DNA of 64,000 nucleotides, from assembly GCF_036014215.1 (NCBI RefSeq), contig NZ_CP107921.1:2303501-2367500 (forward strand). The letters run 5' to 3'. Shown in pieces: positions 1 through 64,000 of this stretch (the first letter of the stretch is position 1; each line of letters begins with the position of its first letter). Both the position numbers and the translations under genes were made by a program. Below the pieces are notes generated by a model. It had not been told where the DNA came from, made no database searches, and saw only the letters and a program-made list of their open reading frames with translations. Origin of the DNA: Streptomyces sp. NBC_00440. Its GTDB lineage: Bacteria > Actinomycetota > Actinomycetes > Streptomycetales > Streptomycetaceae.

Positions 1-46
1 CCCTTCACACGTTCGCCCAGCTAGAAACGGTTCTCCTAGACGAACC

Positions 47-75
47 CTGTGTGGGGCGGGTGGGACTCGAACCCA
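47..75. repeat. Left attachment-site repeat (tRNA 3' fragment)
   Basis: These 29 bases are identical to 37144-37172, which cover the acceptor and T-arm end of the tRNA(CAU) gene at the right side of the island. Only this 3' piece is present here; the sequence diverges at position 76. A short direct repeat of a tRNA 3' end is the usual trace of site-specific integration by a tyrosine integrase. Seen directly: the identity and the loss of the rest of the tRNA. Inferred: this is the far att site and bases 1-46 are chromosome. Confidence 0.85.
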
Positions 76-530
76 TAGGAGTGACGCCTCTCACCTGCGA
101 CGATGCCGAAACAACGGACATAGCCACCCGTTTCCATCCGGCTGTATCCCCCTCGATCCCGCTCGAATGGGGATCGGTTAGGCGTTCGCCACACCACTTC
201 GTCCGCCGCCGCACGGACTCTCTGGAACCTCCCGTGAGGCTGAGGAAACTCTCGCGTTTCAGTATCTCCAAGCCACCCCGGGGTTCGACGGGCAGCTCTG
301 CCTTTGCCGTCGACCCACTACAGCCACTCACGCTCTGTAACGGGTCGCCAGTGCGGTGAAGCCCCCCAGTAGATGGCGACGCAGCCCGACGAGCAATAGT
401 CAAGAGCTGTGGAGGGAACCTTTCGACGGGGTGATCTCAGCAGCCGCGCGCCGGGCGTTTTCGCGCACCTTCGAGGCGGTATTGGCGGGCAACAGCACGG
501 CGGTAGTCCCCAGCGTGACAACATCAACGC
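76..530. other. Intergenic stretch, no gene seen
   Basis: About 450 bases inside the left att repeat. Short open frames occur on both strands, but none has a recognisable product or a good ribosome site, and the longest ones run through the tRNA fragment. No terminator or convincing promoter was seen. Confidence 0.5.
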
Positions 531-794
531 ATGGGCATCATCAACTCCATCGCGCGTGGCCTCGGTAGCCTCCGCCCGCTGTCCGACGCGGAACTCGCAG
601 ACGAACGCGAGGCGCTGCGAGAGCGTTACGTATCCGCTGGGGATGTCAACGAAGCGGATAAACTGTACGACGAGCTGCACCGCTACGACGCAGAGATGAT
701 TCGCCGTGCAAACGAGGCCTATGCCCGCGAGAACCCGAACCCACCAGAGCCCAGGCATCGCGAGCACGGGTGGTACCTGCCGAACGACGACTAG
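531..794 (+). CDS. Small conserved-looking hypothetical protein, 87 aa
   Basis: An 87-residue, highly charged and probably helical protein. It is rich in Glu, Arg and Asp, with a run of LSDAELADEREALRER near the N-terminus, aromatic and Asn-rich stretches around AYARENPNPP, and a C-terminus of GWYLPNDD. The coding bias and acidic/basic periodicity suggest a real gene, but I do not recognise a function. There is no signal peptide or membrane segment. No strong Shine-Dalgarno precedes the ATG. Its TAG stop is built partly from IS DNA: the IS630 element at 794 inserted into the TA of the stop codon, and its first base G restores TAG, so the protein is unaltered. Confidence 0.55.
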   Translation: MGIINSIARGLGSLRPLSDAELADEREALRERYVSAGDVNEADKLYDELHRYDAEMIRRANEAYARENPNPPEPRHREHGWYLPNDD

Positions 795-1947
795 TGTCCT
801 GCGCCAGAGATCCGTCGTTAGTTCATGTATGACTGCCTCTGGGGATGTGCCGGTGCCACGTCGTGGACCGAAGCTGGAACCGTTGTTGTTGTCTGCCGAT
901 GAGCGTGTGGTGTTGGAGCGTTGGGCCCGGCGGGCTTCGTCTGCGCAGGCAGTGGCCCTGCGAGCCCGAATCGTGCTGGCCTGTCACGGCGCTGATGTTC
1001 CGCCGATTGTCGTGGTGGCGCGGGAGTTACAGATTGCGGCGGACACGGTCCGTAAGTGGCGTCGCCGGTTCCTGGCCGGCCGGCTGGATGGGTTGGTGGA
1101 CGAGCCGCGGCCGGGCCGGCCGCCCAGTATCAGTGTCGATCAGGTAGAGGCGGTCGTGGTCAGTACATTGGAGGAGATCCCGAAGAATGCCACTCATTGG
1201 TCGCGTGCCTCGATGGCCGACCGCAGCGGGCTGTCGAAGTCGACCGTGGGCCGGATCTGGCGGAAGTTCCAGCTCAAGCCGCACCTGAGCGACACTTTCA
1301 AGCTGTCAACGGATCCGTTGTTCGTGGAAAAGGTCTACGACGTGGTGGGGCTGTACTTCAACCCGCCCGAAGGTGCGGTGGTGCTTTCGGTGGACGAGAA
1401 GTCCCAGATTCAGGCTCTGGACCGCTCCCAGCCGGTGCTGCCGATGATGCCGGGCATGCCAGAGCGCCGTACCCATGACTATGTCCGCAACGGTCTGACC
1501 ACCTTGTTCGCGGCTTTCGACGTCGCCACTGGTGAAGTCATCACCAGTCTTCATCGTCGGCACCGGGCAGCGGAGTTCAAGAAGTTCCTCGTCAAGATCG
1601 AGAAAGAGGTCCCCGGGAACCTCCAGGTCCACCTCATCGTGGACAACTACGGCACCCACAAGACCCCGGCCATCAAGGCCTGGCTGGCCAAACACCCCCG
1701 ATTCCACCTGCACTTCACGCCCACCGGCTCCTCCTGGATCAACCAGGTGGAGCGGTGGTTCGGCTTCCTCGCCGACCAGAAAATCCGTCGTGGCGCCCAC
1801 AAAAGCGTGCGTTCCCTGGAGGCTGACATCCGTGCGTGGGTCAAGGAATCGAACGAAAACCCGACCCCGTTCACCTGGACCAAAACAGCCGAAGAGATCC
1901 TCGACTCACTCGCTCGCTTCTGCCAACGGATCTCTGGCGCAGGACAC
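794..1947 (+). mobile_element. IS630-type insertion sequence, copy 1 (intact)
   Basis: An 1154-bp element with 21-bp perfect terminal inverted repeats (GTGTCCTGCGCCAGAGATCC plus one G, at 794-814 and 1927-1947). It is flanked by TA at 792-793 and 1948-1949, the target duplication typical of the IS630/Tc1 superfamily. It encodes one full-length transposase. The right-hand TA is also the left-hand TA of the next IS630-type element, so the two are exactly adjacent. Confidence 0.93.
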
Positions 1948-1950
1948 TAG
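829..1950 (+). CDS. IS630 family transposase, intact
   Basis: A 373-residue DDE transposase that cuts and joins the ends of its IS. The N-terminal half is a paired helix-turn-helix region (about residues 10-150, with ADTVRKWRRRF and SKSTVGRIWRKF as recognition helices). The catalytic core shows the expected acidic residues in SVDEKSQIQ, LIVDNYGTHK and SSWINQVERWF. The ATG at 829 is the first start inside the left inverted repeat; an upstream open frame extends outside the IS and is not used. The TAG stop reads into the duplicated TA at the element edge. Nothing is broken, so this copy could be active. Confidence 0.93.
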   Translation: MTASGDVPVPRRGPKLEPLLLSADERVVLERWARRASSAQAVALRARIVLACHGADVPPIVVVARELQIAADTVRKWRRRFLAGRLDGLVDEPRPGRPPSISVDQVEAVVVSTLEEIPKNATHWSRASMADRSGLSKSTVGRIWRKFQLKPHLSDTFKLSTDPLFVEKVYDVVGLYFNPPEGAVVLSVDEKSQIQALDRSQPVLPMMPGMPERRTHDYVRNGLTTLFAAFDVATGEVITSLHRRHRAAEFKKFLVKIEKEVPGNLQVHLIVDNYGTHKTPAIKAWLAKHPRFHLHFTPTGSSWINQVERWFGFLADQKIRRGAHKSVRSLEADIRAWVKESNENPTPFTWTKTAEEILDSLARFCQRISGAGH

Positions 1951-3159
1951 TGAGCTGGTTGTGAGTTTGTTCGGCACCACGTGAGTTGCTTTGGGTACCA
2001 CTTCAGGGGTTCGGCTGACGGGTGCCGACTGGCTTCGGTCTGCTGTGGGTTGTGGGTGACAGCAGGCTGGAGCCGCTGGTCTTGACTGAGACCGAGCGGC
2101 AGGTGTTGAGCAACTGGGTGAAGCGCCGCATGACTGCGCAGGGCCTCGCTCTGCGGGCGCGGATCGTGCTGGCGTGTGCGGAAGGCGGGTCGAACCTGTC
2201 GGTGGCCGCCCGGCTGGGCGTGAACCGGGGCACCGTCGCCAAGTGGCGGTCCCGGTTCCTGCGGGACCGGCTGGACGGGCTCGCGGACGAGCCGCGTCCC
2301 GGGGCGCCGCGAAGCATCACCGATGCCCAGGTGGAAGAGGTGGTGGTCCGCACCCTGGAGGAGACACCTCCGGGCGGGACGTACTGGTCGAAGAGGGAAC
2401 TGGCGAAGGCCGTGGGCGTCTCGCCCGCCAGCGTGCTGAGAATCTGGAATGCCTTCGGTCTGCAGCCGTGGCGGACCGAGACGTTCAAGATCTCCCCCGA
2501 CCCGTTCCTGATCGACAAGATCCGCGATGTCGTCGGTCTGTATCTCGCCCCGCCGGCGAACGCGGTGGTCTTCGCGGTGGACGAGAAGCCGCGGATCCAG
2601 GCGCTGGAGCGGACCGCGCCCGTGCTGCCGATGCTGCCTGGCGTCCCCGAGCGGCGGAGCTTCGACTATGTCCGGCACGGCACCGTCGACCTGTTCGCCG
2701 CCCTGAACACCGCGACCGGCAAGGTGATCACCAAGCTCTCCGCGCAGCACCGGGCCGTGGACTTCCGTGACTTCCTCGACGAGATCGACCGCCAGACCCG
2801 GCCTGGCCTGGCCTGGCCTGGCCTGGCCTGGCCTGGCAGTCCACATGATCTGCGACAACCCCTCCGCCCGCAAGGCGCCCGCGGTGCACAAGTGGCTGGT
2901 CGCGCATCCCCGCTTCCAACTCCATTTCACCCCCACGTACTCGTCGTGGATCAACCAGGTCGAGCGGTGGTTCGCCGAGATGGAACGGCGCTGCCTCGAA
3001 CGAGGCGTGTCCCGCTCCCTCGACGACCTCAAGACCGCACTCAAAGAGTGGATTAAGGTCTGGAACAACGAGGCCCGGCCCTTCAAATGGACCAAGACCG
3101 CCGACCAGATCCTCGACCGGATCTGCCGCTACTGCTCACGCATCTCCGAACCAGCTCAC
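1950..3159 (+). mobile_element. IS630-type insertion sequence, copy 2 (degenerate)
   Basis: A second, different IS630-type element directly abutting copy 1. Its ends are GTGAGCTGGTT (1950-1960) and the complement AACCAGCTCAC (3149-3159), flanked by TA at 1948-1949 and 3160-3161. Its transposase is only moderately similar to that of copy 1, so this is not a duplication. The reading frame is broken by an expanded GCCTG repeat. Copy 1 probably inserted into the TA at the edge of copy 2, or the reverse. Confidence 0.85.
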
Positions 3160-3162
3160 TAG
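2022..3162 (+). pseudogene. IS630 family transposase, frameshifted by a short tandem repeat
   Basis: The N-terminal part reads in one frame to about 2800: the HTH region, then the first catalytic Asp in AVDEKPRIQ. The C-terminal part (ICDN, SSWINQVERWFAEM, ending at TAG 3160-3162) is in another frame that opens at 2767. The switch falls in seven tandem copies of GCCTG at 2801-2835. Two copies would restore one continuous protein reading ...RPGLAVHMICDN, so the gene most likely died by repeat expansion. Five or eight copies would also be in frame. The exact start is uncertain because several GTG codons lie between 2022 and 2052. Confidence 0.88.
2801..2835 (+). repeat. (GCCTG)7 short tandem repeat
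   Basis: Seven perfect copies of the pentamer GCCTG inside the transposase of IS630 copy 2, between the first and second catalytic Asp codons. Because the unit is five bases, each gain or loss changes the reading frame. Confidence 0.95.
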
Positions 3163-3231
3163 GCGGGCGTCTTCAGGCGGCGAGTAGACGCTTTCGCGCA
3201 CAGTTCCAGCGAACACGCTTACCGTGCAGGG

Positions 3232-3760
3232 ATGTTGGGCGATAATCTCTGCATGCTGGCACCGATCCCCCCGCCTCCGCCGTCGCAGCGGAGCGTCATC
3301 ATTAAGAAGCCCCGCAGCCTGGCCCGACGGCTCATGCAGGAGGCCGGCAGCGTGCCGCTGCCCGTTTTTGCCCTGCGCATCCAGGACCGCGCCCGCGCTA
3401 CCGCCAATGACTTCCTTCGCGAGCACGGGTACCGTGAACATCGGCTCTACGTCCTGGAGATCGCCGGACACACACCCCGCATCAAGATCGGGTACAGCAG
3501 CGCTCCATGGGAGCGCCTCGCCCGGCACATCGGGGAAGTCAAATCGCTGGCAACACACGCTGATCCAGGCCCATTTCTCCGACGCTCTGCCCGACAAGGC
3601 CACGACCAAGAGCGCCGAGCAGCAGGCGCACGCCTTCATGAGCAAGTTCTATGACTGCGTGCCGGGCTCTCCGGAGATGTTCGTTGGCAGTGACTTCCGC
3701 GCCGGGAAGACCTCCGTGGAGACTGCCGTGGCCTGTGCGCTGCATGGACGGTCGGAGTAA
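3232..3760 (+). pseudogene. T5orf172/GIY-YIG-like protein gene, frameshifted
   Basis: Two overlapping frames together spell one protein. The first (from 3232) gives a Pro-rich N-terminus, then LYVLEIAGHTPRIKIGYS and PWERLARHIGEVKS, resembling the start of the T5orf172 / Mug113 GIY-YIG nuclease-like domain. Near 3545 the sense moves to the next frame, giving RWQHTLIQAHFSDALPD, then QQAHAFMSKFYDCVPGSPEM and the stop at 3758-3760. A single frameshift around 3540-3550 separates them. Proteins of this family are common on actinomycete phages and plasmids. Family assignment is by motif memory, so moderate. Confidence 0.6.
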
Positions 3761-3954
3761 TTGTCAAGATCTGTGGATCGCTGAAGTTATGGCTTGACCT
3801 CGATTCGTCAGAGGGGTTCGGTCGCTAGCATCGAGTCCGCGCGACTGTCACCGAACTCCCCGCGGAACGCGGCTGAGGTTCCCCCGAAGTGCGGAAGGTT
3901 GCCGGAGATGGCCTGATGGGCCATGAGAAGAGGGCCTCTGCCATGGATGCTTAG

Positions 3955-4167
3955 ATGAAGTACCCGCCCGAGTTGCGGCAGCGAGCCGTTGCCGCGTACC
4001 GCGCCGCCGCGGCGCGGGCCGACCAAGGCGGACGCGCCGGGCCCGTCGGCACTGCCCGCGCCGAGATCTTCGCGTTCGTCGAGACCTTCTACAACCGCCG
4101 CAGGCTCCGCAAGCACATCAACTGGGATTACCTCACACCCCACGAGACACGCCTGCGCTACCAGTAG
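3955..4167 (+). pseudogene. IS3-family transposase remnant (OrfA start joined to OrfB end)
   Basis: The frame begins with MKYPPELRQRAVAAYRAA, a typical OrfA N-terminus of IS3-family elements. It then jumps to FAFVETFYNRRRLRKHINWD followed by YLTPHETRLRYQ, the usual OrfB C-terminus. About 1 kb in between is missing. It is a deletion scar and not a functional gene. Confidence 0.75.
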
Positions 4168-4329
4168 GGACAGACCCTCGCGGCATAGCAAGAATGTTTC
4201 CATGATCACGGGAAAACTTTACGCACCCACTGCACCACCACTGCGGACAGCGCCCGAACCGTGGGCTGTCCGCCACGCGAACTCCGCGACCTACAACTCC
4301 GAGTCCGTGCTGAATAGCAGACACCCGAC

Positions 4330-4595
4330 TGGAAGGCCCACTAGACGGTCCGGGCGCGGGTCGAGGACACCACCAACATCTTCGCCCACGGACACGGCAT
4401 GCGCCGGTGCCGCTACCGTGGACAACCAAAAGCCCACCTACAACACGTACTCACAGCGATCGCCGTGACCATCGCACTCAGCAGTCGGCCAGCGACCGAG
4501 AACGCCTTCTCACTGAGACCGCCGACCGCTTTCAGACCTTCCTGGACCAGCAGGGGCTGCCTCGGCCAAAGTCCTGGCGCACCCTCGGCACCTGA
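4330..4595 (+). pseudogene. Transposase C-terminal fragment, frameshifted
   Basis: One frame reads MRRCRYRGQPKAHLQHVLTA and then IAVTIALSS, a conserved C-terminal stretch of IS1182-like transposases. After about 4520 the usual ending (DRFQTFLDQQGLPRPKSWRT, then LGT and stop at 4593-4595) continues in another frame. The upstream part of the gene is absent. The region between the T5orf172 pseudogene and folE2 is thus a graveyard of transposases. Confidence 0.6.
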
Positions 4596-4645
4596 CCCTG
4601 ACCAAGATCCCCGACAAGGTCAAGCTCCAAAGGTTACTGCCGGTC

Positions 4646-5413
4646 TTATCCAGCGACGTATGCGACAGCATCGTGGCTATGGATGCTTTCGAGGTTGCGG
4701 ATGCGCACTGAGTGGCGAAGGCCTCGATCCCGGCACGCAAGGCTGACGTCGCGGGCCATGTCCTCGACGAATACAGGGTGGTCGTACGCCTGCATGGTGA
4801 GGACACGCTCGTCTACGCGCTTGATCAAAGGCACTACGGGCGCCGAAGCGGAAGACGTCAACAACCTCACGGCGCTCTGCACCGGCAGGGGGTACGGGGT
4901 GTCTCCCTGGCCCGTCACGTTGAGCGTAATCCGGCTGCGCTGATTGTGCGCACCGTAGTCGGAGATTGCCTTCGAACATGGACAGAGGCTGGTGACCTCG
5001 CTGGTCACTGCCGTTGCTACTGTCACGTCGCCGTTGTTCCAGCGCCCTTCGATACAGACGTCGTGAACCTGTTTCGACTCACAGCCGCTGGCCGGCGCTA
5101 CGACGGTCGTGCTGATAGGCATGGCCATCGTCACAGTAACCGCGGGCGCATCCAGCAGTTCCGCTCCAGCCTTGAGGACCTGCGGCAACTGCCGGGGGTC
5201 GAATCTCTGAAGGTGGTCGTGCGCGAGAGCGACCATGCGGCTCATGTGCGTACCTCGGCGGTCGTGTTGGAGCCGCACGGTGATCGCGATATCCGCAATG
5301 CCGTCCTGACGGAGGCAGCCATCCTCGAAATACACGGGATACCGAAGGCCACTGATGCCGACCTCGTTGATCTCGATGCCGCGAGAGTCAGTCTCATTCT
5401 GAATGTCGTGCAT
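4646..5413 (-). CDS. folE2: GTP cyclohydrolase FolE2 (type IB)
   Basis: Converts GTP to 7,8-dihydroneopterin triphosphate, the first step to preQ0. At 255 residues it matches the FolE2 (COG1469) family and not the classic FolE. Diagnostic motifs are GTHMSRM near residue 55, CPCSKAISDYGAHNQRS at 144-160 with the catalytic Cys and metal ligands, and the C-terminal SIHSHDA. The ATG at 5413 lies 2 bases past the queD stop; a GTG at 5419 overlapping that stop (GTGA) is an alternative. It is the last gene of the queC-queE-queD-folE2 operon, so it supplies DNA modification and not folate. FolE2 is the metal-promiscuous type used under zinc shortage. Confidence 0.95.
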   Translation of the reverse strand: MHDIQNETDSRGIEINEVGISGLRYPVYFEDGCLRQDGIADIAITVRLQHDRRGTHMSRMVALAHDHLQRFDPRQLPQVLKAGAELLDAPAVTVTMAMPISTTVVAPASGCESKQVHDVCIEGRWNNGDVTVATAVTSEVTSLCPCSKAISDYGAHNQRSRITLNVTGQGDTPYPLPVQSAVRLLTSSASAPVVPLIKRVDERVLTMQAYDHPVFVEDMARDVSLACRDRGLRHSVRIRNLESIHSHDAVAYVAG

Positions 5414-5415
5414 GC

Positions 5416-5772
5416 TCACTCGCCCCGATAGGTGCAACCGGATGTGCACGTCTCGCGGACGGTGAGCGCTGAGAGCGCGGGCAGGATCGGCTGCAGGCGC
5501 TCCCAGATCCAGCGGGCGAGAACCTCGCTAGTCGGGTTCTCTAGGCCCTCGATCTCATTGAGGTAGTAGTGATCCAGTTGAGCTTCGAGTGGCTTGAAGG
5601 CTCGCTTAACGTCACCAAAGTCCATGACCCAACCAGCCTCGGGGTCGACGGGGGCTTCTACGTGAACGATGACCTTGTAAGAGTGGCCATGCAGGCGCGC
5701 ACACTTGTGGCCCTCTGGAACCTTGGGTAGGCGGTGCGCCGCTTCGAACGTGAACTCGCGAAAGATTTCCAT
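5416..5772 (-). CDS. queD: 6-carboxy-5,6,7,8-tetrahydropterin synthase
   Basis: Converts dihydroneopterin triphosphate to 6-carboxytetrahydropterin in the preQ0 pathway. The 118-residue protein has the QueD fold signature: zinc-binding His13 in AAHRLP, then catalytic Cys24 and His28/His30 in [11 protein letters not shown], and the conserved WVMDFGDVK strand. The length is normal. Its start codon overlaps the last base of queE (stop at 5772-5774) and its end abuts folE2, so the genes are translationally coupled. Confidence 0.95.
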
Positions 5773-6407
5773 TACTGAATTCCCAGATACTTGTGCGTCT
5801 GGAGAGAGAGGATCCAGCGCGGGTTCTTCATGCAGTAGTCGACAGTGTCCCGGGTGTTAGCTTCTACGTCGGGTCCGTCCATGGGCTGGAGACGGAAGAA
5901 TTGGAAGTCGAGGTTCTCGAATTGGCCCGGGTCTCCGCCCAACTGCGGATAGACAAGCTTCAACTCGTCGCCGCTTGTGACGACCACGTCAGACCCGATC
6001 TTCGGACTGACACAGAGCCAGTCGATTCCCGGCGGCGGCACGCGGGTGCCGTTCGTCTCCACCGCAACCTCGAAACCCCTGGCGTGCAGAGCTTCGATGG
6101 CTGCCTCGTCAAGCTGCAGAAGCGGCTCACCCCCGGTGCACACCACAAAGCGGTATTCCACGGCAGTTGAAGGCCACGCCTGCTCGACTGCTTGGGCGAG
6201 GTCATCAGGGGACGCGAATCGGCCACCACCTTCGCCGTCGGTTCCAACGAAATCGGTATCGCAGAACTGGCAAATCGCCCGATGCCGATCCTTCTCAAGA
6301 CCTGTCCAGAGATTGCAGCGCGAGAAACGGCAGAAGACAGCGGGTCGGCCCGCATGGCTCCCTTCGCCTTGCAAGGTGTAAAAGATCTCTTTGACCAGAT
6401 AGGTCAT
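5772..6407 (-). CDS. queE: 7-carboxy-7-deazaguanine synthase (radical SAM)
   Basis: A radical SAM enzyme that contracts 6-carboxytetrahydropterin to 7-carboxy-7-deazaguanine. The 4Fe-4S cluster ligands follow the unusual CX14CX2C pattern of some QueE proteins: [19 protein letters not shown] near residues 30-50, in place of the common CX3CX2C. The SAM-binding GGEP motif is present ([11 protein letters not shown]), and FETNG-like VETNGT follows. The 211 residues match the family. The start lies 2 bases past the queC stop; it is the second gene of the operon. Confidence 0.95.
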
Positions 6408-6409
6408 TC

Positions 6410-7117
6410 TCAGACGCCCTGGTACTGCACGGGGTCAGTGGTACCAGCCTCAGCGAACCCCTTTAGGCGGAGCAGGCAGGTCTCGCAACGGCCACAGGCC
6501 CGACCTTGCTCATCCGGGTCATAGCAGCTGGACGTCTGGGAGTAGTCGACACCCAGGCGCAGGCCCTCTCGAACGATGTCGGCCTTGGACATCGCAATGA
6601 GGGGGGAATGGAGCTTGAGCTCCTGAGTTCCCTCAAGGCCAGCCCTGGTCGCAAGGTTCGCCATCTTGGCGTACGCGTCCATGTACTCAGGACGGCAGTC
6701 GGGGTAGCCGCTGTAGTCGACGGCGGTCACGCCGGTGAAGATGTCGCTCGCGCCAACGGTCTCCGCGTAGGCCAGGGCGAACGACAGGAAGATCGTGTTA
6801 CGTGCCGGCACGTAGGTGATGGGCACGCTGCTTCCTGCGTCACTGTTGCTGGCGTCGTCCAGCGAGTCGTGCTTCGGGACGTCGATATCAGCAGTAAGAG
6901 CGGAGCCACCGAAAACTCGCAGGTCGATGTCTGCGATGACGTGGCGGGCTACGCCCTGAGTCTCTGCCACGCGCTTGGCGGCTTCCAGTTCAACACTGTG
7001 CCGCTGGCCGTACCGGAAGCTGAGCGCGTACGGCGTGTAGCCCTGGTCCTTGGCGATGGCCAGAACTGTCGTCGAGTCCAGGCCGCCGCTCAGTAGAACG
7101 ATCGCGGGACGTCCCAT
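6410..7117 (-). CDS. queC: 7-cyano-7-deazaguanine (preQ0) synthase
   Basis: An ATP-dependent ligase that turns 7-carboxy-7-deazaguanine plus ammonia into preQ0. The 235-residue protein has the PP-loop SGGLDSTT at residues 10-17 and a C-terminal zinc site ([18 protein letters not shown]). The ATG at 7117 has a good ribosome site (AGGGAG, 6 bases upstream). It is the first gene of the minus-strand preQ0 operon and diverges from dpdC. No queF (nitrile reductase) is in the island, so preQ0 itself, not preQ1, is the likely end product delivered to DpdA. Confidence 0.96.
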
Positions 7118-7226
7118 GCCTTGCTCCCTAGTTAGCTCTGTGTGTACTGGTGCACCCTAGCGTCAAAACTGACGGGTAGAGTAACCGCAACAAGTTACTA
7201 GTTAAGGCCGTCGGGAGTGGGACTGC
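7118..7226. promoter_or_regulatory. Divergent promoter region with inverted repeats
   Basis: This 109-bp gap separates the queC operon (minus) from the dpdC operon (plus). It contains CGTCA-AAAC-TGACG (7161-7174), AGTAAC-N8-GTTACT (7180-7199), and the direct repeat CTAGTTA at 7128-7134 and 7198-7204. It is noticeably less GC-rich than its surroundings. The dyads are candidate sites for a regulator that sets both operons together. Clear -35/-10 pairs could not be chosen with confidence. Confidence 0.5.
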
Positions 7227-8117
7227 GTGAGGCAACTATCGTTGGTGGTCACTTGCACGGACCGTAAGGCCGCTGTGCCGGAGGCCACGCTCCATGCGAG
7301 ATCACTACCGGTCGGCAGCGTGAAGGACCGCTCCGCAGCGTGGAGAGAGCGCGTTGAGAAGGCCTCGAACACGAAGCTCCTAAGCGAGCTCTACCGGGGC
7401 GATCACTGGACACAGGCCCGTCGGCTAACTGCCGCGGCCGCGAAGGCCAGATTTGAAGCGGAACTGTGGGTGGCGTCGGCCGGCCTCGGCCTCCAGCCAG
7501 TATCGGCGTCGGCACCTGCCTACGCGGCGACCTTCAGTACTCGACACGCAGACTCCGTCACCGCTTCTACGGCTGACAGTGCCCAGTGGTGGGGGCACCT
7601 TCAAGAAGGAACTGGCCGCAAGACCCTAGAGGAACTCGGACGACAGGGCCCGGTTCTCATGGTCCTGTCCGAGGTGTACGCAAATGCCATGAAGGCCGAG
7701 ATCCACGCGCTGGCCAGCGTTGGAGGCGAAGTCCTGCTAGTGGGAGGTGTCGAGGAGATCCCCGGCATCCAGAGAGTCGCCTCTAACGCGGGCCTGCGAC
7801 GCACACTCGGCGGCACTCTGACGAGCCTGAACGTTCGCATGGCCGCCTCATGGCTTGAACACTGTGAGGACGGCAGGCTGACCTCGACTGCTACCAGTGA
7901 CTCGTGGCAGCGGTGGACTTCAGACGTAGCTGAGCCTGAGCGGTACAACCGGACGCCCATATCCGACGAGGACGTCATGGCATTCATCAAGCGTGAGAAC
8001 GCGTCGCATCCTGGCATCTCGCGGTCGCGACTTCTGCGTGCTCTACGTGACGGAAACCAGGCATGCGAGCAGAGTAGGTTCGCCAACTTGTACATCCGAG
8101 CTATGGGGGAACGGTGA
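7227..8117 (+). CDS. dpdC: Probable DpdC, YaaA/DUF6884-like protein
   Basis: A 296-residue protein at the head of the dpd plus-strand operon. Near the N-terminus it has VTCTDRK (residues 8-14), then LWVASAGLGL followed by APAYAATFS, the two hallmark segments of the YaaA/DUF6884-like fold. In the known Dpd system DpdC is the protein needed to turn inserted preQ0 into 2'-deoxy-7-amido-7-deazaguanosine in DNA. Assignment rests on these motifs and on position next to dpdB/dpdA. Start is GTG with GGGAGTGGG upstream. Its stop overlaps the next GTG start (GTGA), so translation is coupled. Confidence 0.72.
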   Translation: MRQLSLVVTCTDRKAAVPEATLHARSLPVGSVKDRSAAWRERVEKASNTKLLSELYRGDHWTQARRLTAAAAKARFEAELWVASAGLGLQPVSASAPAYAATFSTRHADSVTASTADSAQWWGHLQEGTGRKTLEELGRQGPVLMVLSEVYANAMKAEIHALASVGGEVLLVGGVEEIPGIQRVASNAGLRRTLGGTLTSLNVRMAASWLEHCEDGRLTSTATSDSWQRWTSDVAEPERYNRTPISDEDVMAFIKRENASHPGISRSRLLRALRDGNQACEQSRFANLYIRAMGER

Positions 8118-9256
8118 CAGAGAACGTCATCAAGCGCAGAGCCCTGCGCATTGAGCAGAACCCGAATATTCCCCTATACCTGTTTGCCCTGGAAGCGCGA
8201 GAAATCGATCTCGTAGCCGATGTTGCACGGATCTCCCGGGATGAGGCCGGCAAGCTCTTCGGCTATCAACGTCCCGAAAAGAAGCAGCACGTTAAGCAAA
8301 TTCTGGAGTACCTCGACGGTGAAGATGTGCTGTTCCCAAATGGGCTCATCCTCGCCCTGCCCACCACGGTGCGGTTTAAAGGCAGTCGCGGCCCCAATCC
8401 GGGCGACGGACTGGCAACCATCGGAACCCTTGAGATTCCGCTACCGGAGTCGCGGGACGCGCCTCGTCCGGCTCTGATCGTCGATGGTCAGCAGCGAAGC
8501 CGCGCGCTTGCACTCACTCGGCGAACCACCCTTCCGGTCACAGTGGCAGGATTTGTGGCCGAAGATCTTGACATCCAGCGCGATCAGTTCCTGCGCGTCA
8601 ACACGGTGTCTCCGCTTCCGAGCAATTTGGTATCAGAACTCCTCCCAGAAGTGAACACCCAACTTCCGACCAGGCTGTCCGCTCGAAAGCTTCCCGCGAT
8701 CCTCGTTAACGCACTAAACCAGGACAACGACTCACCTTTCAAGGGGCTCGTTAAGCAGGCGTCAACGACCCCCGATAAGAAGTCAGACACTGTCGTCAAA
8801 GACAACAGCCTCATCACTGCGATCACGGAATCATTGTCACCCTCCGGCGTCCTTTTCTCATACAAAAACCTAGCCAACGGAACCACCGACACTGCGAGCA
8901 TTCGGAAGATTCTAATTGTCTACTGGACGGCAGTGAAGGACACCTTCCCTGAAGCTTGGGGACTGCCTCCCGCCAAGAGCCGCCTTATGCATGGTGTCGG
9001 AATCAGGTCGCTGGGCCGCCTCATGGATCGGGTTATGGAGCGAGTCCTGTTTGATGCCGATATCGACTCGCCGGATATTAGAGACAGAGTCATGACTGAA
9101 CTGGCGCTCATTAAGCCGCACTGCCATTGGACCAAGGGGCGATGGCCTGAAATCAACACCCCTTGGAACGAGTTGCAGAACACTCCCCGCCATATCAGTA
9201 TCCTGTCAAACTATCTGATTCGCGTCTATCGCGATTCGAGGATGGGTGCTTCGTGA
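8114..9256 (+). CDS. dpdB: DpdB, DndB/ParB-like DGQQR protein, copy 1
   Basis: A 380-residue protein of the DndB/DGQHR superfamily. The signature VDGQQRSRAL lies at residues 123-132, preceded by a YQRPEKKQHV helix near 51-60 and followed by QFLRVNTVSPLPSNLVSELL. DpdB is an ATP-using partner required together with DpdA for putting preQ0 into DNA. The start is a GTG overlapping the dpdC stop; its own stop overlaps the dpdA start (GTGA). A second gene of the same family follows dpdA, so this cluster has two. Which one partners DpdA, or whether both do, is not shown by the sequence. Confidence 0.87.
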   Translation: MTENVIKRRALRIEQNPNIPLYLFALEAREIDLVADVARISRDEAGKLFGYQRPEKKQHVKQILEYLDGEDVLFPNGLILALPTTVRFKGSRGPNPGDGLATIGTLEIPLPESRDAPRPALIVDGQQRSRALALTRRTTLPVTVAGFVAEDLDIQRDQFLRVNTVSPLPSNLVSELLPEVNTQLPTRLSARKLPAILVNALNQDNDSPFKGLVKQASTTPDKKSDTVVKDNSLITAITESLSPSGVLFSYKNLANGTTDTASIRKILIVYWTAVKDTFPEAWGLPPAKSRLMHGVGIRSLGRLMDRVMERVLFDADIDSPDIRDRVMTELALIKPHCHWTKGRWPEINTPWNELQNTPRHISILSNYLIRVYRDSRMGAS

Positions 9257-10497
9257 AGTTCTACTTCCCAGATAGCCAAGATCAGATCTACCCCAGGTAC
9301 GACTTCATCAATGATGAGTACCCAGACGAGCGAGTCCGCCAGAGGGATGACCTGTACGCCCATCAGGCAGTAAAGCCCGCGCCCTACGATGGGATACTGG
9401 TCAGCAAGGCCATCGTAGACGGATCGGTCAAGGGAGCCGGGAAGTACAGCGCCCCTCAGCGGGACCGTCTCTACCGCGACGGCGTGAAGACCTTTTTCGG
9501 GCTACCCGACCCGATGGAAAGTCTCGGTGACTGCGGAGCCTTCAACTACATCAATGAAGAGTACCCCCCGTACAGAGTTGAGGACGTTCTCCATTACTAC
9601 ACGGAGTGCCGATTCAACTCGGGAATCAGTATCGACCATGTGATCTTCGGTTATCGACCTGATGCCCCTGACAAGGACGTTGATCCGGCGTGGGTAAAGC
9701 GTCGTGAGATTTCGCTCGACTTGGCAGAAAAGTTCATCAAAGCTACCGAGAGTCACAATCGCCTAGTCACTGGCAGGAAGCAGCATCTGGAACCGATTGG
9801 CGCGGCGCAGGGGTGGAGCCCGGCCAGCTACGCGGACAGCGTCGTCCAACTTCAGAAAATGGGCTACAGGCGAATCGCCCTGGGTGGCATGGTTCCACTG
9901 AAGACGCCGGAAATACTGGCTTGCTTGGAAGGGATCTCTGAGGTTCGCAAGAGTGGGGTCGGGTTCCATCTACTCGGAATCACCCGTATCGCCAGCATGG
10001 AACGCTTCGCCAAATATCATGTCACCAGCTTCGACAGTACGTCAGCATTCCGGCAAGCTTTCATGGACGAGCGAAATAACTACCACACCGCCGACCGCTC
10101 ATACCTAGCAATCAGAGTTCCCCAGGTTGACGGGAACCCCACCCTAAAGAAGCTGATCTTGGCGGGCGTGGTGTCGCAGTCGGCAGCCATTAAGGCCGAA
10201 CGGGAATGTCTCAAATTGCTACGCCAGTATGAAGCCGACGAGAACTTTGAAGTGCAGGAGGTCATCGATGCCTTGTACGCCTATCAATCTCTCATCAGTG
10301 ACGCCAAGAAGCTGAAGAAGGTTGATGACTACAGGGACACTCTTGTCGACCGCCCTTGGAATCACTGCCGATGTGAACTCTGCAAGAAACACAAGATCGA
10401 CATGGTCATCTTCCGTGGAACAGAGCGAAATAAGCGCCGCGGGTTCCATAACATGACGGTACTCGAAGCCAAGATGCGCAAGCTTCCACTCACATAA
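9253..10497 (+). CDS. dpdA: DpdA, DNA-guanine transglycosylase (TGT-like)
   Basis: A 414-residue paralogue of tRNA-guanine transglycosylase that exchanges guanine in DNA for preQ0. Visible TGT features: DCGAFNY at 93-99 (counterpart of DSGGFQ), Asp128 in SIDHVIFGY, the RIALGGMVPLKTPEI turn at 207-221 (like the GGL loop), Asp261 in TSFDSTS as probable nucleophile, and a zinc site from Cys372, Cys374, Cys377 and probably His399. The GTG at 9253 is preferred over an ATG at 9163: it gives the family-like start VKFYFPDSQD and overlaps the dpdB stop by four bases. It is the key enzyme of the cluster. Confidence 0.93.
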   Translation: MKFYFPDSQDQIYPRYDFINDEYPDERVRQRDDLYAHQAVKPAPYDGILVSKAIVDGSVKGAGKYSAPQRDRLYRDGVKTFFGLPDPMESLGDCGAFNYINEEYPPYRVEDVLHYYTECRFNSGISIDHVIFGYRPDAPDKDVDPAWVKRREISLDLAEKFIKATESHNRLVTGRKQHLEPIGAAQGWSPASYADSVVQLQKMGYRRIALGGMVPLKTPEILACLEGISEVRKSGVGFHLLGITRIASMERFAKYHVTSFDSTSAFRQAFMDERNNYHTADRSYLAIRVPQVDGNPTLKKLILAGVVSQSAAIKAERECLKLLRQYEADENFEVQEVIDALYAYQSLISDAKKLKKVDDYRDTLVDRPWNHCRCELCKKHKIDMVIFRGTERNKRRGFHNMTVLEAKMRKLPLT

Positions 10498-10545
10498 TCG
10501 TCTAAACCGCGCAAAGCACTCAAAGTAACTTAAACAGGAGATGAT

Positions 10546-11640
10546 GTGGCCGACCGCTACGTACTGAAGGTTCCCGCCCTCAAGGTGCTCCAAGGCGACA
10601 AGGAGATCTACTGCTTCGCTGTCGACGGCAAGAAGTTGGAAGACTTTGCCGCCGTCTCGCGCATCCGCCGCGACAGCCAGAAGAAGCTGCAGGGGTACCA
10701 GCGGCCCGAGGTCCAAAGCCACATCCGCTCGATCCGTCGCTACCTTGAGTCCGAGGGGGCGATGCTTCCCAACGCCGTGGTTCTCGGTTTCGATGATCGC
10801 GTCACGTTCGAACCCGCGGTGCGCGGCGGCAGTGTGAGCTACTCCATCCCCGGCGAGCTGATCATCCCGGTCGACGAATCACTGGCTGATGAAGAGAAGC
10901 CGGCCTGGCTCGTGGACGGTCAGCAGCGCAGCGCGGCCATCAGGGACGCTGACCTTGCAGAGTTCCCCGTCGCAGCAGTGGGCTTCATTGCGTCTCAGGA
11001 AGAGCAGCGGTCGCAGTTCATCTTGGTCAACTCGACCAAGCCACTGCCCAAGGGGCTCGTGTATGAACTCCTGCCGGAGACCACCGCCAAGTTGCCGCGC
11101 TCGTACGCGCGCCGTCAACTCGCTGCGAAGATCATGGTCCTTCTGAATATGGGGGACGGTCCTTTCTGCGGAAGGATCAGCAGCCCCACATCGCCTACCG
11201 GCAACATCAAGGACAACAGCATTCTGAGGATGCTGGAGCACAGCATCTACGAGGGCTCCTTGTACCAGTACCGGAACGCTGAGGACGGTACCGGGGACGA
11301 GGAAGCGATGCTGGCGCACCTTCTGTCCTTCTGGACGGCAGTGGAGAACCTGTTCGAGGATGCGTGGAACAAGCCTCCCAAGGAGTCGAGGTTGACCCAT
11401 GGTGTGGGCATCCAGGCCATGGGCTATGTCATGGACCGACTCACCACAGACGTCCCGTTCGACAAGGTCAACTGGGACAAGATCCGCATCACCCTGCGCC
11501 GACTCGAGAAGCACGTGGCCTGGACTTCCGGCACGTGGAAGTTCTCGGATGGTCAGGAACGTAGCTGGAACGGTCTCCAGAACACGGCCAACGACGTGCG
11601 GCTCCTCAGCACCCACCTGCAGGCCCTAGTCAGCAAGTAG
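10546..11640 (+). CDS. dpdB: DpdB paralogue, DndB/ParB-like DGQQR protein, copy 2
   Basis: A 364-residue protein with the same plan as copy 1. It has GYQRPEVQSHIRSIRRYL near 50-67, VDGQQRSAAI at 123-132 (the motif lies at the same residue number as in copy 1), QFILVNSTKPLPKGLVYELL, and a shared C-terminal HGVGIQAMGYVMDRL. Overall identity by eye is modest, so this is an old paralogue and not a recent duplication. It has its own ribosome site (ACAGGAG before the GTG) after a 48-bp gap from dpdA. It may be a second loading/specificity factor or a regulator as DndB is in phosphorothioation. It ends at the convergent terminator. Confidence 0.83.
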   Translation: MADRYVLKVPALKVLQGDKEIYCFAVDGKKLEDFAAVSRIRRDSQKKLQGYQRPEVQSHIRSIRRYLESEGAMLPNAVVLGFDDRVTFEPAVRGGSVSYSIPGELIIPVDESLADEEKPAWLVDGQQRSAAIRDADLAEFPVAAVGFIASQEEQRSQFILVNSTKPLPKGLVYELLPETTAKLPRSYARRQLAAKIMVLLNMGDGPFCGRISSPTSPTGNIKDNSILRMLEHSIYEGSLYQYRNAEDGTGDEEAMLAHLLSFWTAVENLFEDAWNKPPKESRLTHGVGIQAMGYVMDRLTTDVPFDKVNWDKIRITLRRLEKHVAWTSGTWKFSDGQERSWNGLQNTANDVRLLSTHLQALVSK

Positions 11641-11660
11641 TCAAAGCTCTGCGGCATCAT

Positions 11661-11697
11661 CTGGTGGTCTCCCTGAACAGATCGGGGAGACCACCAG
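11661..11697. terminator. Bidirectional terminator between the two dpd operons
   Basis: A perfect 13-bp inverted repeat, CTGGTGGTCTCCC and GGGAGACCACCAG, with an 11-base loop. It lies in the 61-bp gap between the convergent ends of dpdB copy 2 and dpdD. There is no U-tract, as is common in actinomycetes. Confidence 0.88.
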
Positions 11698-11701
11698 TGC
11701 G

Positions 11702-13738
11702 TTAGCGGTTAGCTGCAACGGAGCGAAGACCGTTCACTGCTGCTCGCAGCATGGATGCTGAACCGCTGCCGTCTGCATAGTGGATGTACTTGGTGCGGGT
11801 GTGCTGCGTAATGAAGCCGGTTGCAGCGTGCTTCGCGCAGCGAGTTGCAATGACGACCAGATCAGCGGAACGAGCCTTCTGCCGGAGTTGAGCACTACCG
11901 ACGTGATCACTGGCCATGGCGGCGTCCACTGCGGGGGCAAACTGCTTGATCTCCTCGGCGCAGCGCACGAGCACAGCTTCGTCCAGGGAGTACAGCAGCA
12001 CTCTCATGGGCGGCAGGTCCGAGAGCGACAACTCACGCTCGCTATCAGAGCCGGCCCGGTCCTGCCAAGGGAAGTCGACACCGAGTTCCCTTGAGAGACG
12101 CTTGGCGAACGCCAAGTCAGCTTCGTTGAGCCGACCTTGATGCCGCCAGAGCGGCTCAAGCAGGTCGTATGCGAGCTTGCTGCGAGCCTCCGCGTCAGGG
12201 CATGCGACCAAGAACAGTCGATCAACGAAGTCCAACGCAATTGATGCCCGCTCAGGGGAGACCCATCGGCTGCGATAGGCGCCGATCTCATCGAGAAGTT
12301 CGGCGTAGGTTTCCGCTGACGGGCCAGCTCGGAGTGCGATCTCCGCGAGCGCCTGGAGCACGGCGAGGTCACCTGGACCGAACCGGTCGAAGGCGACCGC
12401 ATTCCGGATGAACGCATGGGCGGTCAGACCCGCCGGAGCTGCATATCCGACAGCATCGATGAACGCCCCAACCGCCCGCCAGGCCTCTTCAGCAGCTTGA
12501 TTCTCCAGCCCGTCCAGGAACCCGGCGAGGGCCGCATCGTGAGCTGCCGGCGGAGACCACGCAGTCCAACTGCGCTCCTCAACAGCCGACTGGCCCTCGC
12601 TGCTGCCCGCGGCTACCGCAGCGAGGAAGGTCGGCCAGGAGTCGATGGTCGCAAACGCTTCCGACGCGTCGCTTCCAGCGATCTGTGGCACAGGCTCTGC
12701 GACGACACGAGGTTCTGCCGCGTCATCGCTTTCGGCCAGGAAGCGTTGGGCGTCCTCCCAGATCAGTGAGGGCAGTTCGCCTATGCGGGCCCCGCTCTGC
12801 ACGGCGTCCACGAGACGACGCAGAGCAGGCAGATCCTCAAGGACGGTGGCCGCCATCAGAAGAACGGTGACGGCCTGCGTGCCGAGCTTGCGCGCATCGG
12901 CATCCAGCAAGGCAGGGACGAACCGCCCCTGCTCTTCGAGCCTCGCCCGTGCCGCTGAGAGATCGCCCACCGCGAGAGGTTCCTCCAACGCCGCGAACAC
13001 GGCGTTCAAGATCGCTTCCTTGACCGGGAGGGGAGGATCCTGCCGGATAGCGTCCGGCAGTTCAGGGAGCTGAAGGATCGCCTCGCTGCGGCCGAGACGA
13101 TCAAGCCGCTTGATCCTCAAGCTTGCAAGGTTGGCTGCGGTAACACCACCAGCCGCTGCCAGATGGTCAAAAACCACGCTCGATGCGGCCTCGGCGCCCG
13201 CGGATAGAGATGCGTCGAACTCTGCAAGGAGCCGGCCGATCGGCTTGGCCACCCGCCACATCCTGGGAGGACGGCGAGCCTCGGTCCTCTGCATCAGCTC
13301 CAGCGCCCCGGCCAGGTTCCGGCGATGCTCGAGAGTGCGTCCCGTCTCCAGACGGAAAGTGGTCCGATCACCAGCAAAGTCGCGGATAGCCTGCTCGATG
13401 GGATCATCGGGGTCCAGCCAGGCGGGCTGGATACCGACCTGCTCGTCATACGCGATGTACGTCGGGCCAGCGAAAGCGCGGATCAACTCAGCCGTCTTTG
13501 CTCGCTCACCAGGCTCCCGGGCAATGACGTACACGACGAATCGATCACGGTCCGTATACACGCGTGGAAGGACCACAGGCGCGTCGTCGCCGCGTCGAAT
13601 AGCCTCGACGAACGGCAGCGTGCGGTCCTTGTAGCGGTAGTCCGGATCGAGGCCCGGCCAGACGCCGTTTCCTGGACCGAAGAACCGGTGCAAGAACCCT
13701 TCGAGGGCTTCTCGCTGCTGATTCTGGGGCTGCGTCAC
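11702..13738 (-). CDS. dpdD: Probable DpdD
   Basis: A 678-residue protein at the end of the long minus-strand operon, assigned as DpdD because all other Dpd members of the arm are accounted for and the size fits. It is mostly helical and Ala/Leu-rich. No catalytic motif, membrane segment or signal peptide is seen. The N-terminus (QQREALEGFLHRFFGPGNG) is followed by a mixed domain to about 190, and the C-terminal 120 residues (LLYSLDEAVLVRCAEEIKQF, ADLVVIATRCAKHAATGFIT) look like a small Rossmann-type sensor fold. GTG at 13738 overlaps the dpdK stop (GTGA) with GGAGGAG upstream; an in-frame GTG at 13753 is less likely. Confidence 0.7.
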   Translation of the reverse strand: MTQPQNQQREALEGFLHRFFGPGNGVWPGLDPDYRYKDRTLPFVEAIRRGDDAPVVLPRVYTDRDRFVVYVIAREPGERAKTAELIRAFAGPTYIAYDEQVGIQPAWLDPDDPIEQAIRDFAGDRTTFRLETGRTLEHRRNLAGALELMQRTEARRPPRMWRVAKPIGRLLAEFDASLSAGAEAASSVVFDHLAAAGGVTAANLASLRIKRLDRLGRSEAILQLPELPDAIRQDPPLPVKEAILNAVFAALEEPLAVGDLSAARARLEEQGRFVPALLDADARKLGTQAVTVLLMAATVLEDLPALRRLVDAVQSGARIGELPSLIWEDAQRFLAESDDAAEPRVVAEPVPQIAGSDASEAFATIDSWPTFLAAVAAGSSEGQSAVEERSWTAWSPPAAHDAALAGFLDGLENQAAEEAWRAVGAFIDAVGYAAPAGLTAHAFIRNAVAFDRFGPGDLAVLQALAEIALRAGPSAETYAELLDEIGAYRSRWVSPERASIALDFVDRLFLVACPDAEARSKLAYDLLEPLWRHQGRLNEADLAFAKRLSRELGVDFPWQDRAGSDSERELSLSDLPPMRVLLYSLDEAVLVRCAEEIKQFAPAVDAAMASDHVGSAQLRQKARSADLVVIATRCAKHAATGFITQHTRTKYIHYADGSGSASMLRAAVNGLRSVAANR

Positions 13739-14253
13739 GAGCCACTCCTCCACCGCTGTGTCAGGTCCAGCCGCGCTTGGCCAGCATCCGGCCCGCCCAC
13801 CTTGTAGGTGACCAACTCATCGTTCTTCGCCATGCCGCGCACCGTGTAGTTCATCGACCCGGTGAGAATCCACTCCTGCCCACACAACGTCTTCTCGTGG
13901 ATGTCGGGGTCGCGCTGGACATGCACGCCGTCCAGTTCTGGGGCCTCGATCCGACGCAGGAACGCATCATTGTGCGCGTCAGGGCGCGTGACCACGTGGA
14001 CACGGGCCCCGGCTCCAGCGATGCGCAGGAGCGTGTCTGACAGCCGCCATCCGCTGGGCGGGACGTCACCAAAGAATGCGTCATAGGTGCCGTGGCTGTT
14101 GTCGATGACCTGGACATCAGTGATCCATGGCGAGACCAACCACAAGTCACTGCTCGGGTTGAGCATCTCTGCCATCAGCGCAGCGGACAGTATCGAGTCG
14201 ATGCGCAGCCCTGTACGAGCACCTGTGCGCACGGTTCTGGTCAGATCCTTCAC
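13735..14253 (-). CDS. dpdK: DpdK, phospholipase-D-like nuclease
   Basis: A 172-residue protein with a single PLD/HKD motif: His119 and Lys121 in HEKTLCGQEWILTGSMN, with GSMN at 132-135. A strand LWLVSPWITD near residue 37 is typical of the N-terminal part of PLD-fold nucleases such as those of Bfil/Nuc type. One HKD per chain implies a dimer to form the active site. It overlaps dpdJ by four bases and dpdD by four. In the Dpd scheme it is a plausible cleavage subunit of the restriction arm; this role is inference. Confidence 0.87.
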   Translation of the reverse strand: MKDLTRTVRTGARTGLRIDSILSAALMAEMLNPSSDLWLVSPWITDVQVIDNSHGTYDAFFGDVPPSGWRLSDTLLRIAGAGARVHVVTRPDAHNDAFLRRIEAPELDGVHVQRDPDIHEKTLCGQEWILTGSMNYTVRGMAKNDELVTYKVGGPDAGQARLDLTQRWRSGS

Positions 14254-17200
14254 TGGGTTGCCTCCCGCAGCTCCACCCGCACACGGAGCTCGTCTCGATG
14301 CCTGGCGTAGCTACGAACCTCGCCATGGACGCGCAGGACATCCCGGTCCACCGGCAGCGCCGGCACGCGAACTAGGGCTTCCGCCAGGGCTTGCGACTCG
14401 CCTGCGGGACAGATGAGGTCCGCGGCGCCACTGTCGGTCATGGCCTTCTGGTAGGCCAGGACCCAATCGCTCGCCGTGACGTCCACCTCAGGCAGCCGGT
14501 CGTTGTGAGCCTCGCGCACAAGCAGTCGATCCAGTACCGGGGCGTCCGCATAGGGCTGGTAGTGCTGGAGATCCTGCGTGCGAGCTTGTCGTCCGCGAGG
14601 CCAGAGCATGCTGAAGGCCTGGTCGGCTGTCAGCCGCTTGCCCCCGCCGACGTTCAGTCGGTTGTCGCCGACCGCGAAGGCAATGACGTTCGCGTCGACC
14701 TCTACACCGAGCCTCTGCTCCAGTCCGGCCCACGCATCGACCATGGCGAGAGCCTGCGCGTCAGTGTCGGGTCCGGCCCCCGGCCGGAGAAGGCGGGTCG
14801 ACAACGCTGAAACCGCAGTGCGACGGGGAGGGCCGTCCAACTGTTCCCACGCGGCCAGGAGAGAGTTCAGGGCCTCCTCGGCCGCTTCGGCATCCTCGGC
14901 TCCTCTCAATGCGCGCATGGCTTCTGCGGCATCCCCCCCAGGCTCGTCGGCCAGGTGACGGAGCAACTGGGTGAGTGTGGCGTCTACGTACTCGTAGTCG
15001 CTTGGGGCCAACGCACTGGTGACAAGTCCCCAGAAACGGCGAGGGTCTTCCCCGTAGAAGCGCACCAGGCTCTCTACAACCCCCAGACCGCCTACGGAGG
15101 TCTCGCTGAGCCACACGACAGTGGGCGCGCTGCTGGTGGCACCGGGCGCCACGTCGACGATCAGGTCCCCGTCCTGCGAGTCGGGGCAGGCTCTCTGCGC
15201 AGCGGAGAGGATCGCCGCGGCCACCGTGTCGCGATAGGTGCGCTGAGCCAGGTCCTCAGTCCGGACAGCAATATTCGGATCAACGAGGTGTTCCGCCGCC
15301 CGGTCAACAGCGGTGAGCACCCGTGCGTCTCGCAGCAACTCCGTGAGCCCGTCGATCAGCCGTGCATTCTCGACAGCCTGGTCGGGGTCGCTGTTGTCGC
15401 GGTAGAGGACGCTCAGGATGCGTGACAGTTCCCCAGTCCACGCTCCGTTAGCGAGTGATGCTCGGATCTCCACGGCGGTGCGAGATTGCTTGATGCCTTC
15501 GAGCGCAAAGGCTGTGAGATAGACCTGGCCAAGCCACGCACGCTGGAACTTGTTCGCGACTTCCTCGAGAGCAGGGTCCTCGGCGAAGGTGTACGAGAAC
15601 GCAAGTGACCGCCACTGCGGAGACGACAGGTACTCCCTGACCGCAGGTTCCGAGGTGTTCAGGGGCCTGAGCAGGACCTGCACAGCGTCGACGCCAAGTC
15701 TGAAGCCAAGAGCAACTGGCTTGCCGTGCAGTTCATAGTAGACCTTGCGTGTCTCGACTTCTCCGCGCTCGAGCGCCACTTGGCAATCGGCGCCGATGGT
15801 CATGCGCCGCATCTCGATGGGGTTGCCGGCAGCGTGCGTGGCGAAGCGGACGGCCTGCACGCGCTCATGCCAGAGAGACGGGTTCGGAATGTCCGCCGGG
15901 GCCGGTGGCGCCTCCTCGGACACAACGATCTGACTACCCCATATGGGGAGCCCCTGCGACCGGTCGGAGATCTCCTGGCCTGGCTGCTCCAGCTTCAACT
16001 GCGTGGGCCGGAAGACCTGAAGTCCCTCTGATGCGTAACCATCGGGGTGCCAGGTTCCTTCAGGATCGGCATGTTGCACGATCTGGGTCAGCGGCAGAGT
16101 GCTGCTGCCGACCGGTGGAACGGGCAACCATGTGCGGTGCTCATCACGGCGGTGCCCGAATCGTCGGCTGACGCGTCCTGGTACGGCCTCACGTAGCGCC
16201 CTGGCGATCGGCAACTGTTCCAACGTGTCGTTCGTATTGAACGGCAAGAGCAGTTCAACCTCGGGCAGGTTCAGCGGCTCGAAGAGTGAGCGCGTGATGA
16301 ACTCGGGGAGGAGGGAGCCTTCCTTCGCGCCCGGATCAATGCGCTGGAACGACCAGTCGCTGCGCAGCCGCCGCAGCGCGGTGGGAACGACAGACAGCAG
16401 CAGCGATCGAGGTTGCTCCCACAGCAGGGCCTGGACCTCGTCTGCGTTGATCTGCAGAGCCCTCCCCAGGTGTTGGGCAAGTTCGTCCTGCAGATCAGGC
16501 TTGTCGAGGATCGCCTGCAGCAGCGATGTCAGCATGTCGTGACCTGGCCGGTCCTCATTACGCACGGCATGGCCGATGGGGGCTTTGAGGATCTTTCGGG
16601 GGTCGGCCCACAGTTTCTTGGAACGTAGCTTGCGGCTCGCCCAGTCCAACAGGGCCTGGGTGGCTTGGATCTTGAGTACGAAACGGTTGCCGATCGGCAG
16701 GCTTCGTGCAGGTACCTGAGGTGCGAAGAGGGTCTCGTACGCCTGGTATGCGAGTCGGTCCCGGCCGTAGTCCGAGAGCGTGACCACAGTGATCGGCCTT
16801 GTGCCGCGCTCTCGGCCTGCGCGGCCACGGCGCTGGATGAACGCGGCTGCATCACGGGGTGCCTTGTGCTGGAGTACCAGGCCCACGCGTGGGTCGTTGA
16901 AGCCGACTTCGAGGGCGGCCGTCGCTACGGTCAGGTTCGCGTCGTGGTCGACCCCGACGTCCTGAGAGGACGTACGGCCGACATGCAGGTGGTGGAGTTG
17001 CAGAGTCGGGTCGAGGTCATGCCCTATCTTTTCGGCGATGTCCCAGGACTGACCGTCCACGTAGCGCGCAGCATGCTCGTTACGTTCCGAAGAACGCAGG
17101 CCCGCAAGTACTGGCCTGCGGCCGTTGCGGCGGCCTGCCCGGTTCTGGCCGCCTTCCGCATCGCGCAAGTCGTTGTAGAAGCGGTTGGTGACGTCCAGGT

Positions 17201-18752
17201 CATCCGTGAAGAGGAAGCCCGTGGAGCCGTAGAGGTATTGCTTCTTATCCAGGTCGAGCATGCGGCCGTGGAGCATGGCCGTTTGGATCGACGTAGACAG
17301 CAGGCTTGTTCCGGACACCGGGTCGCCGCGCAGCGCCAGGGCGTACTCACGGCCCTCGGACTTCATGGCCTCGTCGGCCGGTTCAATTGGGTCGACATCG
17401 CTCGGACGAAGGCCGACAAGTTGAGCGAAGAACTTATCCGCGTCACGAAGGGTCGCAGAGAGACCGACGAACGTCATGGGGCGGTGTGCTGCCTCACGCC
17501 AGCGTCGCAACAGTAGTGCCACCTGCGCGCCGTGAAGACCGCTATAGGTGTGGACCTCATCGAGCAGCACGAGGGAGGGAGCGGAATTGCTGCCGCACCA
17601 CCCGAGCAGCCACTCCAGATAGCTGTCACCGCTACAGCGGTTCAGCATCTCAGTAGTGGTGAATAGCAGATCCGGCGGGTTCTTCTTGAGGGACTCCCGG
17701 GTGAGCGCCAGGCGCCCGTCCTTCAAGGTGTAGCCGCACCTGGTACAGGTCAGCCGCTCCCGGCCTTGCCTTCGGTCCTCGTCTGTCCACTGGAGTTCCC
17801 CAGTGCCGCAGTCCTGGGCGGGGCAGGGCAGAAACGGGCACACAACGCCCTGGGGAGTGCGCTTCCAGGCAGTGGCGAGCCCTGAGTTCGGTTCCACCCT
17901 CCGGTCCTGGGCATTCCATGGGGTGTCACCGTAGAGCGCGCCGACGCGGATAGGACGTCGCCTGCTCTCGTGCAGCGCCTCCTCGACGTCGTCAACAGAG
18001 CGGATCGACTCTCGAAGCTGGTCGCGCAGGAGTTCCTTGCGGGGGTAGAGCGCCAGCGTGTGAACGCGCTTTGCCCTACCAGGGTGCGCGTGTTCCGCCA
18101 TCGCTGCGAAGGCCGGCAAGTAGAACGAGAGTGTCTTGCCGCTACCCGTGCCAGCGCCGACGATGATTCCCTTGGACCGCTGAGAGCTGAGCGAGGTGAA
18201 CACGGAACAGGTGGCATCCAGTTGGAAGCGAGCCAGTTCGCGGCCCCGCAACTGGGCTGCCGCCACGCGCTCTTGCACCTCCCCCCATTGGGGTAGCTGC
18301 GCGAGCTCGCGGAGAGCGTCGGATGCCGGAATATCTCGATGTGGGTAGCGTCGCGGCGCTACGTGCAGTCGGTAGTCAGCGACGAGGCGCCGCTGATGCT
18401 GCCACCAGCCAGGCCGCTCCTCCTGCGCCCAGCCACCTCGGGCAAAGAGCTGCCGAAGACCAGTTGTGAGCCTGAGTGACTCCGCCAAGCGGGTGCGATA
18501 CCGCGGTGGCGACGTCACAGGCACTGGCACCTCGAACAGCAAGGCACGGAGCAGGAACTCCTCCAGCACAGCGTCGACGGACATGTCGGCCGGGGCAGCC
18601 TCGTGACTGTGCAAGAGACTGTCGATGGTCTCTATCACCTCGGCCTTAGAGAGGGCAGCCTCCGTGACGCCCCAGGCCAGCAGTGGCAGTTCACGGTCTT
18701 CCAAGTGGTTCAGGAGTTCGTTCGCGAAGCGAACGTCGAGGTGCTCTGTCAC
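14250..18752 (-). CDS. dpdJ: DpdJ, DEVH-box helicase with zinc insertion and DUF1998-like end
   Basis: A 1500-residue helicase. Walker A GAGTGSGKT lies at 199-207 and the DEVH box (LVLLDEVHTYSG) at 398-401, with motif III GLSATLRD and motif VI QRRGRAGRERG further on. Between motifs I and II is a Cys-rich insertion: Cys305, 310 and 315, then CTRC at 336-339, likely a zinc ribbon. The C-terminal part contains VWLSETSVGGLGVVESLVRF, the pattern of the DUF1998/MrfA-like domain also found in DISARM DrmA/DrmB-type systems. GTG start overlaps dpdI (GTGA). Probably translocates on or remodels modified or unmodified DNA. Confidence 0.88.
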   Translation of the reverse strand: MTEHLDVRFANELLNHLEDRELPLLAWGVTEAALSKAEVIETIDSLLHSHEAAPADMSVDAVLEEFLLRALLFEVPVPVTSPPRYRTRLAESLRLTTGLRQLFARGGWAQEERPGWWQHQRRLVADYRLHVAPRRYPHRDIPASDALRELAQLPQWGEVQERVAAAQLRGRELARFQLDATCSVFTSLSSQRSKGIIVGAGTGSGKTLSFYLPAFAAMAEHAHPGRAKRVHTLALYPRKELLRDQLRESIRSVDDVEEALHESRRRPIRVGALYGDTPWNAQDRRVEPNSGLATAWKRTPQGVVCPFLPCPAQDCGTGELQWTDEDRRQGRERLTCTRCGYTLKDGRLALTRESLKKNPPDLLFTTTEMLNRCSGDSYLEWLLGWCGSNSAPSLVLLDEVHTYSGLHGAQVALLLRRWREAAHRPMTFVGLSATLRDADKFFAQLVGLRPSDVDPIEPADEAMKSEGREYALALRGDPVSGTSLLSTSIQTAMLHGRMLDLDKKQYLYGSTGFLFTDDLDVTNRFYNDLRDAEGGQNRAGRRNGRRPVLAGLRSSERNEHAARYVDGQSWDIAEKIGHDLDPTLQLHHLHVGRTSSQDVGVDHDANLTVATAALEVGFNDPRVGLVLQHKAPRDAAAFIQRRGRAGRERGTRPITVVTLSDYGRDRLAYQAYETLFAPQVPARSLPIGNRFVLKIQATQALLDWASRKLRSKKLWADPRKILKAPIGHAVRNEDRPGHDMLTSLLQAILDKPDLQDELAQHLGRALQINADEVQALLWEQPRSLLLSVVPTALRRLRSDWSFQRIDPGAKEGSLLPEFITRSLFEPLNLPEVELLLPFNTNDTLEQLPIARALREAVPGRVSRRFGHRRDEHRTWLPVPPVGSSTLPLTQIVQHADPEGTWHPDGYASEGLQVFRPTQLKLEQPGQEISDRSQGLPIWGSQIVVSEEAPPAPADIPNPSLWHERVQAVRFATHAAGNPIEMRRMTIGADCQVALERGEVETRKVYYELHGKPVALGFRLGVDAVQVLLRPLNTSEPAVREYLSSPQWRSLAFSYTFAEDPALEEVANKFQRAWLGQVYLTAFALEGIKQSRTAVEIRASLANGAWTGELSRILSVLYRDNSDPDQAVENARLIDGLTELLRDARVLTAVDRAAEHLVDPNIAVRTEDLAQRTYRDTVAAAILSAAQRACPDSQDGDLIVDVAPGATSSAPTVVWLSETSVGGLGVVESLVRFYGEDPRRFWGLVTSALAPSDYEYVDATLTQLLRHLADEPGGDAAEAMRALRGAEDAEAAEEALNSLLAAWEQLDGPPRRTAVSALSTRLLRPGAGPDTDAQALAMVDAWAGLEQRLGVEVDANVIAFAVGDNRLNVGGGKRLTADQAFSMLWPRGRQARTQDLQHYQPYADAPVLDRLLVREAHNDRLPEVDVTASDWVLAYQKAMTDSGAADLICPAGESQALAEALVRVPALPVDRDVLRVHGEVRSYARHRDELRVRVELREATQ

Positions 18753-19435
18753 GCGCCCGTCCTCTGCAAGGTGATGTGGATGTCCATCTCGAACTGACGC
18801 AGCAGCGCAATGTCGTCGTCTGTGACGTCGCGGAGCGTGGGGCTGGGGCGCTTCTCAAGCACTTCCAGGAGTCTCAATAGCTCACTGGGGGGATCACTCT
18901 TGTCGTGCAGGGACTCCGCGAGGAGGGCGTACGTGCTGGTGAAGAGCGTGACATCCGCCTTGGACAGGTTCTTGGTTGCCACCGCCTGACGGAGTTCCCT
19001 CTCCCGGTTGCGTGCGGCCTCGCGCTCGTCGCGCGAGAGCATGGGGATCCGGGCCAGGGGAAGGGCGGCGACCTGTGCCGTTGCCCAGGTGACCCATGCC
19101 GCGCTGCTATCACCCTTGAGCTTGCCCGCGAGTTCCTGAACCTTCTTCCTGGCCGTGTTGAAGACCGCGTCACTGGGCAACCCGTTGAGGGCTTTCCGCT
19201 CGAAGGCTGTGCGGGCGGTGTCGATGCCTGATAGGTCGGGCTTGTGCGCTGCCCCCAAGGCCGCAAGCGTATGGCTTAGCCCAACTTGGGTTCTGAGTTC
19301 GGCCAGCCCCGCGCGGAGTTCCTTCGAGCGGCTCAGAACCCGAGCGGCCTCCTTCTCCCCGACGGCGCCTGCAGCGATCTGGCGGGCACGGTTTTGCAGC
19401 TGTACGGCCTTGTCGTACACAGACAAGCTGGTCAC
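18749..19435 (-). CDS. dpdI: Probable DpdI, coiled-coil protein
   Basis: A 228-residue, strongly helical protein with heptad-like stretches rich in Leu, Ala, Arg and Glu (LQNRARQIAAGAVGEKEAAR; SRDEREAARNRERELRQAV). No enzymatic motif is visible. It is assigned to DpdI by its place between dpdH and dpdJ. The GTG at 19435 overlaps the dpdH stop as GTGA and gives VTSLSVYDKAV; the longer in-frame start at 19486 would add an Arg-rich tail lying wholly in dpdH and is not credible. Likely a structural partner of the two flanking ATPases. Confidence 0.72.
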   Translation of the reverse strand: MTSLSVYDKAVQLQNRARQIAAGAVGEKEAARVLSRSKELRAGLAELRTQVGLSHTLAALGAAHKPDLSGIDTARTAFERKALNGLPSDAVFNTARKKVQELAGKLKGDSSAAWVTWATAQVAALPLARIPMLSRDEREAARNRERELRQAVATKNLSKADVTLFTSTYALLAESLHDKSDPPSELLRLLEVLEKRPSPTLRDVTDDDIALLRQFEMDIHITLQRTGA

Positions 19436-22400
19436 CAGTCCTCCCCGTCGTCTTCGGCGGACGGGACAGCGGTGAGCGCCTGCCACTCCACACAGATTTG
19501 CCCCACGTCTTCCGCGGCACTGTCACCTGCGGAGCCACTAGACCGTGACTCGGCGCTGGCAAGAGCAGCGTCCAGCCAGTCGTTACTGGCAATTAGCAGT
19601 TGTTGAATCAGCTTGAGCGAGTCACCGCGGTCCTTGACAGCGGCAACCAGTTGGGCGTGATGACGAGTTGAGGAATCGCGGCTGTCGTCGCCCGCCTTGA
19701 CCAGGTCGTCTTCGAGTGCAGAGATGGCCTTCCAGTCCGCGTTCTGGGCAGCCTGAAGCAGGGCATCGAATTGACGTGTCTGTTCGGCCGTCAGCGGCAG
19801 TCCCACTTCTCGCGCAGCACCGAGAACGTCGCGGATTGCAGCCATGGTCTGTACGCCAGTGGTGCCCCGAGGCTGACGGCTTCGAATCGAGTTGAGTAGT
19901 TCTTCGTGGCGGTTGAGTTGGTCCTCGAGGATGGTTGTCCAGGACGCGAACCCAGTGACGGCCGGCTTCACCCATTTAGGGATGTCCAGCGTCTCGGCAT
20001 CCCAACTCCACGATGACGCGGCCCTGTCGAGCAGAGGAAGAACGCGTGCGGCATCAACCATGTTCACCGCACCGATGCCCTGGGCGATACCTACGGCGTA
20101 ACGGAGTTGCTTCACGAGTTCAGGACGCGCTCTGAGGTGCCCACGGAGCATGTCCATCCACTTTTCCGCGCGGATCCCACCGTCCTCGCGACGCCACTCT
20201 TGCCCGTCATCAAGCGCCGCGGCGACGAGTTGCGAAGTGGGCATTCCGGGCCATGCCCGGCCGGCGAGTGCCGCTCCGATCAGCGATGCACGGAATCCCG
20301 CGACGAGGTGATCATCGGTGAACTCCATGTACTGCTGCAGCCGTGCAGTGAGGTCTTGGCCGTGCCTCTCGGCCAAGAACGCCAGGCGTCGGATGTCTTC
20401 GGCTCGTGCTGGAAGGTCCCGCTCAGCTTTCAGCAGGCTGTCGAAGAACCAACTGTCCTTCGGACGACGAGAGAAGGTGATGGGGGCATTCTCGACGCCG
20501 AGCAAGTTCTCCTTCGCGCCCTCGATGGACACGATGGTCGCCTTGCTTGGCCAGGCAACCCTTCGTAGTTCGGTACTGACCACTGCCCGCATCAGAGGTG
20601 AGTTCCACTGGTATCGCTGGACGACCGCGGTGGAGACGACACCGCGGATCCGAGTCGCGGTGGCGGTATCTAGGCCACCCTCGCGGGTGAGCCACTCGTC
20701 CACGGTCTCCAGCATTCGCTGAAGTTCCCTGGGGAGCTCGTCATCTTTGCCACTGGCTCCTGTCTCGGACTTTGCCTCTTCGGCGTTGGGCTGCCCCGGC
20801 ACCGCTACAGATGCAGGCTGATGGCTTTGCCCTCCTTCGCTGCCCAGCGGTTCTAGGGAGAATGCCTCCAAGATGGTGGGGTGGAGGCTGTTGGCGTGCT
20901 CGGGGGCGTCTCCCCAAAACTCGAGCGCCAGGTTACGTCGCTCCGCTGAGGCCGGGTCGTGATCATTCGCTGCTACGAAGCCGAGTACGTCGCGGTTGAC
21001 GGGCCTGTCGAGTTTGGTCGGCCGGAACCGTTGCCGGAACATGGGGTCGGGGAACTCGCCCTGCTGCATGGCGGTGGCGTGTTCAACCAAGACCGGTCGT
21101 ACGACGCTTCCCAGCACGGCACGGGGGTTGAAGGACCAAGGCTTGGTCTGGTCTGCCGTTGAGTGGACGGCGCGTACGAGAGACGACTCGTTGAACGGGT
21201 ACAAGCCATAGCCGTCGGCGGTTGCTCCGAAAGCCTCGTGGCACTCCGTTCGCAGTGGGCAGGTCGCGCACTTGTTGGGAACGTCGTCGTTGCTTGCACG
21301 CTCGAGTTCGTCGCGGCCCAAACGCCCAGCATTCAGGTAACGGCCGACGAACGAGGCAATCTCTGTACGTCCCGTCTCTTCCGGGCTGAAGGGAACGTCC
21401 AGGTGGTAGACGTAGCCCGTGGCGGCCTGGATACGGGTTAGGACTGTCTCCTCCAAGGATTGGAAGTAGCCCGTCGTCACGGCCATGAGTGTGCGGATGG
21501 GGGCGAGAGTCGTCTTGCCCTCACGGTTTGCTGCTTCTACCACGGCATCTAGGAGGTCTCGCTGGACACCTTGGATGAGAGCGAAGTCCTCGATGAGCAG
21601 GACGATCTCCTTGCCCTGCCGGTGGTACTCCTCTCGTACCTGTTTCATTGCATCGAGTAGCCGGCCTGCCCCAAGGTTGGCGGCGCTCTTGATTGCGGCT
21701 TCGAGGTGCCTGTTGAGTAGGTCTACCGCAATTCCCTGCAGGTCACCGCGTGTGCTGATCGTGCCGAGTAGCTTCTGCGCCATTCCCGACGCGGATTGGA
21801 TGTCGCGAATGTCGAGCGGCAGGTCGCTGATGCTGAAGCCCTCGGGGCGGTCCGCCTGCCCATCCCGGCGATTGTGAATCAGCTGATGGGCCAGTTCAGG
21901 GACGAACCTCCCAGGCGCGAGCAACTCCGCACGGACATGGGGGTCAAGGAGCACCGCAGCCAGCTTGCCGGGGCCAACAAGCATCCGAGCCAAAGGGCGT
22001 GACTCTGAGTTCGGGGACGTGGCCTCGAGCGCCTCGCTCAGTTCATTGAGGATGCGCCTTGCCAGGGACTCCTCGTTGACGTCCTCAGTGAACCTGTTGA
22101 TGTCATCTTTGAGTTGAGCCAGGTCGTTGCTTTCCACCTGCGCGATGAGCGTGCTGACGACGGCCTTGAGGCTGGTCTTGGACTTCTCGAGGTAGATGAC
22201 TTCTCTCTGGTCCGCTCCCTCTTCCATGCCAGCCAGTTGCTCTCGAACCCATCGGACAAGATGCGACTTACCTGAGCCAGACTCACCCACGACCGGCATG
22301 AGCAAGGTCCCGCTGTCCGCTCGGAGCGCCAGGAAGTCTTCGAGGACCGCCCTCTCACCGATCGGGTCGCCTCCGATGACGAGCTCTTTCCCGTCCATGA

Positions 22401-22533
22401 GCCGCGCGCGCTTGATCCGCAACGGTGCATGAGTGGCCAAGAAGACCGAACGCGAGGGGCTGATCGCCTCAGTATTGATGGTGGAGGCTGCCACAGCTGG
22501 TTCCCAGCAGAGCATCCTGCGGAAGTCAGCCAT
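19432..22533 (-). CDS. dpdH: DpdH, large P-loop ATPase
   Basis: A 1033-residue ATPase with Walker A VVGESGSGKS ending near residue 90 and a Walker-B-like run EIVLLIEDFALIQG near 310-325. A Cys cluster CATCPLRTEC at about 430 may bind a metal. The N-terminal domain reads like AAA+/STAND ATPases (GDPIGERAVLEDFLALR); the rest is helical. The ATG at 22533 lies 8 bases inside the end of dpdG; a longer open frame to 22794 runs antisense-like through dpdG and is rejected. In Dpd islands DpdH is part of the restriction/maintenance module; its reaction is unknown. Confidence 0.82.
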   Translation of the reverse strand: MADFRRMLCWEPAVAASTINTEAISPSRSVFLATHAPLRIKRARLMDGKELVIGGDPIGERAVLEDFLALRADSGTLLMPVVGESGSGKSHLVRWVREQLAGMEEGADQREVIYLEKSKTSLKAVVSTLIAQVESNDLAQLKDDINRFTEDVNEESLARRILNELSEALEATSPNSESRPLARMLVGPGKLAAVLLDPHVRAELLAPGRFVPELAHQLIHNRRDGQADRPEGFSISDLPLDIRDIQSASGMAQKLLGTISTRGDLQGIAVDLLNRHLEAAIKSAANLGAGRLLDAMKQVREEYHRQGKEIVLLIEDFALIQGVQRDLLDAVVEAANREGKTTLAPIRTLMAVTTGYFQSLEETVLTRIQAATGYVYHLDVPFSPEETGRTEIASFVGRYLNAGRLGRDELERASNDDVPNKCATCPLRTECHEAFGATADGYGLYPFNESSLVRAVHSTADQTKPWSFNPRAVLGSVVRPVLVEHATAMQQGEFPDPMFRQRFRPTKLDRPVNRDVLGFVAANDHDPASAERRNLALEFWGDAPEHANSLHPTILEAFSLEPLGSEGGQSHQPASVAVPGQPNAEEAKSETGASGKDDELPRELQRMLETVDEWLTREGGLDTATATRIRGVVSTAVVQRYQWNSPLMRAVVSTELRRVAWPSKATIVSIEGAKENLLGVENAPITFSRRPKDSWFFDSLLKAERDLPARAEDIRRLAFLAERHGQDLTARLQQYMEFTDDHLVAGFRASLIGAALAGRAWPGMPTSQLVAAALDDGQEWRREDGGIRAEKWMDMLRGHLRARPELVKQLRYAVGIAQGIGAVNMVDAARVLPLLDRAASSWSWDAETLDIPKWVKPAVTGFASWTTILEDQLNRHEELLNSIRSRQPRGTTGVQTMAAIRDVLGAAREVGLPLTAEQTRQFDALLQAAQNADWKAISALEDDLVKAGDDSRDSSTRHHAQLVAAVKDRGDSLKLIQQLLIASNDWLDAALASAESRSSGSAGDSAAEDVGQICVEWQALTAVPSAEDDGEDW

Positions 22534-23458
22534 CGGTGGGCTCCAGGATCGTGATGTCGCTAACGGGGCGTGGGCTGGCGGGCCTTTCAGGGTCGTGCAG
22601 GAGAAGAATCTTCCGAGCATCGTCGTCGTGCTCCAGATGAAGCCACTTCTCATCGTGGCCACGCAGGAGAGCAAACGAGAGGGCGGCACCGGCCACACTC
22701 TCGCCGGGACTGGGGATCCCCACCGCGAGCGAGTGTGCGCCGCCAGGCAACACCGGTAGGTGCTCCCGCAGAACTTGTAGTGCCTCAACCGCATTGATTC
22801 GCTGGGCTGGTTGCCACAACTGAAGCACTGTTTGCTTGACGGCCAGGGTGCAGTCCGGGACTAGTGGGCCGCGGCCTTCACCGCGGAAGAGCGGGGCTGC
22901 GGCAAGGCCGAGAGTGGGCGCCCAGTAGCCGAAGCGGAGCCAGCGGGTGGGGTTAGCGAAGATGGGAAGCACTTCGAGCCGCAACACCTTACGGTCCTTG
23001 CTGTCCTTGTAGTCCAGGAGTTTCTCCGCGGCGACGCTGTCGATTGGTTGCTCCATCGGGTCGTGCATGAGGAACCAAGCGAGCGCGCGAGTGAGGTCTC
23101 GGGGGCCTGCCGCATCGTTGTTGGCGCCCAACTCCTTGTTGTAGTCCGCTTCGAGGACTGCGTGACGCAGGATGCGGGAGTATGTGTCGAGATCGTCGCT
23201 GCGGGCAAGAGCCTTGGCTGGGCCGGCCAGCGAGAGTTCCTGCCGGTCGTCATCGACGTGCACCAACCCCAGGACCTGGAGGGAACTGATAGCACAGTCG
23301 AAGGGCGGCTTGGTCGACGTGTCCTCTGAGCGCAAAGAAGGAGGACTGACCAGCGCCCGCGCCTCGTCCAAGGCGATGCTCTTCCCCAAGTAGGCGAGGA
23401 GGCGGACCACAGCCCATGTCTGGGAGGGAATGGCTGCGTCTACGTTCAGGAGAGTCAT
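22526..23458 (-). CDS. dpdG: DpdG
   Basis: A 310-residue protein assigned by order between dpdF and dpdH. The N-terminal 100 residues look like a winged-helix fold (SQTWAVVRLLAYLGKSIALD, then SSLQVLGLVHVDD), and the middle has FGYWAPTLGLAA. No catalytic motif is seen. The ATG overlaps the dpdF stop by one base and the stop overlaps the dpdH start by eight. A DNA-binding or bridging role for the helicase complex is plausible but unproven. Confidence 0.77.
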   Translation of the reverse strand: MTLLNVDAAIPSQTWAVVRLLAYLGKSIALDEARALVSPPSLRSEDTSTKPPFDCAISSLQVLGLVHVDDDRQELSLAGPAKALARSDDLDTYSRILRHAVLEADYNKELGANNDAAGPRDLTRALAWFLMHDPMEQPIDSVAAEKLLDYKDSKDRKVLRLEVLPIFANPTRWLRFGYWAPTLGLAAAPLFRGEGRGPLVPDCTLAVKQTVLQLWQPAQRINAVEALQVLREHLPVLPGGAHSLAVGIPSPGESVAGAALSFALLRGHDEKWLHLEHDDDARKILLLHDPERPASPRPVSDITILEPTDG

Positions 23459-26058
23459 CAGAGTTCCTCCAAGGCACGGCGGATCGACAAGTTCGCCGGG
23501 TGGACATCGACGAGTGGCGTATCTCGGCGCTCGGGGTGGTGCATGGTCCGTGGATGGATCAGGTAGGTCGGTGCATTCCAGGCGAATCGCGTCGCAATCT
23601 CAGGCCCGGGTGACACTGCGTTCGGGTCCGCCATCCAGATAACAGGGCCATGCCAGTCCGACAGGAGAGCACCGTCATCGTCAACGATCACGGTGCGGGT
23701 CCGCGCTGTTGTCTGCAGTTGGCTTCTGAGGTGGGTATCCATGCCCGGCCCCCCGACCACGGCGATCCTGCGACGGACAAGGCTTTCTACCAGACGTGCC
23801 GCCAAGGCCCGGTCGTCGGCGTCTTGCCACCACAGGCTCAGGCACTGATGGTCCCCGAAGTACGGCATCAGGGGGAGATGCCCATGGTTCTCGGATGTGG
23901 GTAGCAGAGGGCGCGGCTCCCCAGCGAGCCGGTAGAAGCCTGCAGGCAGAAGCTTGGCAGTGGCCCTGCAGTGAGGGCATCCACGGCAGGTGATACCTGT
24001 GCGGCGAAAGCCCTCGCCATGCGGGACCCGGTAGTACGACCCCAGCACTTCGCCGATGCATTGATTGCCTCGCAGAGCTACTTTCAGTTCTCGCAGGGCC
24101 GAAGCGCGACCGCGTAGCAGTTTTTGGCGCTCAGTTTCAAAGCGAGCATGGAAGTGCTCGCTGTTTCTTGCGTCGGAGTCGAGGAGTTCCACGTCTGCGT
24201 AGCCATCAGCTGTCGCGTAGAACTGGTCAAGTCGTGCCTTCCAGACGACATCCGACTCACCTTCATCCCTTCCGGGTGGCTGTGGTGGGTGGACGGCCAC
24301 AATCCCTGATCGCACCATGAGGTTGAGGATCCGGATGTTCCATTGCCGGTTCCGTTGAAAGCCCTCGTTCATGTCAGGGGGGTAGGAATCAAGACTGACG
24401 CGGTGACGATCTTGGATCGTAGTCCTGCTGTGGAACATTGCCTCCCACCGCTGCCACGCGCGCGGGGCGCCGATGACCACCTCGTCGCTCATGTAGTTGG
24501 CGATCTCTTCGTCATTGCGCGTGGTGGCCATATACGCGATTGAAGGGCTTCCGTTGCGTCCTGCTCGGCCGACTTCTTGGTAGTAGCGGTCCACCGTCTC
24601 TGGCAGGCATGCGTGCACGATCGTCTTAACGTCGTCGAGGTCGACGCCCAGGCCGAAGGCAGAGGTACCAACCACGATGTCGAAGCGTGTCTCCACGTCG
24701 TCTTCGGCTGTCTTACCGCCCCATCCCTCCAAGGCGTCGCGACGCTCGGCATCGGTGGAGTCACCGGTGACGCTCGCTACGCGGCGAAGCCCGTGGCCGT
24801 GAAGACGGCCCGCCCACTCCTGCGCATGTTCGACCTTGGTCGTGTAGAGGATCATCGGCTTCGGCAAGTACGAGACGGCATCAAGGACTGCGGTCTGCCG
24901 GTCGGTCTCGCTCTCAAAGGCGTCGATGTAGTAGCTCGGCTCGTGGCGAAGTTGGGAAGCCCAGACGATCCTCGCCCGTTGTGGCGAGGCAAACAGTGTG
25001 TCGAGTGTCTCCACCTGTTGCCCAGTGAGTGTCGCGCTCATCGCGACGGTGACTGGTTGCCGGCCTGCCGGGGCCTTGCTGAGCCAGATGCGACGGTGGC
25101 TCGACATGGTCTGGAACTCGGTACGGAAGCTGTTGCCCCACTGCTCGACCAGGTGTGCTTCGTCAATCACGAAGTAGTTGAACAACCCGGCCTCAGCGGC
25201 GTCCTCTAGAGGTCCCTTCAGGCTCCGCACGAGAGCTTCAGGCGAAGTGAACACGAGCCGTTGGCGGCCTGCGGCGATGTCGTCCCGCATCTGTTGTTTG
25301 TCTTCGGGAGACAGGCCGCTGGTGTACGCGTACCGGCGTGTGGGGCTGTGCTGCCCGTACCGTTCAAGGATCTTGAAGGCACGCCGTTCCAGGTCTGCTG
25401 CGAGAACGCTCGTAGGCACGACGACTACCGACACGCCGCTGCTCGTGCTTGCCAGAAGCGCGGGGGCCACTGCAACTGCGGTCTTCCCATGTCCCGTGGG
25501 GAGACAGATGACCGTGGTGCTCCCCGGTTCGGCAAGCGCGATAGCCCTGGCGGCTTGTCGCTGACCGGTTGACACATAGTGACTGTGATCATCACCGAGG
25601 GCGGTTGCGAAGAACGGGTCGGCCGGATACGACTCCAGCCTGCGACGGTGTGGCGAGTCCTCGCCGAGATGGACCTGGCGAAGATCCTCTTGAGCCGCAT
25701 GGCGGGAAACGTCGTCGGGGACGGGCGGATGCCACGGCAGCGCGCTTACCCACAAGTTGGCGCCGCCATCGCGCATCCCAGTTTGGCAGCGCATTTCCTC
25801 CCACTGCTCACGGGTAGGCAGCCGTGGGAGGAGAGGAACCGTGAACCCCGTTGTGTTCTCTCGTGCTTGAGCTTCGAGCAAGATCTGCCGAGTCAGCGAG
25901 GCAACGTCTTTCCACCCGCTGGACTCACTGGCCAGAGCATCACGGAGCCTGCGCAGCGTCCCCTTCGCCTCGGGAAGTTCTGGGAGGTGCTGGAGGTCCC
26001 GGTGCTCCGACAGGTGGTTAAAGAGCGTCTTGGCGCCGGTCCAATTGTCAGTCGCCAC
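23458..26058 (-). CDS. dpdF: DpdF, RecQ-like DEAH helicase
   Basis: An 866-residue superfamily 2 helicase. Q-motif-like TGQRQAAR near 165, Walker A CLPTGHGKTAV at 186-195, DEAH box FVIDEAHLVEQWG at 297-308, and motif VI EVGRAGRNGSPSIAYM match the RecQ branch. A C-terminal cluster CRGCPHC is a likely zinc site, as in RecQ proteins. The N-terminal 150 residues are specific to this family. The start is GTG with a strong AGGAGG eight bases upstream, and overlaps dpdE by 11 bases. Confidence 0.9.
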   Translation of the reverse strand: MATDNWTGAKTLFNHLSEHRDLQHLPELPEAKGTLRRLRDALASESSGWKDVASLTRQILLEAQARENTTGFTVPLLPRLPTREQWEEMRCQTGMRDGGANLWVSALPWHPPVPDDVSRHAAQEDLRQVHLGEDSPHRRRLESYPADPFFATALGDDHSHYVSTGQRQAARAIALAEPGSTTVICLPTGHGKTAVAVAPALLASTSSGVSVVVVPTSVLAADLERRAFKILERYGQHSPTRRYAYTSGLSPEDKQQMRDDIAAGRQRLVFTSPEALVRSLKGPLEDAAEAGLFNYFVIDEAHLVEQWGNSFRTEFQTMSSHRRIWLSKAPAGRQPVTVAMSATLTGQQVETLDTLFASPQRARIVWASQLRHEPSYYIDAFESETDRQTAVLDAVSYLPKPMILYTTKVEHAQEWAGRLHGHGLRRVASVTGDSTDAERRDALEGWGGKTAEDDVETRFDIVVGTSAFGLGVDLDDVKTIVHACLPETVDRYYQEVGRAGRNGSPSIAYMATTRNDEEIANYMSDEVVIGAPRAWQRWEAMFHSRTTIQDRHRVSLDSYPPDMNEGFQRNRQWNIRILNLMVRSGIVAVHPPQPPGRDEGESDVVWKARLDQFYATADGYADVELLDSDARNSEHFHARFETERQKLLRGRASALRELKVALRGNQCIGEVLGSYYRVPHGEGFRRTGITCRGCPHCRATAKLLPAGFYRLAGEPRPLLPTSENHGHLPLMPYFGDHQCLSLWWQDADDRALAARLVESLVRRRIAVVGGPGMDTHLRSQLQTTARTRTVIVDDDGALLSDWHGPVIWMADPNAVSPGPEIATRFAWNAPTYLIHPRTMHHPERRDTPLVDVHPANLSIRRALEEL

Positions 26059-29000
26059 GACGGATCCTCCTGAGCCCCGTCTTCACCAAGCACGTCGCAG
26101 AAACGAGCCGAACATTCGGTTCGCTCAGTCCCTGCACCAGCGCGTCGGTGATGTCGACATCTAGCAGGTAGCTCTCTTCGCCTCCCAAGAGTCGACCAGC
26201 TGCCTGGCGGGCTTCCGCCTGTGCCCTCGTGACCGTGAGGCGTGCCCGTCCCTGTTGCTGGGCCAGATCGCACTTGTCGGCCAGGTTGGTCACTCGCTTG
26301 AGTTCCGCTCGGGCGACTGTTTCAGCACCACGTGCAGATGCTTCGTATCCGGGCTGCCCGTCGAACAGGTCCATCAACTCGTGGATGTTTCCGGAGTTGT
26401 AGTTGTGGTCCGTGGCCCTGTAGCGGGCATCCAGCCACTTCTGGGTGTCTCCGTTGGCCAGGGCCTCGGCAGCTCCGGCCGGCACCCATACCTTCAGCGT
26501 GAACGGTGGGAGGAGTTGCTCAGCCTGGCGCCTCAAAGCTGCTTCCGCGTCGCGGGGCTCTTGCACGAGCGCCAGCGCCAGCGTGAGCGCCGAGGAGATG
26601 TCGGCTTCGACGAGGTAGTCGAAGCCGAAGTAGGGCTCCGGCTCCCCCCGGTGATTCACATCAGCGCGCCAGAAGGCCGTGGCCTGGCCGCGGTCGTCGA
26701 ACCAAACAACGTTGGCGAGTGTGTCGACGAGCGGACTCCCGATACGGAATAGACGTGTGCCGGGGGTTTTGAGCGCCTCAGACCGACTGAACGTGCCCTT
26801 GGCCATCTCCTCCGTGAGGTTCTTGCGGTCATAGAGGTGAGGGGAGATGAGCGTGCGCGACTTTAGGTCGAAGACCTCGCACATCACGCCATTGATCTTG
26901 CGCTCGGTGTGGCGGAGTTTGATCCCGTCCGAGCCGTCTCGTCCGGTGTATCCGAGCATGTCTTTACGGGCGGCGCCCCAGCTGGCCTCGAACGTCGCCA
27001 GCCGCTCGGCGAAGTCGATGTCGTGAGGGGATGTGTCGAAGATCGACTCAAGGGTGTCCATGCTGTCGATCTCACGGCGGGCTTTGGCGAGTTTCTCGTG
27101 AACAGTCTCGGCGAAACCGGGCAAGCCTTCCGGCCCATGCTCGAGCGCCTCCGCCCAGACATCAGCGAGACCTTCCGCGATGGCATCCTGGAGCGTGGAC
27201 ACCGACCCGTCGAAGATGTGGTACCCATCGGTGAGCAGGGACAGCCACGCTTCGGTGTGTGCTTCGATGTCCGTGAGCACGAACTGGCGTGGTGCCTGGC
27301 GCTGCCGGTGGGACTCGACGTAGCGGTCGGTGCGGCCGAGGCGCTGCTCAAGTTGGTTGGGTGACCACGGCAACCGCACGTGGATTACGGTCTGGGCGGC
27401 CTGGAGATTCAGTCCGTCCTCTGCAGTGTCGTCCGCGATGAGAACGGCAGCCTTTTCGCTGGGCTTCCGCCATGCAGCAGTGGCCAACTCAGACGCGTGA
27501 GGGCCCGCGCTGCGGGTGTGCTCAAAGAAGCCGACCTCGGAGAAGCGTGCGCGCAGGCGTGTGGCGAGTGCCGAAGCGAGTGAGCCTGGGCCACAGAAGA
27601 CGATGATGTGTCCTCCCTTACGCAGCGCAGGGAGAAGGGCGTTGATCAGAGCGTCGACTTCAGAAGCGCGATCCTCGTCCGCGATCTCTGATTCGAGACT
27701 CGCCAGGTTCTTTGCCTCGTGGGGCGCCACTGGCACGTTGGAGACGTGGTTCCGCTCGCGGGCACTCAGGCCGGCACGCTCAGCGGCGCCTTCGTCACCG
27801 CGGACCCGCCATCGAAGGGCGTCGAGATAGTCAGCAGACGCGCCACCGAGACGGGACGCGAGCACGGCCAGGGCAAGCGCGTAGTCGTTGCGCTTACTCT
27901 CAAGCCCCTCATCGAGGAGATGGCCCCACAGTTGAGTCTGCCACTCCAGGAGGCTGTCCGCGGCCGGGGAGTATGACTCGGCCGTCAGCTTTGCCGGCTC
28001 GGCACGACCGCGCACCTCGTAAGGGACGGCCGCCGAGTCGTCGTTTTGGCGCAGTACGTTCGACCTGCGGTGCCTGATCACGCGGCGGTGCAGTCGGTAC
28101 GTCTCACTGATGTGCGCCCGAAGCGCGGTGACGCGCGCCGAGAGCTCCGGCATCCCCGTCTCATCGAGGAGGCTTCCCTCCGCATCGAGGAGGTCGAGCA
28201 CCTGGCCCGCCAGGTGCTCGAAGCGGGTGTCTTCCGGGGGCAACAGCGCCTTGGTGATGTCGATCGTGGACGGCAGCAGTGGGTGGAAGTCTGCGTCCAG
28301 GCTGAGGACGTGGTCGGCCAACTCGGCCCGGTGGCTGTACCGCTGCTCGAACGCCTCCCGCTCGCTCCACTTGTACACGTCGGGATCAAGCAGATGCAGG
28401 AGGCCCAGGTGCGTGGTGTGGCTGGAAGTGACCGGCGTGGCGGACAGCAGCAAGAGCTTCGACGCTGAGTGCGCGAGATCGCGCAGTGCCCGATATGTGG
28501 GGTCCGTGTCGTCACGGTCTTGCACCAGTAGATGAGCTTCATCGACCACGACAAGAGCACTCTCTTGGTACTGCTCCCACTTCTCGGGGGATTCGTGCGA
28601 GGTGATCCGTACGCGCCTCGGGAAGTCATCGGTGAAGAACTTCGTGCGCAGCTCGGTTCCCCACTGTCGGCGCAGCGAGTCAGGGGTGAGGATGACCACG
28701 CGCGCCTGCGGATCGTCGATCAAGGTCTGCAGAATCACGTACCCGGCCTCGATGGTCTTGCCGAGTCCGACTTCGTCTGCGAGGAGATACCGCTGGACAG
28801 GGTCGGACAGCACGGTCAGCGCGGCGCGAACCTGGTGAGGATAGGTCTCGACAGCGGCCGCCAGGAGGGCCGGGGTGCTGGCGCTGGCTGCGCGCTGGGT
28901 GACCAGGTTGTGCAGCATTGGGATGCGCGCGTTGTAGAGGTGTCCGGACTCATTGCCTCCAAACACCAGGACCTGGAGAGGGTCGCGTACCGGCCTGTTC

Positions 29001-29326
29001 CACCGCACGCGGAGTTCGGACTCGGGTAGCGGCATGTCGAAGTCGGTGTTGGGAAACCGGATGTAGTACTGGCCGCCTGCGTGGTCCCTCACCCGCCCGG
29101 CCAGCCACTCTCCGGTGCTGGGGTTGCGCCGGAATACGCGGGTCTCCGGCTTGAGTCGCACGCGCTCGCAAGCGACTACCGGGACGGTCTGTGACTCGAT
29201 CTCGGGCTCGGCCGTGGACTCGAAGAAGTCCACGCGCAGCGAGCCGCCGGTTACCGCGCCGACCCGTCCTATTCCAGGAGCCCCCCGGAATGCAACGAGG
29301 TGTCCGACTGCGAAGCCCGAAGACAT
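26048..29326 (-). CDS. dpdE: DpdE, SNF2-type helicase
   Basis: A 1092-residue SNF2/RapA-like ATPase, first gene of the eight-gene dpdE-F-G-H-I-J-K-D operon. The first 130 residues contain two small beta-barrel (Tudor-like) repeats with FRRNPSTGEWLAGRV. Then come Walker A LLADEVGLGKT (181-191), PDSLRRQW (motif Ia), DEAH box VVVDEAHLL (260-268), LLLLSATPV (292-299) and motif VI QRLGRTDRY. The ATG at 29326 has GAGAAGAAGG directly upstream. SNF2-like partners are common in restriction systems that scan DNA. No nuclease motif is visible in this protein. Confidence 0.9.
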   Translation of the reverse strand: MSSGFAVGHLVAFRGAPGIGRVGAVTGGSLRVDFFESTAEPEIESQTVPVVACERVRLKPETRVFRRNPSTGEWLAGRVRDHAGGQYYIRFPNTDFDMPLPESELRVRWNRPVRDPLQVLVFGGNESGHLYNARIPMLHNLVTQRAASASTPALLAAAVETYPHQVRAALTVLSDPVQRYLLADEVGLGKTIEAGYVILQTLIDDPQARVVILTPDSLRRQWGTELRTKFFTDDFPRRVRITSHESPEKWEQYQESALVVVDEAHLLVQDRDDTDPTYRALRDLAHSASKLLLLSATPVTSSHTTHLGLLHLLDPDVYKWSEREAFEQRYSHRAELADHVLSLDADFHPLLPSTIDITKALLPPEDTRFEHLAGQVLDLLDAEGSLLDETGMPELSARVTALRAHISETYRLHRRVIRHRRSNVLRQNDDSAAVPYEVRGRAEPAKLTAESYSPAADSLLEWQTQLWGHLLDEGLESKRNDYALALAVLASRLGGASADYLDALRWRVRGDEGAAERAGLSARERNHVSNVPVAPHEAKNLASLESEIADEDRASEVDALINALLPALRKGGHIIVFCGPGSLASALATRLRARFSEVGFFEHTRSAGPHASELATAAWRKPSEKAAVLIADDTAEDGLNLQAAQTVIHVRLPWSPNQLEQRLGRTDRYVESHRQRQAPRQFVLTDIEAHTEAWLSLLTDGYHIFDGSVSTLQDAIAEGLADVWAEALEHGPEGLPGFAETVHEKLAKARREIDSMDTLESIFDTSPHDIDFAERLATFEASWGAARKDMLGYTGRDGSDGIKLRHTERKINGVMCEVFDLKSRTLISPHLYDRKNLTEEMAKGTFSRSEALKTPGTRLFRIGSPLVDTLANVVWFDDRGQATAFWRADVNHRGEPEPYFGFDYLVEADISSALTLALALVQEPRDAEAALRRQAEQLLPPFTLKVWVPAGAAEALANGDTQKWLDARYRATDHNYNSGNIHELMDLFDGQPGYEASARGAETVARAELKRVTNLADKCDLAQQQGRARLTVTRAQAEARQAAGRLLGGEESYLLDVDITDALVQGLSEPNVRLVSATCLVKTGLRRIRRGD

Positions 29327-29367
29327 CCTTCTTCTCGCCCCCCACCTGCTCGTTTACTAACAGGGCT

Positions 29368-29400
29368 GAGCCTATGCGCAGGCTCTGACAACAAGGTCAA
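29368..29400 (-). promoter_or_regulatory. Possible promoter/operator of the dpdE operon
   Basis: On the minus strand TTGACC (29395-29400) is followed after 18 bases by CATAGG (29371-29376), a weak sigma-70-like pair. A perfect inverted repeat GAGCCT-ATGCGC-AGGCTC (29368-29385) covers the -10 position and could be an operator. The surrounding 100 bases are clearly more AT-rich than the genes. Confidence 0.4.
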
Positions 29401-29529
29401 CGGATAAGTATAGAAATTCGCATGCATATTCGAAATGGAGTGAGGGGGGAGGCGTCTTCCGGGTGCCCCTCGCGTGACATATAGGGCCAATGCCAGGCAA
29501 ATGAAGCGTGCTTGATCTCGTCTGAAGTC

Positions 29530-29787
29530 CTAGGCGGCGATCGAAGACGGCCGAAAGAACACCTTCGAGAGGTCTGGGCGAGCCAGGTACAGAAGGTCGT
29601 CAGATTCCGGCGGCCGCTCCAGCCGCTCGCCGCAGCGAGAGAGTGAGAGCCAGATGAACTGCAGCGATTCATCCGTCTTGCCGCGGTCCGTCTGTTCCAG
29701 GATGCCGACCCAGTGGCCCGCGCGGTCTGTGTGCACCCTCGGCGTGGGAGCGATTCCAGGCCAGAGTTCTGAGGGCGGGACACACAC
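29530..29787 (-). CDS. Small hypothetical protein, 85 aa
   Basis: An 85-residue frame starting with GTG at 29787 (VCVPPSELWPGIAPTPRV) and ending FFRPSSIAA. It contains Trp, charged residues and a C-terminal DLSKVFF that look like protein, not random high-GC reading. There is no recognised domain, membrane segment or strong ribosome site. It diverges from the VUT transporter gene. Weakly supported. Confidence 0.35.
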   Translation of the reverse strand: MCVPPSELWPGIAPTPRVHTDRAGHWVGILEQTDRGKTDESLQFIWLSLSRCGERLERPPESDDLLYLARPDLSKVFFRPSSIAA

Positions 29788-29811
29788 CTGATGTCAGTGG
29801 CGTGGGTTGTA

Positions 29812-29879
29812 CTGTCTGGGCGCCTACCCCGCCGTCCGCTCACGGAGGGATTTGGCGCAACTCGTGCTTCACCAGACAG
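29812..29879 (+). promoter_or_regulatory. Structured 5' leader of the VUT transporter gene (candidate riboswitch)
   Basis: Outer stem CTGTCTGG (29812-29819) pairs perfectly with CCAGACAG (29872-29879). Inside it GCGCC (29820-29824) pairs with GGCGC (29854-29858), and TCCG-CTCA-CGGA (29835-29846) makes a tetraloop hairpin. The outer stem ends directly before the purine-rich ribosome site GAGAAG and the GTG at 29890. A nested multi-stem leader placed so is typical of translation-controlling RNA elements. I do not recognise it as a known preQ1 class; the ligand is inferred only from the downstream gene. Confidence 0.5.
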
Positions 29880-29889
29880 AGAGAAGATC

Positions 29890-30429
29890 GTGAACGTCCC
29901 CGCTCCTGCCGGTATCGCGACGCTGGTCGCCTACGTCGCGACCATTCCCGCGGCCAATCTTGCTGTTACACACTTCGGAGCCGTCCCAGTGGGCTTCGGC
30001 TACGCGGCCCCGGCCGGGGTCTACATGGTCGGGCTAGCCCTCGTCCTCCGTGACCTTGCACGGGAGGCGGCCGGCCGCAGGGCGGTCCTCGCGGCGATAG
30101 CCATCGGCACCGTCTTGTCGTACTTCCTTGCTGACCCCGCGCTCGCGATGGCGTCAGCCGCGGCCTTCGTGGTCGCCGAAAGCATGGACTTCGCCGTCTA
30201 TGAGCCTCTGCGGGAACGCGGCCTGCTGATCGCAATGCTCGCCTCAAACGCGGTCGGCTTGCTCTCGGACAGCTTGCTGTTCCTCAAGCTCGCATTCGAC
30301 TCCTTCGAGTACCTGCCGGGACAGATCCTCGGCAAGGCGTGGATGACCCTCGCAGCGGTAGCAGCCCTGACACTTCTCCGTCGCCGAAAGCGCGCTACGG
30401 CCGGGCTTCCGGAAGCTGGGCGTCGCTGA
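29890..30429 (+). CDS. VUT/YhhQ-family transporter, probable 7-deazaguanine precursor importer
   Basis: A 179-residue integral membrane protein with about five or six hydrophobic helices (IATLVAYVATIPAANLAVTH; GVYMVGLALVLRDLAREAAG; AVLAAIAIGTVLSYFLA; ILASNAVGLLSDSLLFLKLA-like segments). It resembles the VUT/DUF165 family that includes the queuosine-precursor transporter YhhQ. The GTG start at 29890 gives VNVPAPAGIATL with GAGAAG upstream; an open frame upstream to 29791 is judged leader. Lying beside dpdE and in an island that makes preQ0, it probably salvages 7-deazaguanines for DNA modification. Substrate is inferred. Confidence 0.8.
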   Translation: MNVPAPAGIATLVAYVATIPAANLAVTHFGAVPVGFGYAAPAGVYMVGLALVLRDLAREAAGRRAVLAAIAIGTVLSYFLADPALAMASAAAFVVAESMDFAVYEPLRERGLLIAMLASNAVGLLSDSLLFLKLAFDSFEYLPGQILGKAWMTLAAVAALTLLRRRKRATAGLPEAGRR

Positions 30430-30824
30430 CCCTAGACAGGACCCGGTGCACCTCCTCGGCTGCAGTAGGGCCGGGCAGCCGGGCGGCTCGATGGCCAGGA
30501 TAGGCGAGGAGTACGCCAGGCCCCCCACCTGTAGGTGCGCTTACGAGCGGGAATGTCGTTGGGCAGGCGCACCTGGAGTTCGAGGACACCGTTCGGGTAT
30601 CGGTACTGCGCGCGAATGGTCGCCAGGTCCACGTGGAGTCGACCCAGATCCATGCCGTTGGCTCGTGCCTGTCCGGGTACACGTCGGTCCGTACGCCGAT
30701 GGTTTCGTGCTCGGCGCGAGGCGGAACCTCGACTGGAGCGATGACAGGGTGGCGAGCGGGCGACCCCAGGGGAACGCGTGTTCGATAGTAGGGGATGATC
30801 CTCGGCTAAGGACCTCCTAACGGA
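30430..30824. other. No intact gene; possible broken minus-strand frame
   Basis: On the minus strand two frames each look protein-like in parts (TDVYPDRHEPTAWIWVDSTW in one; VLELQVRLPNDIPARKRTYR in another), which hints at a short gene broken by frameshifts. No family was recognised. No promoter or terminator is evident. Confidence 0.35.
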
Positions 30825-32136
30825 GGTCGCGACGGTCCTCTGACATGCGATCTTGACCGTTTGCCAAGTGATCTTGACCGGTGCCAGGTTTCTGCCACTT
30901 GATCTTGACCGGTGTGGGGGGGGGCGCAAAAGATCACAGTGTTCCTCCGCGCCTGAGACGGCCGTGCCAGGGCTGTCATTCCGGGACCCGGACCGGCACC
31001 GGGCAGGAGCGCCCGGGCTCTGCTCCGTCGCGAGGGAGCCGATGCCCGGGATGCGGTCGCGGAGGCCGGCCTGCGCGACCGGTCCGAGTGAGCGCCCGCC
31101 TGGCGTGCTCACCGGCTGGGGCCGGGAGTCCCCGGATTTGGCTCCGGCACCCCGAGACGGCGTCGGAAAGGGGAAGGATAAAGATCATTTCCCTCTCTCC
31201 CCGCACCTCGGGCCCGATCGGCTACGGGTTCCCAGCAGCGAAGGCGTCGCGCCGCGCCTTGCGGGCGTCGCGCATCGCCCGTCGCTCCTCGGGCTGCACG
31301 TACAGGATGTGGACGGCCTCGGCGATCAGGCCGGCGACGTCGGCGACCTCCTCGGCGGAGAACTCCAGGCCGTCGTGCAGGCTCCAGTTGCCGAGGAAGC
31401 GGGCCTCGTGGAGGTCCTCCACGATCTCGTGGGTGACGCCCCAGTTGACCAGGTCATTGATCTTGCTGGCGAGGTTGCTGCCCTCGGCGCCGAGATCCTT
31501 GCAGAGTACCTCGACGGCAGCCCGATACATCGCCCCCGCCGCGCGGTATGCCTCGGCGGCCTCCGCCCGCGCGCCCTCCGCGAACAGGTCGCGCACCGCG
31601 TTCGGGACGGAGGTGTGCAACTCGCGCGGCTGCCGCTCCGGCCAGACCTGGATCACCCGGAGCACATCGCCGGTCTTCCCGTCTTCGTGGAAGCGGATCA
31701 GCTGGTGCAGGACCACGGTCTTGCGGCAGTGCCCGCAGATGGCGGGAATCTGCCGCAGCCAGGTGCGCATCCCGTATTTGAGCTGATGCTCGACAGACGG
31801 GTGCTCGGTCTGAGGATGCGGCCAGATGTAGGTGCTGAGGCCGGAGTCTCGGACCGAGAAGCCGGTGTGGAGGTGGCAGTTCGGGCACAGGCCCGGGGGG
31901 ACGAGGCCGTTCTGGTCAACGGTGAGGCTGGTCATGGTCCAGGGATAGCGGATCGCCGGGGTATCCGGCAGCGGGTTTTCCCGTCCCGGTTCACTCGGCC
32001 GGGCGGAAAGGAGGAAGGATGATCACCGTTATCCTTCCCTCCACGACAGCGAGATCCGGATCGAACCCGCAATCTGAGCTGGGCGGTCAAACTCACTTGG
32101 CAAACAGTCAAGATCGCCTGTCAGAGGACAGCGACC
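30825..32136. mobile_element. IS21-like non-autonomous element carrying a DUF4145 gene
   Basis: Imperfect inverted repeats of about 45 bases bound the segment (30825-30871 and 32093-32136), sharing CCTCTGACA, GCGATCTTGAC and TTTGCCAAGTGA. Each end also carries a second copy of the inner motif: AAGTGATCTTGACCGG at 30866-30881 and the related AAGTGAGTTTGACCG on the minus strand at 32084-32098. A third GATCTTGACCGG is at 30901. Several short repeats at each end are characteristic of IS21-family elements. No istA/istB transposase is inside; the only gene is a DUF4145 protein, so it would move only with help. Confidence 0.6.
31222..31935 (-). CDS. DUF4145 domain-containing protein
   Basis: A 237-residue protein. 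The N-terminal 85 residues hold two zinc-ribbon-like pairs, CPNC near residue 17 and CGHC near 68. The rest is the helical DUF4145 domain (EAAEAYRAAGAMYRAAVEVL, then HDGLEFSAEEVADVAGLI). DUF4145 proteins are often found in or near restriction and other defence genes, but their activity is not known. The gene is alone inside an IS21-like element. A run before the stop is Arg/Ala-rich. ATG at 31935; no strong ribosome site. Confidence 0.8.
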   Translation of the reverse strand: MTSLTVDQNGLVPPGLCPNCHLHTGFSVRDSGLSTYIWPHPQTEHPSVEHQLKYGMRTWLRQIPAICGHCRKTVVLHQLIRFHEDGKTGDVLRVIQVWPERQPRELHTSVPNAVRDLFAEGARAEAAEAYRAAGAMYRAAVEVLCKDLGAEGSNLASKINDLVNWGVTHEIVEDLHEARFLGNWSLHDGLEFSAEEVADVAGLIAEAVHILYVQPEERRAMRDARKARRDAFAAGNP

Positions 32137-32193
32137 GCTGAGGCGCCTACGGTGGGGAGGTCCCATCGTGTTCCCGAAACCAGGAGTCGCCGG

Positions 32194-32690
32194 ATGCCCA
32201 CCGCGATGTCAATCGAAGGGGAGCTGACACGCCTTATCCCCGTGGGCGAGCAGGACCTCGACCTGCTGGCGGACTGGTTCGCCGACTCCGCCTTCGTTAA
32301 GCACTGGGGCGGTGCGCCATTGGCCCGTGAGGAAGTAGCCGCCAAGTACGTGGGGCGCCTCCGGCCTGAGGTGGAGTCGTTCCTTGTGCTGGCCGCCAGC
32401 GGACCAGTGGGGTACGCGCAGTACTCGTGCGAGGGTGGGAGGGATGGCGGCATCGACGTTCTTCTCATCCCCGACGCGCGCGGCCACGGCTTCGGCCCCG
32501 ATGCGGCTGGCGCACTGATGGCGTATCTGCTGCAGGGGCGAGGTTGATCACGGGCTACTCCACGCGAGGAACCTGCGCGCGGTTAGCACGTGGGAGAACA
32601 CCGACCTTCCGGACTGCCTCGCAGGACGGAGACAGGCTGCTCACGGAGCGCCATCCGCACATACCAATCGCGGCGGCCGAGGGCGGGGGG
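32194..32690 (+). pseudogene. GNAT acetyltransferase, AAC(6')-like, frameshifted
   Basis: Starts at ATG 32194 with CCAGGAG upstream. Residues TRLIPVGEQDLDLLADWF, FVKHWGG and GYAQY match aminoglycoside 6'-acetyltransferase-like GNAT proteins, and the acetyl-CoA loop region DARGHGFGPDAAGALMAYLL is present. The frame then stops at 32545-32547. The expected last segment appears in another frame as ARNLRAVSTWENTDL (compare the usual NARAVRAWEKAGF), so the C-terminus is lost by frameshift and decay. Non-functional as it stands. Confidence 0.65.
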
Positions 32691-32786
32691 CCGATTCCCT
32701 CCCGCGGAGCCACCTCCGGAGCCCCCAGCCATAGGTTCACGGAAAGCACTGGAACGTGCTCGTCGCGGCTGGCAGGCTCGATCTCC

Positions 32787-33266
32787 ATGGAGTGCACTTT
32801 CTGCGGTCTGCTTCGCCGAGGGGATGCTCGCTGGGTGGCCCGCGCGCCAGCGGCCGTTGCGTTCGCGCCGTTGGATCCCATCGCGCCAGGGCATGCCGTC
32901 GTGATTCCGATCGCCCACCATGAGGGGATCTTCGACACGCCTGCCGTCGTGTTGGCCGCCACCATGGAACTGGTCCAGAACCTCGCCATCACCATGCGCA
33001 CCTCGCTGGGCGTCAGCGGCGTCGACATCCTCAATGCCAGCGGCCCCGGGTCGGAACAGTCGGTGCCGCATCTGCACTTTCACCTCGTTCCCCGATGGCC
33101 TGACGACGGCTTCTCTACCTGGCCGTCCGAGTGCTCCAATCACCGCTTTGTCGGCGACCCCATCGAACGACTTGCCCAGGCCGCTGATCCCTTCAGCGGC
33201 CGCGCGTTGGACCAGGAAGTCATGCGAGTGTCAGCTGGTCCGGTCCGCCCTCGTCGGTCTCGCTGA
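32787..33266 (+). CDS. HIT-family nucleotide hydrolase-like protein
   Basis: A 159-residue histidine-triad protein. It begins with CTFCG (one half of a possible zinc site), continues with PGHAVVIPIAHHEGIFD, and has the triad HLHFHLVPRW near residues 94-103. HIT proteins hydrolyse or transfer nucleotidyl groups on small adenylated or guanylated molecules. The C-terminal 30 residues after the triad domain are not conserved-looking and overlap the neighbouring opposite-strand pseudogene. The ATG at 32787 is the first in frame after the GNAT remnant. Confidence 0.78.
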   Translation: MECTFCGLLRRGDARWVARAPAAVAFAPLDPIAPGHAVVIPIAHHEGIFDTPAVVLAATMELVQNLAITMRTSLGVSGVDILNASGPGSEQSVPHLHFHLVPRWPDDGFSTWPSECSNHRFVGDPIERLAQAADPFSGRALDQEVMRVSAGPVRPRRSR

Positions 33267-33835
33267 CGTCCAAGGGGTCGCGCGTCAGGTGCATCTCGAT
33301 TGGTTCGTAGCCACCACGCGAACTGCCAGTTTCTGCAGGTGCGGTGCACCTTCGCCGCGGCCCCGGTGTCGGCGCCATCCGAGGGCAGCTCGATCGGCGC
33401 CGGGAGCGCGGTCTCGTCCAGGAGCAGGTCGAGCCGGTCCTGGTCGTAGCCGGTGCCATCGAGGTCCGGGAGTTCGGTGAGGATGTCCGCGAGGAGCACC
33501 GTTGCGTACCCGGCCAGATCGCTCGTGCGGTTGTCGACGATGACGATCTTCGCCGCAGCGTCATCGTCCACGTCGAGGAAGGTGACCGCGACGTCGGTCC
33601 CCCAAGCTGCTTGGCCGCCTTGAAGGTGTGGTTGGTTGCCGGCCAGGATCTCGTTCGGCCGCCCGGTCAGCGTGCCGCGGTTGACGACGATCAGCCGGTA
33701 CTGCCCATTGACGGACAGGCTCTGCGATCGCGTCGAGATCACCGGTACGCGGGTTGCGGTGGTACGGGGACAGACCGGCGACCGGGACGGCCAGTCCGCG
33801 AGCGAGGCCGGTATACGGGGGACGGCAGTGGACAC
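33220..33835 (-). pseudogene. Phage-type ParB-domain protein, several frameshifts
   Basis: Pieces in different frames join into one ParB/Srx-like protein: MSTAVPRIPASLAD, then LAVPVAGLSPYHRNPRTGDL with DAIAE in a second frame, then SLSVNGQYRLIVVNRGTL and EILAGN back in the first. A short stretch TFKAAKQLG sits in a third frame before TDVAVTFLDVDDDAAAKIVI, and VLLADILTELPDLDG follows. The likely C-terminus (MHLTRDPLDVSETDEGG) is again out of frame. At least three shifts make it dead. Such ParB proteins are frequent on actinophages, in line with the phage remnant nearby. Confidence 0.7.
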
Positions 33836-33936
33836 GGGGCTCCATCCTCGCGTCCACCATCGAGCCTAGGTGATCGCTCGCAACGCCTTGCGAGACTGGG
33901 CAAGACAACGAAGTGGCGTCGACAGATGGGGGACGA

Positions 33937-34584
33937 ATGGATCTCGTTGCGAAGCACGGAGCCTTGTATCAAGGTGCACTGCTCGTCGCGGAGTCAGCCG
34001 AGGATGCTTATCGCTTGGGTGCGCTCGACAGGTTCCTCAAGCCGTGGATTCGGAGCAGGCTCGACTCGCTCCGCTACCTGCTCGACAGCTGCGACACCAG
34101 ACGCCAACTGGCCGAGGACACCCGGTTGCTGGCCCAGACGGCCGCTGAATATTCCGAGCTCCGGGAACAGCTCCTCTCGGATATCCACCACACTCGCCCT
34201 GAGCCGCCGTGGCGGATCGTGGGCGGACGCAAGGACATGGCGATTCGTGCGCAGTCCACGGTGCTCCTGCGGCAGCCAACGTTCGTGCTGCAACGACTCG
34301 CTTCTGGGGCGGATGTGCCAGGCGCTGAGACCTGGGACTTCACCGTGATCAGTCGCCCATCCGACACGGCGGACCAGGGCAGGTCGTTCGTTGTCATGGC
34401 GACCACGGAGAAGCAGAACGGCAGTGTCACCGCCCAGGTGTCCAGGGAACTTGAGGATGAACGGCCGTGGTATCAGCAGCTCGAGTATGGCTTCTACGCA
34501 CTCGGTATCACTCCGTTCCTCACCGCGATCTACGATCCGGACCGGCATCGCAGGCAGGTCACGGACGACGGATATGACGGTTGA
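33937..34584 (+). CDS. Hypothetical protein, 215 aa
   Basis: A soluble protein without a recognised family. The N-terminal half is helical (YRLGALDRFLKPWIRSRLDS; QLAEDTRLLAQTAAEYSELR). The C-terminal half has strands (STVLLRQPTFVLQRL; TWDFTVISRPS; SFVVMATTEKQNG) and ends near DPDRHRRQVTDDGYDG. The ATG at 33937 has GGGGGA upstream and is favoured over the GTG at 33913. It stands alone on the plus strand; the strong terminator at 34796 may belong to it. It could be a small island gene of unknown role. Confidence 0.6.
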   Translation: MDLVAKHGALYQGALLVAESAEDAYRLGALDRFLKPWIRSRLDSLRYLLDSCDTRRQLAEDTRLLAQTAAEYSELREQLLSDIHHTRPEPPWRIVGGRKDMAIRAQSTVLLRQPTFVLQRLASGADVPGAETWDFTVISRPSDTADQGRSFVVMATTEKQNGSVTAQVSRELEDERPWYQQLEYGFYALGITPFLTAIYDPDRHRRQVTDDGYDG

Positions 34585-34795
34585 TCGGTGGTTTCTGCTC
34601 CATGGTCGGCTCTCACTGGACATGGTGCCGGCATCGCATGCGAGCCAAAATGCCCTTTGGTGACGCCAGTTGGATCCCCGGGTGATCCTTGCTGGGGCCA
34701 ACCCTCCGTTCAGCGCCGCGATGTGACGGATCTACATACCCGGAAGCCGAACTTGCTCTTTCCCTCCACCTCCGATAGCGTCGTTGCAGCAATGA

Positions 34796-34823
34796 GGGCC
34801 CCACCATGCCAATGGTGGGGCCC
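34796..34823. terminator. Strong hairpin terminator
   Basis: GGGCCCCACCA pairs perfectly with TGGTGGGGCCC over a six-base loop, followed on the plus strand by TTTT. It can end transcription from the hypothetical gene upstream. Confidence 0.88.
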
Positions 34824-34927
34824 TTTTGCATCCTCCCGGACCCGGGGGGACTCGAGTGTCGCGCGCCGCCGTCTTCAGGTTCCTAGGCCGGGGAGACGGT
34901 GGCTGCGCTTCGAAGAAGGGACATCTC

Positions 34928-35149
34928 GTGACTGCCTACCATGGCACACCTTCTAGTGGGGAGTCATCCCCCGGGATTCCGGCTGCCATTAGTCTGATCC
35001 CGGACGTTCCGGCCTCGGTCGTGCCGCGTGAGGGCGTGCACGTTCAGATCGGCGGGCGCACTGTCTTGGCGGTGTACGTCTCGCCGGTGATCGCGGCGGG
35101 TGTATCTCTCCTGTTCGGACTGGTGGGCTGGGGCTATTGGCCTTGGTAG
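34928..35149 (+). CDS. Small membrane protein, 73 aa
   Basis: A 73-residue protein with a soluble N-terminal half (SPGIPAAISLIPDVPASVVP) and one C-terminal membrane helix (YVSPVIAAGVSLLFGLVGWG) ending in YWPW. The start is a GTG at 34928 preceded by GAAGAAGGGA. A hairpin follows directly at 35170. The layout (single C-terminal helix, own ribosome site and terminator) supports a real gene. Small membrane proteins of this kind occur on actinomycete plasmids and phages, but I do not recognise the family. Confidence 0.55.
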   Translation: MTAYHGTPSSGESSPGIPAAISLIPDVPASVVPREGVHVQIGGRTVLAVYVSPVIAAGVSLLFGLVGWGYWPW

Positions 35150-35169
35150 TGGGAGCCTGAGCAGAGACC

Positions 35170-35197
35170 GGCCGCGGGGGCGACTGCCCTCGCGGCC
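35170..35197 (+). terminator. Hairpin after the small membrane protein gene
   Basis: GGCCGCGGGGGC and GCCCTCGCGGCC form a stem with one mismatch around a GACT loop, 20 bases after the stop codon at 35147-35149. Confidence 0.7.
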
Positions 35198-35288
35198 GTG
35201 GAATGGTGGCTGGACGGTACAGACCGGTGTGCCGTGCCGTTGGTCCGTAGGTCGCCGAGGAATCACTCGGCTGCCCACAACCGGGCAA

Positions 35289-35319
35289 GTGCAGCCAGCC
35301 GCTCGGCGGCTGGCTGCAC
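35289..35319. terminator. Perfect 14-bp hairpin
   Basis: GTGCAGCCAGCCGC and GCGGCTGGCTGCAC form a perfect stem with a TCG loop. It sits downstream of the minus-strand phage genes (last stop near 35473) and may be their terminator. Confidence 0.65.
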
Positions 35320-35472
35320 AGCGGCAGCAACTCCTCCTCCTTCCAGTCCCGAAGGCGCGCGAGCGATTGGCTCGGCGCTCAAGCGAATGCTGGGCTTGGC
35401 GGTGGCCGACAACACCGCGGGCAGCCTCAGCATGTTCTCGGTGCGTTGCGCGAAATGGCCCCACGCCGGGCA
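35320..35472. other. No gene recognised
   Basis: A plus-strand open frame crosses this stretch from 35198 but has no recognisable family and runs straight through the 35289 hairpin. Nothing else was seen. Confidence 0.4.
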
Positions 35473-35820
35473 CTATCTGTAGCAGCGGGTCGGCACTAGC
35501 CACGTCGCCGCCAGTGCCTCGCTCGCCTCGCCTTCGTCCTGTGCATCGGCCGGCGCAGGCACCTGTCGTACGACTTCGATCTGCCGCTCGATGCCGCGCA
35601 GGTTCTCCTGCATGTCCATGATTACAACGCCGTCAACGGTGACCTTCAGCGGGTCGGCGAGGAGCTTCGCGCGCCGCTCGCCCAGCACCTCCAGGGCGAC
35701 CGCCCTCACCGACCGCAGCCGGAGGAACCGGCGCTCCAGGTCGGCCGGGTCAGTGTCCGGCCCGAGCTGCGCCAGCAGCCACGACCGCTGGAACTCGTCC
35801 ACCAGGTCCTCCTTCTCCAC
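35473..35820 (-). CDS. Phage-type small protein, 115 aa
   Basis: A charged, helical protein (MEKEDLVDEFQRSWLLAQLG; LERRFLRLRSVRAVALEVLG) with a central strand VTVDGVVIMDMQENL. It lies directly downstream of a capsid-gene remnant in the same direction, so it is likely a head-region or adjacent phage gene. No specific family is recognised. The last 20 residues look less protein-like, so the end may be altered. Confidence 0.5.
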   Translation of the reverse strand: MEKEDLVDEFQRSWLLAQLGPDTDPADLERRFLRLRSVRAVALEVLGERRAKLLADPLKVTVDGVVIMDMQENLRGIERQIEVVRQVPAPADAQDEGEASEALAATWLVPTRCYR

Positions 35821-35874
35821 ACGAGGTACGGCCCGGCACCGGGGAGCGTCCCTGGTTCCGGGCCGTACGGACGA

Positions 35875-36162
35875 TCACGACGACGAGCGAGCCCGCCGCG
35901 GGGGCGACTTCTTCGCGCCGCCACGCCCGCCGGCCTCCGCCTGTTCCGACTCCTGCTCGCCGTTCCCTGCGGTGGGATCGGGCTCCCCCACCGCGATCGG
36001 CTCCGGCTCCGGCTCGCAGACCTCGGGTGGCTCGTCCCAGGCATCCGGGTTCGTCACCAGCGCGGCAACCTCCGGTTCCGGGCACTCGCCGGGCAGGAGG
36101 ATCAGCTCCTCCCGCGTCGACGGGTCCTGCACGTACACGGCAGCAACAAGGCGCGGCATCAC
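35875..36162 (-). CDS. Phage head-region protein, 95 aa
   Basis: It begins MMPRLVAAVYVQDPSTREE, followed by LILLPGECPEPEVAALVTNP, a pattern I associate with the small gene after the major capsid gene in actinophages. The middle is Pro/Glu-rich and the tail basic (GGAKKSPPRRARSSS). Its start overlaps the capsid stop by four bases. No enzymatic motif is present. Confidence 0.6.
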   Translation of the reverse strand: MMPRLVAAVYVQDPSTREELILLPGECPEPEVAALVTNPDAWDEPPEVCEPEPEPIAVGEPDPTAGNGEQESEQAEAGGRGGAKKSPPRRARSSS

Positions 36163-36549
36163 AGCACCTTCGCCACGATGTGCGCGTCCGGCGTATGCAT
36201 CACCGGCATCCCCACAGCGGCACCCTTAGTCCAGATCTGCACCGGGTCATCCTGGACACCGCGGGTGATGATGATGCCCGGGGCATCCTCCCGGATAATC
36301 TCCGGGTTCGTGCCGCGCGAAAGAACCAGGGCCTCGGCCGTCACACCGAGCTGCGTCTGCGCCCACTTCTCGCGATCCGGCGGCACCAGAATCCACAGGT
36401 CCTCCGGCAGCACCTTGCGCGGCTTACCGTCCACCCGCACCTGCGCCTTGTAGAACGTGATCGGCGGCAGCGAGTAGTTGCCGCGCACCACGTTGATCTG
36501 CTGCGGGGTGAGCGTCGCCGTCGGTGTGGTCGACGGGTTCACGCTGCCG
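36159..36549 (-). pseudogene. Phage major capsid protein, C-terminal remnant
   Basis: About 130 residues remain: LTPQQINVVRGNYSLPPITF, then YKAQVRVDGKPRKVLPEDLW, PPDREKWAQTQLGVTAEALV and, at the end, GMPVMHTPDAHIVAKVL. This is the end of an actinophage major capsid protein. The upstream part is missing: the sequence passes straight into the end of an IS5-type element at about 36550. Stop and reading frame are intact. Confidence 0.72.
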
Positions 36550-36741
36550 TAGGGCGTGTTTTGAAAGTGCTGGTCACAGCCACTCGTTGATGACGGCGAT
36601 AGTGACTGTGGCTTCGTAGCGGACGGCGAGTTTGTCGTATCTGGTGGCCACCGCGCGGTGGCGCTTGAGTCGGTTGATCCCGCACTCCACCGCGTGGCGC
36701 TCGCGGTAGTCGGTTTTGTCGAACTTGGGCGGCCGCCCGCC
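36550..36741 (-). mobile_element. IS5-family transposase tail and element end
   Basis: The minus strand encodes [20 protein letters not shown], then [20 protein letters not shown] and [12 protein letters not shown] with stop at 36574-36576, the C-terminus of IS5-family transposases. The right end of the element (GGGCGTGTTTTGAAAGT) follows at about 36552-36568. The 5' portion of the IS is absent; it is fused directly to the integrase remnant. It marks the deletion that removed most of the prophage. Confidence 0.75.
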
Positions 36742-37045
36742 GTGAGTTGATTCTCGTGTGGTCCGATATGTCGGTCAGCAGCCCCACGTAGTTGTGCGCG
36801 AACAGCGGGAACATTTCCGCGTCACTCACGTCCGGCTCACTCGGCTCGACAAACCCCTCCCCCTTGACCCACCCCGGGGGCCATTGCTGTCCGTGACCGT
36901 TGACCAGGTCGCGGAAACGTTTCGCCTGGTCCTCATCGTCGAAGGTCTCACGGCACCAGCCCCCCGTCCGGGAGCCACCGGCCCGCCATACGACGGTATA
37001 AGAAGGGTCTCCGGACAGCCGGGAGTTGGTCTTGATCGAAGCCAT
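36742..37045 (-). pseudogene. Tyrosine integrase, N-terminal remnant
   Basis: The first roughly 101 residues of a phage integrase: SIKTNSRLSGDPSYTVVWRA, then TGGWCRETFDDEDQAKRFRD and [20 protein letters not shown], the arm-binding/SAM-like N-terminal region of Streptomyces integrases. The catalytic domain (R-H-R-Y) is missing; the frame passes into an IS5 remnant. It reads away from the adjacent tRNA, the normal place and direction for an integrase next to its att site. Without the catalytic half the island cannot excise with its own enzyme. Confidence 0.8.
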
Positions 37046-37143
37046 GGAAGAAATCGTACGGGGCTTCGGTGTGGCGTTTGTGTGGCGAACGCCTTGACCG
37101 CGGTACGCTTGGCGAAGCGTATCCGCAGGTCACGACGTTTCTT

Positions 37144-37172
37144 CTGTGTGGGGCGGGTGGGACTCGAACCCA
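37144..37172. repeat. Right attachment-site repeat in the tRNA 3' end
   Basis: This copy of the 29-bp repeat covers the T-arm and acceptor end of the tRNA(CAU) gene plus five bases beyond it. It matches 47-75 exactly. Confidence 0.88.
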
Positions 37173-37222
37173 CGGCCGACGGATTATGAGTCCGCTGCTC
37201 TAACCGGCTGAGCTACCGCCCC
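37149..37222 (-). tRNA. tRNA with CAU anticodon (Met elongator or Ile2)
   Basis: A 74-nt cloverleaf: acceptor GGGGCGG/CCGCCCC, D-arm AGCTCAGCCGGTTAGAGCA, anticodon loop CTCATAA in a GCGGA/TCCGT stem, T-arm GTGGGTTCGAGTCCCAC. No CCA is encoded. The CAU anticodon may be Met, or Ile after lysidine modification; sequence alone does not decide here. It serves as the integration site of the island. Confidence 0.95.
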
Positions 37223-37382
37223 ATTACGGCGTGGCGCGTACACGTGTACGCGCCGTCTGCCGCAGCATAGCCGCTCATACGATCTCCTGCCTCGGATGGT
37301 CGGCTTCGCTGACCATGAGGACTGCGCCGTGGACGGGGCGGTTCCACCCCGGCGGAAAACAGCAAGAAAACAGCATGAAAAA

Positions 37383-37400
37383 GGGCCCCCTGAGGGGCCC
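37383..37400 (-). terminator. Intrinsic terminator after the tRNA-Asn genes
   Basis: On the minus strand GGGCCCC and GGGGCCC form a stem around a short loop followed by TTTTT, 13 bases beyond the 3' end of the first tRNA-Asn gene. Confidence 0.85.
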
Positions 37401-37412
37401 TCTTCCGTCATG

Positions 37413-37485
37413 CTCCCCCGACTGGACTCGAACCAGTAACCCTCCGGTTAACAGCCGAATGCTCTGCCAATTGAGCTACAGGGGA
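37413..37485 (-). tRNA. tRNA-Asn (GUU)
   Basis: A 73-nt cloverleaf with acceptor TCCCCTG/CGGGGGA, discriminator G, anticodon GTT in loop CTGTTAA, and T-arm ACTGGTTCGAGTCCAGT. No CCA is encoded. It is one of two nearly identical copies in tandem. Confidence 0.97.
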
Positions 37486-37490
37486 CCGCG

Positions 37491-37563
37491 CTCCCCCGAC
37501 TGGACTCGAACCAGTAACCTGCCGGTTAACAGCCGGCTGCTCTGCCAATTGAGCTACAGGGGA
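37491..37563 (-). tRNA. tRNA-Asn (GUU), second copy
   Basis: It differs from the neighbouring copy only in the anticodon stem pairs (AGCCGGCT.. against ATTCGGCT..). Five bases separate the two genes, so they are cotranscribed leftward to the terminator at 37383. Confidence 0.97.
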
Positions 37564-37730
37564 TTGCTGCTGTGCACCGAACGTACCCACCGAATCGTTC
37601 CCGGGGGGCGTGTGCTCGCTGCGACACATACATTAGCGCAAGCAGGGGGGTGCTCCGCCAATCGGTTCCGCCCCGGGTGATCACGTGCCGGCCGGGTAGG
37701 CGGGCAGCACCGGCACAAGGGAAGGCAGCC

Positions 37731-38030
37731 ATGCGGTACAAGCTGACGTTCGTCGTGGGACTCGCTCTCGGTTATGTGATCGGCACACGTGCCGGTCGGG
37801 AGCGTTACGAGCAGTTGAAGAAGTCCGCCCGCCAGGTCGCGGAGAACCCGGCCGTACGCAACGCGGCCGAGGCCGCCGCGCAGAACGGGCGGGATGTCGC
37901 GGGCAAGGCGCTCCACACCGTGAGCGCGAAGATGGGCGACAGGATGCCCGACGCGATGGCCCACCGGGTCCGTTCACTGCGGGAGCGGAACGGGGCTGTC
38001 GAGGACGACTGGGGCACCAGCAACACCTGA
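37731..38030 (+). CDS. YtxH-like small membrane protein
   Basis: A 99-residue protein with an N-terminal membrane helix (LTFVVGLALGYVIGTRAG) followed by GRERYEQLKKSARQVAENP and a helical, Ala-rich cytoplasmic tail. This pattern is typical of YtxH-domain proteins widespread in actinomycetes; the role is unknown, possibly envelope stress. The ATG at 37731 has AAGGGAAGG upstream; a longer open frame reaching into the tRNA region is not credible. Start of the core chromosome after the tRNAs. Confidence 0.85.
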   Translation: MRYKLTFVVGLALGYVIGTRAGRERYEQLKKSARQVAENPAVRNAAEAAAQNGRDVAGKALHTVSAKMGDRMPDAMAHRVRSLRERNGAVEDDWGTSNT

Positions 38031-38059
38031 CGTTCCGGCGTGCGGCACAATCGGGCCGT

Positions 38060-39541
38060 ATGGGGATAGTCGCCGGTCTTGACAGCTCAGCCGCCTTCAC
38101 GCGCATCGTCGTGTGCGACACGGACACAGGTGCCGTGCTGCGCCAGGGGTATGCGCCCCATCCACAGACGGACGAGGCGGGTGAGAGCACCAACAGCGCC
38201 AATGCGGCCGGCAAGCACGAAGCCGATCCGCAGAGCTGGCTGCTCTCGCTCGGTGAGGCCGCGTCCGGCGGGCTGCTGGAAGGCGTGCAGGCCATCGGCG
38301 TGTCCGCCCAGCAGCACGGCCTGGTGCCGCTGGACCGGCAGGGCAATCTCGTACGGCCCGCGCTGATCGGCAACGACAAGCGGGCGCAGGTCGCCGCGGC
38401 GGATCTGATCGATTCGCTCGGCGGCCGGTCCGCGTGGGCCGAGGCGGTCGGCTCCGTACCGCAGGCCGCGCAGCCGGTGTCGAAGCTGCGCTGGCTGGCG
38501 CGGCAGGAGCCGGAGGCGGCCGCGAAGATCGCCGCGCTGCTCCAGCCGCACGACTGGCTCGTGTGGCAGCTGCTCGGGCGGCCCGCCCGGCGGATCACCG
38601 ACCGGGGCGCCGCGTCGGGCACCGGCTACTGGTCGGCTGCGACCGGCGCCTACCGCCCCGATCTGGTGGAGCTGGCCCTCGGGCACCCGGCCGCGCTGCC
38701 GGAGGTGCTCGGCCCGTCCGACTCCGCGGGGACCACCCCCGAGGGGCTGCTGATCTCGGCCGGCACCGGCGAGACGATGGCCGCCGCCTTCGGACTGGGG
38801 GTCTCCGCCGGCGACGTGGTCGTGTCGCTCGGTGCGTCGGGTTCGGTGATGGCCGTGCACCACGAGGCGCTGTCCGACCCGTCCGGGATGATCACCTCGT
38901 TCGCCGACGCCACCGGGATGCATCTGCCGGTGGTACACACGCTCAACGCCGTACGGGCGCTGCGCGGCACCGCCGAGCTCCTCGGCGCCGAGGATCTTGA
39001 GGCCCTGTCGGCACTCGCGCTGACCTCCACCCCGGGCGCGTCCGGGGTGGTGCTCCTGCCGTATCTGGAGGGCGAGCGCACCCCGCAGCTGCCGCACACC
39101 GCGGGCACCCTGTCCGGGCTGCGCCGCGAATCGATGAAGCGCGAGCATGTGGCGCGGGCGGCCTTCGAAGGAATGCTCTGCTCGCTGGCGGACGCCATGG
39201 ACGTACTGCGGGACCGCGGCGTCGAGGTGCGCCGGGTGTTCCTGCTGGGCGCCGCCGCCGAACTGCCCGCCGTCCAGGCCGCCGCCCCCGGCATCTTCGG
39301 GGCACAGGTCGTCGTCCCGCAGCCCGCCGACTACGCGGCGGTCGGTGCCGCCCGGCAGGCGGCCTGGGCACTCGGTGTTTCCGAGGGCACGCTGGATCCG
39401 CAGACCCCGCCCGCCTGGCAGGGCGCGGCGGCGCAGGTACTCGAACCGGGCGACGGGCTCGCGGTGGGGCAGGCCGTGCGTAAGCAGTACGCGGCGACGC
39501 GTGACCAGATCCATCCCGGAGCGTTCGGCACGCCGTCCTGA
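38060..39541 (+). CDS. FGGY-family carbohydrate kinase (xylulokinase-like)
   Basis: A 493-residue sugar kinase of the FGGY family, phosphorylating a ketopentose or related sugar with ATP. It has the N-terminal phosphate loop GLDSSAAFTRIVV, the substrate segment ISAQQHG-like GVSAQQHGLVPLD near residue 90, the catalytic Asp region DRGAASGTGYW, and the FGGY C-terminal adenine site FLLGAAAELPAVQ. It resembles XylB most, but the exact sugar is not evident. The ATG is 30 bases after the YtxH gene. It is monocistronic; 170 bases separate it from the exporter genes. Confidence 0.87.
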   Translation: MGIVAGLDSSAAFTRIVVCDTDTGAVLRQGYAPHPQTDEAGESTNSANAAGKHEADPQSWLLSLGEAASGGLLEGVQAIGVSAQQHGLVPLDRQGNLVRPALIGNDKRAQVAAADLIDSLGGRSAWAEAVGSVPQAAQPVSKLRWLARQEPEAAAKIAALLQPHDWLVWQLLGRPARRITDRGAASGTGYWSAATGAYRPDLVELALGHPAALPEVLGPSDSAGTTPEGLLISAGTGETMAAAFGLGVSAGDVVVSLGASGSVMAVHHEALSDPSGMITSFADATGMHLPVVHTLNAVRALRGTAELLGAEDLEALSALALTSTPGASGVVLLPYLEGERTPQLPHTAGTLSGLRRESMKREHVARAAFEGMLCSLADAMDVLRDRGVEVRRVFLLGAAAELPAVQAAAPGIFGAQVVVPQPADYAAVGAARQAAWALGVSEGTLDPQTPPAWQGAAAQVLEPGDGLAVGQAVRKQYAATRDQIHPGAFGTPS

Positions 39542-39711
39542 CGGCTGTGTCCCGACCTCGCTCCTGACCCCCTTCCCCTTCTTGACCCCTGTTTGAGGAA
39601 AACGGTTCGTATCAGGTTGCGCGGTACCGGAAACTGGGACGGCCGGACACCGTCCCTGCCTTCACCTGCCCTGCCGGAAGCCCCGCCGGACCGCCGACCC
39701 GAGAGACGCAC

Positions 39712-41445
39712 GTGCTCATATCGCTCCTGCGGACCCATTTGCGTCCGTACAAGAAACCCATGGCCCTGCTGGCGCTGCTTCAGCTGCTCCAGACCTGCGC
39801 CACCCTCTATCTGCCGACGCTCAACGCGGACATCATCGACAACGGTGTCGTGAAGGGTGACTCGGGTTACATCCTGAGCTACGGCGGTCTCATGATCGCC
39901 ATCAGCGTGGTTCAGGTGATCTGCAACGGGGGTGCCGTCTACTTCGGCGCCCGGACCGCGTCCGCGCTCGGCCGGGACATCCGTGCCGGTGTCTTCGACC
40001 GGGTGCAGTCCTTCTCGGCCCGCGAGGTCGGGCACTTCGGCGCCCCGTCCCTCATCACCCGGACGACCAATGACGTCCAGCAGATCCAGATGCTGGTCCT
40101 GATGTCGTTCACCCTGATGGCCTCGGCGCCGATCATGTGCGTGGGCGCCATCGTGCTGGCGCTCGGCCAGGACGTCCCGCTCTCGCTGGTCCTGATCGCG
40201 GTCGTCCCGGTCATGCTCGTACTGGTCTCGCTGATCGTCCGGCGGATGCGGCCGCTCTTCCGGAAGATGCAGGTCCGGCTCGACACGGTGAACCGGGTGC
40301 TGCGTGAGCAGATCACCGGCAACCGGGTCATCCGCGCCTTCGTGAAGGACGCGTACGAGAAGGAGCGCTTCAAGGGCGCCAACGCCGAACTGACCGACGT
40401 CTCGCTGGGGACCGCGCGGCTGATGGCCCTGATGTTCCCGACGGTGATGACCGTGGTGAATGTGTCGTCGATCGCGGTGGTCTGGTTCGGCGCGCACCGG
40501 ATCGACAGCGGCGCGATGCAGATCGGGGCGCTCACCGCGTTCCTCTCCTATCTGATGCAGATCGTGATGTCCGTGATGATGGCCACCTTCATGTTCATGA
40601 TGGTGCCGCGCGCGGAGGTCTGCGCCGAGCGGATCCAGGAGGTCCTCTCCACCGACTCCAGCGTGGTGCCGCCGATGAATCCCGTCACCGAGCTGGCCAG
40701 GCACGGCCATCTGGAGATCCGCGGGGCCGGGTTCAAGTACCCGGGCGCCGAGGCGTCGGTGCTGCGGGAGGTCGCCCTGGAGGCGCTGCCCGGTGAGACG
40801 ACCGCGGTGATCGGGTCGACCGGCAGCGGGAAGTCGACGCTGCTCGGTCTCGTACCCCGGCTGTTCGACGCCACGGGCGGCGCGGTGCTGGTGGACGGCA
40901 CTGACGTACGGGAACTCGACCCGGTCCTGCTGGCGAAGACCGTGTCCCTGGTGCCGCAGAAGCCGTATCTGTTCTCCGGGACCGTCGCGACGAACCTGCG
41001 GTACGGGAACCCGGACGCGACCGACGATGAGCTGTGGCACGCGCTGGATGTGGCGCAGGCCAAGGGGTTCGTCGAGGCGCTCGAAGGCGGGCTGAACGCG
41101 CCGATCGCCCAGGGCGGCACCAATGTCTCCGGCGGGCAGCGCCAGCGGCTGGCGATCGCCAGGACGCTGGTCCAGCGGCCGGAGATCTATCTCTTCGACG
41201 ACTCGTTCTCGGCGCTGGACTACGCGACCGACGCGGCGCTGCGGACCGCGCTGCGGCGCGAGACGGCGGAGTCGACCGTGGTGATCGTCGCCCAGCGCGT
41301 CTCGACCATCCGCGACGCGGACCGGATCGTCGTCATGGACGAGGGCCAGGTCGTCGGGACCGGCCGGCACCACGAGCTGATGGACGGCAATGAGACATAC
41401 CGGGAGATCGTGCTCTCCCAGCTGACCGAGGCGGAGGCAGCCTGA
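39712..41445 (+). CDS. ABC exporter, fused permease and ATPase, subunit A
   Basis: A 577-residue half-transporter: six-helix exporter domain (residues 1-310), then a nucleotide-binding domain with Walker A GSTGSGKST near 370, Q-loop LVPQKPYLF, signature NVSGGQRQR and Walker B EIYLFDDSFSALD. The degenerate Walker B Asp-Asp and absent catalytic Glu (DDSFSALD) suggests this half has the weaker ATP site, usual in heterodimeric exporters. Start is GTG at 39712. Its stop overlaps the start of the partner gene by one base, so they form a heterodimer. Confidence 0.93.
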   Translation: MLISLLRTHLRPYKKPMALLALLQLLQTCATLYLPTLNADIIDNGVVKGDSGYILSYGGLMIAISVVQVICNGGAVYFGARTASALGRDIRAGVFDRVQSFSAREVGHFGAPSLITRTTNDVQQIQMLVLMSFTLMASAPIMCVGAIVLALGQDVPLSLVLIAVVPVMLVLVSLIVRRMRPLFRKMQVRLDTVNRVLREQITGNRVIRAFVKDAYEKERFKGANAELTDVSLGTARLMALMFPTVMTVVNVSSIAVVWFGAHRIDSGAMQIGALTAFLSYLMQIVMSVMMATFMFMMVPRAEVCAERIQEVLSTDSSVVPPMNPVTELARHGHLEIRGAGFKYPGAEASVLREVALEALPGETTAVIGSTGSGKSTLLGLVPRLFDATGGAVLVDGTDVRELDPVLLAKTVSLVPQKPYLFSGTVATNLRYGNPDATDDELWHALDVAQAKGFVEALEGGLNAPIAQGGTNVSGGQRQRLAIARTLVQRPEIYLFDDSFSALDYATDAALRTALRRETAESTVVIVAQRVSTIRDADRIVVMDEGQVVGTGRHHELMDGNETYREIVLSQLTEAEAA

Positions 41446-43442
41446 TGGCCGGTCCTGGTGGACGCATGATGGCAGGACCGACCCAGAAGTCCATGGACTT
41501 CAAGGGATCGGGCAAGCGGCTGCTGCGGCAGCTGGCGCAGGACCGTGCCGCTCTGTTCACGATGCTGCTGGCCGTCGTCGGCAGCGTCGCGCTCTCGGTC
41601 GTCGGGCCGAAGATCCTCGGCCGGGCGACCGACCTGATCTTCGCCGGGATCATCGGCCGGCAGCTGCCCGCGGGCACGACCAAGGCGCAGGCCTTGAAGG
41701 GCCTGCACGCCAGGGGTCAGGGCGCGATGGCCGACATGCTCTCCGGTGTGGACTTCACGCCGGGCAAGGGCATCGACTTCACCCAGGTGGGAGAGATCCT
41801 GCTGCTCGCGCTGGCGGCCTTCGCCTGCGCGGGTCTGCTGATGCTCGTCACCACCCGGCTCGCGGCCCGGATCATCAATGAGGCCATGTACCGGATGCGC
41901 GAGGAGATCCAGGCGAAGCTCTCGCGGCTGCCGCTGTCGTACTTCGACAGGGCGAAGCGCGGTGAGGTGCTCAGCCGGACGACCAACGACGTCGACAACA
42001 TCGGCCAGACGATGCAGCAGACCATGGGCCAGCTCATGAACTCGCTGCTCACCATCATCGGCGTACTGGCGATGATGTTCTGGATCTCCTGGATCCTGGC
42101 GCTGGTCGCGCTGGTCACCGTGCCGCTCTCGGTGCTGGTGGCCACGCGCGTCGGCAAGCGGTCCCAGCCGCAGTTCGTGCAGCAGTGGAAGGTCACCGGC
42201 AAGCTCAACGCCCATATCGAGGAGATGTACACCGGGCACGCCCTGGTCAAGATCTTCGGGCGGCAGGAGGAGTCGGCCGAGGCCTTCCGCGAGCAGAACG
42301 ACGCGCTGTACGAGGCGGGGTTCAAGGCCCAGTTCAACAGCGGCATCATGCAGCCGCTGATGATGTTCGTCTCCAACCTCAACTACGTGCTGGTGGCGGT
42401 CATCGGCGGGCTGCGGGTCGCTTCCGGGTCGCTGTCGATCGGTGATGTGCAGGCCTTCATCCAGTACTCGCGGCAGTTCTCGCAGCCGCTGACCCAGGTC
42501 GCCTCGATGGCGAACCTGGTGCAGTCGGGTGTGGCGTCCGCCGAGCGGATCTTCGAGCTGCTCGACGCGGAGGAGCAGACGCCCGACACGGACTCCTCCG
42601 GGACGGAATCCATTGCGGGATCCGACGCGGTAGCGGGCGCGGTGTCCGACGCGGTGCCCGGTGCCCGTATTGCCGACCGTCCGGTGGCGGTGCGCGGCAA
42701 CATCTCGCTGGAGAAGGTCTCGTTCCGGTACGAGGCCGACAAGCCGCTCATCGACGATCTGTCGCTCTCGGTCGAACCGGGGCACACGGTCGCGATCGTC
42801 GGACCGACCGGCGCGGGCAAGACGACCCTGGTCAATCTGCTCATGCGGTTCTACGAGGTGACCGGCGGGCGGATCACGCTCGACGGGACCGACGTCGCCA
42901 GAATGACGCGTGAGGAGCTGCGCTCCGGGATAGGCATGGTGCTCCAGGACACCTGGCTGTTCGGCGGCACGATCGCGGAGAACATCGCGTACGGCTCGTC
43001 GCGCGCCGTCACCCGCGAGGAGGTCGAGGAGGCGGCCCGGGCGGCCCACGCCGACCGGTTCATCCGCACCCTTCCCGAGGGGTACGACACGGTCATCGAC
43101 GACGAGGGTACGGGGGTGAGCGCGGGCGAGAAGCAGCTGATCACGATCGCGCGGGCCTTCCTCTCCGATCCGGTGATCCTGGTGCTCGACGAGGCGACGA
43201 GCTCCGTCGACACCCGTACCGAGGTGCTGATCCAGCAGGCGATGGCCCGGCTGTCGCACGGCCGCACCAGCTTCGTCATCGCGCACCGGCTCTCCACGAT
43301 CCGGGACGCGGATGTGATTCTGGTGATGGAGAACGGGGCGATCGTGGAGCAGGGCTCGCACGAGGAGTTGCTGGCTGCGGGCGGGGCGTATGCGCGGCTC
43401 TATGCGGCGCAGTTCGCGCAGGCGGTGGTGGAGGTGGATTAG
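41445..43442 (+). CDS. ABC exporter, fused permease and ATPase, subunit B
   Basis: A 665-residue partner half. A longer extracytoplasmic loop (GRQLPAGTTKAQALKGLHAR) separates the first helices. A Ser/Ala/Asp-rich linker (about residues 375-415) leads to the ATPase domain with Walker A GPTGAGKTT, signature GVSAGEKQL (degenerate in place of LSGGQ) and Walker B ILVLDEATSSVD. The canonical DEAT and degenerate signature complement subunit A, fitting a heterodimeric type IV exporter with one active and one degenerate site. The substrate is unknown; such pairs export drugs, peptides or lipids. Confidence 0.93.
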   Translation: MAGPGGRMMAGPTQKSMDFKGSGKRLLRQLAQDRAALFTMLLAVVGSVALSVVGPKILGRATDLIFAGIIGRQLPAGTTKAQALKGLHARGQGAMADMLSGVDFTPGKGIDFTQVGEILLLALAAFACAGLLMLVTTRLAARIINEAMYRMREEIQAKLSRLPLSYFDRAKRGEVLSRTTNDVDNIGQTMQQTMGQLMNSLLTIIGVLAMMFWISWILALVALVTVPLSVLVATRVGKRSQPQFVQQWKVTGKLNAHIEEMYTGHALVKIFGRQEESAEAFREQNDALYEAGFKAQFNSGIMQPLMMFVSNLNYVLVAVIGGLRVASGSLSIGDVQAFIQYSRQFSQPLTQVASMANLVQSGVASAERIFELLDAEEQTPDTDSSGTESIAGSDAVAGAVSDAVPGARIADRPVAVRGNISLEKVSFRYEADKPLIDDLSLSVEPGHTVAIVGPTGAGKTTLVNLLMRFYEVTGGRITLDGTDVARMTREELRSGIGMVLQDTWLFGGTIAENIAYGSSRAVTREEVEEAARAAHADRFIRTLPEGYDTVIDDEGTGVSAGEKQLITIARAFLSDPVILVLDEATSSVDTRTEVLIQQAMARLSHGRTSFVIAHRLSTIRDADVILVMENGAIVEQGSHEELLAAGGAYARLYAAQFAQAVVEVD

Positions 43443-43560
43443 CGGGTCCGGGGCTGTCGGTCCGGACCAGTGGCGCTGGATCAGCGGGTCCGGGGCTGTC
43501 GGTCCGGGCCAGCGGGGCTGGATCAGCAGGTCCGGGCCAGCGGGTCGGGATCAGCGGTCG
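43441..43560. repeat. Tandem 42-bp repeat between convergent genes
   Basis: Two full units (43441-43482 and 43483-43524) differ at three positions, and a shortened third unit follows. Each begins AGCGGGTCCGGGGCTGTCGG and ends GCTGGATC. The array starts within the exporter stop codon and fills the gap before the hrdA stop at 43585. Confidence 0.9.
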
Positions 43561-43584
43561 GGGTATGTCGCTGCGGGGTTGCGC

Positions 43585-44805
43585 TCAGTCCAGGTAGCCC
43601 CGCAGCTGGTCCGCGAATGCGTGGTCCCGCAGTTTGTTCAGGGTCTTGGACTCGATCTGGCGGATCCGCTCCCGCGTCACCCCGAAGATCCGTCCGATCT
43701 CCTCCAGCGTGCGGGGCCTGCCGTCCGCCAGGCCGTAGCGGAGCTGGACGACCTTGCGCTCGCGTTCGCCGAGCGTGGAGAGCACTGCCTCCAGGTGCTG
43801 CCGCAGCAGCAGGAACGCCGCCGACTCCACCGGGGACGCCGCGTCCCCGTCCTCGATCAGGTCGCCCAGCGCCACCTCGTCCTCCTCCCCCACCGGGGCG
43901 TGCAGGGACACCGGTTCCTGGGCGAGCCGCAGCACCTCCCCTACGCGTTCCGGGGTGAGTTCGAGCTGGGCCGCGACCTCGTCCGGCGTCGGTTCGTACC
44001 CGCGTTCCTGGACCATCCGGCGCTGGACCCGCACCACCCGGTTGATCAGCTCGACCACGTGGACCGGGACCCGTATCGTCCGGGCCTGGTCGGCCAGGGC
44101 CCGGGACATCGCCTGGCGGATCCACCAGGTCGCGTACGTGGAGAACTTGTAGCCGCGGGCGTAGTCGAACTTCTCCACCGCCCGGATCAGGCCGAGGTTT
44201 CCCTCCTGGACCAGGTCGAGCATGGTCAGCCCGCGGCCCACGTACCGCTTGGCGACGGAGACCACGAGGCGGAGGTTGGCCTCGATCAGCCGCCGTTTGG
44301 CCATCCGGCCGAGCACCACCAGGCGGTCCAGGTCCATGGCGAGGCGGGAGTCGAGATCGGCCGAACTCCCCAGCCGTTCCTCGGCGAAGAGGCCCGCCTC
44401 GACACAGCGTGCGAGTTCCACCTCGTCGGCCGCCGTGAGCAGCGGGATACGGCCGATCTCCCGTAAGTACTGGCGGAAGAGGTCGGATGAGGGGCCGCCG
44501 GTGTCCGCGGCGCCGGTACGCGCGAGTGCGGGCGCTTCGTCCGGGTCCTCGGCCACGACCTCGGGGACGGCCGCGGGTGCGGGCCTCGCCGGGCCGGGGA
44601 CGGTCTCGGGGTGACCTGCGGCCGGGCCCTGCTGAGGGACTGCCGGGGCCACGTCGGTTTCGGTCGGGGTCCGGGTCTGCACGGGGGCGGCCTCCAGGAT
44701 GACTGCCGGATCGGGGGCGTGCGGCAGCGGGACAGCGGCGGCCGAGCTGCCTTCCGTCCCCCATGTGCCGGCCGGTCTCAGGCGCCGCTGCCCAGTGTGG
44801 GGCAC
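43585..44805 (-). CDS. hrdA: RNA polymerase principal-like sigma factor, HrdA type
   Basis: A sigma-70 group 1/2 factor. The N-terminal 120 residues are low-complexity, then region 1.2 ([20 protein letters not shown]), 2.1-2.4 ([40 protein letters not shown]), region 3 and 4.2 ([20 protein letters not shown]). The position next to dnaG and the dispensable-type region 1 match HrdA of Streptomyces. GTG at 44805 ([11 protein letters not shown]) is chosen; an in-frame GTG at 44886 would add 27 residues with a weak GAGG site. HrdA is normally non-essential and its regulon is poorly known. Confidence 0.88.
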
Positions 44806-44886
44806 GACACAGCGCGGCCACGAGGGGTGTGCGGTGACTTTCTGAGTCCGGTTCGTGACCCGGCGGTTATGGGAACGCCACCGCAC

Positions 44887-44984
44887 GGCCTCGGCTCAGT
44901 CCGCTCCGGTCCGGGCTCGGTCCGCTCCGGTCCGGCTCAGAGCGCTCCGGTCCGGCTCCGTCAGCGTCCGTCAGAGCGCTTCGG
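44887..44984. repeat. Degenerate short repeats between dnaG and hrdA
   Basis: Several copies of GCTCCGGTCCGG occur in about 100 bases, and GTCAGAGCGCTTCG is directly repeated at the end of dnaG (44970-44997), so the last three codons and the stop are present twice. No promoter for hrdA was recognised here. Confidence 0.7.
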
Positions 44985-46889
44985 TCAGAGCGCTTCGGCG
45001 CCGTGGTTGCGCAGGGACTGCCCGTACTGCTGGAGGGTCCACAACTCGCTCTGGACCGCCGCGTACTGCTCGGCGTCGCCCTGCGTGGAGGCCCGGGCCA
45101 GGGTGCCCTGGACGTCCGTGATCCGCCGGTCGACCGCGCGCAGCCGGACGTGGACCAGCTGCTCGCCCGCGTACAGCTCGTCGACCGTACGGCGCATGAT
45201 CGCCTCCACGGCCAGCTCGGTGACCACGGCCCGGACCGTGTCGTTCGGCGCCGCCGCGCGGACCCGGGTGAGGTACTCGAAGGAGTCGGTGATGCCCGCC
45301 TCCGCGCCGCCCGCCTCCATGATCGCCTCGCGCACGGCGGCGTACGGCGGGGCGGTGAACTCGTCGGCCCCGTAGGCGTCGAAGGCCGGTGAGACCAGCT
45401 CGGGGCGTTGCAGTGCCAGCTTCAGCAGCTCACGCTCGGTGCGGTGCGCGGGGCTGCGGAGGTGGAGCGCGGGGCCGCTCGACGGGGGGCGCGGCGCCTC
45501 GGTCTGCTGCTGTGGGGGGCGGCCACCGCGCGAAGGCGCCGGTGCGTTGCCCCGGCCGCGGGCCCACTGTGCGAGCTGGCTGATGCGCTTGACCACGAAC
45601 TGGGTGTCGAGGATGCCGACCATGCCGGCCAGCTGTACGGCGACCTCGTGCTGCGAGGCGCTGTTCTTGATCCGGGCCACCACGGGCGCGGCCTCGTCGA
45701 GGGCCGTCGCCCGGCCCGCCGGGGTCTCCAGGTCGTACCGCGCGATGATCTGGCGGAGCGCGAACTCGAAGAGCGGGGTACGGGGTTCGGCCAGGCTGCG
45801 CACCGACTCGTCGCCCTGCGCGAGCCGCAGATCGCAGGGGTCCATCCCGTCGGGGGCGATGGCGATATAGGTCTCGGCGGCGAACTTCTGGTCGTCCTCG
45901 AAGGCGCGCAGGGCCGCCTTCTGTCCGGCCGCGTCCCCGTCGAAGGTGAAGATCACGCGGGCGCTGCCGTTGTCCATCAGCAGCCGGCGGAGGATCTTGA
46001 TGTGATCGGTGCCGAAGGCCGTGCCGCAGGTGGCGACGGCGGTGGTCACGCCGGCCAGATGGCAGGCCATGACATCCGTGTACCCCTCGACGACGACGGC
46101 CCTGCTGGACTTGGCGATCTCCTTCTTGGCCAGGTCGATCCCGTAGAGGACCTGGGACTTCTTGTAGATCGATGTCTCGGGGGTGTTGAGGTACTTCGGC
46201 CCGTTGTCGTCGTCGCGGAGCTTGCGCGCGCCGAAGCCGACGACCTCGCCGCTGATGTCGCGGATCGGCCACATCAGCCGGCCGCGGAAGCGGTCGATGG
46301 GCTTGCCGCCGCGGGCCTCCTGGGAGAGGCCGGAGGTGATGAGCTCCTTGTCGGAGAAGCCCTTGCCGCGCAGGTAGCGGGTCAGATGGTCCCAGCCCGC
46401 CGGGCTGTAGCCGACGCTGAAATGGGTGGCCGCCGCCTGGTCGAAACCGCGCTCGGCGAGGAACTTCCGGCCGATCTCGGCCTCGGCGCTGTCGAGCTGC
46501 TCGACATAGAACTGCGCGGCCACCTTGTGCGCCTCGACCAGCCGGATGCGCTCGCCGCGCTGGCTGTTGGGGGTGTAGCCGCCCTCCTCGTACCGGAGGG
46601 TGATGCCGGCCGTGCCCGCGAGCCGCTCGACCGCCTCCGAGAACGAGAGGTGGTCGATCTTCATGATGAAGGCGAGAGTGTCCCCGCCCTCCTGGCAGCC
46701 GAAGCAGTGGAAGAGGCCCTTGGCCGGGCTCACCTGGAAGGAAGGGGACTTCTCGTCGTGGAAGGGGCAGAGCCCCTTCAGGTTCCCGCCGCCCGCGTTC
46801 CGCAGCTGGAGGTACTCGGAAACGACGGCGTCGATCGGGACCGCGTCCCGGACCGCCTTCACGTCGTCATCGTTGATCCTGCCTGCCAC
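44985..46889 (-). CDS. dnaG: DNA primase
   Basis: Synthesises RNA primers for replication. The 634-residue protein has the N-terminal zinc finger (CPFHDEKSPSF...HCFGC, residues 41-65), the RNA polymerase core with TOPRIM motif VVVEGYTDVMA near 270, and the C-terminal DnaB-interaction domain (RTVDELYAGEQLVHVRL). Length and order are typical. A Pro/Arg/Gln-rich linker (about 440-480) precedes the C-terminal domain. The final EAL and stop lie in a duplicated 14-base sequence. Confidence 0.97.
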   Translation of the reverse strand: MAGRINDDDVKAVRDAVPIDAVVSEYLQLRNAGGGNLKGLCPFHDEKSPSFQVSPAKGLFHCFGCQEGGDTLAFIMKIDHLSFSEAVERLAGTAGITLRYEEGGYTPNSQRGERIRLVEAHKVAAQFYVEQLDSAEAEIGRKFLAERGFDQAAATHFSVGYSPAGWDHLTRYLRGKGFSDKELITSGLSQEARGGKPIDRFRGRLMWPIRDISGEVVGFGARKLRDDDNGPKYLNTPETSIYKKSQVLYGIDLAKKEIAKSSRAVVVEGYTDVMACHLAGVTTAVATCGTAFGTDHIKILRRLLMDNGSARVIFTFDGDAAGQKAALRAFEDDQKFAAETYIAIAPDGMDPCDLRLAQGDESVRSLAEPRTPLFEFALRQIIARYDLETPAGRATALDEAAPVVARIKNSASQHEVAVQLAGMVGILDTQFVVKRISQLAQWARGRGNAPAPSRGGRPPQQQTEAPRPPSSGPALHLRSPAHRTERELLKLALQRPELVSPAFDAYGADEFTAPPYAAVREAIMEAGGAEAGITDSFEYLTRVRAAAPNDTVRAVVTELAVEAIMRRTVDELYAGEQLVHVRLRAVDRRITDVQGTLARASTQGDAEQYAAVQSELWTLQQYGQSLRNHGAEAL

Positions 46890-46935
46890 GGGTGAAGTCT
46901 ACGGTCCGGCTCGGACACTCCGTACGGGACAGCCC

Positions 46936-48198
46936 TCAGGTGCCCAGCGTGGCCAGGTCCACCGACGGGTCCGCGAGGGCCTCGGGGTCCAGGGTCGCGC
47001 CGGAGCGGATCAGCCGCTGGAGCTGTTCGGTGACGTCCCACACATTGACGTTCATCCCGGCCAGCAGCCGCCCTTCCTTCATCCAGAAGGCGATGAACTG
47101 CCGCTTCCCCGCGTCGCCCCGGATGAGTACCTGGTCGTACGAGCCGGGCGGCGCCCACCCCGAGTACTCAAGTCCCAGGTCGTACTGGTCGGAGAAGAAG
47201 TACGGGATCCGGTCGTACGCCACGCCCTGGCCGAGCATCGCGCGGGCCGCCGCCGGGCCGCCGTTGAGCGCGTTCGCCCAGTGCTCGACGCGCAGCCGGG
47301 TGCCGAGCACCGGATGCTGGGCGGCCGCGACGTCGCCCGCCGCGTAGATGTCCGGGTCGGAGGTGCGCAGCGAGGAGTCGACGGCGATGCCGCCGCCGTC
47401 CGCCCGGTCCACCAGTTCAAGGCCTGCGGCCTCGGCCAGCGAGACGCGGGGGGCCGCGCCGATCGCGGCGAGCACGTCGTGGGCCGGGTGCTCCTCGCCG
47501 TCGTCGGTCTGGACGGCCAGGACCATGCCGTCCTGGCCGGTGATCTCGGTGAGGCGCGCGCCGAAGTGGAAGCGGACACCGTGCTCGGCGTGCAGGTCGG
47601 TGAAGATCTGGCCGACCTCGGGGCCCAGCACCGCGTGCAGCGGGGTCTGGTGCGGTTCGACGACGGTGACCTCGGCCCCGTAGCCGCGCGCGGCAGCCGC
47701 GACCTCCAGGCCGATCCAGCCCCCTCCCGCGATCACCAGGTGGCCGTTGTCCCGGCCGAGCGAGGCCAGGACGTTCCGCAGCCGGTCGGCGTGGGCGAGC
47801 CGGCGCAGATGGTGCACGCCCGCGAGCCCGGTGCCGGGGATGTCCAGGCGGCGCGGCTCGGCGCCGGTCGCCAGCAGCAGCTTGTCGTAGTGGATGGCCG
47901 TGTCGTCACCGAGGCGTACGACCTTGACGGCGCGGTCGATGGAGACGACGGTCTGGCCGAGATGCAGCTCGATGTCGGCCTGCGCGTACCAGGCGGTCTC
48001 GTGGACGAAGACGCTGTCGCGCTCCTCCTTCCCCGACAGGAAGCCCTTGGAGAGGGGCGGGCGTTCGTAGGGGTGGTCGCGTTCATCACCGATGAGAATC
48101 ACGCGGCCCGCGAACCCTTCGGTGCGGAGGGTTTCGGCGGCCTTCGCCCCCGCGAGCCCGCCGCCGATGATGACGAACGTCAGATGTGCGTCGACCAC
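46936..48198 (-). CDS. FAD-dependent NAD(P) oxidoreductase, ferredoxin-reductase type
   Basis: A 420-residue flavoprotein. Residues 6-20 hold the FAD Rossmann motif (VIIGGGLAGAKAA), residues near 150 the NAD(P) motif (VIAGGGWIGLEVAAAARG), and DIYAAGDVAA near 285 the second FAD motif. RPPLSKGFL is typical of ferredoxin reductases of Rieske/P450 systems. The GTG at 48198 is preceded by AAGGAGG and is clearly the start; the longer frame to 48285 lacks such a site. It lies between dnaG and dgt as in other streptomycetes. The electron acceptor is unknown. Confidence 0.92.
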   Translation of the reverse strand: MVDAHLTFVIIGGGLAGAKAAETLRTEGFAGRVILIGDERDHPYERPPLSKGFLSGKEERDSVFVHETAWYAQADIELHLGQTVVSIDRAVKVVRLGDDTAIHYDKLLLATGAEPRRLDIPGTGLAGVHHLRRLAHADRLRNVLASLGRDNGHLVIAGGGWIGLEVAAAARGYGAEVTVVEPHQTPLHAVLGPEVGQIFTDLHAEHGVRFHFGARLTEITGQDGMVLAVQTDDGEEHPAHDVLAAIGAAPRVSLAEAAGLELVDRADGGGIAVDSSLRTSDPDIYAAGDVAAAQHPVLGTRLRVEHWANALNGGPAAARAMLGQGVAYDRIPYFFSDQYDLGLEYSGWAPPGSYDQVLIRGDAGKRQFIAFWMKEGRLLAGMNVNVWDVTEQLQRLIRSGATLDPEALADPSVDLATLGT

Positions 48199-48353
48199 TT
48201 GATGCCTCCTTGGAGTGCTGGCGCCACTTGTGAGCGTCCCGCACGGAGTGTGATGGGGGAAGAGGTGTGAGGTGTTGAGGCTCACGCACGGTCAGGAATG
48301 GCCGGTCATGATGGCATGGCGGCGCGGGACAGCCGTACCGCGGGCGGTCATCC

Positions 48354-49673
48354 TCAGTGACGGACGGTCAGCCGCGCGTGCAGCGAGCGGGCCGAGGTGT
48401 CCGTGAGTGAGGCGATCTGGTCGACGATCACACGTTTGCGGTCACGTGCGGCGGGTGCCGCTTCGAACAGCGCCCGGAACTGCGGGTCGAGCCCTTCGGG
48501 CGCGCGTGCCGTGAGCGCTTCGGCCAGCTCGGCAAGCACTTCGCGCTGGTCGATGCGGAGCCGCTCCTGCTCCGCCCGCTGCATCACATAGAGGTCGGCG
48601 ACGGCCTTGAGGACGGCGCACTCCAGTCGCGCCCGGCGTGGAACGACCAGTTCCGCCGCGTATCTGGTGAGCGGCCCCGCGCCGTACGACTCCCGGGTCG
48701 CGCTCTCGGCGGCCAGGCAGAACCGGCCGATGAGCTGGCTGGTGGCGTCCTTCAGCCGGGCCTGCGCGACGGCGGTCCCGTCGTAGCCGTGCGGCCACCA
48801 CTCCTGGGCGAGGAGGCCGTCGAGTGCGTCGGTGAGCTCGGCCGGATCGGTGTCGCCGGGTACGTAACGGCCGATGGCGACCGCCATGATGGCGTCCCGC
48901 TCGGGTCCGGAGGTCAGACAGCCGGGGTCGATGTGCCCGGCGTGCAGCCCGTCCTCGACATCGTGCACGGAGTACGCGACGTCGTCGGACCAGTCCATGA
49001 CCTGGGCCTCGAAGCACTTGCGGTCGGCCGGGGCGCCGCGCCTGGCCCAGTCGAAGACGGGCAGGTCGTCCTCGTACACCCCGAATTTCACCGAGCCGGG
49101 CTCGGTGGGGTGTCCGCCGCGCGGCCATGGGTACTTGGTGGCCGCGTCGAGCGCGGCCCGGGTGAGGTTCAGTCCGACGCTGACCGGCTCGCCGGTGGCG
49201 TCCGACGGGACGAAACGCTTGGGTTCGATACGGGTGAGCAGGCGCAGCGACTGGGCGTTGCCCTCGAAGCCGCCGCAGTCCCCGGCGAAGTCGTTGAGCG
49301 CCAGTTCGCCGTTGTGGCCGAACGGCGGGTGGCCCAGGTCGTGGGCGAGGCAGGCGGTCTCGACGAGATCGGGGTCGCAGCCGAGCGCGGCGCCGAGTTC
49401 CCGGCCGACCTGGGCGCATTCCAGGGAGTGCGTGAGGCGGGTGCGCGGGCTGGAGTCCCAGATCTGGAACGCGGTCTCCCCCGCCCGGACGGCGCCGCCC
49501 GCCTGCGGGAGCGAGCCCGGTGTGACCACCTGGGTCTTGCCCGCGAGCCGGCGCAGCGCACCGGAGTGCAGCACGCGCGCGCGATCGCGCTGGAAGGCGG
49601 TGCGGCCCGGCCTCTTGTCCGGCTCGGTGTCCCAGCGTTCGCAGTCGGTCGGGGTGTACGCGGTGCCTTCCAT
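48354..49673 (-). CDS. dgt: dGTP triphosphohydrolase-like HD-domain protein
   Basis: A 439-residue HD-superfamily enzyme that removes triphosphate from dNTPs. Metal ligands are seen in [17 protein letters not shown] and in [16 protein letters not shown] (HD near residue 105). [17 protein letters not shown] near 230 is the other conserved segment. The ATG at 49673 ([14 protein letters not shown]) is the family start; the extension to 49841 is not plausible. A neighbour of dnaG, consistent with a role in nucleotide quality for replication. Confidence 0.94.
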
Positions 49674-49789
49674 GCTCCGACAGTACTGAGTCCCGGGCCC
49701 TGGACGCGGCCTCCGGGTCGCCGGGTCGCCGGACCGTCCGTATCGGAGGAACGTGGAACGGGAGAGGCCGACCAGAGCGGAGAGAACCG

Positions 49790-50377
49790 ATGGCCAAGGT
49801 GACCGCGAACATGTCCATGTCGCTGGACGGGTTCGTCTCACACCCGTCCGACGGGGTCGATCAGCTGTTCCGGTGGTACGGGAACGGGGACGTCACGGTC
49901 AGGACCGCTGACCCGAACATGACCTTCCAGGTGTCGGAGGCCAGTGCCCAGCGGCTGAACCGCGGTCTTTCGGAGATCGGTGTGCTCGTCTACGGGAGGC
50001 GTACGTTCGACGACGCGGGCGGCTGGATCGGCGGGCATCCCCTGGGCAGGCCGGTGATCGTCGTCAGCCACAGCATCCCGGACGGCTGGCCCCGTGCGGA
50101 CACCCCGCTGACCTTCGTCACCGACGGCGTCGAGAGCGCCATCGCGCAGGCCAGGGCGACAGCGGGCGGAAAGAAAGTCGTCATCGGCAGCGCCGACCTC
50201 ACCCAGCAGTGCATCAACGCCGGGCTGCTGGACGAGCTGGATGTCGACCTGGTGCCGCTGCTGCTCGGTTCGGGCGTGCGTTTCCTCGACAACCTGCGGG
50301 AGGCGCCGCGCGCGCTGGAGGGGCCCACGGTGGTCGAGGGGAACGGCGTGACGCATCTGACGTACACCCTGAGGTGA
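49790..50377 (+). CDS. RibD C-terminal/dihydrofolate-reductase-like protein
   Basis: A 195-residue protein of the RibD-C/DHFR-like superfamily (YwjB/YyaP type). N-terminal [20 protein letters not shown], middle [15 protein letters not shown] and C-terminal [20 protein letters not shown] are the family blocks; the pattern GSADLTQQ marks the nucleotide-binding turn. It probably reduces a pyrimidine or pterin-like substrate with NADPH; the substrate is not known. Ribosome site GGAGAGAACC precedes the ATG. It diverges from dgt. Confidence 0.88.
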
Positions 50378-50489
50378 CGCCGGTGGGCGGCCCGAGCGAA
50401 CCGGACCAGTCGCCCGGCTGAGCGAACCGGACGTCCCCCATTGCGCGTCCGACCTTCCGACACGTCCGGCGTCGGAAGGCCACCCACCC

Positions 50490-51281
50490 ATGCGCAGACC
50501 CGCGTTGTCCCGCATACGACGGCTGCGGCCGAGCCTGCCGAAGAACCTGCGGCTGTCCGGGCTGCGCGTCCCCGGTCTGCGCGTTCCCGGTCTGCGCGTT
50601 CCCGGTCTGCGCGTTCCCGGTCTGCGGCTGCCGAGGGCCAGGCGCGGCCGGCGCCGCGCCGTGCAGGCCGTCATGCTCGGCTGTGTGCTGGCGCTCGCCC
50701 CTGCCACCTGGATGTTCGCCGTCGCGAGCGACCGGGTGCGGACGGCCGCCGACGTGCCCCCGGCCGATGTCGCCGTGGTCTTCGGCGCGGGTCTGTGGCA
50801 GGGCCGGCCGTCGCCGTACCTCGCGCACCGGCTCGACGCCGCCGCGGGTCTGTACCGGGCGGGCACGGTGAAGGTGGTGCTGGTCACCGGTGATAACAGC
50901 CGGACCGACTACGACGAGCCGGACGCGATGCGGGCCTATCTCGTACGGCACGGGGTGCCGGGCGCGAAGGTGGTCAGCGACTACGCGGGGTTCGACACCT
51001 GGGACTCGTGTGTGCGGGCCAGGAAGGTGTTCGGGGTCCACCGGGCCGTCCTGGTCAGCCAGGGGTTCCACATCCGCAGGGCCATCGCGCTGTGCCGGTC
51101 GGCCGGTATCGAGTCGTACGGCATCGGCACGTCCGACGCGCATGACGTGACCTGGTACTACGGCAGTACCCGCGAGATCCTGGCGGCGGGGAAGGCGGCG
51201 CTCGACGCCGCCTTCAAGCCCGACCCGCACTTCCTCGGCCCCCGCGAGAAGGGCGTCGCGCGAGCGCTGGGCGACCACTGA
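50490..51281 (+). CDS. YdcF/SanA-like (DUF218) membrane-anchored protein
   Basis: A 263-residue protein. The first 50 residues include four copies of a five-residue LRVPG repeat and a basic stretch, then one membrane helix (AVQAVMLGCVLALAPATWMF) and the DUF218 domain: DVAVVFGAGLWQGRPSPYLA, VVLVTGDN, PDAMRAYLVRHGVP, TWDSCVRARKVFG and LVSQGFHIRRAIALC. SanA/VanZ-area homologues affect envelope barrier function. The repeat array between start codon and membrane helix is unusual for the family. Confidence 0.87.
   Translation: MRRPALSRIRRLRPSLPKNLRLSGLRVPGLRVPGLRVPGLRVPGLRLPRARRGRRRAVQAVMLGCVLALAPATWMFAVASDRVRTAADVPPADVAVVFGAGLWQGRPSPYLAHRLDAAAGLYRAGTVKVVLVTGDNSRTDYDEPDAMRAYLVRHGVPGAKVVSDYAGFDTWDSCVRARKVFGVHRAVLVSQGFHIRRAIALCRSAGIESYGIGTSDAHDVTWYYGSTREILAAGKAALDAAFKPDPHFLGPREKGVARALGDH
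50567..50630 (+). repeat. 15-bp tandem repeat coding LRVPG units
   Basis: GCGTTCCCGGTCTGC-type units repeat four times with slight variation at the first unit, encoding LRVPG four times and then LRLP. As the unit is a multiple of three, copy number can vary without breaking the frame. Confidence 0.9.
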
Positions 51282-51338
51282 CGGCCGGGTATCCCGCGCC
51301 CGTCGAGAACACCCGCGCCCGCAGAGGACCGGCGCCCG

Positions 51339-51938
51339 TCAGCTTCCGTACGGGCGGACCTCCTTCGCGTCCCGCAGGGCCAGCCCCCACCAGGCGAGCT
51401 GGTCGAGCATGACCTTGGCCGCCCCGTCGGGGGCTTCGGGGTCCTTGTGGGTGCCGTCCTCGTCGAAGTGGCCCTGCGCGTGGTGGAAGCTCACCGTGTC
51501 CCGGACAGTGACCGCGTGCAGTTCGGCGAAGACCTGCCGCAGCTGCTCGACCGCGCGCAGCCCGCCGGAGATCCCGCCGTACGAGACGAACGCGACCGGT
51601 TTGGCCTGCCACTGGCTGTAGTGCCAGTCGATGAGGTTCTTGAGGGAGGCGGGGAAGGAGTGGTTGTACTCGGGGGTCAGGACAACGAAGGCGTCGGCCG
51701 ACTCAAGCCTCGGGGTGACCTGGCCGAGCACCTCGCGCACTGCGGGCGACGGGTCGTAGGAGAGCGCGGTGGGCAGTTCGACGTCGGCGAGGTCGATCAC
51801 CTCGACAGTGAGGTCGCCGCGGAGCCTGGCGCGGGAGAGGAACCAGTCGGCGACGGTGGGGCCGAAACGGCCGGTGCGGTTGCTGGCGATGACGACGGCC
51901 AGCTTCAGGGGATGCGTGGGCTGCGTGGTGATGTCCAT
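51339..51938 (-). CDS. NADPH-dependent FMN reductase
   Basis: A 199-residue flavodoxin-fold reductase. LAVVIASNRTGRFGPTVADW near the N-terminus binds FMN phosphate; VLTPEYNHSFPASLKNLIDW near residue 75 is the second hallmark; FVSYGGISGGLRAVEQLRQV follows. The ATG at 51938 (MDITTQPTHPLKLAV) is favoured over starts at 51956/51959 because promoter elements place the transcript start there. It likely supplies reduced flavin or acts as an azo/quinone/chromate reductase; substrate unknown. Confidence 0.9.
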   Translation of the reverse strand: MDITTQPTHPLKLAVVIASNRTGRFGPTVADWFLSRARLRGDLTVEVIDLADVELPTALSYDPSPAVREVLGQVTPRLESADAFVVLTPEYNHSFPASLKNLIDWHYSQWQAKPVAFVSYGGISGGLRAVEQLRQVFAELHAVTVRDTVSFHHAQGHFDEDGTHKDPEAPDGAAKVMLDQLAWWGLALRDAKEVRPYGS

Positions 51939-51947
51939 GACCGCAGC

Positions 51948-51975
51948 GTCATACATCAACCATTGTTGAGGTCAA
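51948..51975 (-). promoter_or_regulatory. Promoter with operator-like dyad for the FMN reductase
   Basis: TTGACC (51970-51975) and TATGAC (51948-51953) are spaced by 16 bases on the minus strand. The inverted repeat TCAAC-CATT-GTTGA (51956-51969) fills the spacer and may bind a repressor. The expected transcript start, 7-9 bases past the -10, falls at or just before the ATG at 51938, so the message is probably leaderless. Confidence 0.6.
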
Positions 51976-52052
51976 GCACGGTTGGTGGATGACGCGCATC
52001 CGTCCGGGAGAACCGGTCCGCGCACCCGGCCCTCCTCCGTACCGTGACCCCT

Positions 52053-52937
52053 ATGCGGACAGACCCCACGCGGACAGCGCCCACGCACACGCAGGCAGAG
52101 CACACGCAGGCAGAGCACATGCAGACAGAGCCCCCGCAGACGGAGGCCACCCGGAAAGAGCCCCTGCACATCGAGGTCGACGGCCGGCCCGTCACCGACA
52201 CCTCGCTCAGCACCCCCGCCTTCCTCAACTACGGCCATTTCACCGCCATGCAGGTCAGCGACTGCCGGGTACGCGGCCTCGCACTGCATCTCGCCAGGCT
52301 GGACTCGGCGACCCGCGAACTGTTCGGCGCGGGGCTCGACGGCGGGCACGTCTGCCGGCTGATCCGGCACGCGCTCGACGCTGCGGGCGTGCGGGACGCG
52401 TCGACGCGGGTGTACGTGCACTGGCCCGACGGGGACGACGCCGCCACCGTGATGGTCACCGTGCGTCCGCCCGCCGCGCCGTCAGGTGAACCACAGAGCC
52501 TGATGTCCGTCCCGTACCAACGGCCGGTCCCCCACATCAAGCACCTCGGCGGTTTCGGCCAGATCCACTACGGCAGGGCCGCTGTCCGCGCGGGCTTCGA
52601 CGCCGCGCTGCTGACCGGTCCCGGCGGGGTGATCGCGGAGGGAGACGTCACCAACATCGCCTTCTGGGACGGCACTTCGGCGGTCTGGCCGGACGCGCCC
52701 GCGCTGACCGGGATCACCATGGCACTGATCGAGCCGGGGCTGCCGTCGGTACGCCGCCGGGTGACCCTGGACGGCCTGGACGCGTACCGGTCGGCCTTCG
52801 TGACCAACTCGCGGGGCATCAGCCCGGTGCGCCGGATCGACTCCACGGAGTTCGCGGTGGACGAAGAGCTGATGCGGCGGGTGGCGGAGGTCTACGCGTC
52901 AGCCCCCTGGGACGAGATCCCGGCGGCGGCGCCCTAG
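52053..52937 (+). CDS. Class IV aminotransferase-like protein
   Basis: A protein of about 294 residues in the branched-chain aminotransferase/aminodeoxychorismate lyase fold. After a variable N-terminus with repeated HTQAE units come FLNYGHFTAMQV (counterpart of the start motif), RVRGLALHLARL (substrate Arg region), and the C-terminal EGDVTNIAFWDG of the PLP-binding turn. The usual catalytic Lys context is not clear to me, so activity is uncertain. A GTG at 52044 is an alternative start. No strong ribosome site is present upstream. Confidence 0.8.
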   Translation: MRTDPTRTAPTHTQAEHTQAEHMQTEPPQTEATRKEPLHIEVDGRPVTDTSLSTPAFLNYGHFTAMQVSDCRVRGLALHLARLDSATRELFGAGLDGGHVCRLIRHALDAAGVRDASTRVYVHWPDGDDAATVMVTVRPPAAPSGEPQSLMSVPYQRPVPHIKHLGGFGQIHYGRAAVRAGFDAALLTGPGGVIAEGDVTNIAFWDGTSAVWPDAPALTGITMALIEPGLPSVRRRVTLDGLDAYRSAFVTNSRGISPVRRIDSTEFAVDEELMRRVAEVYASAPWDEIPAAAP

Positions 52938-53058
52938 CCGACGACCGTACGGGCGGCAGGCCGGGACTGACCTGGTGGTCGGCCGGGGCTGACCTGGTGG
53001 TCGGCGGAAGGCGGGGCGCGCGGCTGCCCGACCGCGCGCCCGGTCGTACGCTGGAATC

Positions 53059-54015
53059 ATGACCAAGGGCTGGAACGCGGGCGACATCCCCGATCAGAGC
53101 GGGCGCACGGCGGTGGTCACCGGGGCCAACAGCGGCCTCGGTCTCGTGACCGCACGTGAGCTGGCCAGGCGGGGCGCGCGCGTGATCCTCGCCTGCCGCA
53201 GCGAGACGCGCGGCAAGGAGGCGGAAGCCCTGATCCGCGACGAAATCCCCGGCGCGGATGCCGAGTTCGTACCACTGGATCTCGCGGACCTGGCGTCCGT
53301 AAGGGAGTTCGCGTCCGCCGTCCGGGCCGAGCGCCTCGATCTGCTCATCAACAACGCGGGCGTCATGGCCCTGCCGTACGGCACGACCACCGACGGGTTC
53401 GAGACACAGTTCGGTGTGAACCACCTCGGGCACTTCGCCCTCACCGGGCTGCTCATCCCGAAACTGATGGCCACACCGGAAGCCCGCGTGGTGACGGTGT
53501 CCAGCGGGCTCCATGTCCTCGGCAACGTCGATATCAACGACCTCAACAGCGAGCGGAACTACCGCCGTTGGCTCGCCTACGGCCGATCCAAGACGGCGAA
53601 TCTGCTCTTCGTCCACGAGCTGGCGCGGCGCCTGGCCGCCGTCGGGTCCGGCCTCGTCGTGGCCGCCGCGCATCCCGGTTACGCGGAGACCAACCTCCAG
53701 ACGGCCGGGGTGAAGATGGAGGGCCGCAAGCGCGCCGAGCGGTGGGTGGAGCTCGGCAACCGCGTGTTCGCCCAGCCGGCCGAGGCCGGCGCGCTGCCCA
53801 CGCTCTACGCGGCCACCGCACCCTGCGTCCTGCCCGATTCCTTCACCGGTCCGAAATTCCTGGGCTGGCGCGGCGCCCCCGGGCCGTCCCTGCGGATGAA
53901 GTGGACGACGAACGACGTGGCGAGCGAGCGGCTCTGGACAGCGTCCGAGCAGCTCACCGGGGTGACGTACCAGGGCCTGGACACCCTGGGCGCCCCGGAG
54001 CGCGGCACAGCCTGA
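53059..54015 (+). CDS. Short-chain dehydrogenase/reductase
   Basis: A 318-residue SDR oxidoreductase. TGANSGLG near residues 20-27 binds NAD(P), NNAG (LLINNAGVMALPYG) near 95, catalytic Ser in VTVSSGLH and YGRSK with Tyr/Lys near 173-177. This matches the retinol dehydrogenase/WWOX-like SDR subgroup (LDLADLASVREFA; NHLGHFALTGLL). The substrate is not apparent. The gene is alone, and the intergenic spacers hold simple repeats. Confidence 0.9.
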   Translation: MTKGWNAGDIPDQSGRTAVVTGANSGLGLVTARELARRGARVILACRSETRGKEAEALIRDEIPGADAEFVPLDLADLASVREFASAVRAERLDLLINNAGVMALPYGTTTDGFETQFGVNHLGHFALTGLLIPKLMATPEARVVTVSSGLHVLGNVDINDLNSERNYRRWLAYGRSKTANLLFVHELARRLAAVGSGLVVAAAHPGYAETNLQTAGVKMEGRKRAERWVELGNRVFAQPAEAGALPTLYAATAPCVLPDSFTGPKFLGWRGAPGPSLRMKWTTNDVASERLWTASEQLTGVTYQGLDTLGAPERGTA

Positions 54016-54084
54016 TGTGACCGGTCGTTCAGGGCTGACCCCGAACCTCACCTGCCGGGGTCAGCCGTGAATCGGTGGAACGGG

Positions 54085-54489
54085 TCAGCCCTGGACCGCG
54101 GCGGGGTCCATCCACATGACCTCCCAGATGTGGCCGTCCGGGTCCTGGAAGGAGCGCCCGTACATCGGCCCCTGCTCCTGGGGCTCGTTCGCGGGTGAGC
54201 CACCGGAGGCCAGCGCGGTGTCGACCAGTCGGTCGACGTCTTCCCTGCTCTCCGCGCTGAGACAGACCAGCACCTCGGTGGTTCTGGTCGCGTCGGCGAT
54301 CTCCTTCTTGGTGAACTGCTTGAAGAACGGTTCCGTGATCAGCATCGTGTAGATCGTGTCGCTGATCACGACGCAGGCCGCGTTCTCATCGGTGAACTGC
54401 GGGTTGATCGTGTACCCCAGCGCGGTGAAGAAGGCCTTGGAGACCTCAAGGTCCTTGACCGGCAGATTGACGAAGATCATCTGAGGCAT
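54085..54489 (-). CDS. VOC-family (glyoxalase/bleomycin-resistance fold) protein
   Basis: A 134-residue protein. NLPVKDLEVSKAFFTALGYT begins the first beta-alpha-beta repeat; YGRSFQDPDGHIWEVMWMDP ends the second, with the metal-ligand Glu in WEVMW. This resembles the lactoylglutathione lyase-like YwnE/PhnB-type subgroup. ATG at 54489 with GAGAGAAG upstream; the open frame to 54651 is rejected. Substrate unknown. Confidence 0.87.
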   Translation of the reverse strand: MPQMIFVNLPVKDLEVSKAFFTALGYTINPQFTDENAACVVISDTIYTMLITEPFFKQFTKKEIADATRTTEVLVCLSAESREDVDRLVDTALASGGSPANEPQEQGPMYGRSFQDPDGHIWEVMWMDPAAVQG

Positions 54490-54722
54490 TGCGGGACTTC
54501 TCTCATCTCGGCCTGGTGGCCCGCCCAGCGGCGCGCCCTTCGGAGATACAGACGTCCGGCCGCCCGGAAACTCATCGGTCGTACGGAAACCCGTCCGAAC
54601 CGGGCCGGGCCGACATCCCCGCGCAACCCCCCTGTCGCAATTCCGCACCATGGTTGATCGTTAGGGCGTACAACAACACCAGAGACTGAGGACCACACCA
54701 GCCGGAGCCAGGGGGACGCACC

Positions 54723-55994
54723 ATGACCATCAGCCGCAGGCGACTGCTCGCCACCAGTGGCAGCCTCGCACTGACCGGGGCACTCGCCGCCGCGTGCGGG
54801 TCCAACACCGGCCGGGGCGACGACACTTCGGGTGGCGGTGGACCCACGCTCCAGCAGTGGTACCACCAGTACGGCGAGGCCGGGACCGAGCAGGCCGTGC
54901 GGCGGTACGCGGCCGCCTACCGCAAGGCGACCGTCAAGATCCAGTGGCGGCCCGGCAATTACGACCAGCAGACCGCCGCCGCGCTGCTGACCTCGTCGGG
55001 CCCCGATGTCTTCGAGGTGAACGGCCCGACCCTGGACCAGATCCAGGGCGGCCAGGTCACGGATCTGACCGACCTCTTCGACGGGGTGAAGGACGACTTC
55101 AACCAGGCGGTTCTCGCGCCGAAGACCTACGGCGGGAAGATCTGGGGCGTTCCGCAGACCGTCGACACCCAGCTCCTCTACTACCGCAAGAGCCTGCTCA
55201 AGGACGCGAACGTCCAGCCGCCCCGGACGCTCGACGAACTCGTGGACACGGCAAAGGCGTTGACGGACAAGAAGGTCAAGGGTCTATTCCTCGGCAACGA
55301 CGGCGGAGCGGGCGTCCTCGGTGGCACTCCGCTCTACGCGGCCGGGCTCAGCCTCGTCACCGAGGACGGGAAGGCGGGCTTCGACGATCCGGCGGCGGCC
55401 CGCACCCTGGCCAAGTTCCACCGGCTGTACGCCGACAAGTCGCTGCTGCTCGGCGCCCCGGCCGACTGGTCCGACCCGTCGGCGTTCGTCCAGGGGCTCA
55501 CCGCCATGCAGTGGTGCGGCCTGTGGGCCCTTCCGGCGGTCAAGAAGGCGCTGGGCGACGACTTCGGCGTTCTGCCCTTCCCCGAGGACGGCGCCGCCGG
55601 AAAGCCTTCGGTGCCGGTCGGCGCGTACAGCTCGGCGGTCAGCGCACGCAGCAAGCACCGCGTCGAGGCCAAGGCGTTCGCCAAGTGGCTGTGGATCGAC
55701 CGGACCGCGTACCAGGAGGACTTCGCCCTCTCCTACGGCTTCCACATCCCGGCCCGGATCTCCCTCGCGAAGAAGGCGGCGAAGCTGCGGGAGGGGGCGG
55801 CGGCGGACGCGGTCCGGTACGCCACCGACAGCGGGTGGGCCCAGCCGCTGCTGTGGACACCCGCCTGCCAGGTCGCGTACCAGGACGCCCTCAACCGGAT
55901 CATCAAGGACGGCGCCAACCCGGAGACCGAGGTCAAGGCGGTCGTCCGCAAGACCAACGGTGAGCTCCAGCGGGTACAGAAGAAGAAGTCGTGA
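54723..55994 (+). CDS. Extracellular sugar-binding lipoprotein of an ABC importer
   Basis: A 423-residue family 1 solute-binding protein. The N-terminus has SRRRLLATSGSLALTGALAA followed by AC, a Tat-like twin-arginine signal with lipobox ending at Cys25. Mature motifs PDVFEVNGPTLDQ and GAYSSAVSARSKHRVEAKAF fit oligosaccharide-binding proteins. It is first of three genes with two permeases 8 and 1 bases downstream. No ATPase is encoded; in Streptomyces the shared MsiK usually serves. The sugar is unknown. Confidence 0.93.
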   Translation: MTISRRRLLATSGSLALTGALAAACGSNTGRGDDTSGGGGPTLQQWYHQYGEAGTEQAVRRYAAAYRKATVKIQWRPGNYDQQTAAALLTSSGPDVFEVNGPTLDQIQGGQVTDLTDLFDGVKDDFNQAVLAPKTYGGKIWGVPQTVDTQLLYYRKSLLKDANVQPPRTLDELVDTAKALTDKKVKGLFLGNDGGAGVLGGTPLYAAGLSLVTEDGKAGFDDPAAARTLAKFHRLYADKSLLLGAPADWSDPSAFVQGLTAMQWCGLWALPAVKKALGDDFGVLPFPEDGAAGKPSVPVGAYSSAVSARSKHRVEAKAFAKWLWIDRTAYQEDFALSYGFHIPARISLAKKAAKLREGAAADAVRYATDSGWAQPLLWTPACQVAYQDALNRIIKDGANPETEVKAVVRKTNGELQRVQKKKS

Positions 55995-56001
55995 GGGACC
56001 G

Positions 56002-56895
56002 GTGAGAAACCGCACGCTCTGGTTCTGGGTCTTCGTCGGGCCCTTCGCCGCCGGCCTCGCGCTCTTCACCTACGTACCGCTGCTGTGGAGTCTGTATCTG
56101 AGCTTCTTCGACGCCCACAACACGGTCTCCCCGACGCACTTCGTCGGCCTCGGCAACTACACGTCGATGCTGAGCGACGGCGCGTTCACCTCCAGCCTGT
56201 GGACGTTCGCGGTCTTCTCGCTGTTCATCGTCCCGGCGACCTATGTGCTCTCGCTCGCGCTGGCGCTGATGGTGAACCGGCTGCGGTTCGCGCAGTCCTT
56301 CTTCCGGTCGGTCTTCTTCCTCCCGGCGGCCTGCTCCTATGTGGTGGCCTCGATGATCTGGAAGCTCTCGGTCTTCAACGGGGTCCGGTTCGGGCTGGCG
56401 AACACCGTGCTGGGCTGGTTCGGCGCGGACCAGACCGCATGGCTCTCGACGACCCACCCGCCCTGGTACTGGCTGGTGATCGTGACCCTGCGGCTCTGGC
56501 TCCAGGCGGGGTTCTACATGGTGCTGTTCCTCGCCGGGCTCCAGCGGATCGCGCCGCAGCTGTACGAGGCGGCGGCCGTCGACGGTGCGCGCCCCGGCTG
56601 GCAGGTCTTCCGGCACATCACGTTCCCGCAGCTGCGGGCGACCTCGGTCGCCGTGGTCCTGCTGCTGGTGATCAACGCGTTCCAGGCGTTCGACGAGTTC
56701 TACAACCTGCTGAGCGACTCCCGTGGCTATCCGCCGTACGCGCGGCCACCGCTCGTGTACCTCTACTACACGGCCCTCGGACAGGGGCAGAACCTCGGTC
56801 TGGGCAGTGCGGGGGCGGTCATTCTCGCCCTGATCATCGCGGTGGTGACGATCGTCCAGGCCCGCTGGTTCGGGCTCGGCAGGAGGGAGGACTGA
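56002..56895 (+). CDS. Sugar ABC transporter permease 1
   Basis: A 297-residue permease of the MalF type with six helices. N-terminal FWVFVGPFAAGLALFTYVPL and the EAA loop (LYEAAAVDGARPGWQVFRHI) that docks with the ATPase near residue 195 are present. The start is GTG at 56002, 7 bases after the binding-protein stop with GAGGGA upstream. The larger frame from 55321 is a read-through of the opposite phase of the binding-protein gene and is not used. Confidence 0.93.
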   Translation: MRNRTLWFWVFVGPFAAGLALFTYVPLLWSLYLSFFDAHNTVSPTHFVGLGNYTSMLSDGAFTSSLWTFAVFSLFIVPATYVLSLALALMVNRLRFAQSFFRSVFFLPAACSYVVASMIWKLSVFNGVRFGLANTVLGWFGADQTAWLSTTHPPWYWLVIVTLRLWLQAGFYMVLFLAGLQRIAPQLYEAAAVDGARPGWQVFRHITFPQLRATSVAVVLLLVINAFQAFDEFYNLLSDSRGYPPYARPPLVYLYYTALGQGQNLGLGSAGAVILALIIAVVTIVQARWFGLGRRED

Positions 56896-56896
56896 C

Positions 56897-57760
56897 ATGC
56901 CACGCGGCACCGGCGCACCCCGCCGTGACGACGCCCTGGTACGGGCCGGGCGCGCACTGCGCACCGTCCTGCTGATCGCGCTGGCGGCGCTCTTCCTCAT
57001 CCCGTTCTATCTGCTGCTGCGGAACGGGCTGTCCACCGAGCAGGACATCACCTCACCTGCGTGGACGTTCTTCCCCGCCCACCTCCAGTGGTCGAACCTC
57101 CGCGAACTGTTCGACGACCCGGCGGTCCCGATGGCCCGCTCGCTGCTGAACTCGACGCTGATCGCGGTGGCCACCACACTCGGCACGGTCCTGCTGGCGT
57201 CACTCGCGGGGTACGGGCTGGCCCGCATCCCGTACCGCCACGCGAACAAGGTGTTCTACGCGATCCTGGGCACCCTGATGGTCCCGGCGGCGGTGACGTT
57301 CGTACCGAGCTTCGTGCTGGTCTCCACGCTCGGCTGGATCTCCACGCTGCGCGGCCTGATCATCCCGACGCTGTTCTCGGCGTTCGCGTGCTTCATCTTC
57401 CGTCAGTACTTCCTTGGCTTTCCGCAGGAACTGGAGGACGCGGCGAAGGTCGACGGCCTCGGCTACTGGCGTACGTACTGGCGCATCGTGGTCCCGAACT
57501 CCGCACCGGTCTTCGCGGCGGTCGGCACGATCGTCTTCATCGGCGCGTGGAACGCCTTCCTGTGGCCGCTGGTGATCGGCCAGGACAAGAACGCGTGGAC
57601 GGTGCAGGTGGCCCTTTCGACCTTCACGACGGGCCAAGTGGTCAACATCCACGAGCTTTTCATCGCGGCGGCGGTGTCGATCGTGCCGCTACTGGTGGTG
57701 TTCCTGCTGCTGCAACGGCACATCGTGGCGGGGGTGGAGCGGTCGGGGATCGACGACTGA
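56897..57760 (+). CDS. Sugar ABC transporter permease 2
   Basis: A 287-residue MalG-type permease with six helices. The EAA motif is ELEDAAKVDGLGYWRTYWRI near residue 185. The ATG at 56897 lies one base after the stop of permease 1 and has AGGAGGGAGGA upstream. It forms the channel together with permease 1. A GC-rich hairpin region follows the stop (GGGGCGG...CCGCCGGGG). Confidence 0.93.
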   Translation: MPRGTGAPRRDDALVRAGRALRTVLLIALAALFLIPFYLLLRNGLSTEQDITSPAWTFFPAHLQWSNLRELFDDPAVPMARSLLNSTLIAVATTLGTVLLASLAGYGLARIPYRHANKVFYAILGTLMVPAAVTFVPSFVLVSTLGWISTLRGLIIPTLFSAFACFIFRQYFLGFPQELEDAAKVDGLGYWRTYWRIVVPNSAPVFAAVGTIVFIGAWNAFLWPLVIGQDKNAWTVQVALSTFTTGQVVNIHELFIAAAVSIVPLLVVFLLLQRHIVAGVERSGIDD

Positions 57761-57952
57761 GGGGCGGTCCTGCCCCCTCCGCCGGGGGGGGCAGCACCAC
57801 CCACGGTTCGGGTTCAGGTACACCCGTACTCACCCGGCAGCCCCATCGTTCAACGGCCGGCGTCCGACAAGACTGAAGGCGTTCACCAGAACCCGCCGAA
57901 AGCCGGTAACAAGCCGGTCGGCGCACGGTACTTACCCTTCAGGAGCCAGCTC

Positions 57953-58870
57953 ATGAGTGCACGCACGACACCGCGTCGCCGTACGGCAGTGTTCGCGACA
58001 GCGGCCCTGGCCACGGTCGTGACGGGGGCCCTCGTGGCCTGCGGGAACTCCACCGCTTCCGCCGCTGACGCACCGGCCAGGTCGAGCCGGCCGTCGGCCA
58101 CCGCTACCGCGGGTTCTTCACTCCACATGATTTCGAACAACGGCCACAAGCTGGCCTTCCATGTCACGCCCGGCCACCTTCCGGCCATCGTCCTGGACGC
58201 AGGCGGGGGCCTGGACTCGTCGCAGTGGCAGAAGATCGCTCCTGCCCTGGCCAAGAAGACCGGATCCGAGATCATCACCTATGACCGCTCCGGAATCGGG
58301 CAGAGTGACGAGGTCGTCGGCGCCTGGAACCCGCAGAACGCCGCTTCCGACCTGGAGGCCGGCCTCACCAAGCTGGGCGCCACCCATGACGTGGTTCTCG
58401 TCTCGCACTCCCAGGCGGGCGAGGTCGCCACGTACTTCGCGAAGAAGCACCCGAAATGGGTCTCGGGCGCCGTCCTCGTCGACGCCAGCCTGCCGAATTT
58501 CTACACGGACAGCGAAACAGCGAGGATCGAGGCCGCGAACCAGGCACAGGTGGCGCAACTCGACGGCCAGGTCTCGACGAAGGAAATCCGCCAGCTGCTG
58601 GCCACGGCGGACAACTACGGCCCGATGCACCACGCTTACCACCAGATCTCCTGGCCGCAGAGTGTCCCCGCGACGGTGATCGCGTCAGCGAAGACGCCCT
58701 TCGACACCCCCGCGGACGCACAGCTGTGGCGGGACGCCCAGACCCGGTTCGCGAAGGCCGCGTCCAACCGGAGCCTTGTCGTCGCGAAGGGAAGCTCGCA
58801 CGACATTCCGGCTGACCGTCCGGACGTCGTCATCAAGGCGGTCGCAGCCATGGCGAAGGCGCACGGCTGA
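57953..58870 (+). CDS. Secreted lipoprotein, alpha/beta hydrolase
   Basis: A 305-residue protein with a basic N-terminus and a lipobox (VTGALVAC, Cys near residue 23), so it is probably anchored outside the cell. The hydrolase core shows VLDAGGGLDSSQW (oxyanion loop), DRSGIGQSD, nucleophile elbow VSHSQAG in which the usual first Gly of GxSxG is Ser, VLVDAS, and a C-terminal GSSHDIPADRP with the catalytic His. It looks active despite the changed elbow. GGAG lies before the ATG. Substrate unknown. Confidence 0.87.
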   Translation: MSARTTPRRRTAVFATAALATVVTGALVACGNSTASAADAPARSSRPSATATAGSSLHMISNNGHKLAFHVTPGHLPAIVLDAGGGLDSSQWQKIAPALAKKTGSEIITYDRSGIGQSDEVVGAWNPQNAASDLEAGLTKLGATHDVVLVSHSQAGEVATYFAKKHPKWVSGAVLVDASLPNFYTDSETARIEAANQAQVAQLDGQVSTKEIRQLLATADNYGPMHHAYHQISWPQSVPATVIASAKTPFDTPADAQLWRDAQTRFAKAASNRSLVVAKGSSHDIPADRPDVVIKAVAAMAKAHG

Positions 58871-58951
58871 CATCGCTCCGTCCCGTCGGCCGATCACACC
58901 TTTTCACCGTGGGGTGCGGAGGCGGCGGCCGGAGTAGCGGGCCGGAAGTTA

Positions 58952-58973
58952 GGGTGTCTGGGCGTAGACACCC
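58952..58973. promoter_or_regulatory. Operator-like inverted repeat upstream of the GntR gene
   Basis: GGGTGTCT-GGGCGT-AGACACCC, a perfect 8-bp dyad 25 bases before the GntR start codon. GntR-family regulators often bind such GT(N)AC-ended dyads; autoregulation is inferred. Confidence 0.6.
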
Positions 58974-58997
58974 CAGGGAGATACCGGAGAACGCGCG

Positions 58998-59735
58998 ATG
59001 CCCCAGACAGCCCGCCAGATCGCTGACGACCTGCGGGCACGCATCAGCTCCGGGGAGTTCGGGGCCGGCGCCCGGCTGCCCGGTGAGCCTGCGCTTGTCC
59101 AGCAGTACGGTGTGGCCAAGATGACCGCCGGCGGAGCGCTGAAGCTGCTGATCAGCGAGGGCATCGCCTACGCGCGCCCCGGATCCGGTACCTACGTAAG
59201 GGACTTCCAGCCGATCCGCCGCATCGCGGACCAGAGGCTGTCCCGCCCCGGCTGGACCTCGGGGCAGTCGGTCTGGGCGGCCGAGACGGCCGGTCGCACG
59301 GCAGAGGTCCGCGACATCGAGGTGTACGAGACTCGCGCGCCGCGATGGGTCTCCCAGGCCCTGGACCTGGCCGACGACACGGCGGTGCTGGTGCGCAGCC
59401 GCCGGTATTTCGTGGACGAGAAGCCCGTCCAGCTCGCCACGTCCTACCTTCCGGCCGAGCTCGTAAGGGAGACCCGGATCGCGCAACCGGACCCCGGCCC
59501 CGGCGGAACGTACGCCCGGCTGGCCGAGCTCGGGGCGGCGCCCGCCGGGTTCACCGAGGAACTGCGTGCACGAATGCCCAGCCCGGAGGAAGCCGAGCAA
59601 CTGGCGCTGCTCACCGGCACACCGGTCGTCGACATCTGCCGCACCGCCCGGGACGCCGCCCGCCGGCCGGTGGAACTGAACCGGATGCTACTGGACGCCG
59701 GGTCGTACGTGCTCCAGTACGACTTCGACAGCTGA
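58998..59735 (+). CDS. GntR-family transcriptional regulator (UTRA type)
   Basis: A 245-residue regulator. Residues 1-70 are the winged helix (TARQIADDLRARISSGEFGA; ALVQQYGVAKMTAGGALKLL), where the usual SR-T pattern reads AKMTA. Residues 80-240 form a UTRA-like ligand domain (VLVRSRRYFVDEKPVQLATS; QLALLTGTPVVDICRTA). GGGAG and CGGAGAACGCG lie before the ATG. The small partner gene downstream and the two TCCCTAGGGA palindromes between them suggest it controls that gene. Confidence 0.9.
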   Translation: MPQTARQIADDLRARISSGEFGAGARLPGEPALVQQYGVAKMTAGGALKLLISEGIAYARPGSGTYVRDFQPIRRIADQRLSRPGWTSGQSVWAAETAGRTAEVRDIEVYETRAPRWVSQALDLADDTAVLVRSRRYFVDEKPVQLATSYLPAELVRETRIAQPDPGPGGTYARLAELGAAPAGFTEELRARMPSPEEAEQLALLTGTPVVDICRTARDAARRPVELNRMLLDAGSYVLQYDFDS

Positions 59736-59795
59736 ATCGCACACAGAGCCGACCGAACCCCACCCCCTGCGGGCCATCACGGAGAAATCCCGTCC

Positions 59796-59831
59796 TCCCT
59801 AGGGAATTCCGGGGTGAAATCTCCCTAGGGA
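59796..59831. promoter_or_regulatory. Pair of TCCCTAGGGA palindromes
   Basis: The 10-bp palindrome TCCCTAGGGA occurs at 59796-59805 and 59822-59831, centre to centre 26 bases, between the GntR gene and its small downstream gene. The second copy extends to 12 bases. The spacing of about two and a half helical turns fits cooperative binding of a dimeric repressor. Confidence 0.65.
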
Positions 59832-59872
59832 GACACACGTCTCTCTTCGTCCCGACGCAGGGAGAACTCCGC

Positions 59873-60213
59873 ATGTCAGAAACCCCTCTCGACGCCGCCC
59901 GGGCTTCCAGCCTCCGGCTGCTCCCTGGGCAGGCCCGGAAGGAAGGCCGTGCTATCTGTCGACCGACGGAAGAGGACCTGTGGCCCGGCTCGCCGACAAC
60001 ATGGAGGCGGTCCAGCTGGGCATGGGCACTCAACTCCTCGGCCACGCACGTTCTCTTGTCGCCGAACAGGGCGTGTCCGCCGACGAGTTCCGCTACCTGG
60101 CCGCCCGGCTGACCGAATCGCTCCGCGATGTTCTCCGAGTCGCGGAGAGCCGGGGCCGGAGGCTCCGCGCCTGCGGAGAGGAGGCCGCCGAGGCCGACTG
60201 CGACGACCTCTGA
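59873..60213 (+). pseudogene. Small GntR-associated gene, frameshifted near 59920
   Basis: From ATG 59873 the frame reads SETPLDAARASSLRLLP, then shifts. In the next frame it continues WAGPEGRPCYLSTDGRGP, ARLADNMEAVQLGMGTQLLG, then FRYLAARLTESLRDVLRVAE to the stop at 60211-60213. Together these match a small Streptomyces protein family that often follows GntR genes. One missing C in the CTCCC run (about 59917-59921) would restore the frame. A GTG at 59980 could still give a 77-residue fragment. It may also be a sequencing error. Confidence 0.7.
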
Positions 60214-60241
60214 GACGCACCCACCCCGCCCTCGCACGCCA

Positions 60242-60340
60242 GGAGGGACGGCATCCCCGCACGGGTGCCGCCCCTCCGTCCGGTGCACCGGAGCCGCCGG
60301 CGGGGTCGGTGAGGGTCGGGGTGAACCCGACGGCGGCTCC
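60242..60340. terminator. Two hairpins between the small gene and ppdK
   Basis: GGAGGGACGGCATCC pairs imperfectly with GGTGCCGCCCCTCC (60242-60277). GGAGCCGCCG (60290-60299) pairs perfectly with CGGCGGCTCC (60331-60340), with GGG and CCC also able to pair inside. The second lies just beyond the ppdK stop at 60350 and is its likely terminator. Confidence 0.75.
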
Positions 60341-60349
60341 GGGGGTCTG

Positions 60350-63094
60350 TCAGCGGCTGTCGCTGCCGTCCGACTGGGCTGCTGCCCGGCCGGCTTCGAG
60401 CCTGGCCACCGGGATGCGGAACGGGGAGCACGAGACGTAGTCCAGGCCCACCTGGTGGAAGAAGTGCACCGACTCCGGGTCGCCGCCGTGTTCGCCGCAG
60501 ACGCCCAGTTTGAGGTCGGGGCGGGTCGCGCGGCCCGCTTCGCAGGCGCTGCGGACCAGGGAGCCGACCCCGTCCCGGTCGATCGTCTCGAACGGGGAGA
60601 CCCCGAAGATGCCCTTCTCCAGGTACGCGGTGAAGAACGAGGCCTCCACGTCGTCGCGGGAGAAGCCCCAGACCGTCTGGGTGAGGTCGTTCGTGCCGAA
60701 CGAGAAGAACTGCGCGGCCTCGGCGATCTGGCCCGCCGTCAGCGCGGCACGCGGCAGTTCGATCATGGTGCCGATGGTCAGTATCAGCTCCGTGCCCGTG
60801 GCGGCCTCCACCTCCGCGATGACGCGGTCGGCCTCCTCGCGGACGATCTCCAGTTCCTGGACGGTGCCCACCAGCGGGATCATGATCTCCGCGCGCGGGT
60901 CGCCCTTGGCGGCCTTGCGGGCTGCCGCCGCCTCGGCGATGGCCCGTACCTGCATGGCGAACAGGCCCGGGATGACCAGTCCGAGACGCACCCCGCGCAG
61001 CCCCAGCATCGGGTTCTGCTCGTGGAGCTTGTGCACCGCCTGGAGGAGGCGCAGGTCGTTCTCGTTGGAGTCCTTGCGGGACTCGGCGAGTGCGACGCGC
61101 ACCGAGAGTTCGGTGATGTCCGGGAGGAACTCGTGCAGCGGCGGGTCCAGCAGGCGGACCGTGACGGGGAGTCCGTCCATCGCCTCGAACAGCTCGATGA
61201 AGTCCTTCTTCTGGAGCGGCAGCAGCGCACCGAGCGCCTTCTCGCGCTCGTCGTCCGTGTCGGCCAGGATCAGCCGCTCGACCAGCTCGCGGCGCTCGCC
61301 GAGGAACATGTGCTCGGTACGGCAGAGCCCGATGCCCTGGGCGCCGAACCGCCGGGCGCGCAGGGCGTCCTCGGCGTTGTCCGCGTTGGCCCGCACCCGC
61401 AGCCGGCGGCGCCGGTCCGCGTACGCCATGATCCGGTGGACGGCCTCGACCAGTTCGTCCGCGTCGTCGGCGCCCGCGTGCATCCGGCCCTCGAAGTACT
61501 CGACGACCGGCGACGGTACGACCGGCACCTCGCCCGCGTACACCTTGCCGGACGAGCCGTCGATCGAGACGACGTCGCCCTCCTCGATGACCACGCCGTT
61601 CGGCGCGGTCAGCCGGCGGCGCTTGGTGTCGACCTCGATCTCCTCGGCGCCGCAGACACAGGTCTTGCCCATGCCGCGTGCCACGACGGCCGCGTGCGAG
61701 GTCTTGCCGCCGCGCGAGGTGAGGATGCCCTCGGCGGCGATCATGCCGTCGAGGTCGTCCGGGTTGGTCTCGCGGCGGATCAGGATGACCTTCTCGCCCG
61801 AACGCGACCACTTGATCGCGGTGTACGAGTCGAAGACCGCCTTGCCGACCGCCGCGCCCGGCGATGCCGCGATGCCCCGCCCGATCCTGTCGACCTTCGC
61901 GGTGTCGTCGAAGCGCGGGAACATCAGCTGCGCGAGCTGCGCGCCGTTCACCCGCTGGAGCGCCTCGGCCTCATCGATGAGCCCCTGGTCGACGAGCTGG
62001 GTGGCGATCCGGAACGCGGCGCCGGCGGTGCGCTTGCCGACGCGGGTCTGGAGCATCCACAACTGGCCGCGCTCAATGGTGAATTCGATGTCGCAGAGAT
62101 CCTTGTAGTGGGTCTCCAGAGTCTCCATGATCTGCATGAGCTGGTCGTACGACTTCTTGTCGATCTTCTCCAGATCGGCGAGGGCCACGGTGTTGCGGAT
62201 ACCCGCGACGACGTCCTCGCCCTGCGCGTTCTGCAGGTAGTCGCCGTAGACTCCCTGGTGCCCGCTGGCCGGGTCGCGGGTGAAGGCGACACCCGTACCG
62301 GAGTCGGGGCCGAGGTTGCCGAAGACCATCGAGCAGATGTTGACCGCGGTGCCGAGGTCGCCGGGGATGCGTTCCTGGCGCCGGTAGAGCTTGGCCCGGT
62401 CGGTGTTCCACGACTCGAAGACGGCCCTTATGGCGAGGTCCATCTGCTCGCGCGGGTCCTGCGGGAAGTCCCGCCCCGCGGCGTGCTTGACGATCTTCTT
62501 GAAGCGGGTGACCAGCTTCTTCAGGTCGGCCGCTTCGAGGTCAGTGTCGACACTGACCTTCTTGGCCTTCTTCGCGGCCTCCAGGGCCTCCTCGAAGAGT
62601 TCGCCGTCGACATCGAGGACGGTCTTGCCGAACATCTGGATGAGGCGGCGGTAGGAGTCCCAGGCGAAGCGCTCGTCGCCGGACTGCTTCGTGAGACCGA
62701 CCACGGACTTGTCCGAGAGGCCGATGTTCAGAACGGTGTCCATCATGCCCGGCATGGAGAACTTGGCGCCCGAACGGACCGAGACAAGAAGCGGGTTGTC
62801 GGCCTGGCCGAGCTTCTTGCCCATCGTCTTCTCCAGAGCGGCGAGGTGCGCACTGACCTCGTCGCGGAGTTCGACGGGCTCGTCGCCGCTGCCGAGGTAG
62901 GTCTTGCACGCCTCGGTGGTGATGGTGAAGCCCGGAGGGACGGGCAGACCGAGGTTGGTCATCTCGGCGAGGTTCGCACCCTTCCCGCCGAGCAGGTCCT
63001 TGAGGTTACGGTTGCCTTCGGTGAAGTCATAAACGAACTTCTGCGGCGCTTGCGCCTGAGTTACGTGGGGTTCTGCGTTCTTCGATTCCGGCAC
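60350..63094 (-). CDS. ppdK: Pyruvate, phosphate dikinase
   Basis: Interconverts pyruvate, ATP and phosphate with PEP, AMP and pyrophosphate. The 914-residue protein has the ATP-grasp domain (LLGGKGANLAEMTNLGLPVP), the phospho-His domain (GGKTSHAAVVARGMGKTCVC, His near residue 465) and the PEP-binding TIM barrel (GIGLCRTEHMFL; FSFGTNDLTQTVWGF; LKLGVCGEHGGDPESV). The GTG at 63094 has GAGGAG about 10 bases upstream; the open frame to 63196 has no such site. Monocistronic. Confidence 0.95.
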   Translation of the reverse strand: MPESKNAEPHVTQAQAPQKFVYDFTEGNRNLKDLLGGKGANLAEMTNLGLPVPPGFTITTEACKTYLGSGDEPVELRDEVSAHLAALEKTMGKKLGQADNPLLVSVRSGAKFSMPGMMDTVLNIGLSDKSVVGLTKQSGDERFAWDSYRRLIQMFGKTVLDVDGELFEEALEAAKKAKKVSVDTDLEAADLKKLVTRFKKIVKHAAGRDFPQDPREQMDLAIRAVFESWNTDRAKLYRRQERIPGDLGTAVNICSMVFGNLGPDSGTGVAFTRDPASGHQGVYGDYLQNAQGEDVVAGIRNTVALADLEKIDKKSYDQLMQIMETLETHYKDLCDIEFTIERGQLWMLQTRVGKRTAGAAFRIATQLVDQGLIDEAEALQRVNGAQLAQLMFPRFDDTAKVDRIGRGIAASPGAAVGKAVFDSYTAIKWSRSGEKVILIRRETNPDDLDGMIAAEGILTSRGGKTSHAAVVARGMGKTCVCGAEEIEVDTKRRRLTAPNGVVIEEGDVVSIDGSSGKVYAGEVPVVPSPVVEYFEGRMHAGADDADELVEAVHRIMAYADRRRRLRVRANADNAEDALRARRFGAQGIGLCRTEHMFLGERRELVERLILADTDDEREKALGALLPLQKKDFIELFEAMDGLPVTVRLLDPPLHEFLPDITELSVRVALAESRKDSNENDLRLLQAVHKLHEQNPMLGLRGVRLGLVIPGLFAMQVRAIAEAAAARKAAKGDPRAEIMIPLVGTVQELEIVREEADRVIAEVEAATGTELILTIGTMIELPRAALTAGQIAEAAQFFSFGTNDLTQTVWGFSRDDVEASFFTAYLEKGIFGVSPFETIDRDGVGSLVRSACEAGRATRPDLKLGVCGEHGGDPESVHFFHQVGLDYVSCSPFRIPVARLEAGRAAAQSDGSDSR

Positions 63095-63585
63095 GGGACT
63101 CGACTCCTCGCGGACTGGCTGCCCTGACGGCGAGGAACATACCCAGATCGAAGGCTCCTGGGTACGTCCACCTGGTCGTCGTACGGCCGTAACCACTCGT
63201 CTGCCAGCAGATCGAAAGCGATCGGGAGAGCGGGGTCCATTACCCTATTCGTTCAACTCTTGTAGGCATCGCAGCTGTATGTGACGGGGCGATTGCAATT
63301 TTGACCACACTTGGCGATATCGGGTTCACAGCAGGAACGGTTGGCGACTGGCACCCAGTGCCAGCCTTTGAGAAGTACAGCCCAGGTTTAATCGCTCATC
63401 TGAGCAACCCTGCGATCAGAGGTGGCGAGAATCACGCCATCCGTCTGGCGCGGAGGCCACTATTCGGACCTTTGTGGTTCGCCAGCCGGACAGACATCTG
63501 CGCATAGCGGTGCAGCGTGCACTCAGTGCCGCGTCCGTGCGGGGCGGGTGGCCCCGGATTCGCCCTCTCTCCTGCGGAAAAGCCT
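63095..63585. other. Upstream region of ppdK, no gene seen
   Basis: About 490 bases between ppdK and the end of dusB. A plus-strand frame at 63301-63507 lacks a ribosome site and any recognisable family. Likely holds the ppdK promoter; no clear -35/-10 pair was found. Confidence 0.45.
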
Positions 63586-63628
63586 CCGCCCCCCGCCCCT
63601 GCTCTTATGAGCGGAGGGCGAGGGGCGG
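63586..63628 (-). terminator. Hairpin terminator after dusB
   Basis: CCGCCCCCCGCCCCTGCTC pairs with GAGCGGAGGGCGAGGGGCGG with few mismatches around a TTAT loop, 40 bases beyond the dusB stop (63669). Confidence 0.75.
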
Positions 63629-63668
63629 AAAAGGCGGCGGCGGGAGGGCGATACGTTTCGGGCCGTTC

Positions 63669-64000
63669 TCAGCCGCCCGACGTGTCGAGTTCGGCCTCCG
63701 CGCTCACGCCCGAGCAGTCGTACGGGTCCTTCAGCCAGCCGTCGGGGAGGACGACCCGGTTGTTGCCCGACGTCCGCCCGCGCGGCCCGTCCGCGCCGTC
63801 CGGCCACGGCTGGTCCAGGTTCAGCTCGTGCAGCTGGCTGCCCAGCTCGTCCAGCGACGAGGTGACCGCGAGCCGCTTGCGCATCTCCGAGCCGACCGAG
63901 AACCCCTTCAGGTACCAGGCCACGTGCTTGCGGAAGTCGATCACGCCACGGGTCTCGTCGCCGATCCACTCCCCCAGCAGCGTCGCGTGCCGCAGCATGA
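63669..64000 (-). CDS. dusB: tRNA-dihydrouridine synthase, C-terminal part (runs off the window)
   Basis: Only the last roughly 110 residues are in the window. HATLLGEWIGDETRGVIDFR, KHVAWYLKGFSVGSEMRKRL and NNRVVLPDGWLKDPYDCSGV match the C-terminal helical domain of actinobacterial DusB-type enzymes, which reduce uridine in tRNA with FMN. The gene starts beyond position 64000. Confidence 0.88.
   Translation of the reverse strand, partial: MLRHATLLGEWIGDETRGVIDFRKHVAWYLKGFSVGSEMRKRLAVTSSLDELGSQLHELNLDQPWPDGADGPRGRTSGNNRVVLPDGWLKDPYDCSGVSAEAELDTSGG

Follow-up and report, generated by a model that had tools for sequence, protein, structure and literature searches.

The 64,000-nucleotide stretch of the Streptomyces sp. 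NBC_00440 genome analysed here (the window) carries preQ0 synthesis genes beside a gene for a transglycosylase-like protein, and the question is whether these genes serve to mark DNA and to act against DNA that is unmarked. The answer reached is that the locus very probably represents a complete Dpd modification-restriction system, carried on a tRNA-Met island, that would do both. Completeness had been claimed in the initial annotation, and the preQ0 genes and DpdA-K are indeed present in long open frames; all Dpd genes match Dpd models of PADLOC or NCBIfam except DpdI, which is placed by position and synteny.

The gene content, read directly from the DNA, begins with a set of four minus-strand genes: FolE2 GTP cyclohydrolase (4646-5449; Pfam GCHY-1, 218 bits), QueD (5416-5772; Pfam PTPS, 135 bits), QueE of the Cx14CxxC type (5772-6407; TIGR04508, 339.6 bits against a cut-off of 240) and QueC (6410-7117; Pfam QueC, 250 bits). 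The system has its own preQ0 supply in the cassette, as proposed earlier. The adjoining DpdC (7227-8117, plus strand), formerly listed as probable, matched its PADLOC model with 404 bits and gave no match in NCBIfam at E ≤ 0.01. All genes named in the initial annotation were recovered, but its list lacked a second dpdB. The two copies (8114-9256 and 10546-11640, both on the plus strand; PADLOC, 487 and 489 bits) share 37% identity, and each carries a DGQQR motif. Since dpdB is doubled in all 20 recovered loci, it may be asked whether two DpdB proteins cooperate with a single DpdA. A YhhQ-like protein (29791-30429, plus strand) is a probable preQ0 transporter, and a transporter had already been suggested; it passed the cut-off of Pfam Vut_1 (40.6 bits against 27.2) and missed that of TIGR00697, the NCBIfam queuosine precursor transporter (34.6 against 50.95). 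In 7 of the 20 related loci a transporter homologue is found on the left side of the cassette, in six of these next to folE2 or its place.

The predicted restriction arm, also anticipated, occupies the minus strand and is supported by profile matches for DpdD, E, F, G, H, J and K. It comprises DpdD (11702-13753; PADLOC, 752 bits), DpdK (13735-14253; PADLOC, 192 bits; NF041068, 183 bits), DpdJ helicase (14250-18752; PADLOC, 1775 bits), DpdI (18749-19486), the AAA ATPase DpdH with an in-frame ATG (19432-22533; PADLOC, 1242 bits; NF041065, 1157 bits), DpdG (22526-23458; NF041064, 92 bits, a narrow pass of the cut-off of 80), DpdF helicase (23458-26058; PADLOC, 1037 bits) and the SNF2-type helicase DpdE (26048-29326; PADLOC, 1323 bits). 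DpdK appears PLD-like from an alignment (HEK...GSMN), and an HxK-D pattern was searched for in it and not found. DpdI had no profile match in Pfam, PADLOC or NCBIfam, and a PADLOC scan of 16 DpdI-family sequences at E ≤ 10 yielded no Dpd family, only two chance-level matches of one member each. Its AlphaFold model, built from the same 16 sequences (the protein of the window and 15 of 37 homologues), is all helical with a mean pLDDT of 80.4, and the predicted fold had no match in the PDB at E ≤ 0.001.

The Dpd genes belong to a genomic island of 37 kb, which has inserted at the 3' terminus of a tRNA-Met gene. Its ends are directly visible as a 29-bp direct repeat with identical copies at 47-75 and 37144-37172, the latter overlapping the 3' end of tRNA-Met(CAT) (37148-37222, minus strand; ARAGORN), and an island-free, uninterrupted site occurs in one of the 11 relative loci compared. 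The repeat, the tRNA gene and the empty site bear out the tRNA-linked, att-bounded island of the initial annotation, but the island (about 47-37172) is wider than the 4646-30429 region to which that annotation referred. The island also holds a DDE_3 transposase (706-1950, plus strand; Pfam), a probable transposase (2022-3056, plus strand) with Pfam HTH domains and a weak DDE_3 match below the cut-off, and a capsid-protein fragment (36159-36542). A search of the island for PF00589 and PF00239 at E ≤ 0.001 gave no match; with no integrase found, the island's current mobility is doubtful. DpdA homologues in plasmids (25 records) were all below 60% identity, and one of 50,697 phage records matched the island DpdA at E ≤ 1e-5, with 36% identity, so no close mobile source is evident there.

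Instead of DNA, the TGT-like gene and the preQ0 genes might serve queuosine in tRNA or a natural product of the 7-deazapurine class. The genome does contain further QueC matches, two of them strong, at 2170445 (199 bits) and 7929135 (146 bits); two others are weak and barely above the cut-off (24 and 23 bits). As the match at 7929135 is neighboured by FolE-I, QueD-like and QueE-like matches, the strain may plausibly make 7-deazapurine products. The island protein itself, however, is of the DNA type. DpdA (9253-10497, plus strand; the listed ORF begins with TTG at 9163, and the profile match begins at residue 31, i.e. 9253) scored 601 bits with NF041059, the NCBIfam DpdA model with a cut-off of 200 bits, and 592 bits with PADLOC, and its sole match among solved structures was the DNA-guanine transglycosylase 7ui4 (396 bits, 408 residues aligned). 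Both aspartates (D93 in GDCGAF, D261 in FDSTS) and the Cys3His site (CxCx2C...H) can be seen to be retained. A search of the whole genome with Pfam TGT (PF01702) gave no match at E ≤ 0.001, while this profile had matches in 14 of 14 control genomes. Assignment of DpdA as a tRNA-TGT was rejected on the NF041059 score, the 7ui4 match and the absence of PF01702 matches. Profile searches did not place the protein with tRNA transglycosylases, an outcome that would have told against the initial annotation. As queD, queE and queC moreover adjoin dpdC-B-A-B in 20/20 loci, a role confined to queuosine or natural products is barely credible.

A relic island, with a decayed or silent Dpd system and an inactive restriction arm, is also unlikely. 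Such decay might be read from the transposase and its probable companion, the capsid-protein fragment and the lack of a detectable integrase, but the Dpd proteins are covered nearly full length by their best profiles. Directly observed in the arm are intact Walker A and DExH boxes in the helicases DpdE, DpdF and DpdJ (GSGKT and DEVH in the last) and an intact Walker A in the ATPase DpdH (GESGSGKS); further, DpdD, DpdK, DpdJ and DpdI are 88, 93, 92 and 91% identical to their S. bicolor counterparts.

For the complete modification-restriction system, the following scheme may be proposed by analogy with the Dpd family, from which both the DNA chemistry and the restriction are deduced. FolE2, QueD, QueE and QueC would convert GTP to preQ0, and DpdA, together with one or both DpdB proteins, would exchange some DNA guanines for it; DpdC would then hydrate the nitrile to the amide. 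Given this exchange and hydration, the DNA of the strain would carry dPreQ0 and dADG in place of some guanines, as predicted in the initial annotation, and these bases would constitute the self mark. DNA without the mark would be the target of DpdD-K, i.e. the helicases E, F and J, the ATPase H, the PLD-like K, and G, I and D.

Comparison of related loci suggests a further feature of this machinery. The cassette with two dpdB genes was common to all 20 loci recovered with DpdA (FolE2 in 19 of them), and DpdH was above the cut-off in 19/19 genomes tested from this set, the genome of L037 being outside the test. The five closest DpdA loci are all from Streptomyces. Islands whose cassettes share 92-93% DNA identity have restriction arms that are strongly diverged or inverted, and close homology between such islands is lost no more than 50 bases from the stop codon of dpdB2, in alignments from which pieces of fewer than 300 columns were discarded. 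In pairwise comparison (11 chosen pairs of 28 possible among 8 islands), the cassette of L043 was closest to those of L041 and L048, yet its arm was closest to that of L046, and for this reason the pattern appears discordant, beyond being variable. A related proposal, that the arms of L043 and L046 are closer than their cassettes, was dropped, as the identity ranges overlap (71-83% for arms, 57-84% for cassettes). Two of the 20 loci were excluded from the counts of arm types: L050, whose contig stops some 3 kb beyond dpdA, and L040 (Saccharothrix), in which no arm could be recognised up to 10 kb from dpdA and DpdH is encoded elsewhere in the genome.

On balance, Dpd seems to be a two-module machine, in which a constant cassette of preQ0 genes and dpdC-dpdB1-dpdA-dpdB2 is combined with one or another of several arms and the modules are exchanged between strains. 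If this is true, the same mark would license any arm, even deeply diverged or inverted ones, and, as the comparison suggests, the arm may be exchangeable and read the base mark alone. This would resemble phosphorothioate systems, in which restriction modules are interchangeable. Exchangeability would make Dpd recognition of unmarked DNA testable, and the three natural arm types behind a near-identical marking cassette, exemplified by S. olindensis, S. musisoli and S. acidipaludis, form a ready-made comparison set. The joining of diverged or inverted arms to near-identical cassettes may be what is new in the comparison.

Among known systems, phage DpdA systems are not known to carry a dpdD-K arm. 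They likewise use a DNA-guanine transglycosylase, and some phages have their own preQ0 genes, but they provide self-protection of phage DNA (PMC6884629), unlike the present island. The island of Salmonella enterica serovar Montevideo has dpdA-C and dpdD-K at a tRNA locus, as here; the tRNA is leuX (PMC11888242, PMC12707154), whereas the present island, compared by description, uses a tRNA-Met site and has preQ0 genes and a second dpdB in the cassette. Both S. Montevideo and Kineococcus radiotolerans were shown to have dPreQ0 and dADG in their DNA (PMC11888242), and the eight associated genes lowered transformation after transfer to a naive host (PMC12707154). In Actinomycetota, 333 unique dpd windows are reported, with Streptomyces among the leading genera (PMC11888242). 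That source, as far as its available text goes, gives no description of near-identical cassettes joined to diverged or inverted arms, and 'swap' and 'recombin' are absent from its main text; strong synteny of dpdA-C and varying presence of dpdD-K are already noted in it. In the islands described there the operons for synthesis and restriction are complete, preQ0 genes and YhhQ are neighbours, and dpdB is the gene with most extra copies, all as here, and no essential difference was seen from what is available of that account (PMC11888242). The novelty of arrangement implied in the initial annotation does not hold, since the arrangement is normal in the lineage, occurring in 20/20 loci recovered. 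Dpd islands are already known in bacteria, Streptomyces included, and the present one is no new kind; its contribution to these is a clean and complete actinobacterial example whose ends are mapped.

All genes of the Dpd cluster named in the initial annotation were found as long open frames in the order claimed (Pfam, PADLOC and NCBIfam); the presence of the cluster in the window is confirmed, and its interpretation as a DNA 7-deazaguanine system is supported. FolE2, QueD, a radical-SAM protein and QueC were named by Pfam profiles, the radical-SAM protein being a QueE of the Cx14CxxC type (NCBIfam, 339.6 bits, cut-off 240), while DpdC, DpdB, DpdA, a second DpdB, DpdD, K, J, H, G, F and E matched PADLOC and NCBIfam models. 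DpdI, the sole gene without a profile match, is a putative assignment from its position between J and H, which an alignable protein also occupies in the nine other recovered loci with the J-I junction in view. The gene list was incomplete in one respect, the second dpdB (10546-11640). The two dpdB copies (the other at 8114-9256) flank dpdA and are 37% identical to each other, and both retain the DGQQR motif.

DpdA is, judging from its sequence, a transglycosylase of the DNA kind. It scored 601 bits with the DpdA equivalog model (NCBIfam, cut-off 200), and the Pfam TGT family had no match at E<=0.001 across the whole genome but was positive in 14 of 14 control genomes; grouping with the tRNA transglycosylases was thus not borne out. 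The only solved relative at E<=0.01 was the DNA-guanine transglycosylase 7ui4, aligned over residues 1-408 and sharing the aspartates in GDCGAF and FDSTS, which we take from TGT enzymology to be catalytic, and a CxCx2C...H site, presumably of zinc ligands.

Gene content, motifs, island ends and synteny are directly shown for this system, and its mechanism can be proposed from the protein families. The preQ0 genes would synthesise preQ0, DpdA and DpdB would exchange guanine for it, DpdC would perform hydration, and DpdD-K would act on unmarked DNA. DpdK retains HEK...GSMN in the window and in all nine aligned relatives; the HxK-D pattern was searched for and is absent from the window's DpdK, so the cutting subunit may be DpdK or another protein. 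The same genome carries other QueC genes. One (G000:C1:7929135) lies near FolE-I, QueD-like and QueE-like matches and a class-III aminotransferase, possibly a 7-deazapurine natural product cluster and second preQ0 source; a third (G000:C1:2170445), some 132 kb to the left of the window, adjoins a glycosyltransferase and a methyltransferase.

The DpdA search against one-genome-per-species contigs, which finds close relatives only, so that its counts concern this lineage, recovered 20 loci. All are from actinobacteria: 16 lie in Streptomyces, 2 in Saccharothrix, 1 in Actinocrinis and 1 in Microbispora. Of 295 genomes sampled from the genus, a set that includes the one holding the window, 18 had DpdA above the cut-off. 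QueD, QueE, QueC, DpdC, DpdB1, DpdA and DpdB2 occurred together in every locus, and FolE2 in all except that of Microbispora (19/20).

This marking cassette and the putative restriction arm were compared with seven loci lengthened to 30-33 kb, DNA alignment pieces under 300 columns being dropped. The cassette of S. olindensis (L048) is 93% identical in DNA to that of S. acidipaludis (L043) over 8.4 kb and 92% to that of S. musisoli (L042) over 8.1 kb. In pairs with different arms, this close homology stops no more than 50 bases from the stop codon of dpdB2; past that point, L048 and L042 share one 0.57-kb patch, 79% identical and located in the gap that precedes dpdE, and some arm types share patches of 64-71% identity. 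The L048 arm runs E-F-G-H-I-J-K-D on the plus strand, that of L043 is inverted, and that of L042 is far diverged, with DpdI and DpdD not identified in it. Protein identities are 90-98% (cassette) and 30-51% (arm) for L048/L043, and 82-98% and 29-36% (six genes found in both) for L048/L042. In the control pair L041/L048, of the same arm type, the identities are 76-96% (cassette) and 77-94% (arm), so the pattern is not simply one of faster evolution of the arms. For L043 the two halves conflict in their relationships, as measured by pairwise protein identities: its cassette is 74-98% identical to L041 and L048 versus 57-84% to L046, whereas its arm is 71-83% identical to L046 versus 29-51% to L041 and L048.

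An arm was visible in 18 of the 20 loci, non-extended loci showing its first genes only. It was inverted in nine (L034-L038, L043, L046, L052 and L053), forward in four (L039, L041, L044 and L048) and diverged, right of the cassette, in four (L042, L045, L047 and L049); in L051 E-F lay on the other side. Right of dpdB2 in L041-L049, with L068-L074, the arms behind near-identical cassettes are strongly diverged or inverted. The window's arm is inverted, but its sequence resembles the forward arm more closely (DpdJ is 59% identical to that of L048 and 49% to that of L043).

The island is bounded by an exact 29-bp repeat (47-75 and 37144-37172), the right copy of which overlaps the 3' end of a tRNA-Met gene. 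Among seven relatives spanning the whole right-flank query (L013-L019), homology starts exactly at the tRNA end in five, and 4 and 31 bases past it in L016 and L015. In L013 the tRNA end directly adjoins DNA that matches the region left of the left repeat at 83% identity over 280 aligned columns, the 25-base core among them, so the site is uninterrupted there, in one of 11 relative loci compared; L017 gave only a weak 62-column match, and the remaining nine had no match past the core within the stretch compared. The G+C content is 0.636 in the island versus 0.696 in the right and 0.712 in the left flank. Tyrosine and serine recombinases were looked for within the island and not found, and its right part (31222-36542) encodes a DUF4145 protein, a GNAT protein, a ParB-like protein and a phage major-capsid fragment. 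In several relatives, partial copies of the tRNA-Met 3' end, 43-51 bp long, occur at other places; these copies may reflect use of this site by other elements, or may belong to other tRNA genes.

What merits pursuit here is the apparent exchange of arms; it is not described in the titles or abstract openings among the literature matches listed, and may already be in print. PMC11888242 counts 2,335 unique dpd windows; Actinomycetota account for 333, and Streptomyces is one of the leading genera. According to the same paper, about 27% of islands contain preQ0 genes and about 9% contain YhhQ, extra copies are commonest for dpdB, and dpdD-K vary in presence beside strongly syntenic dpdA-C. By these features the window's system, of modest novelty, belongs to a known kind.
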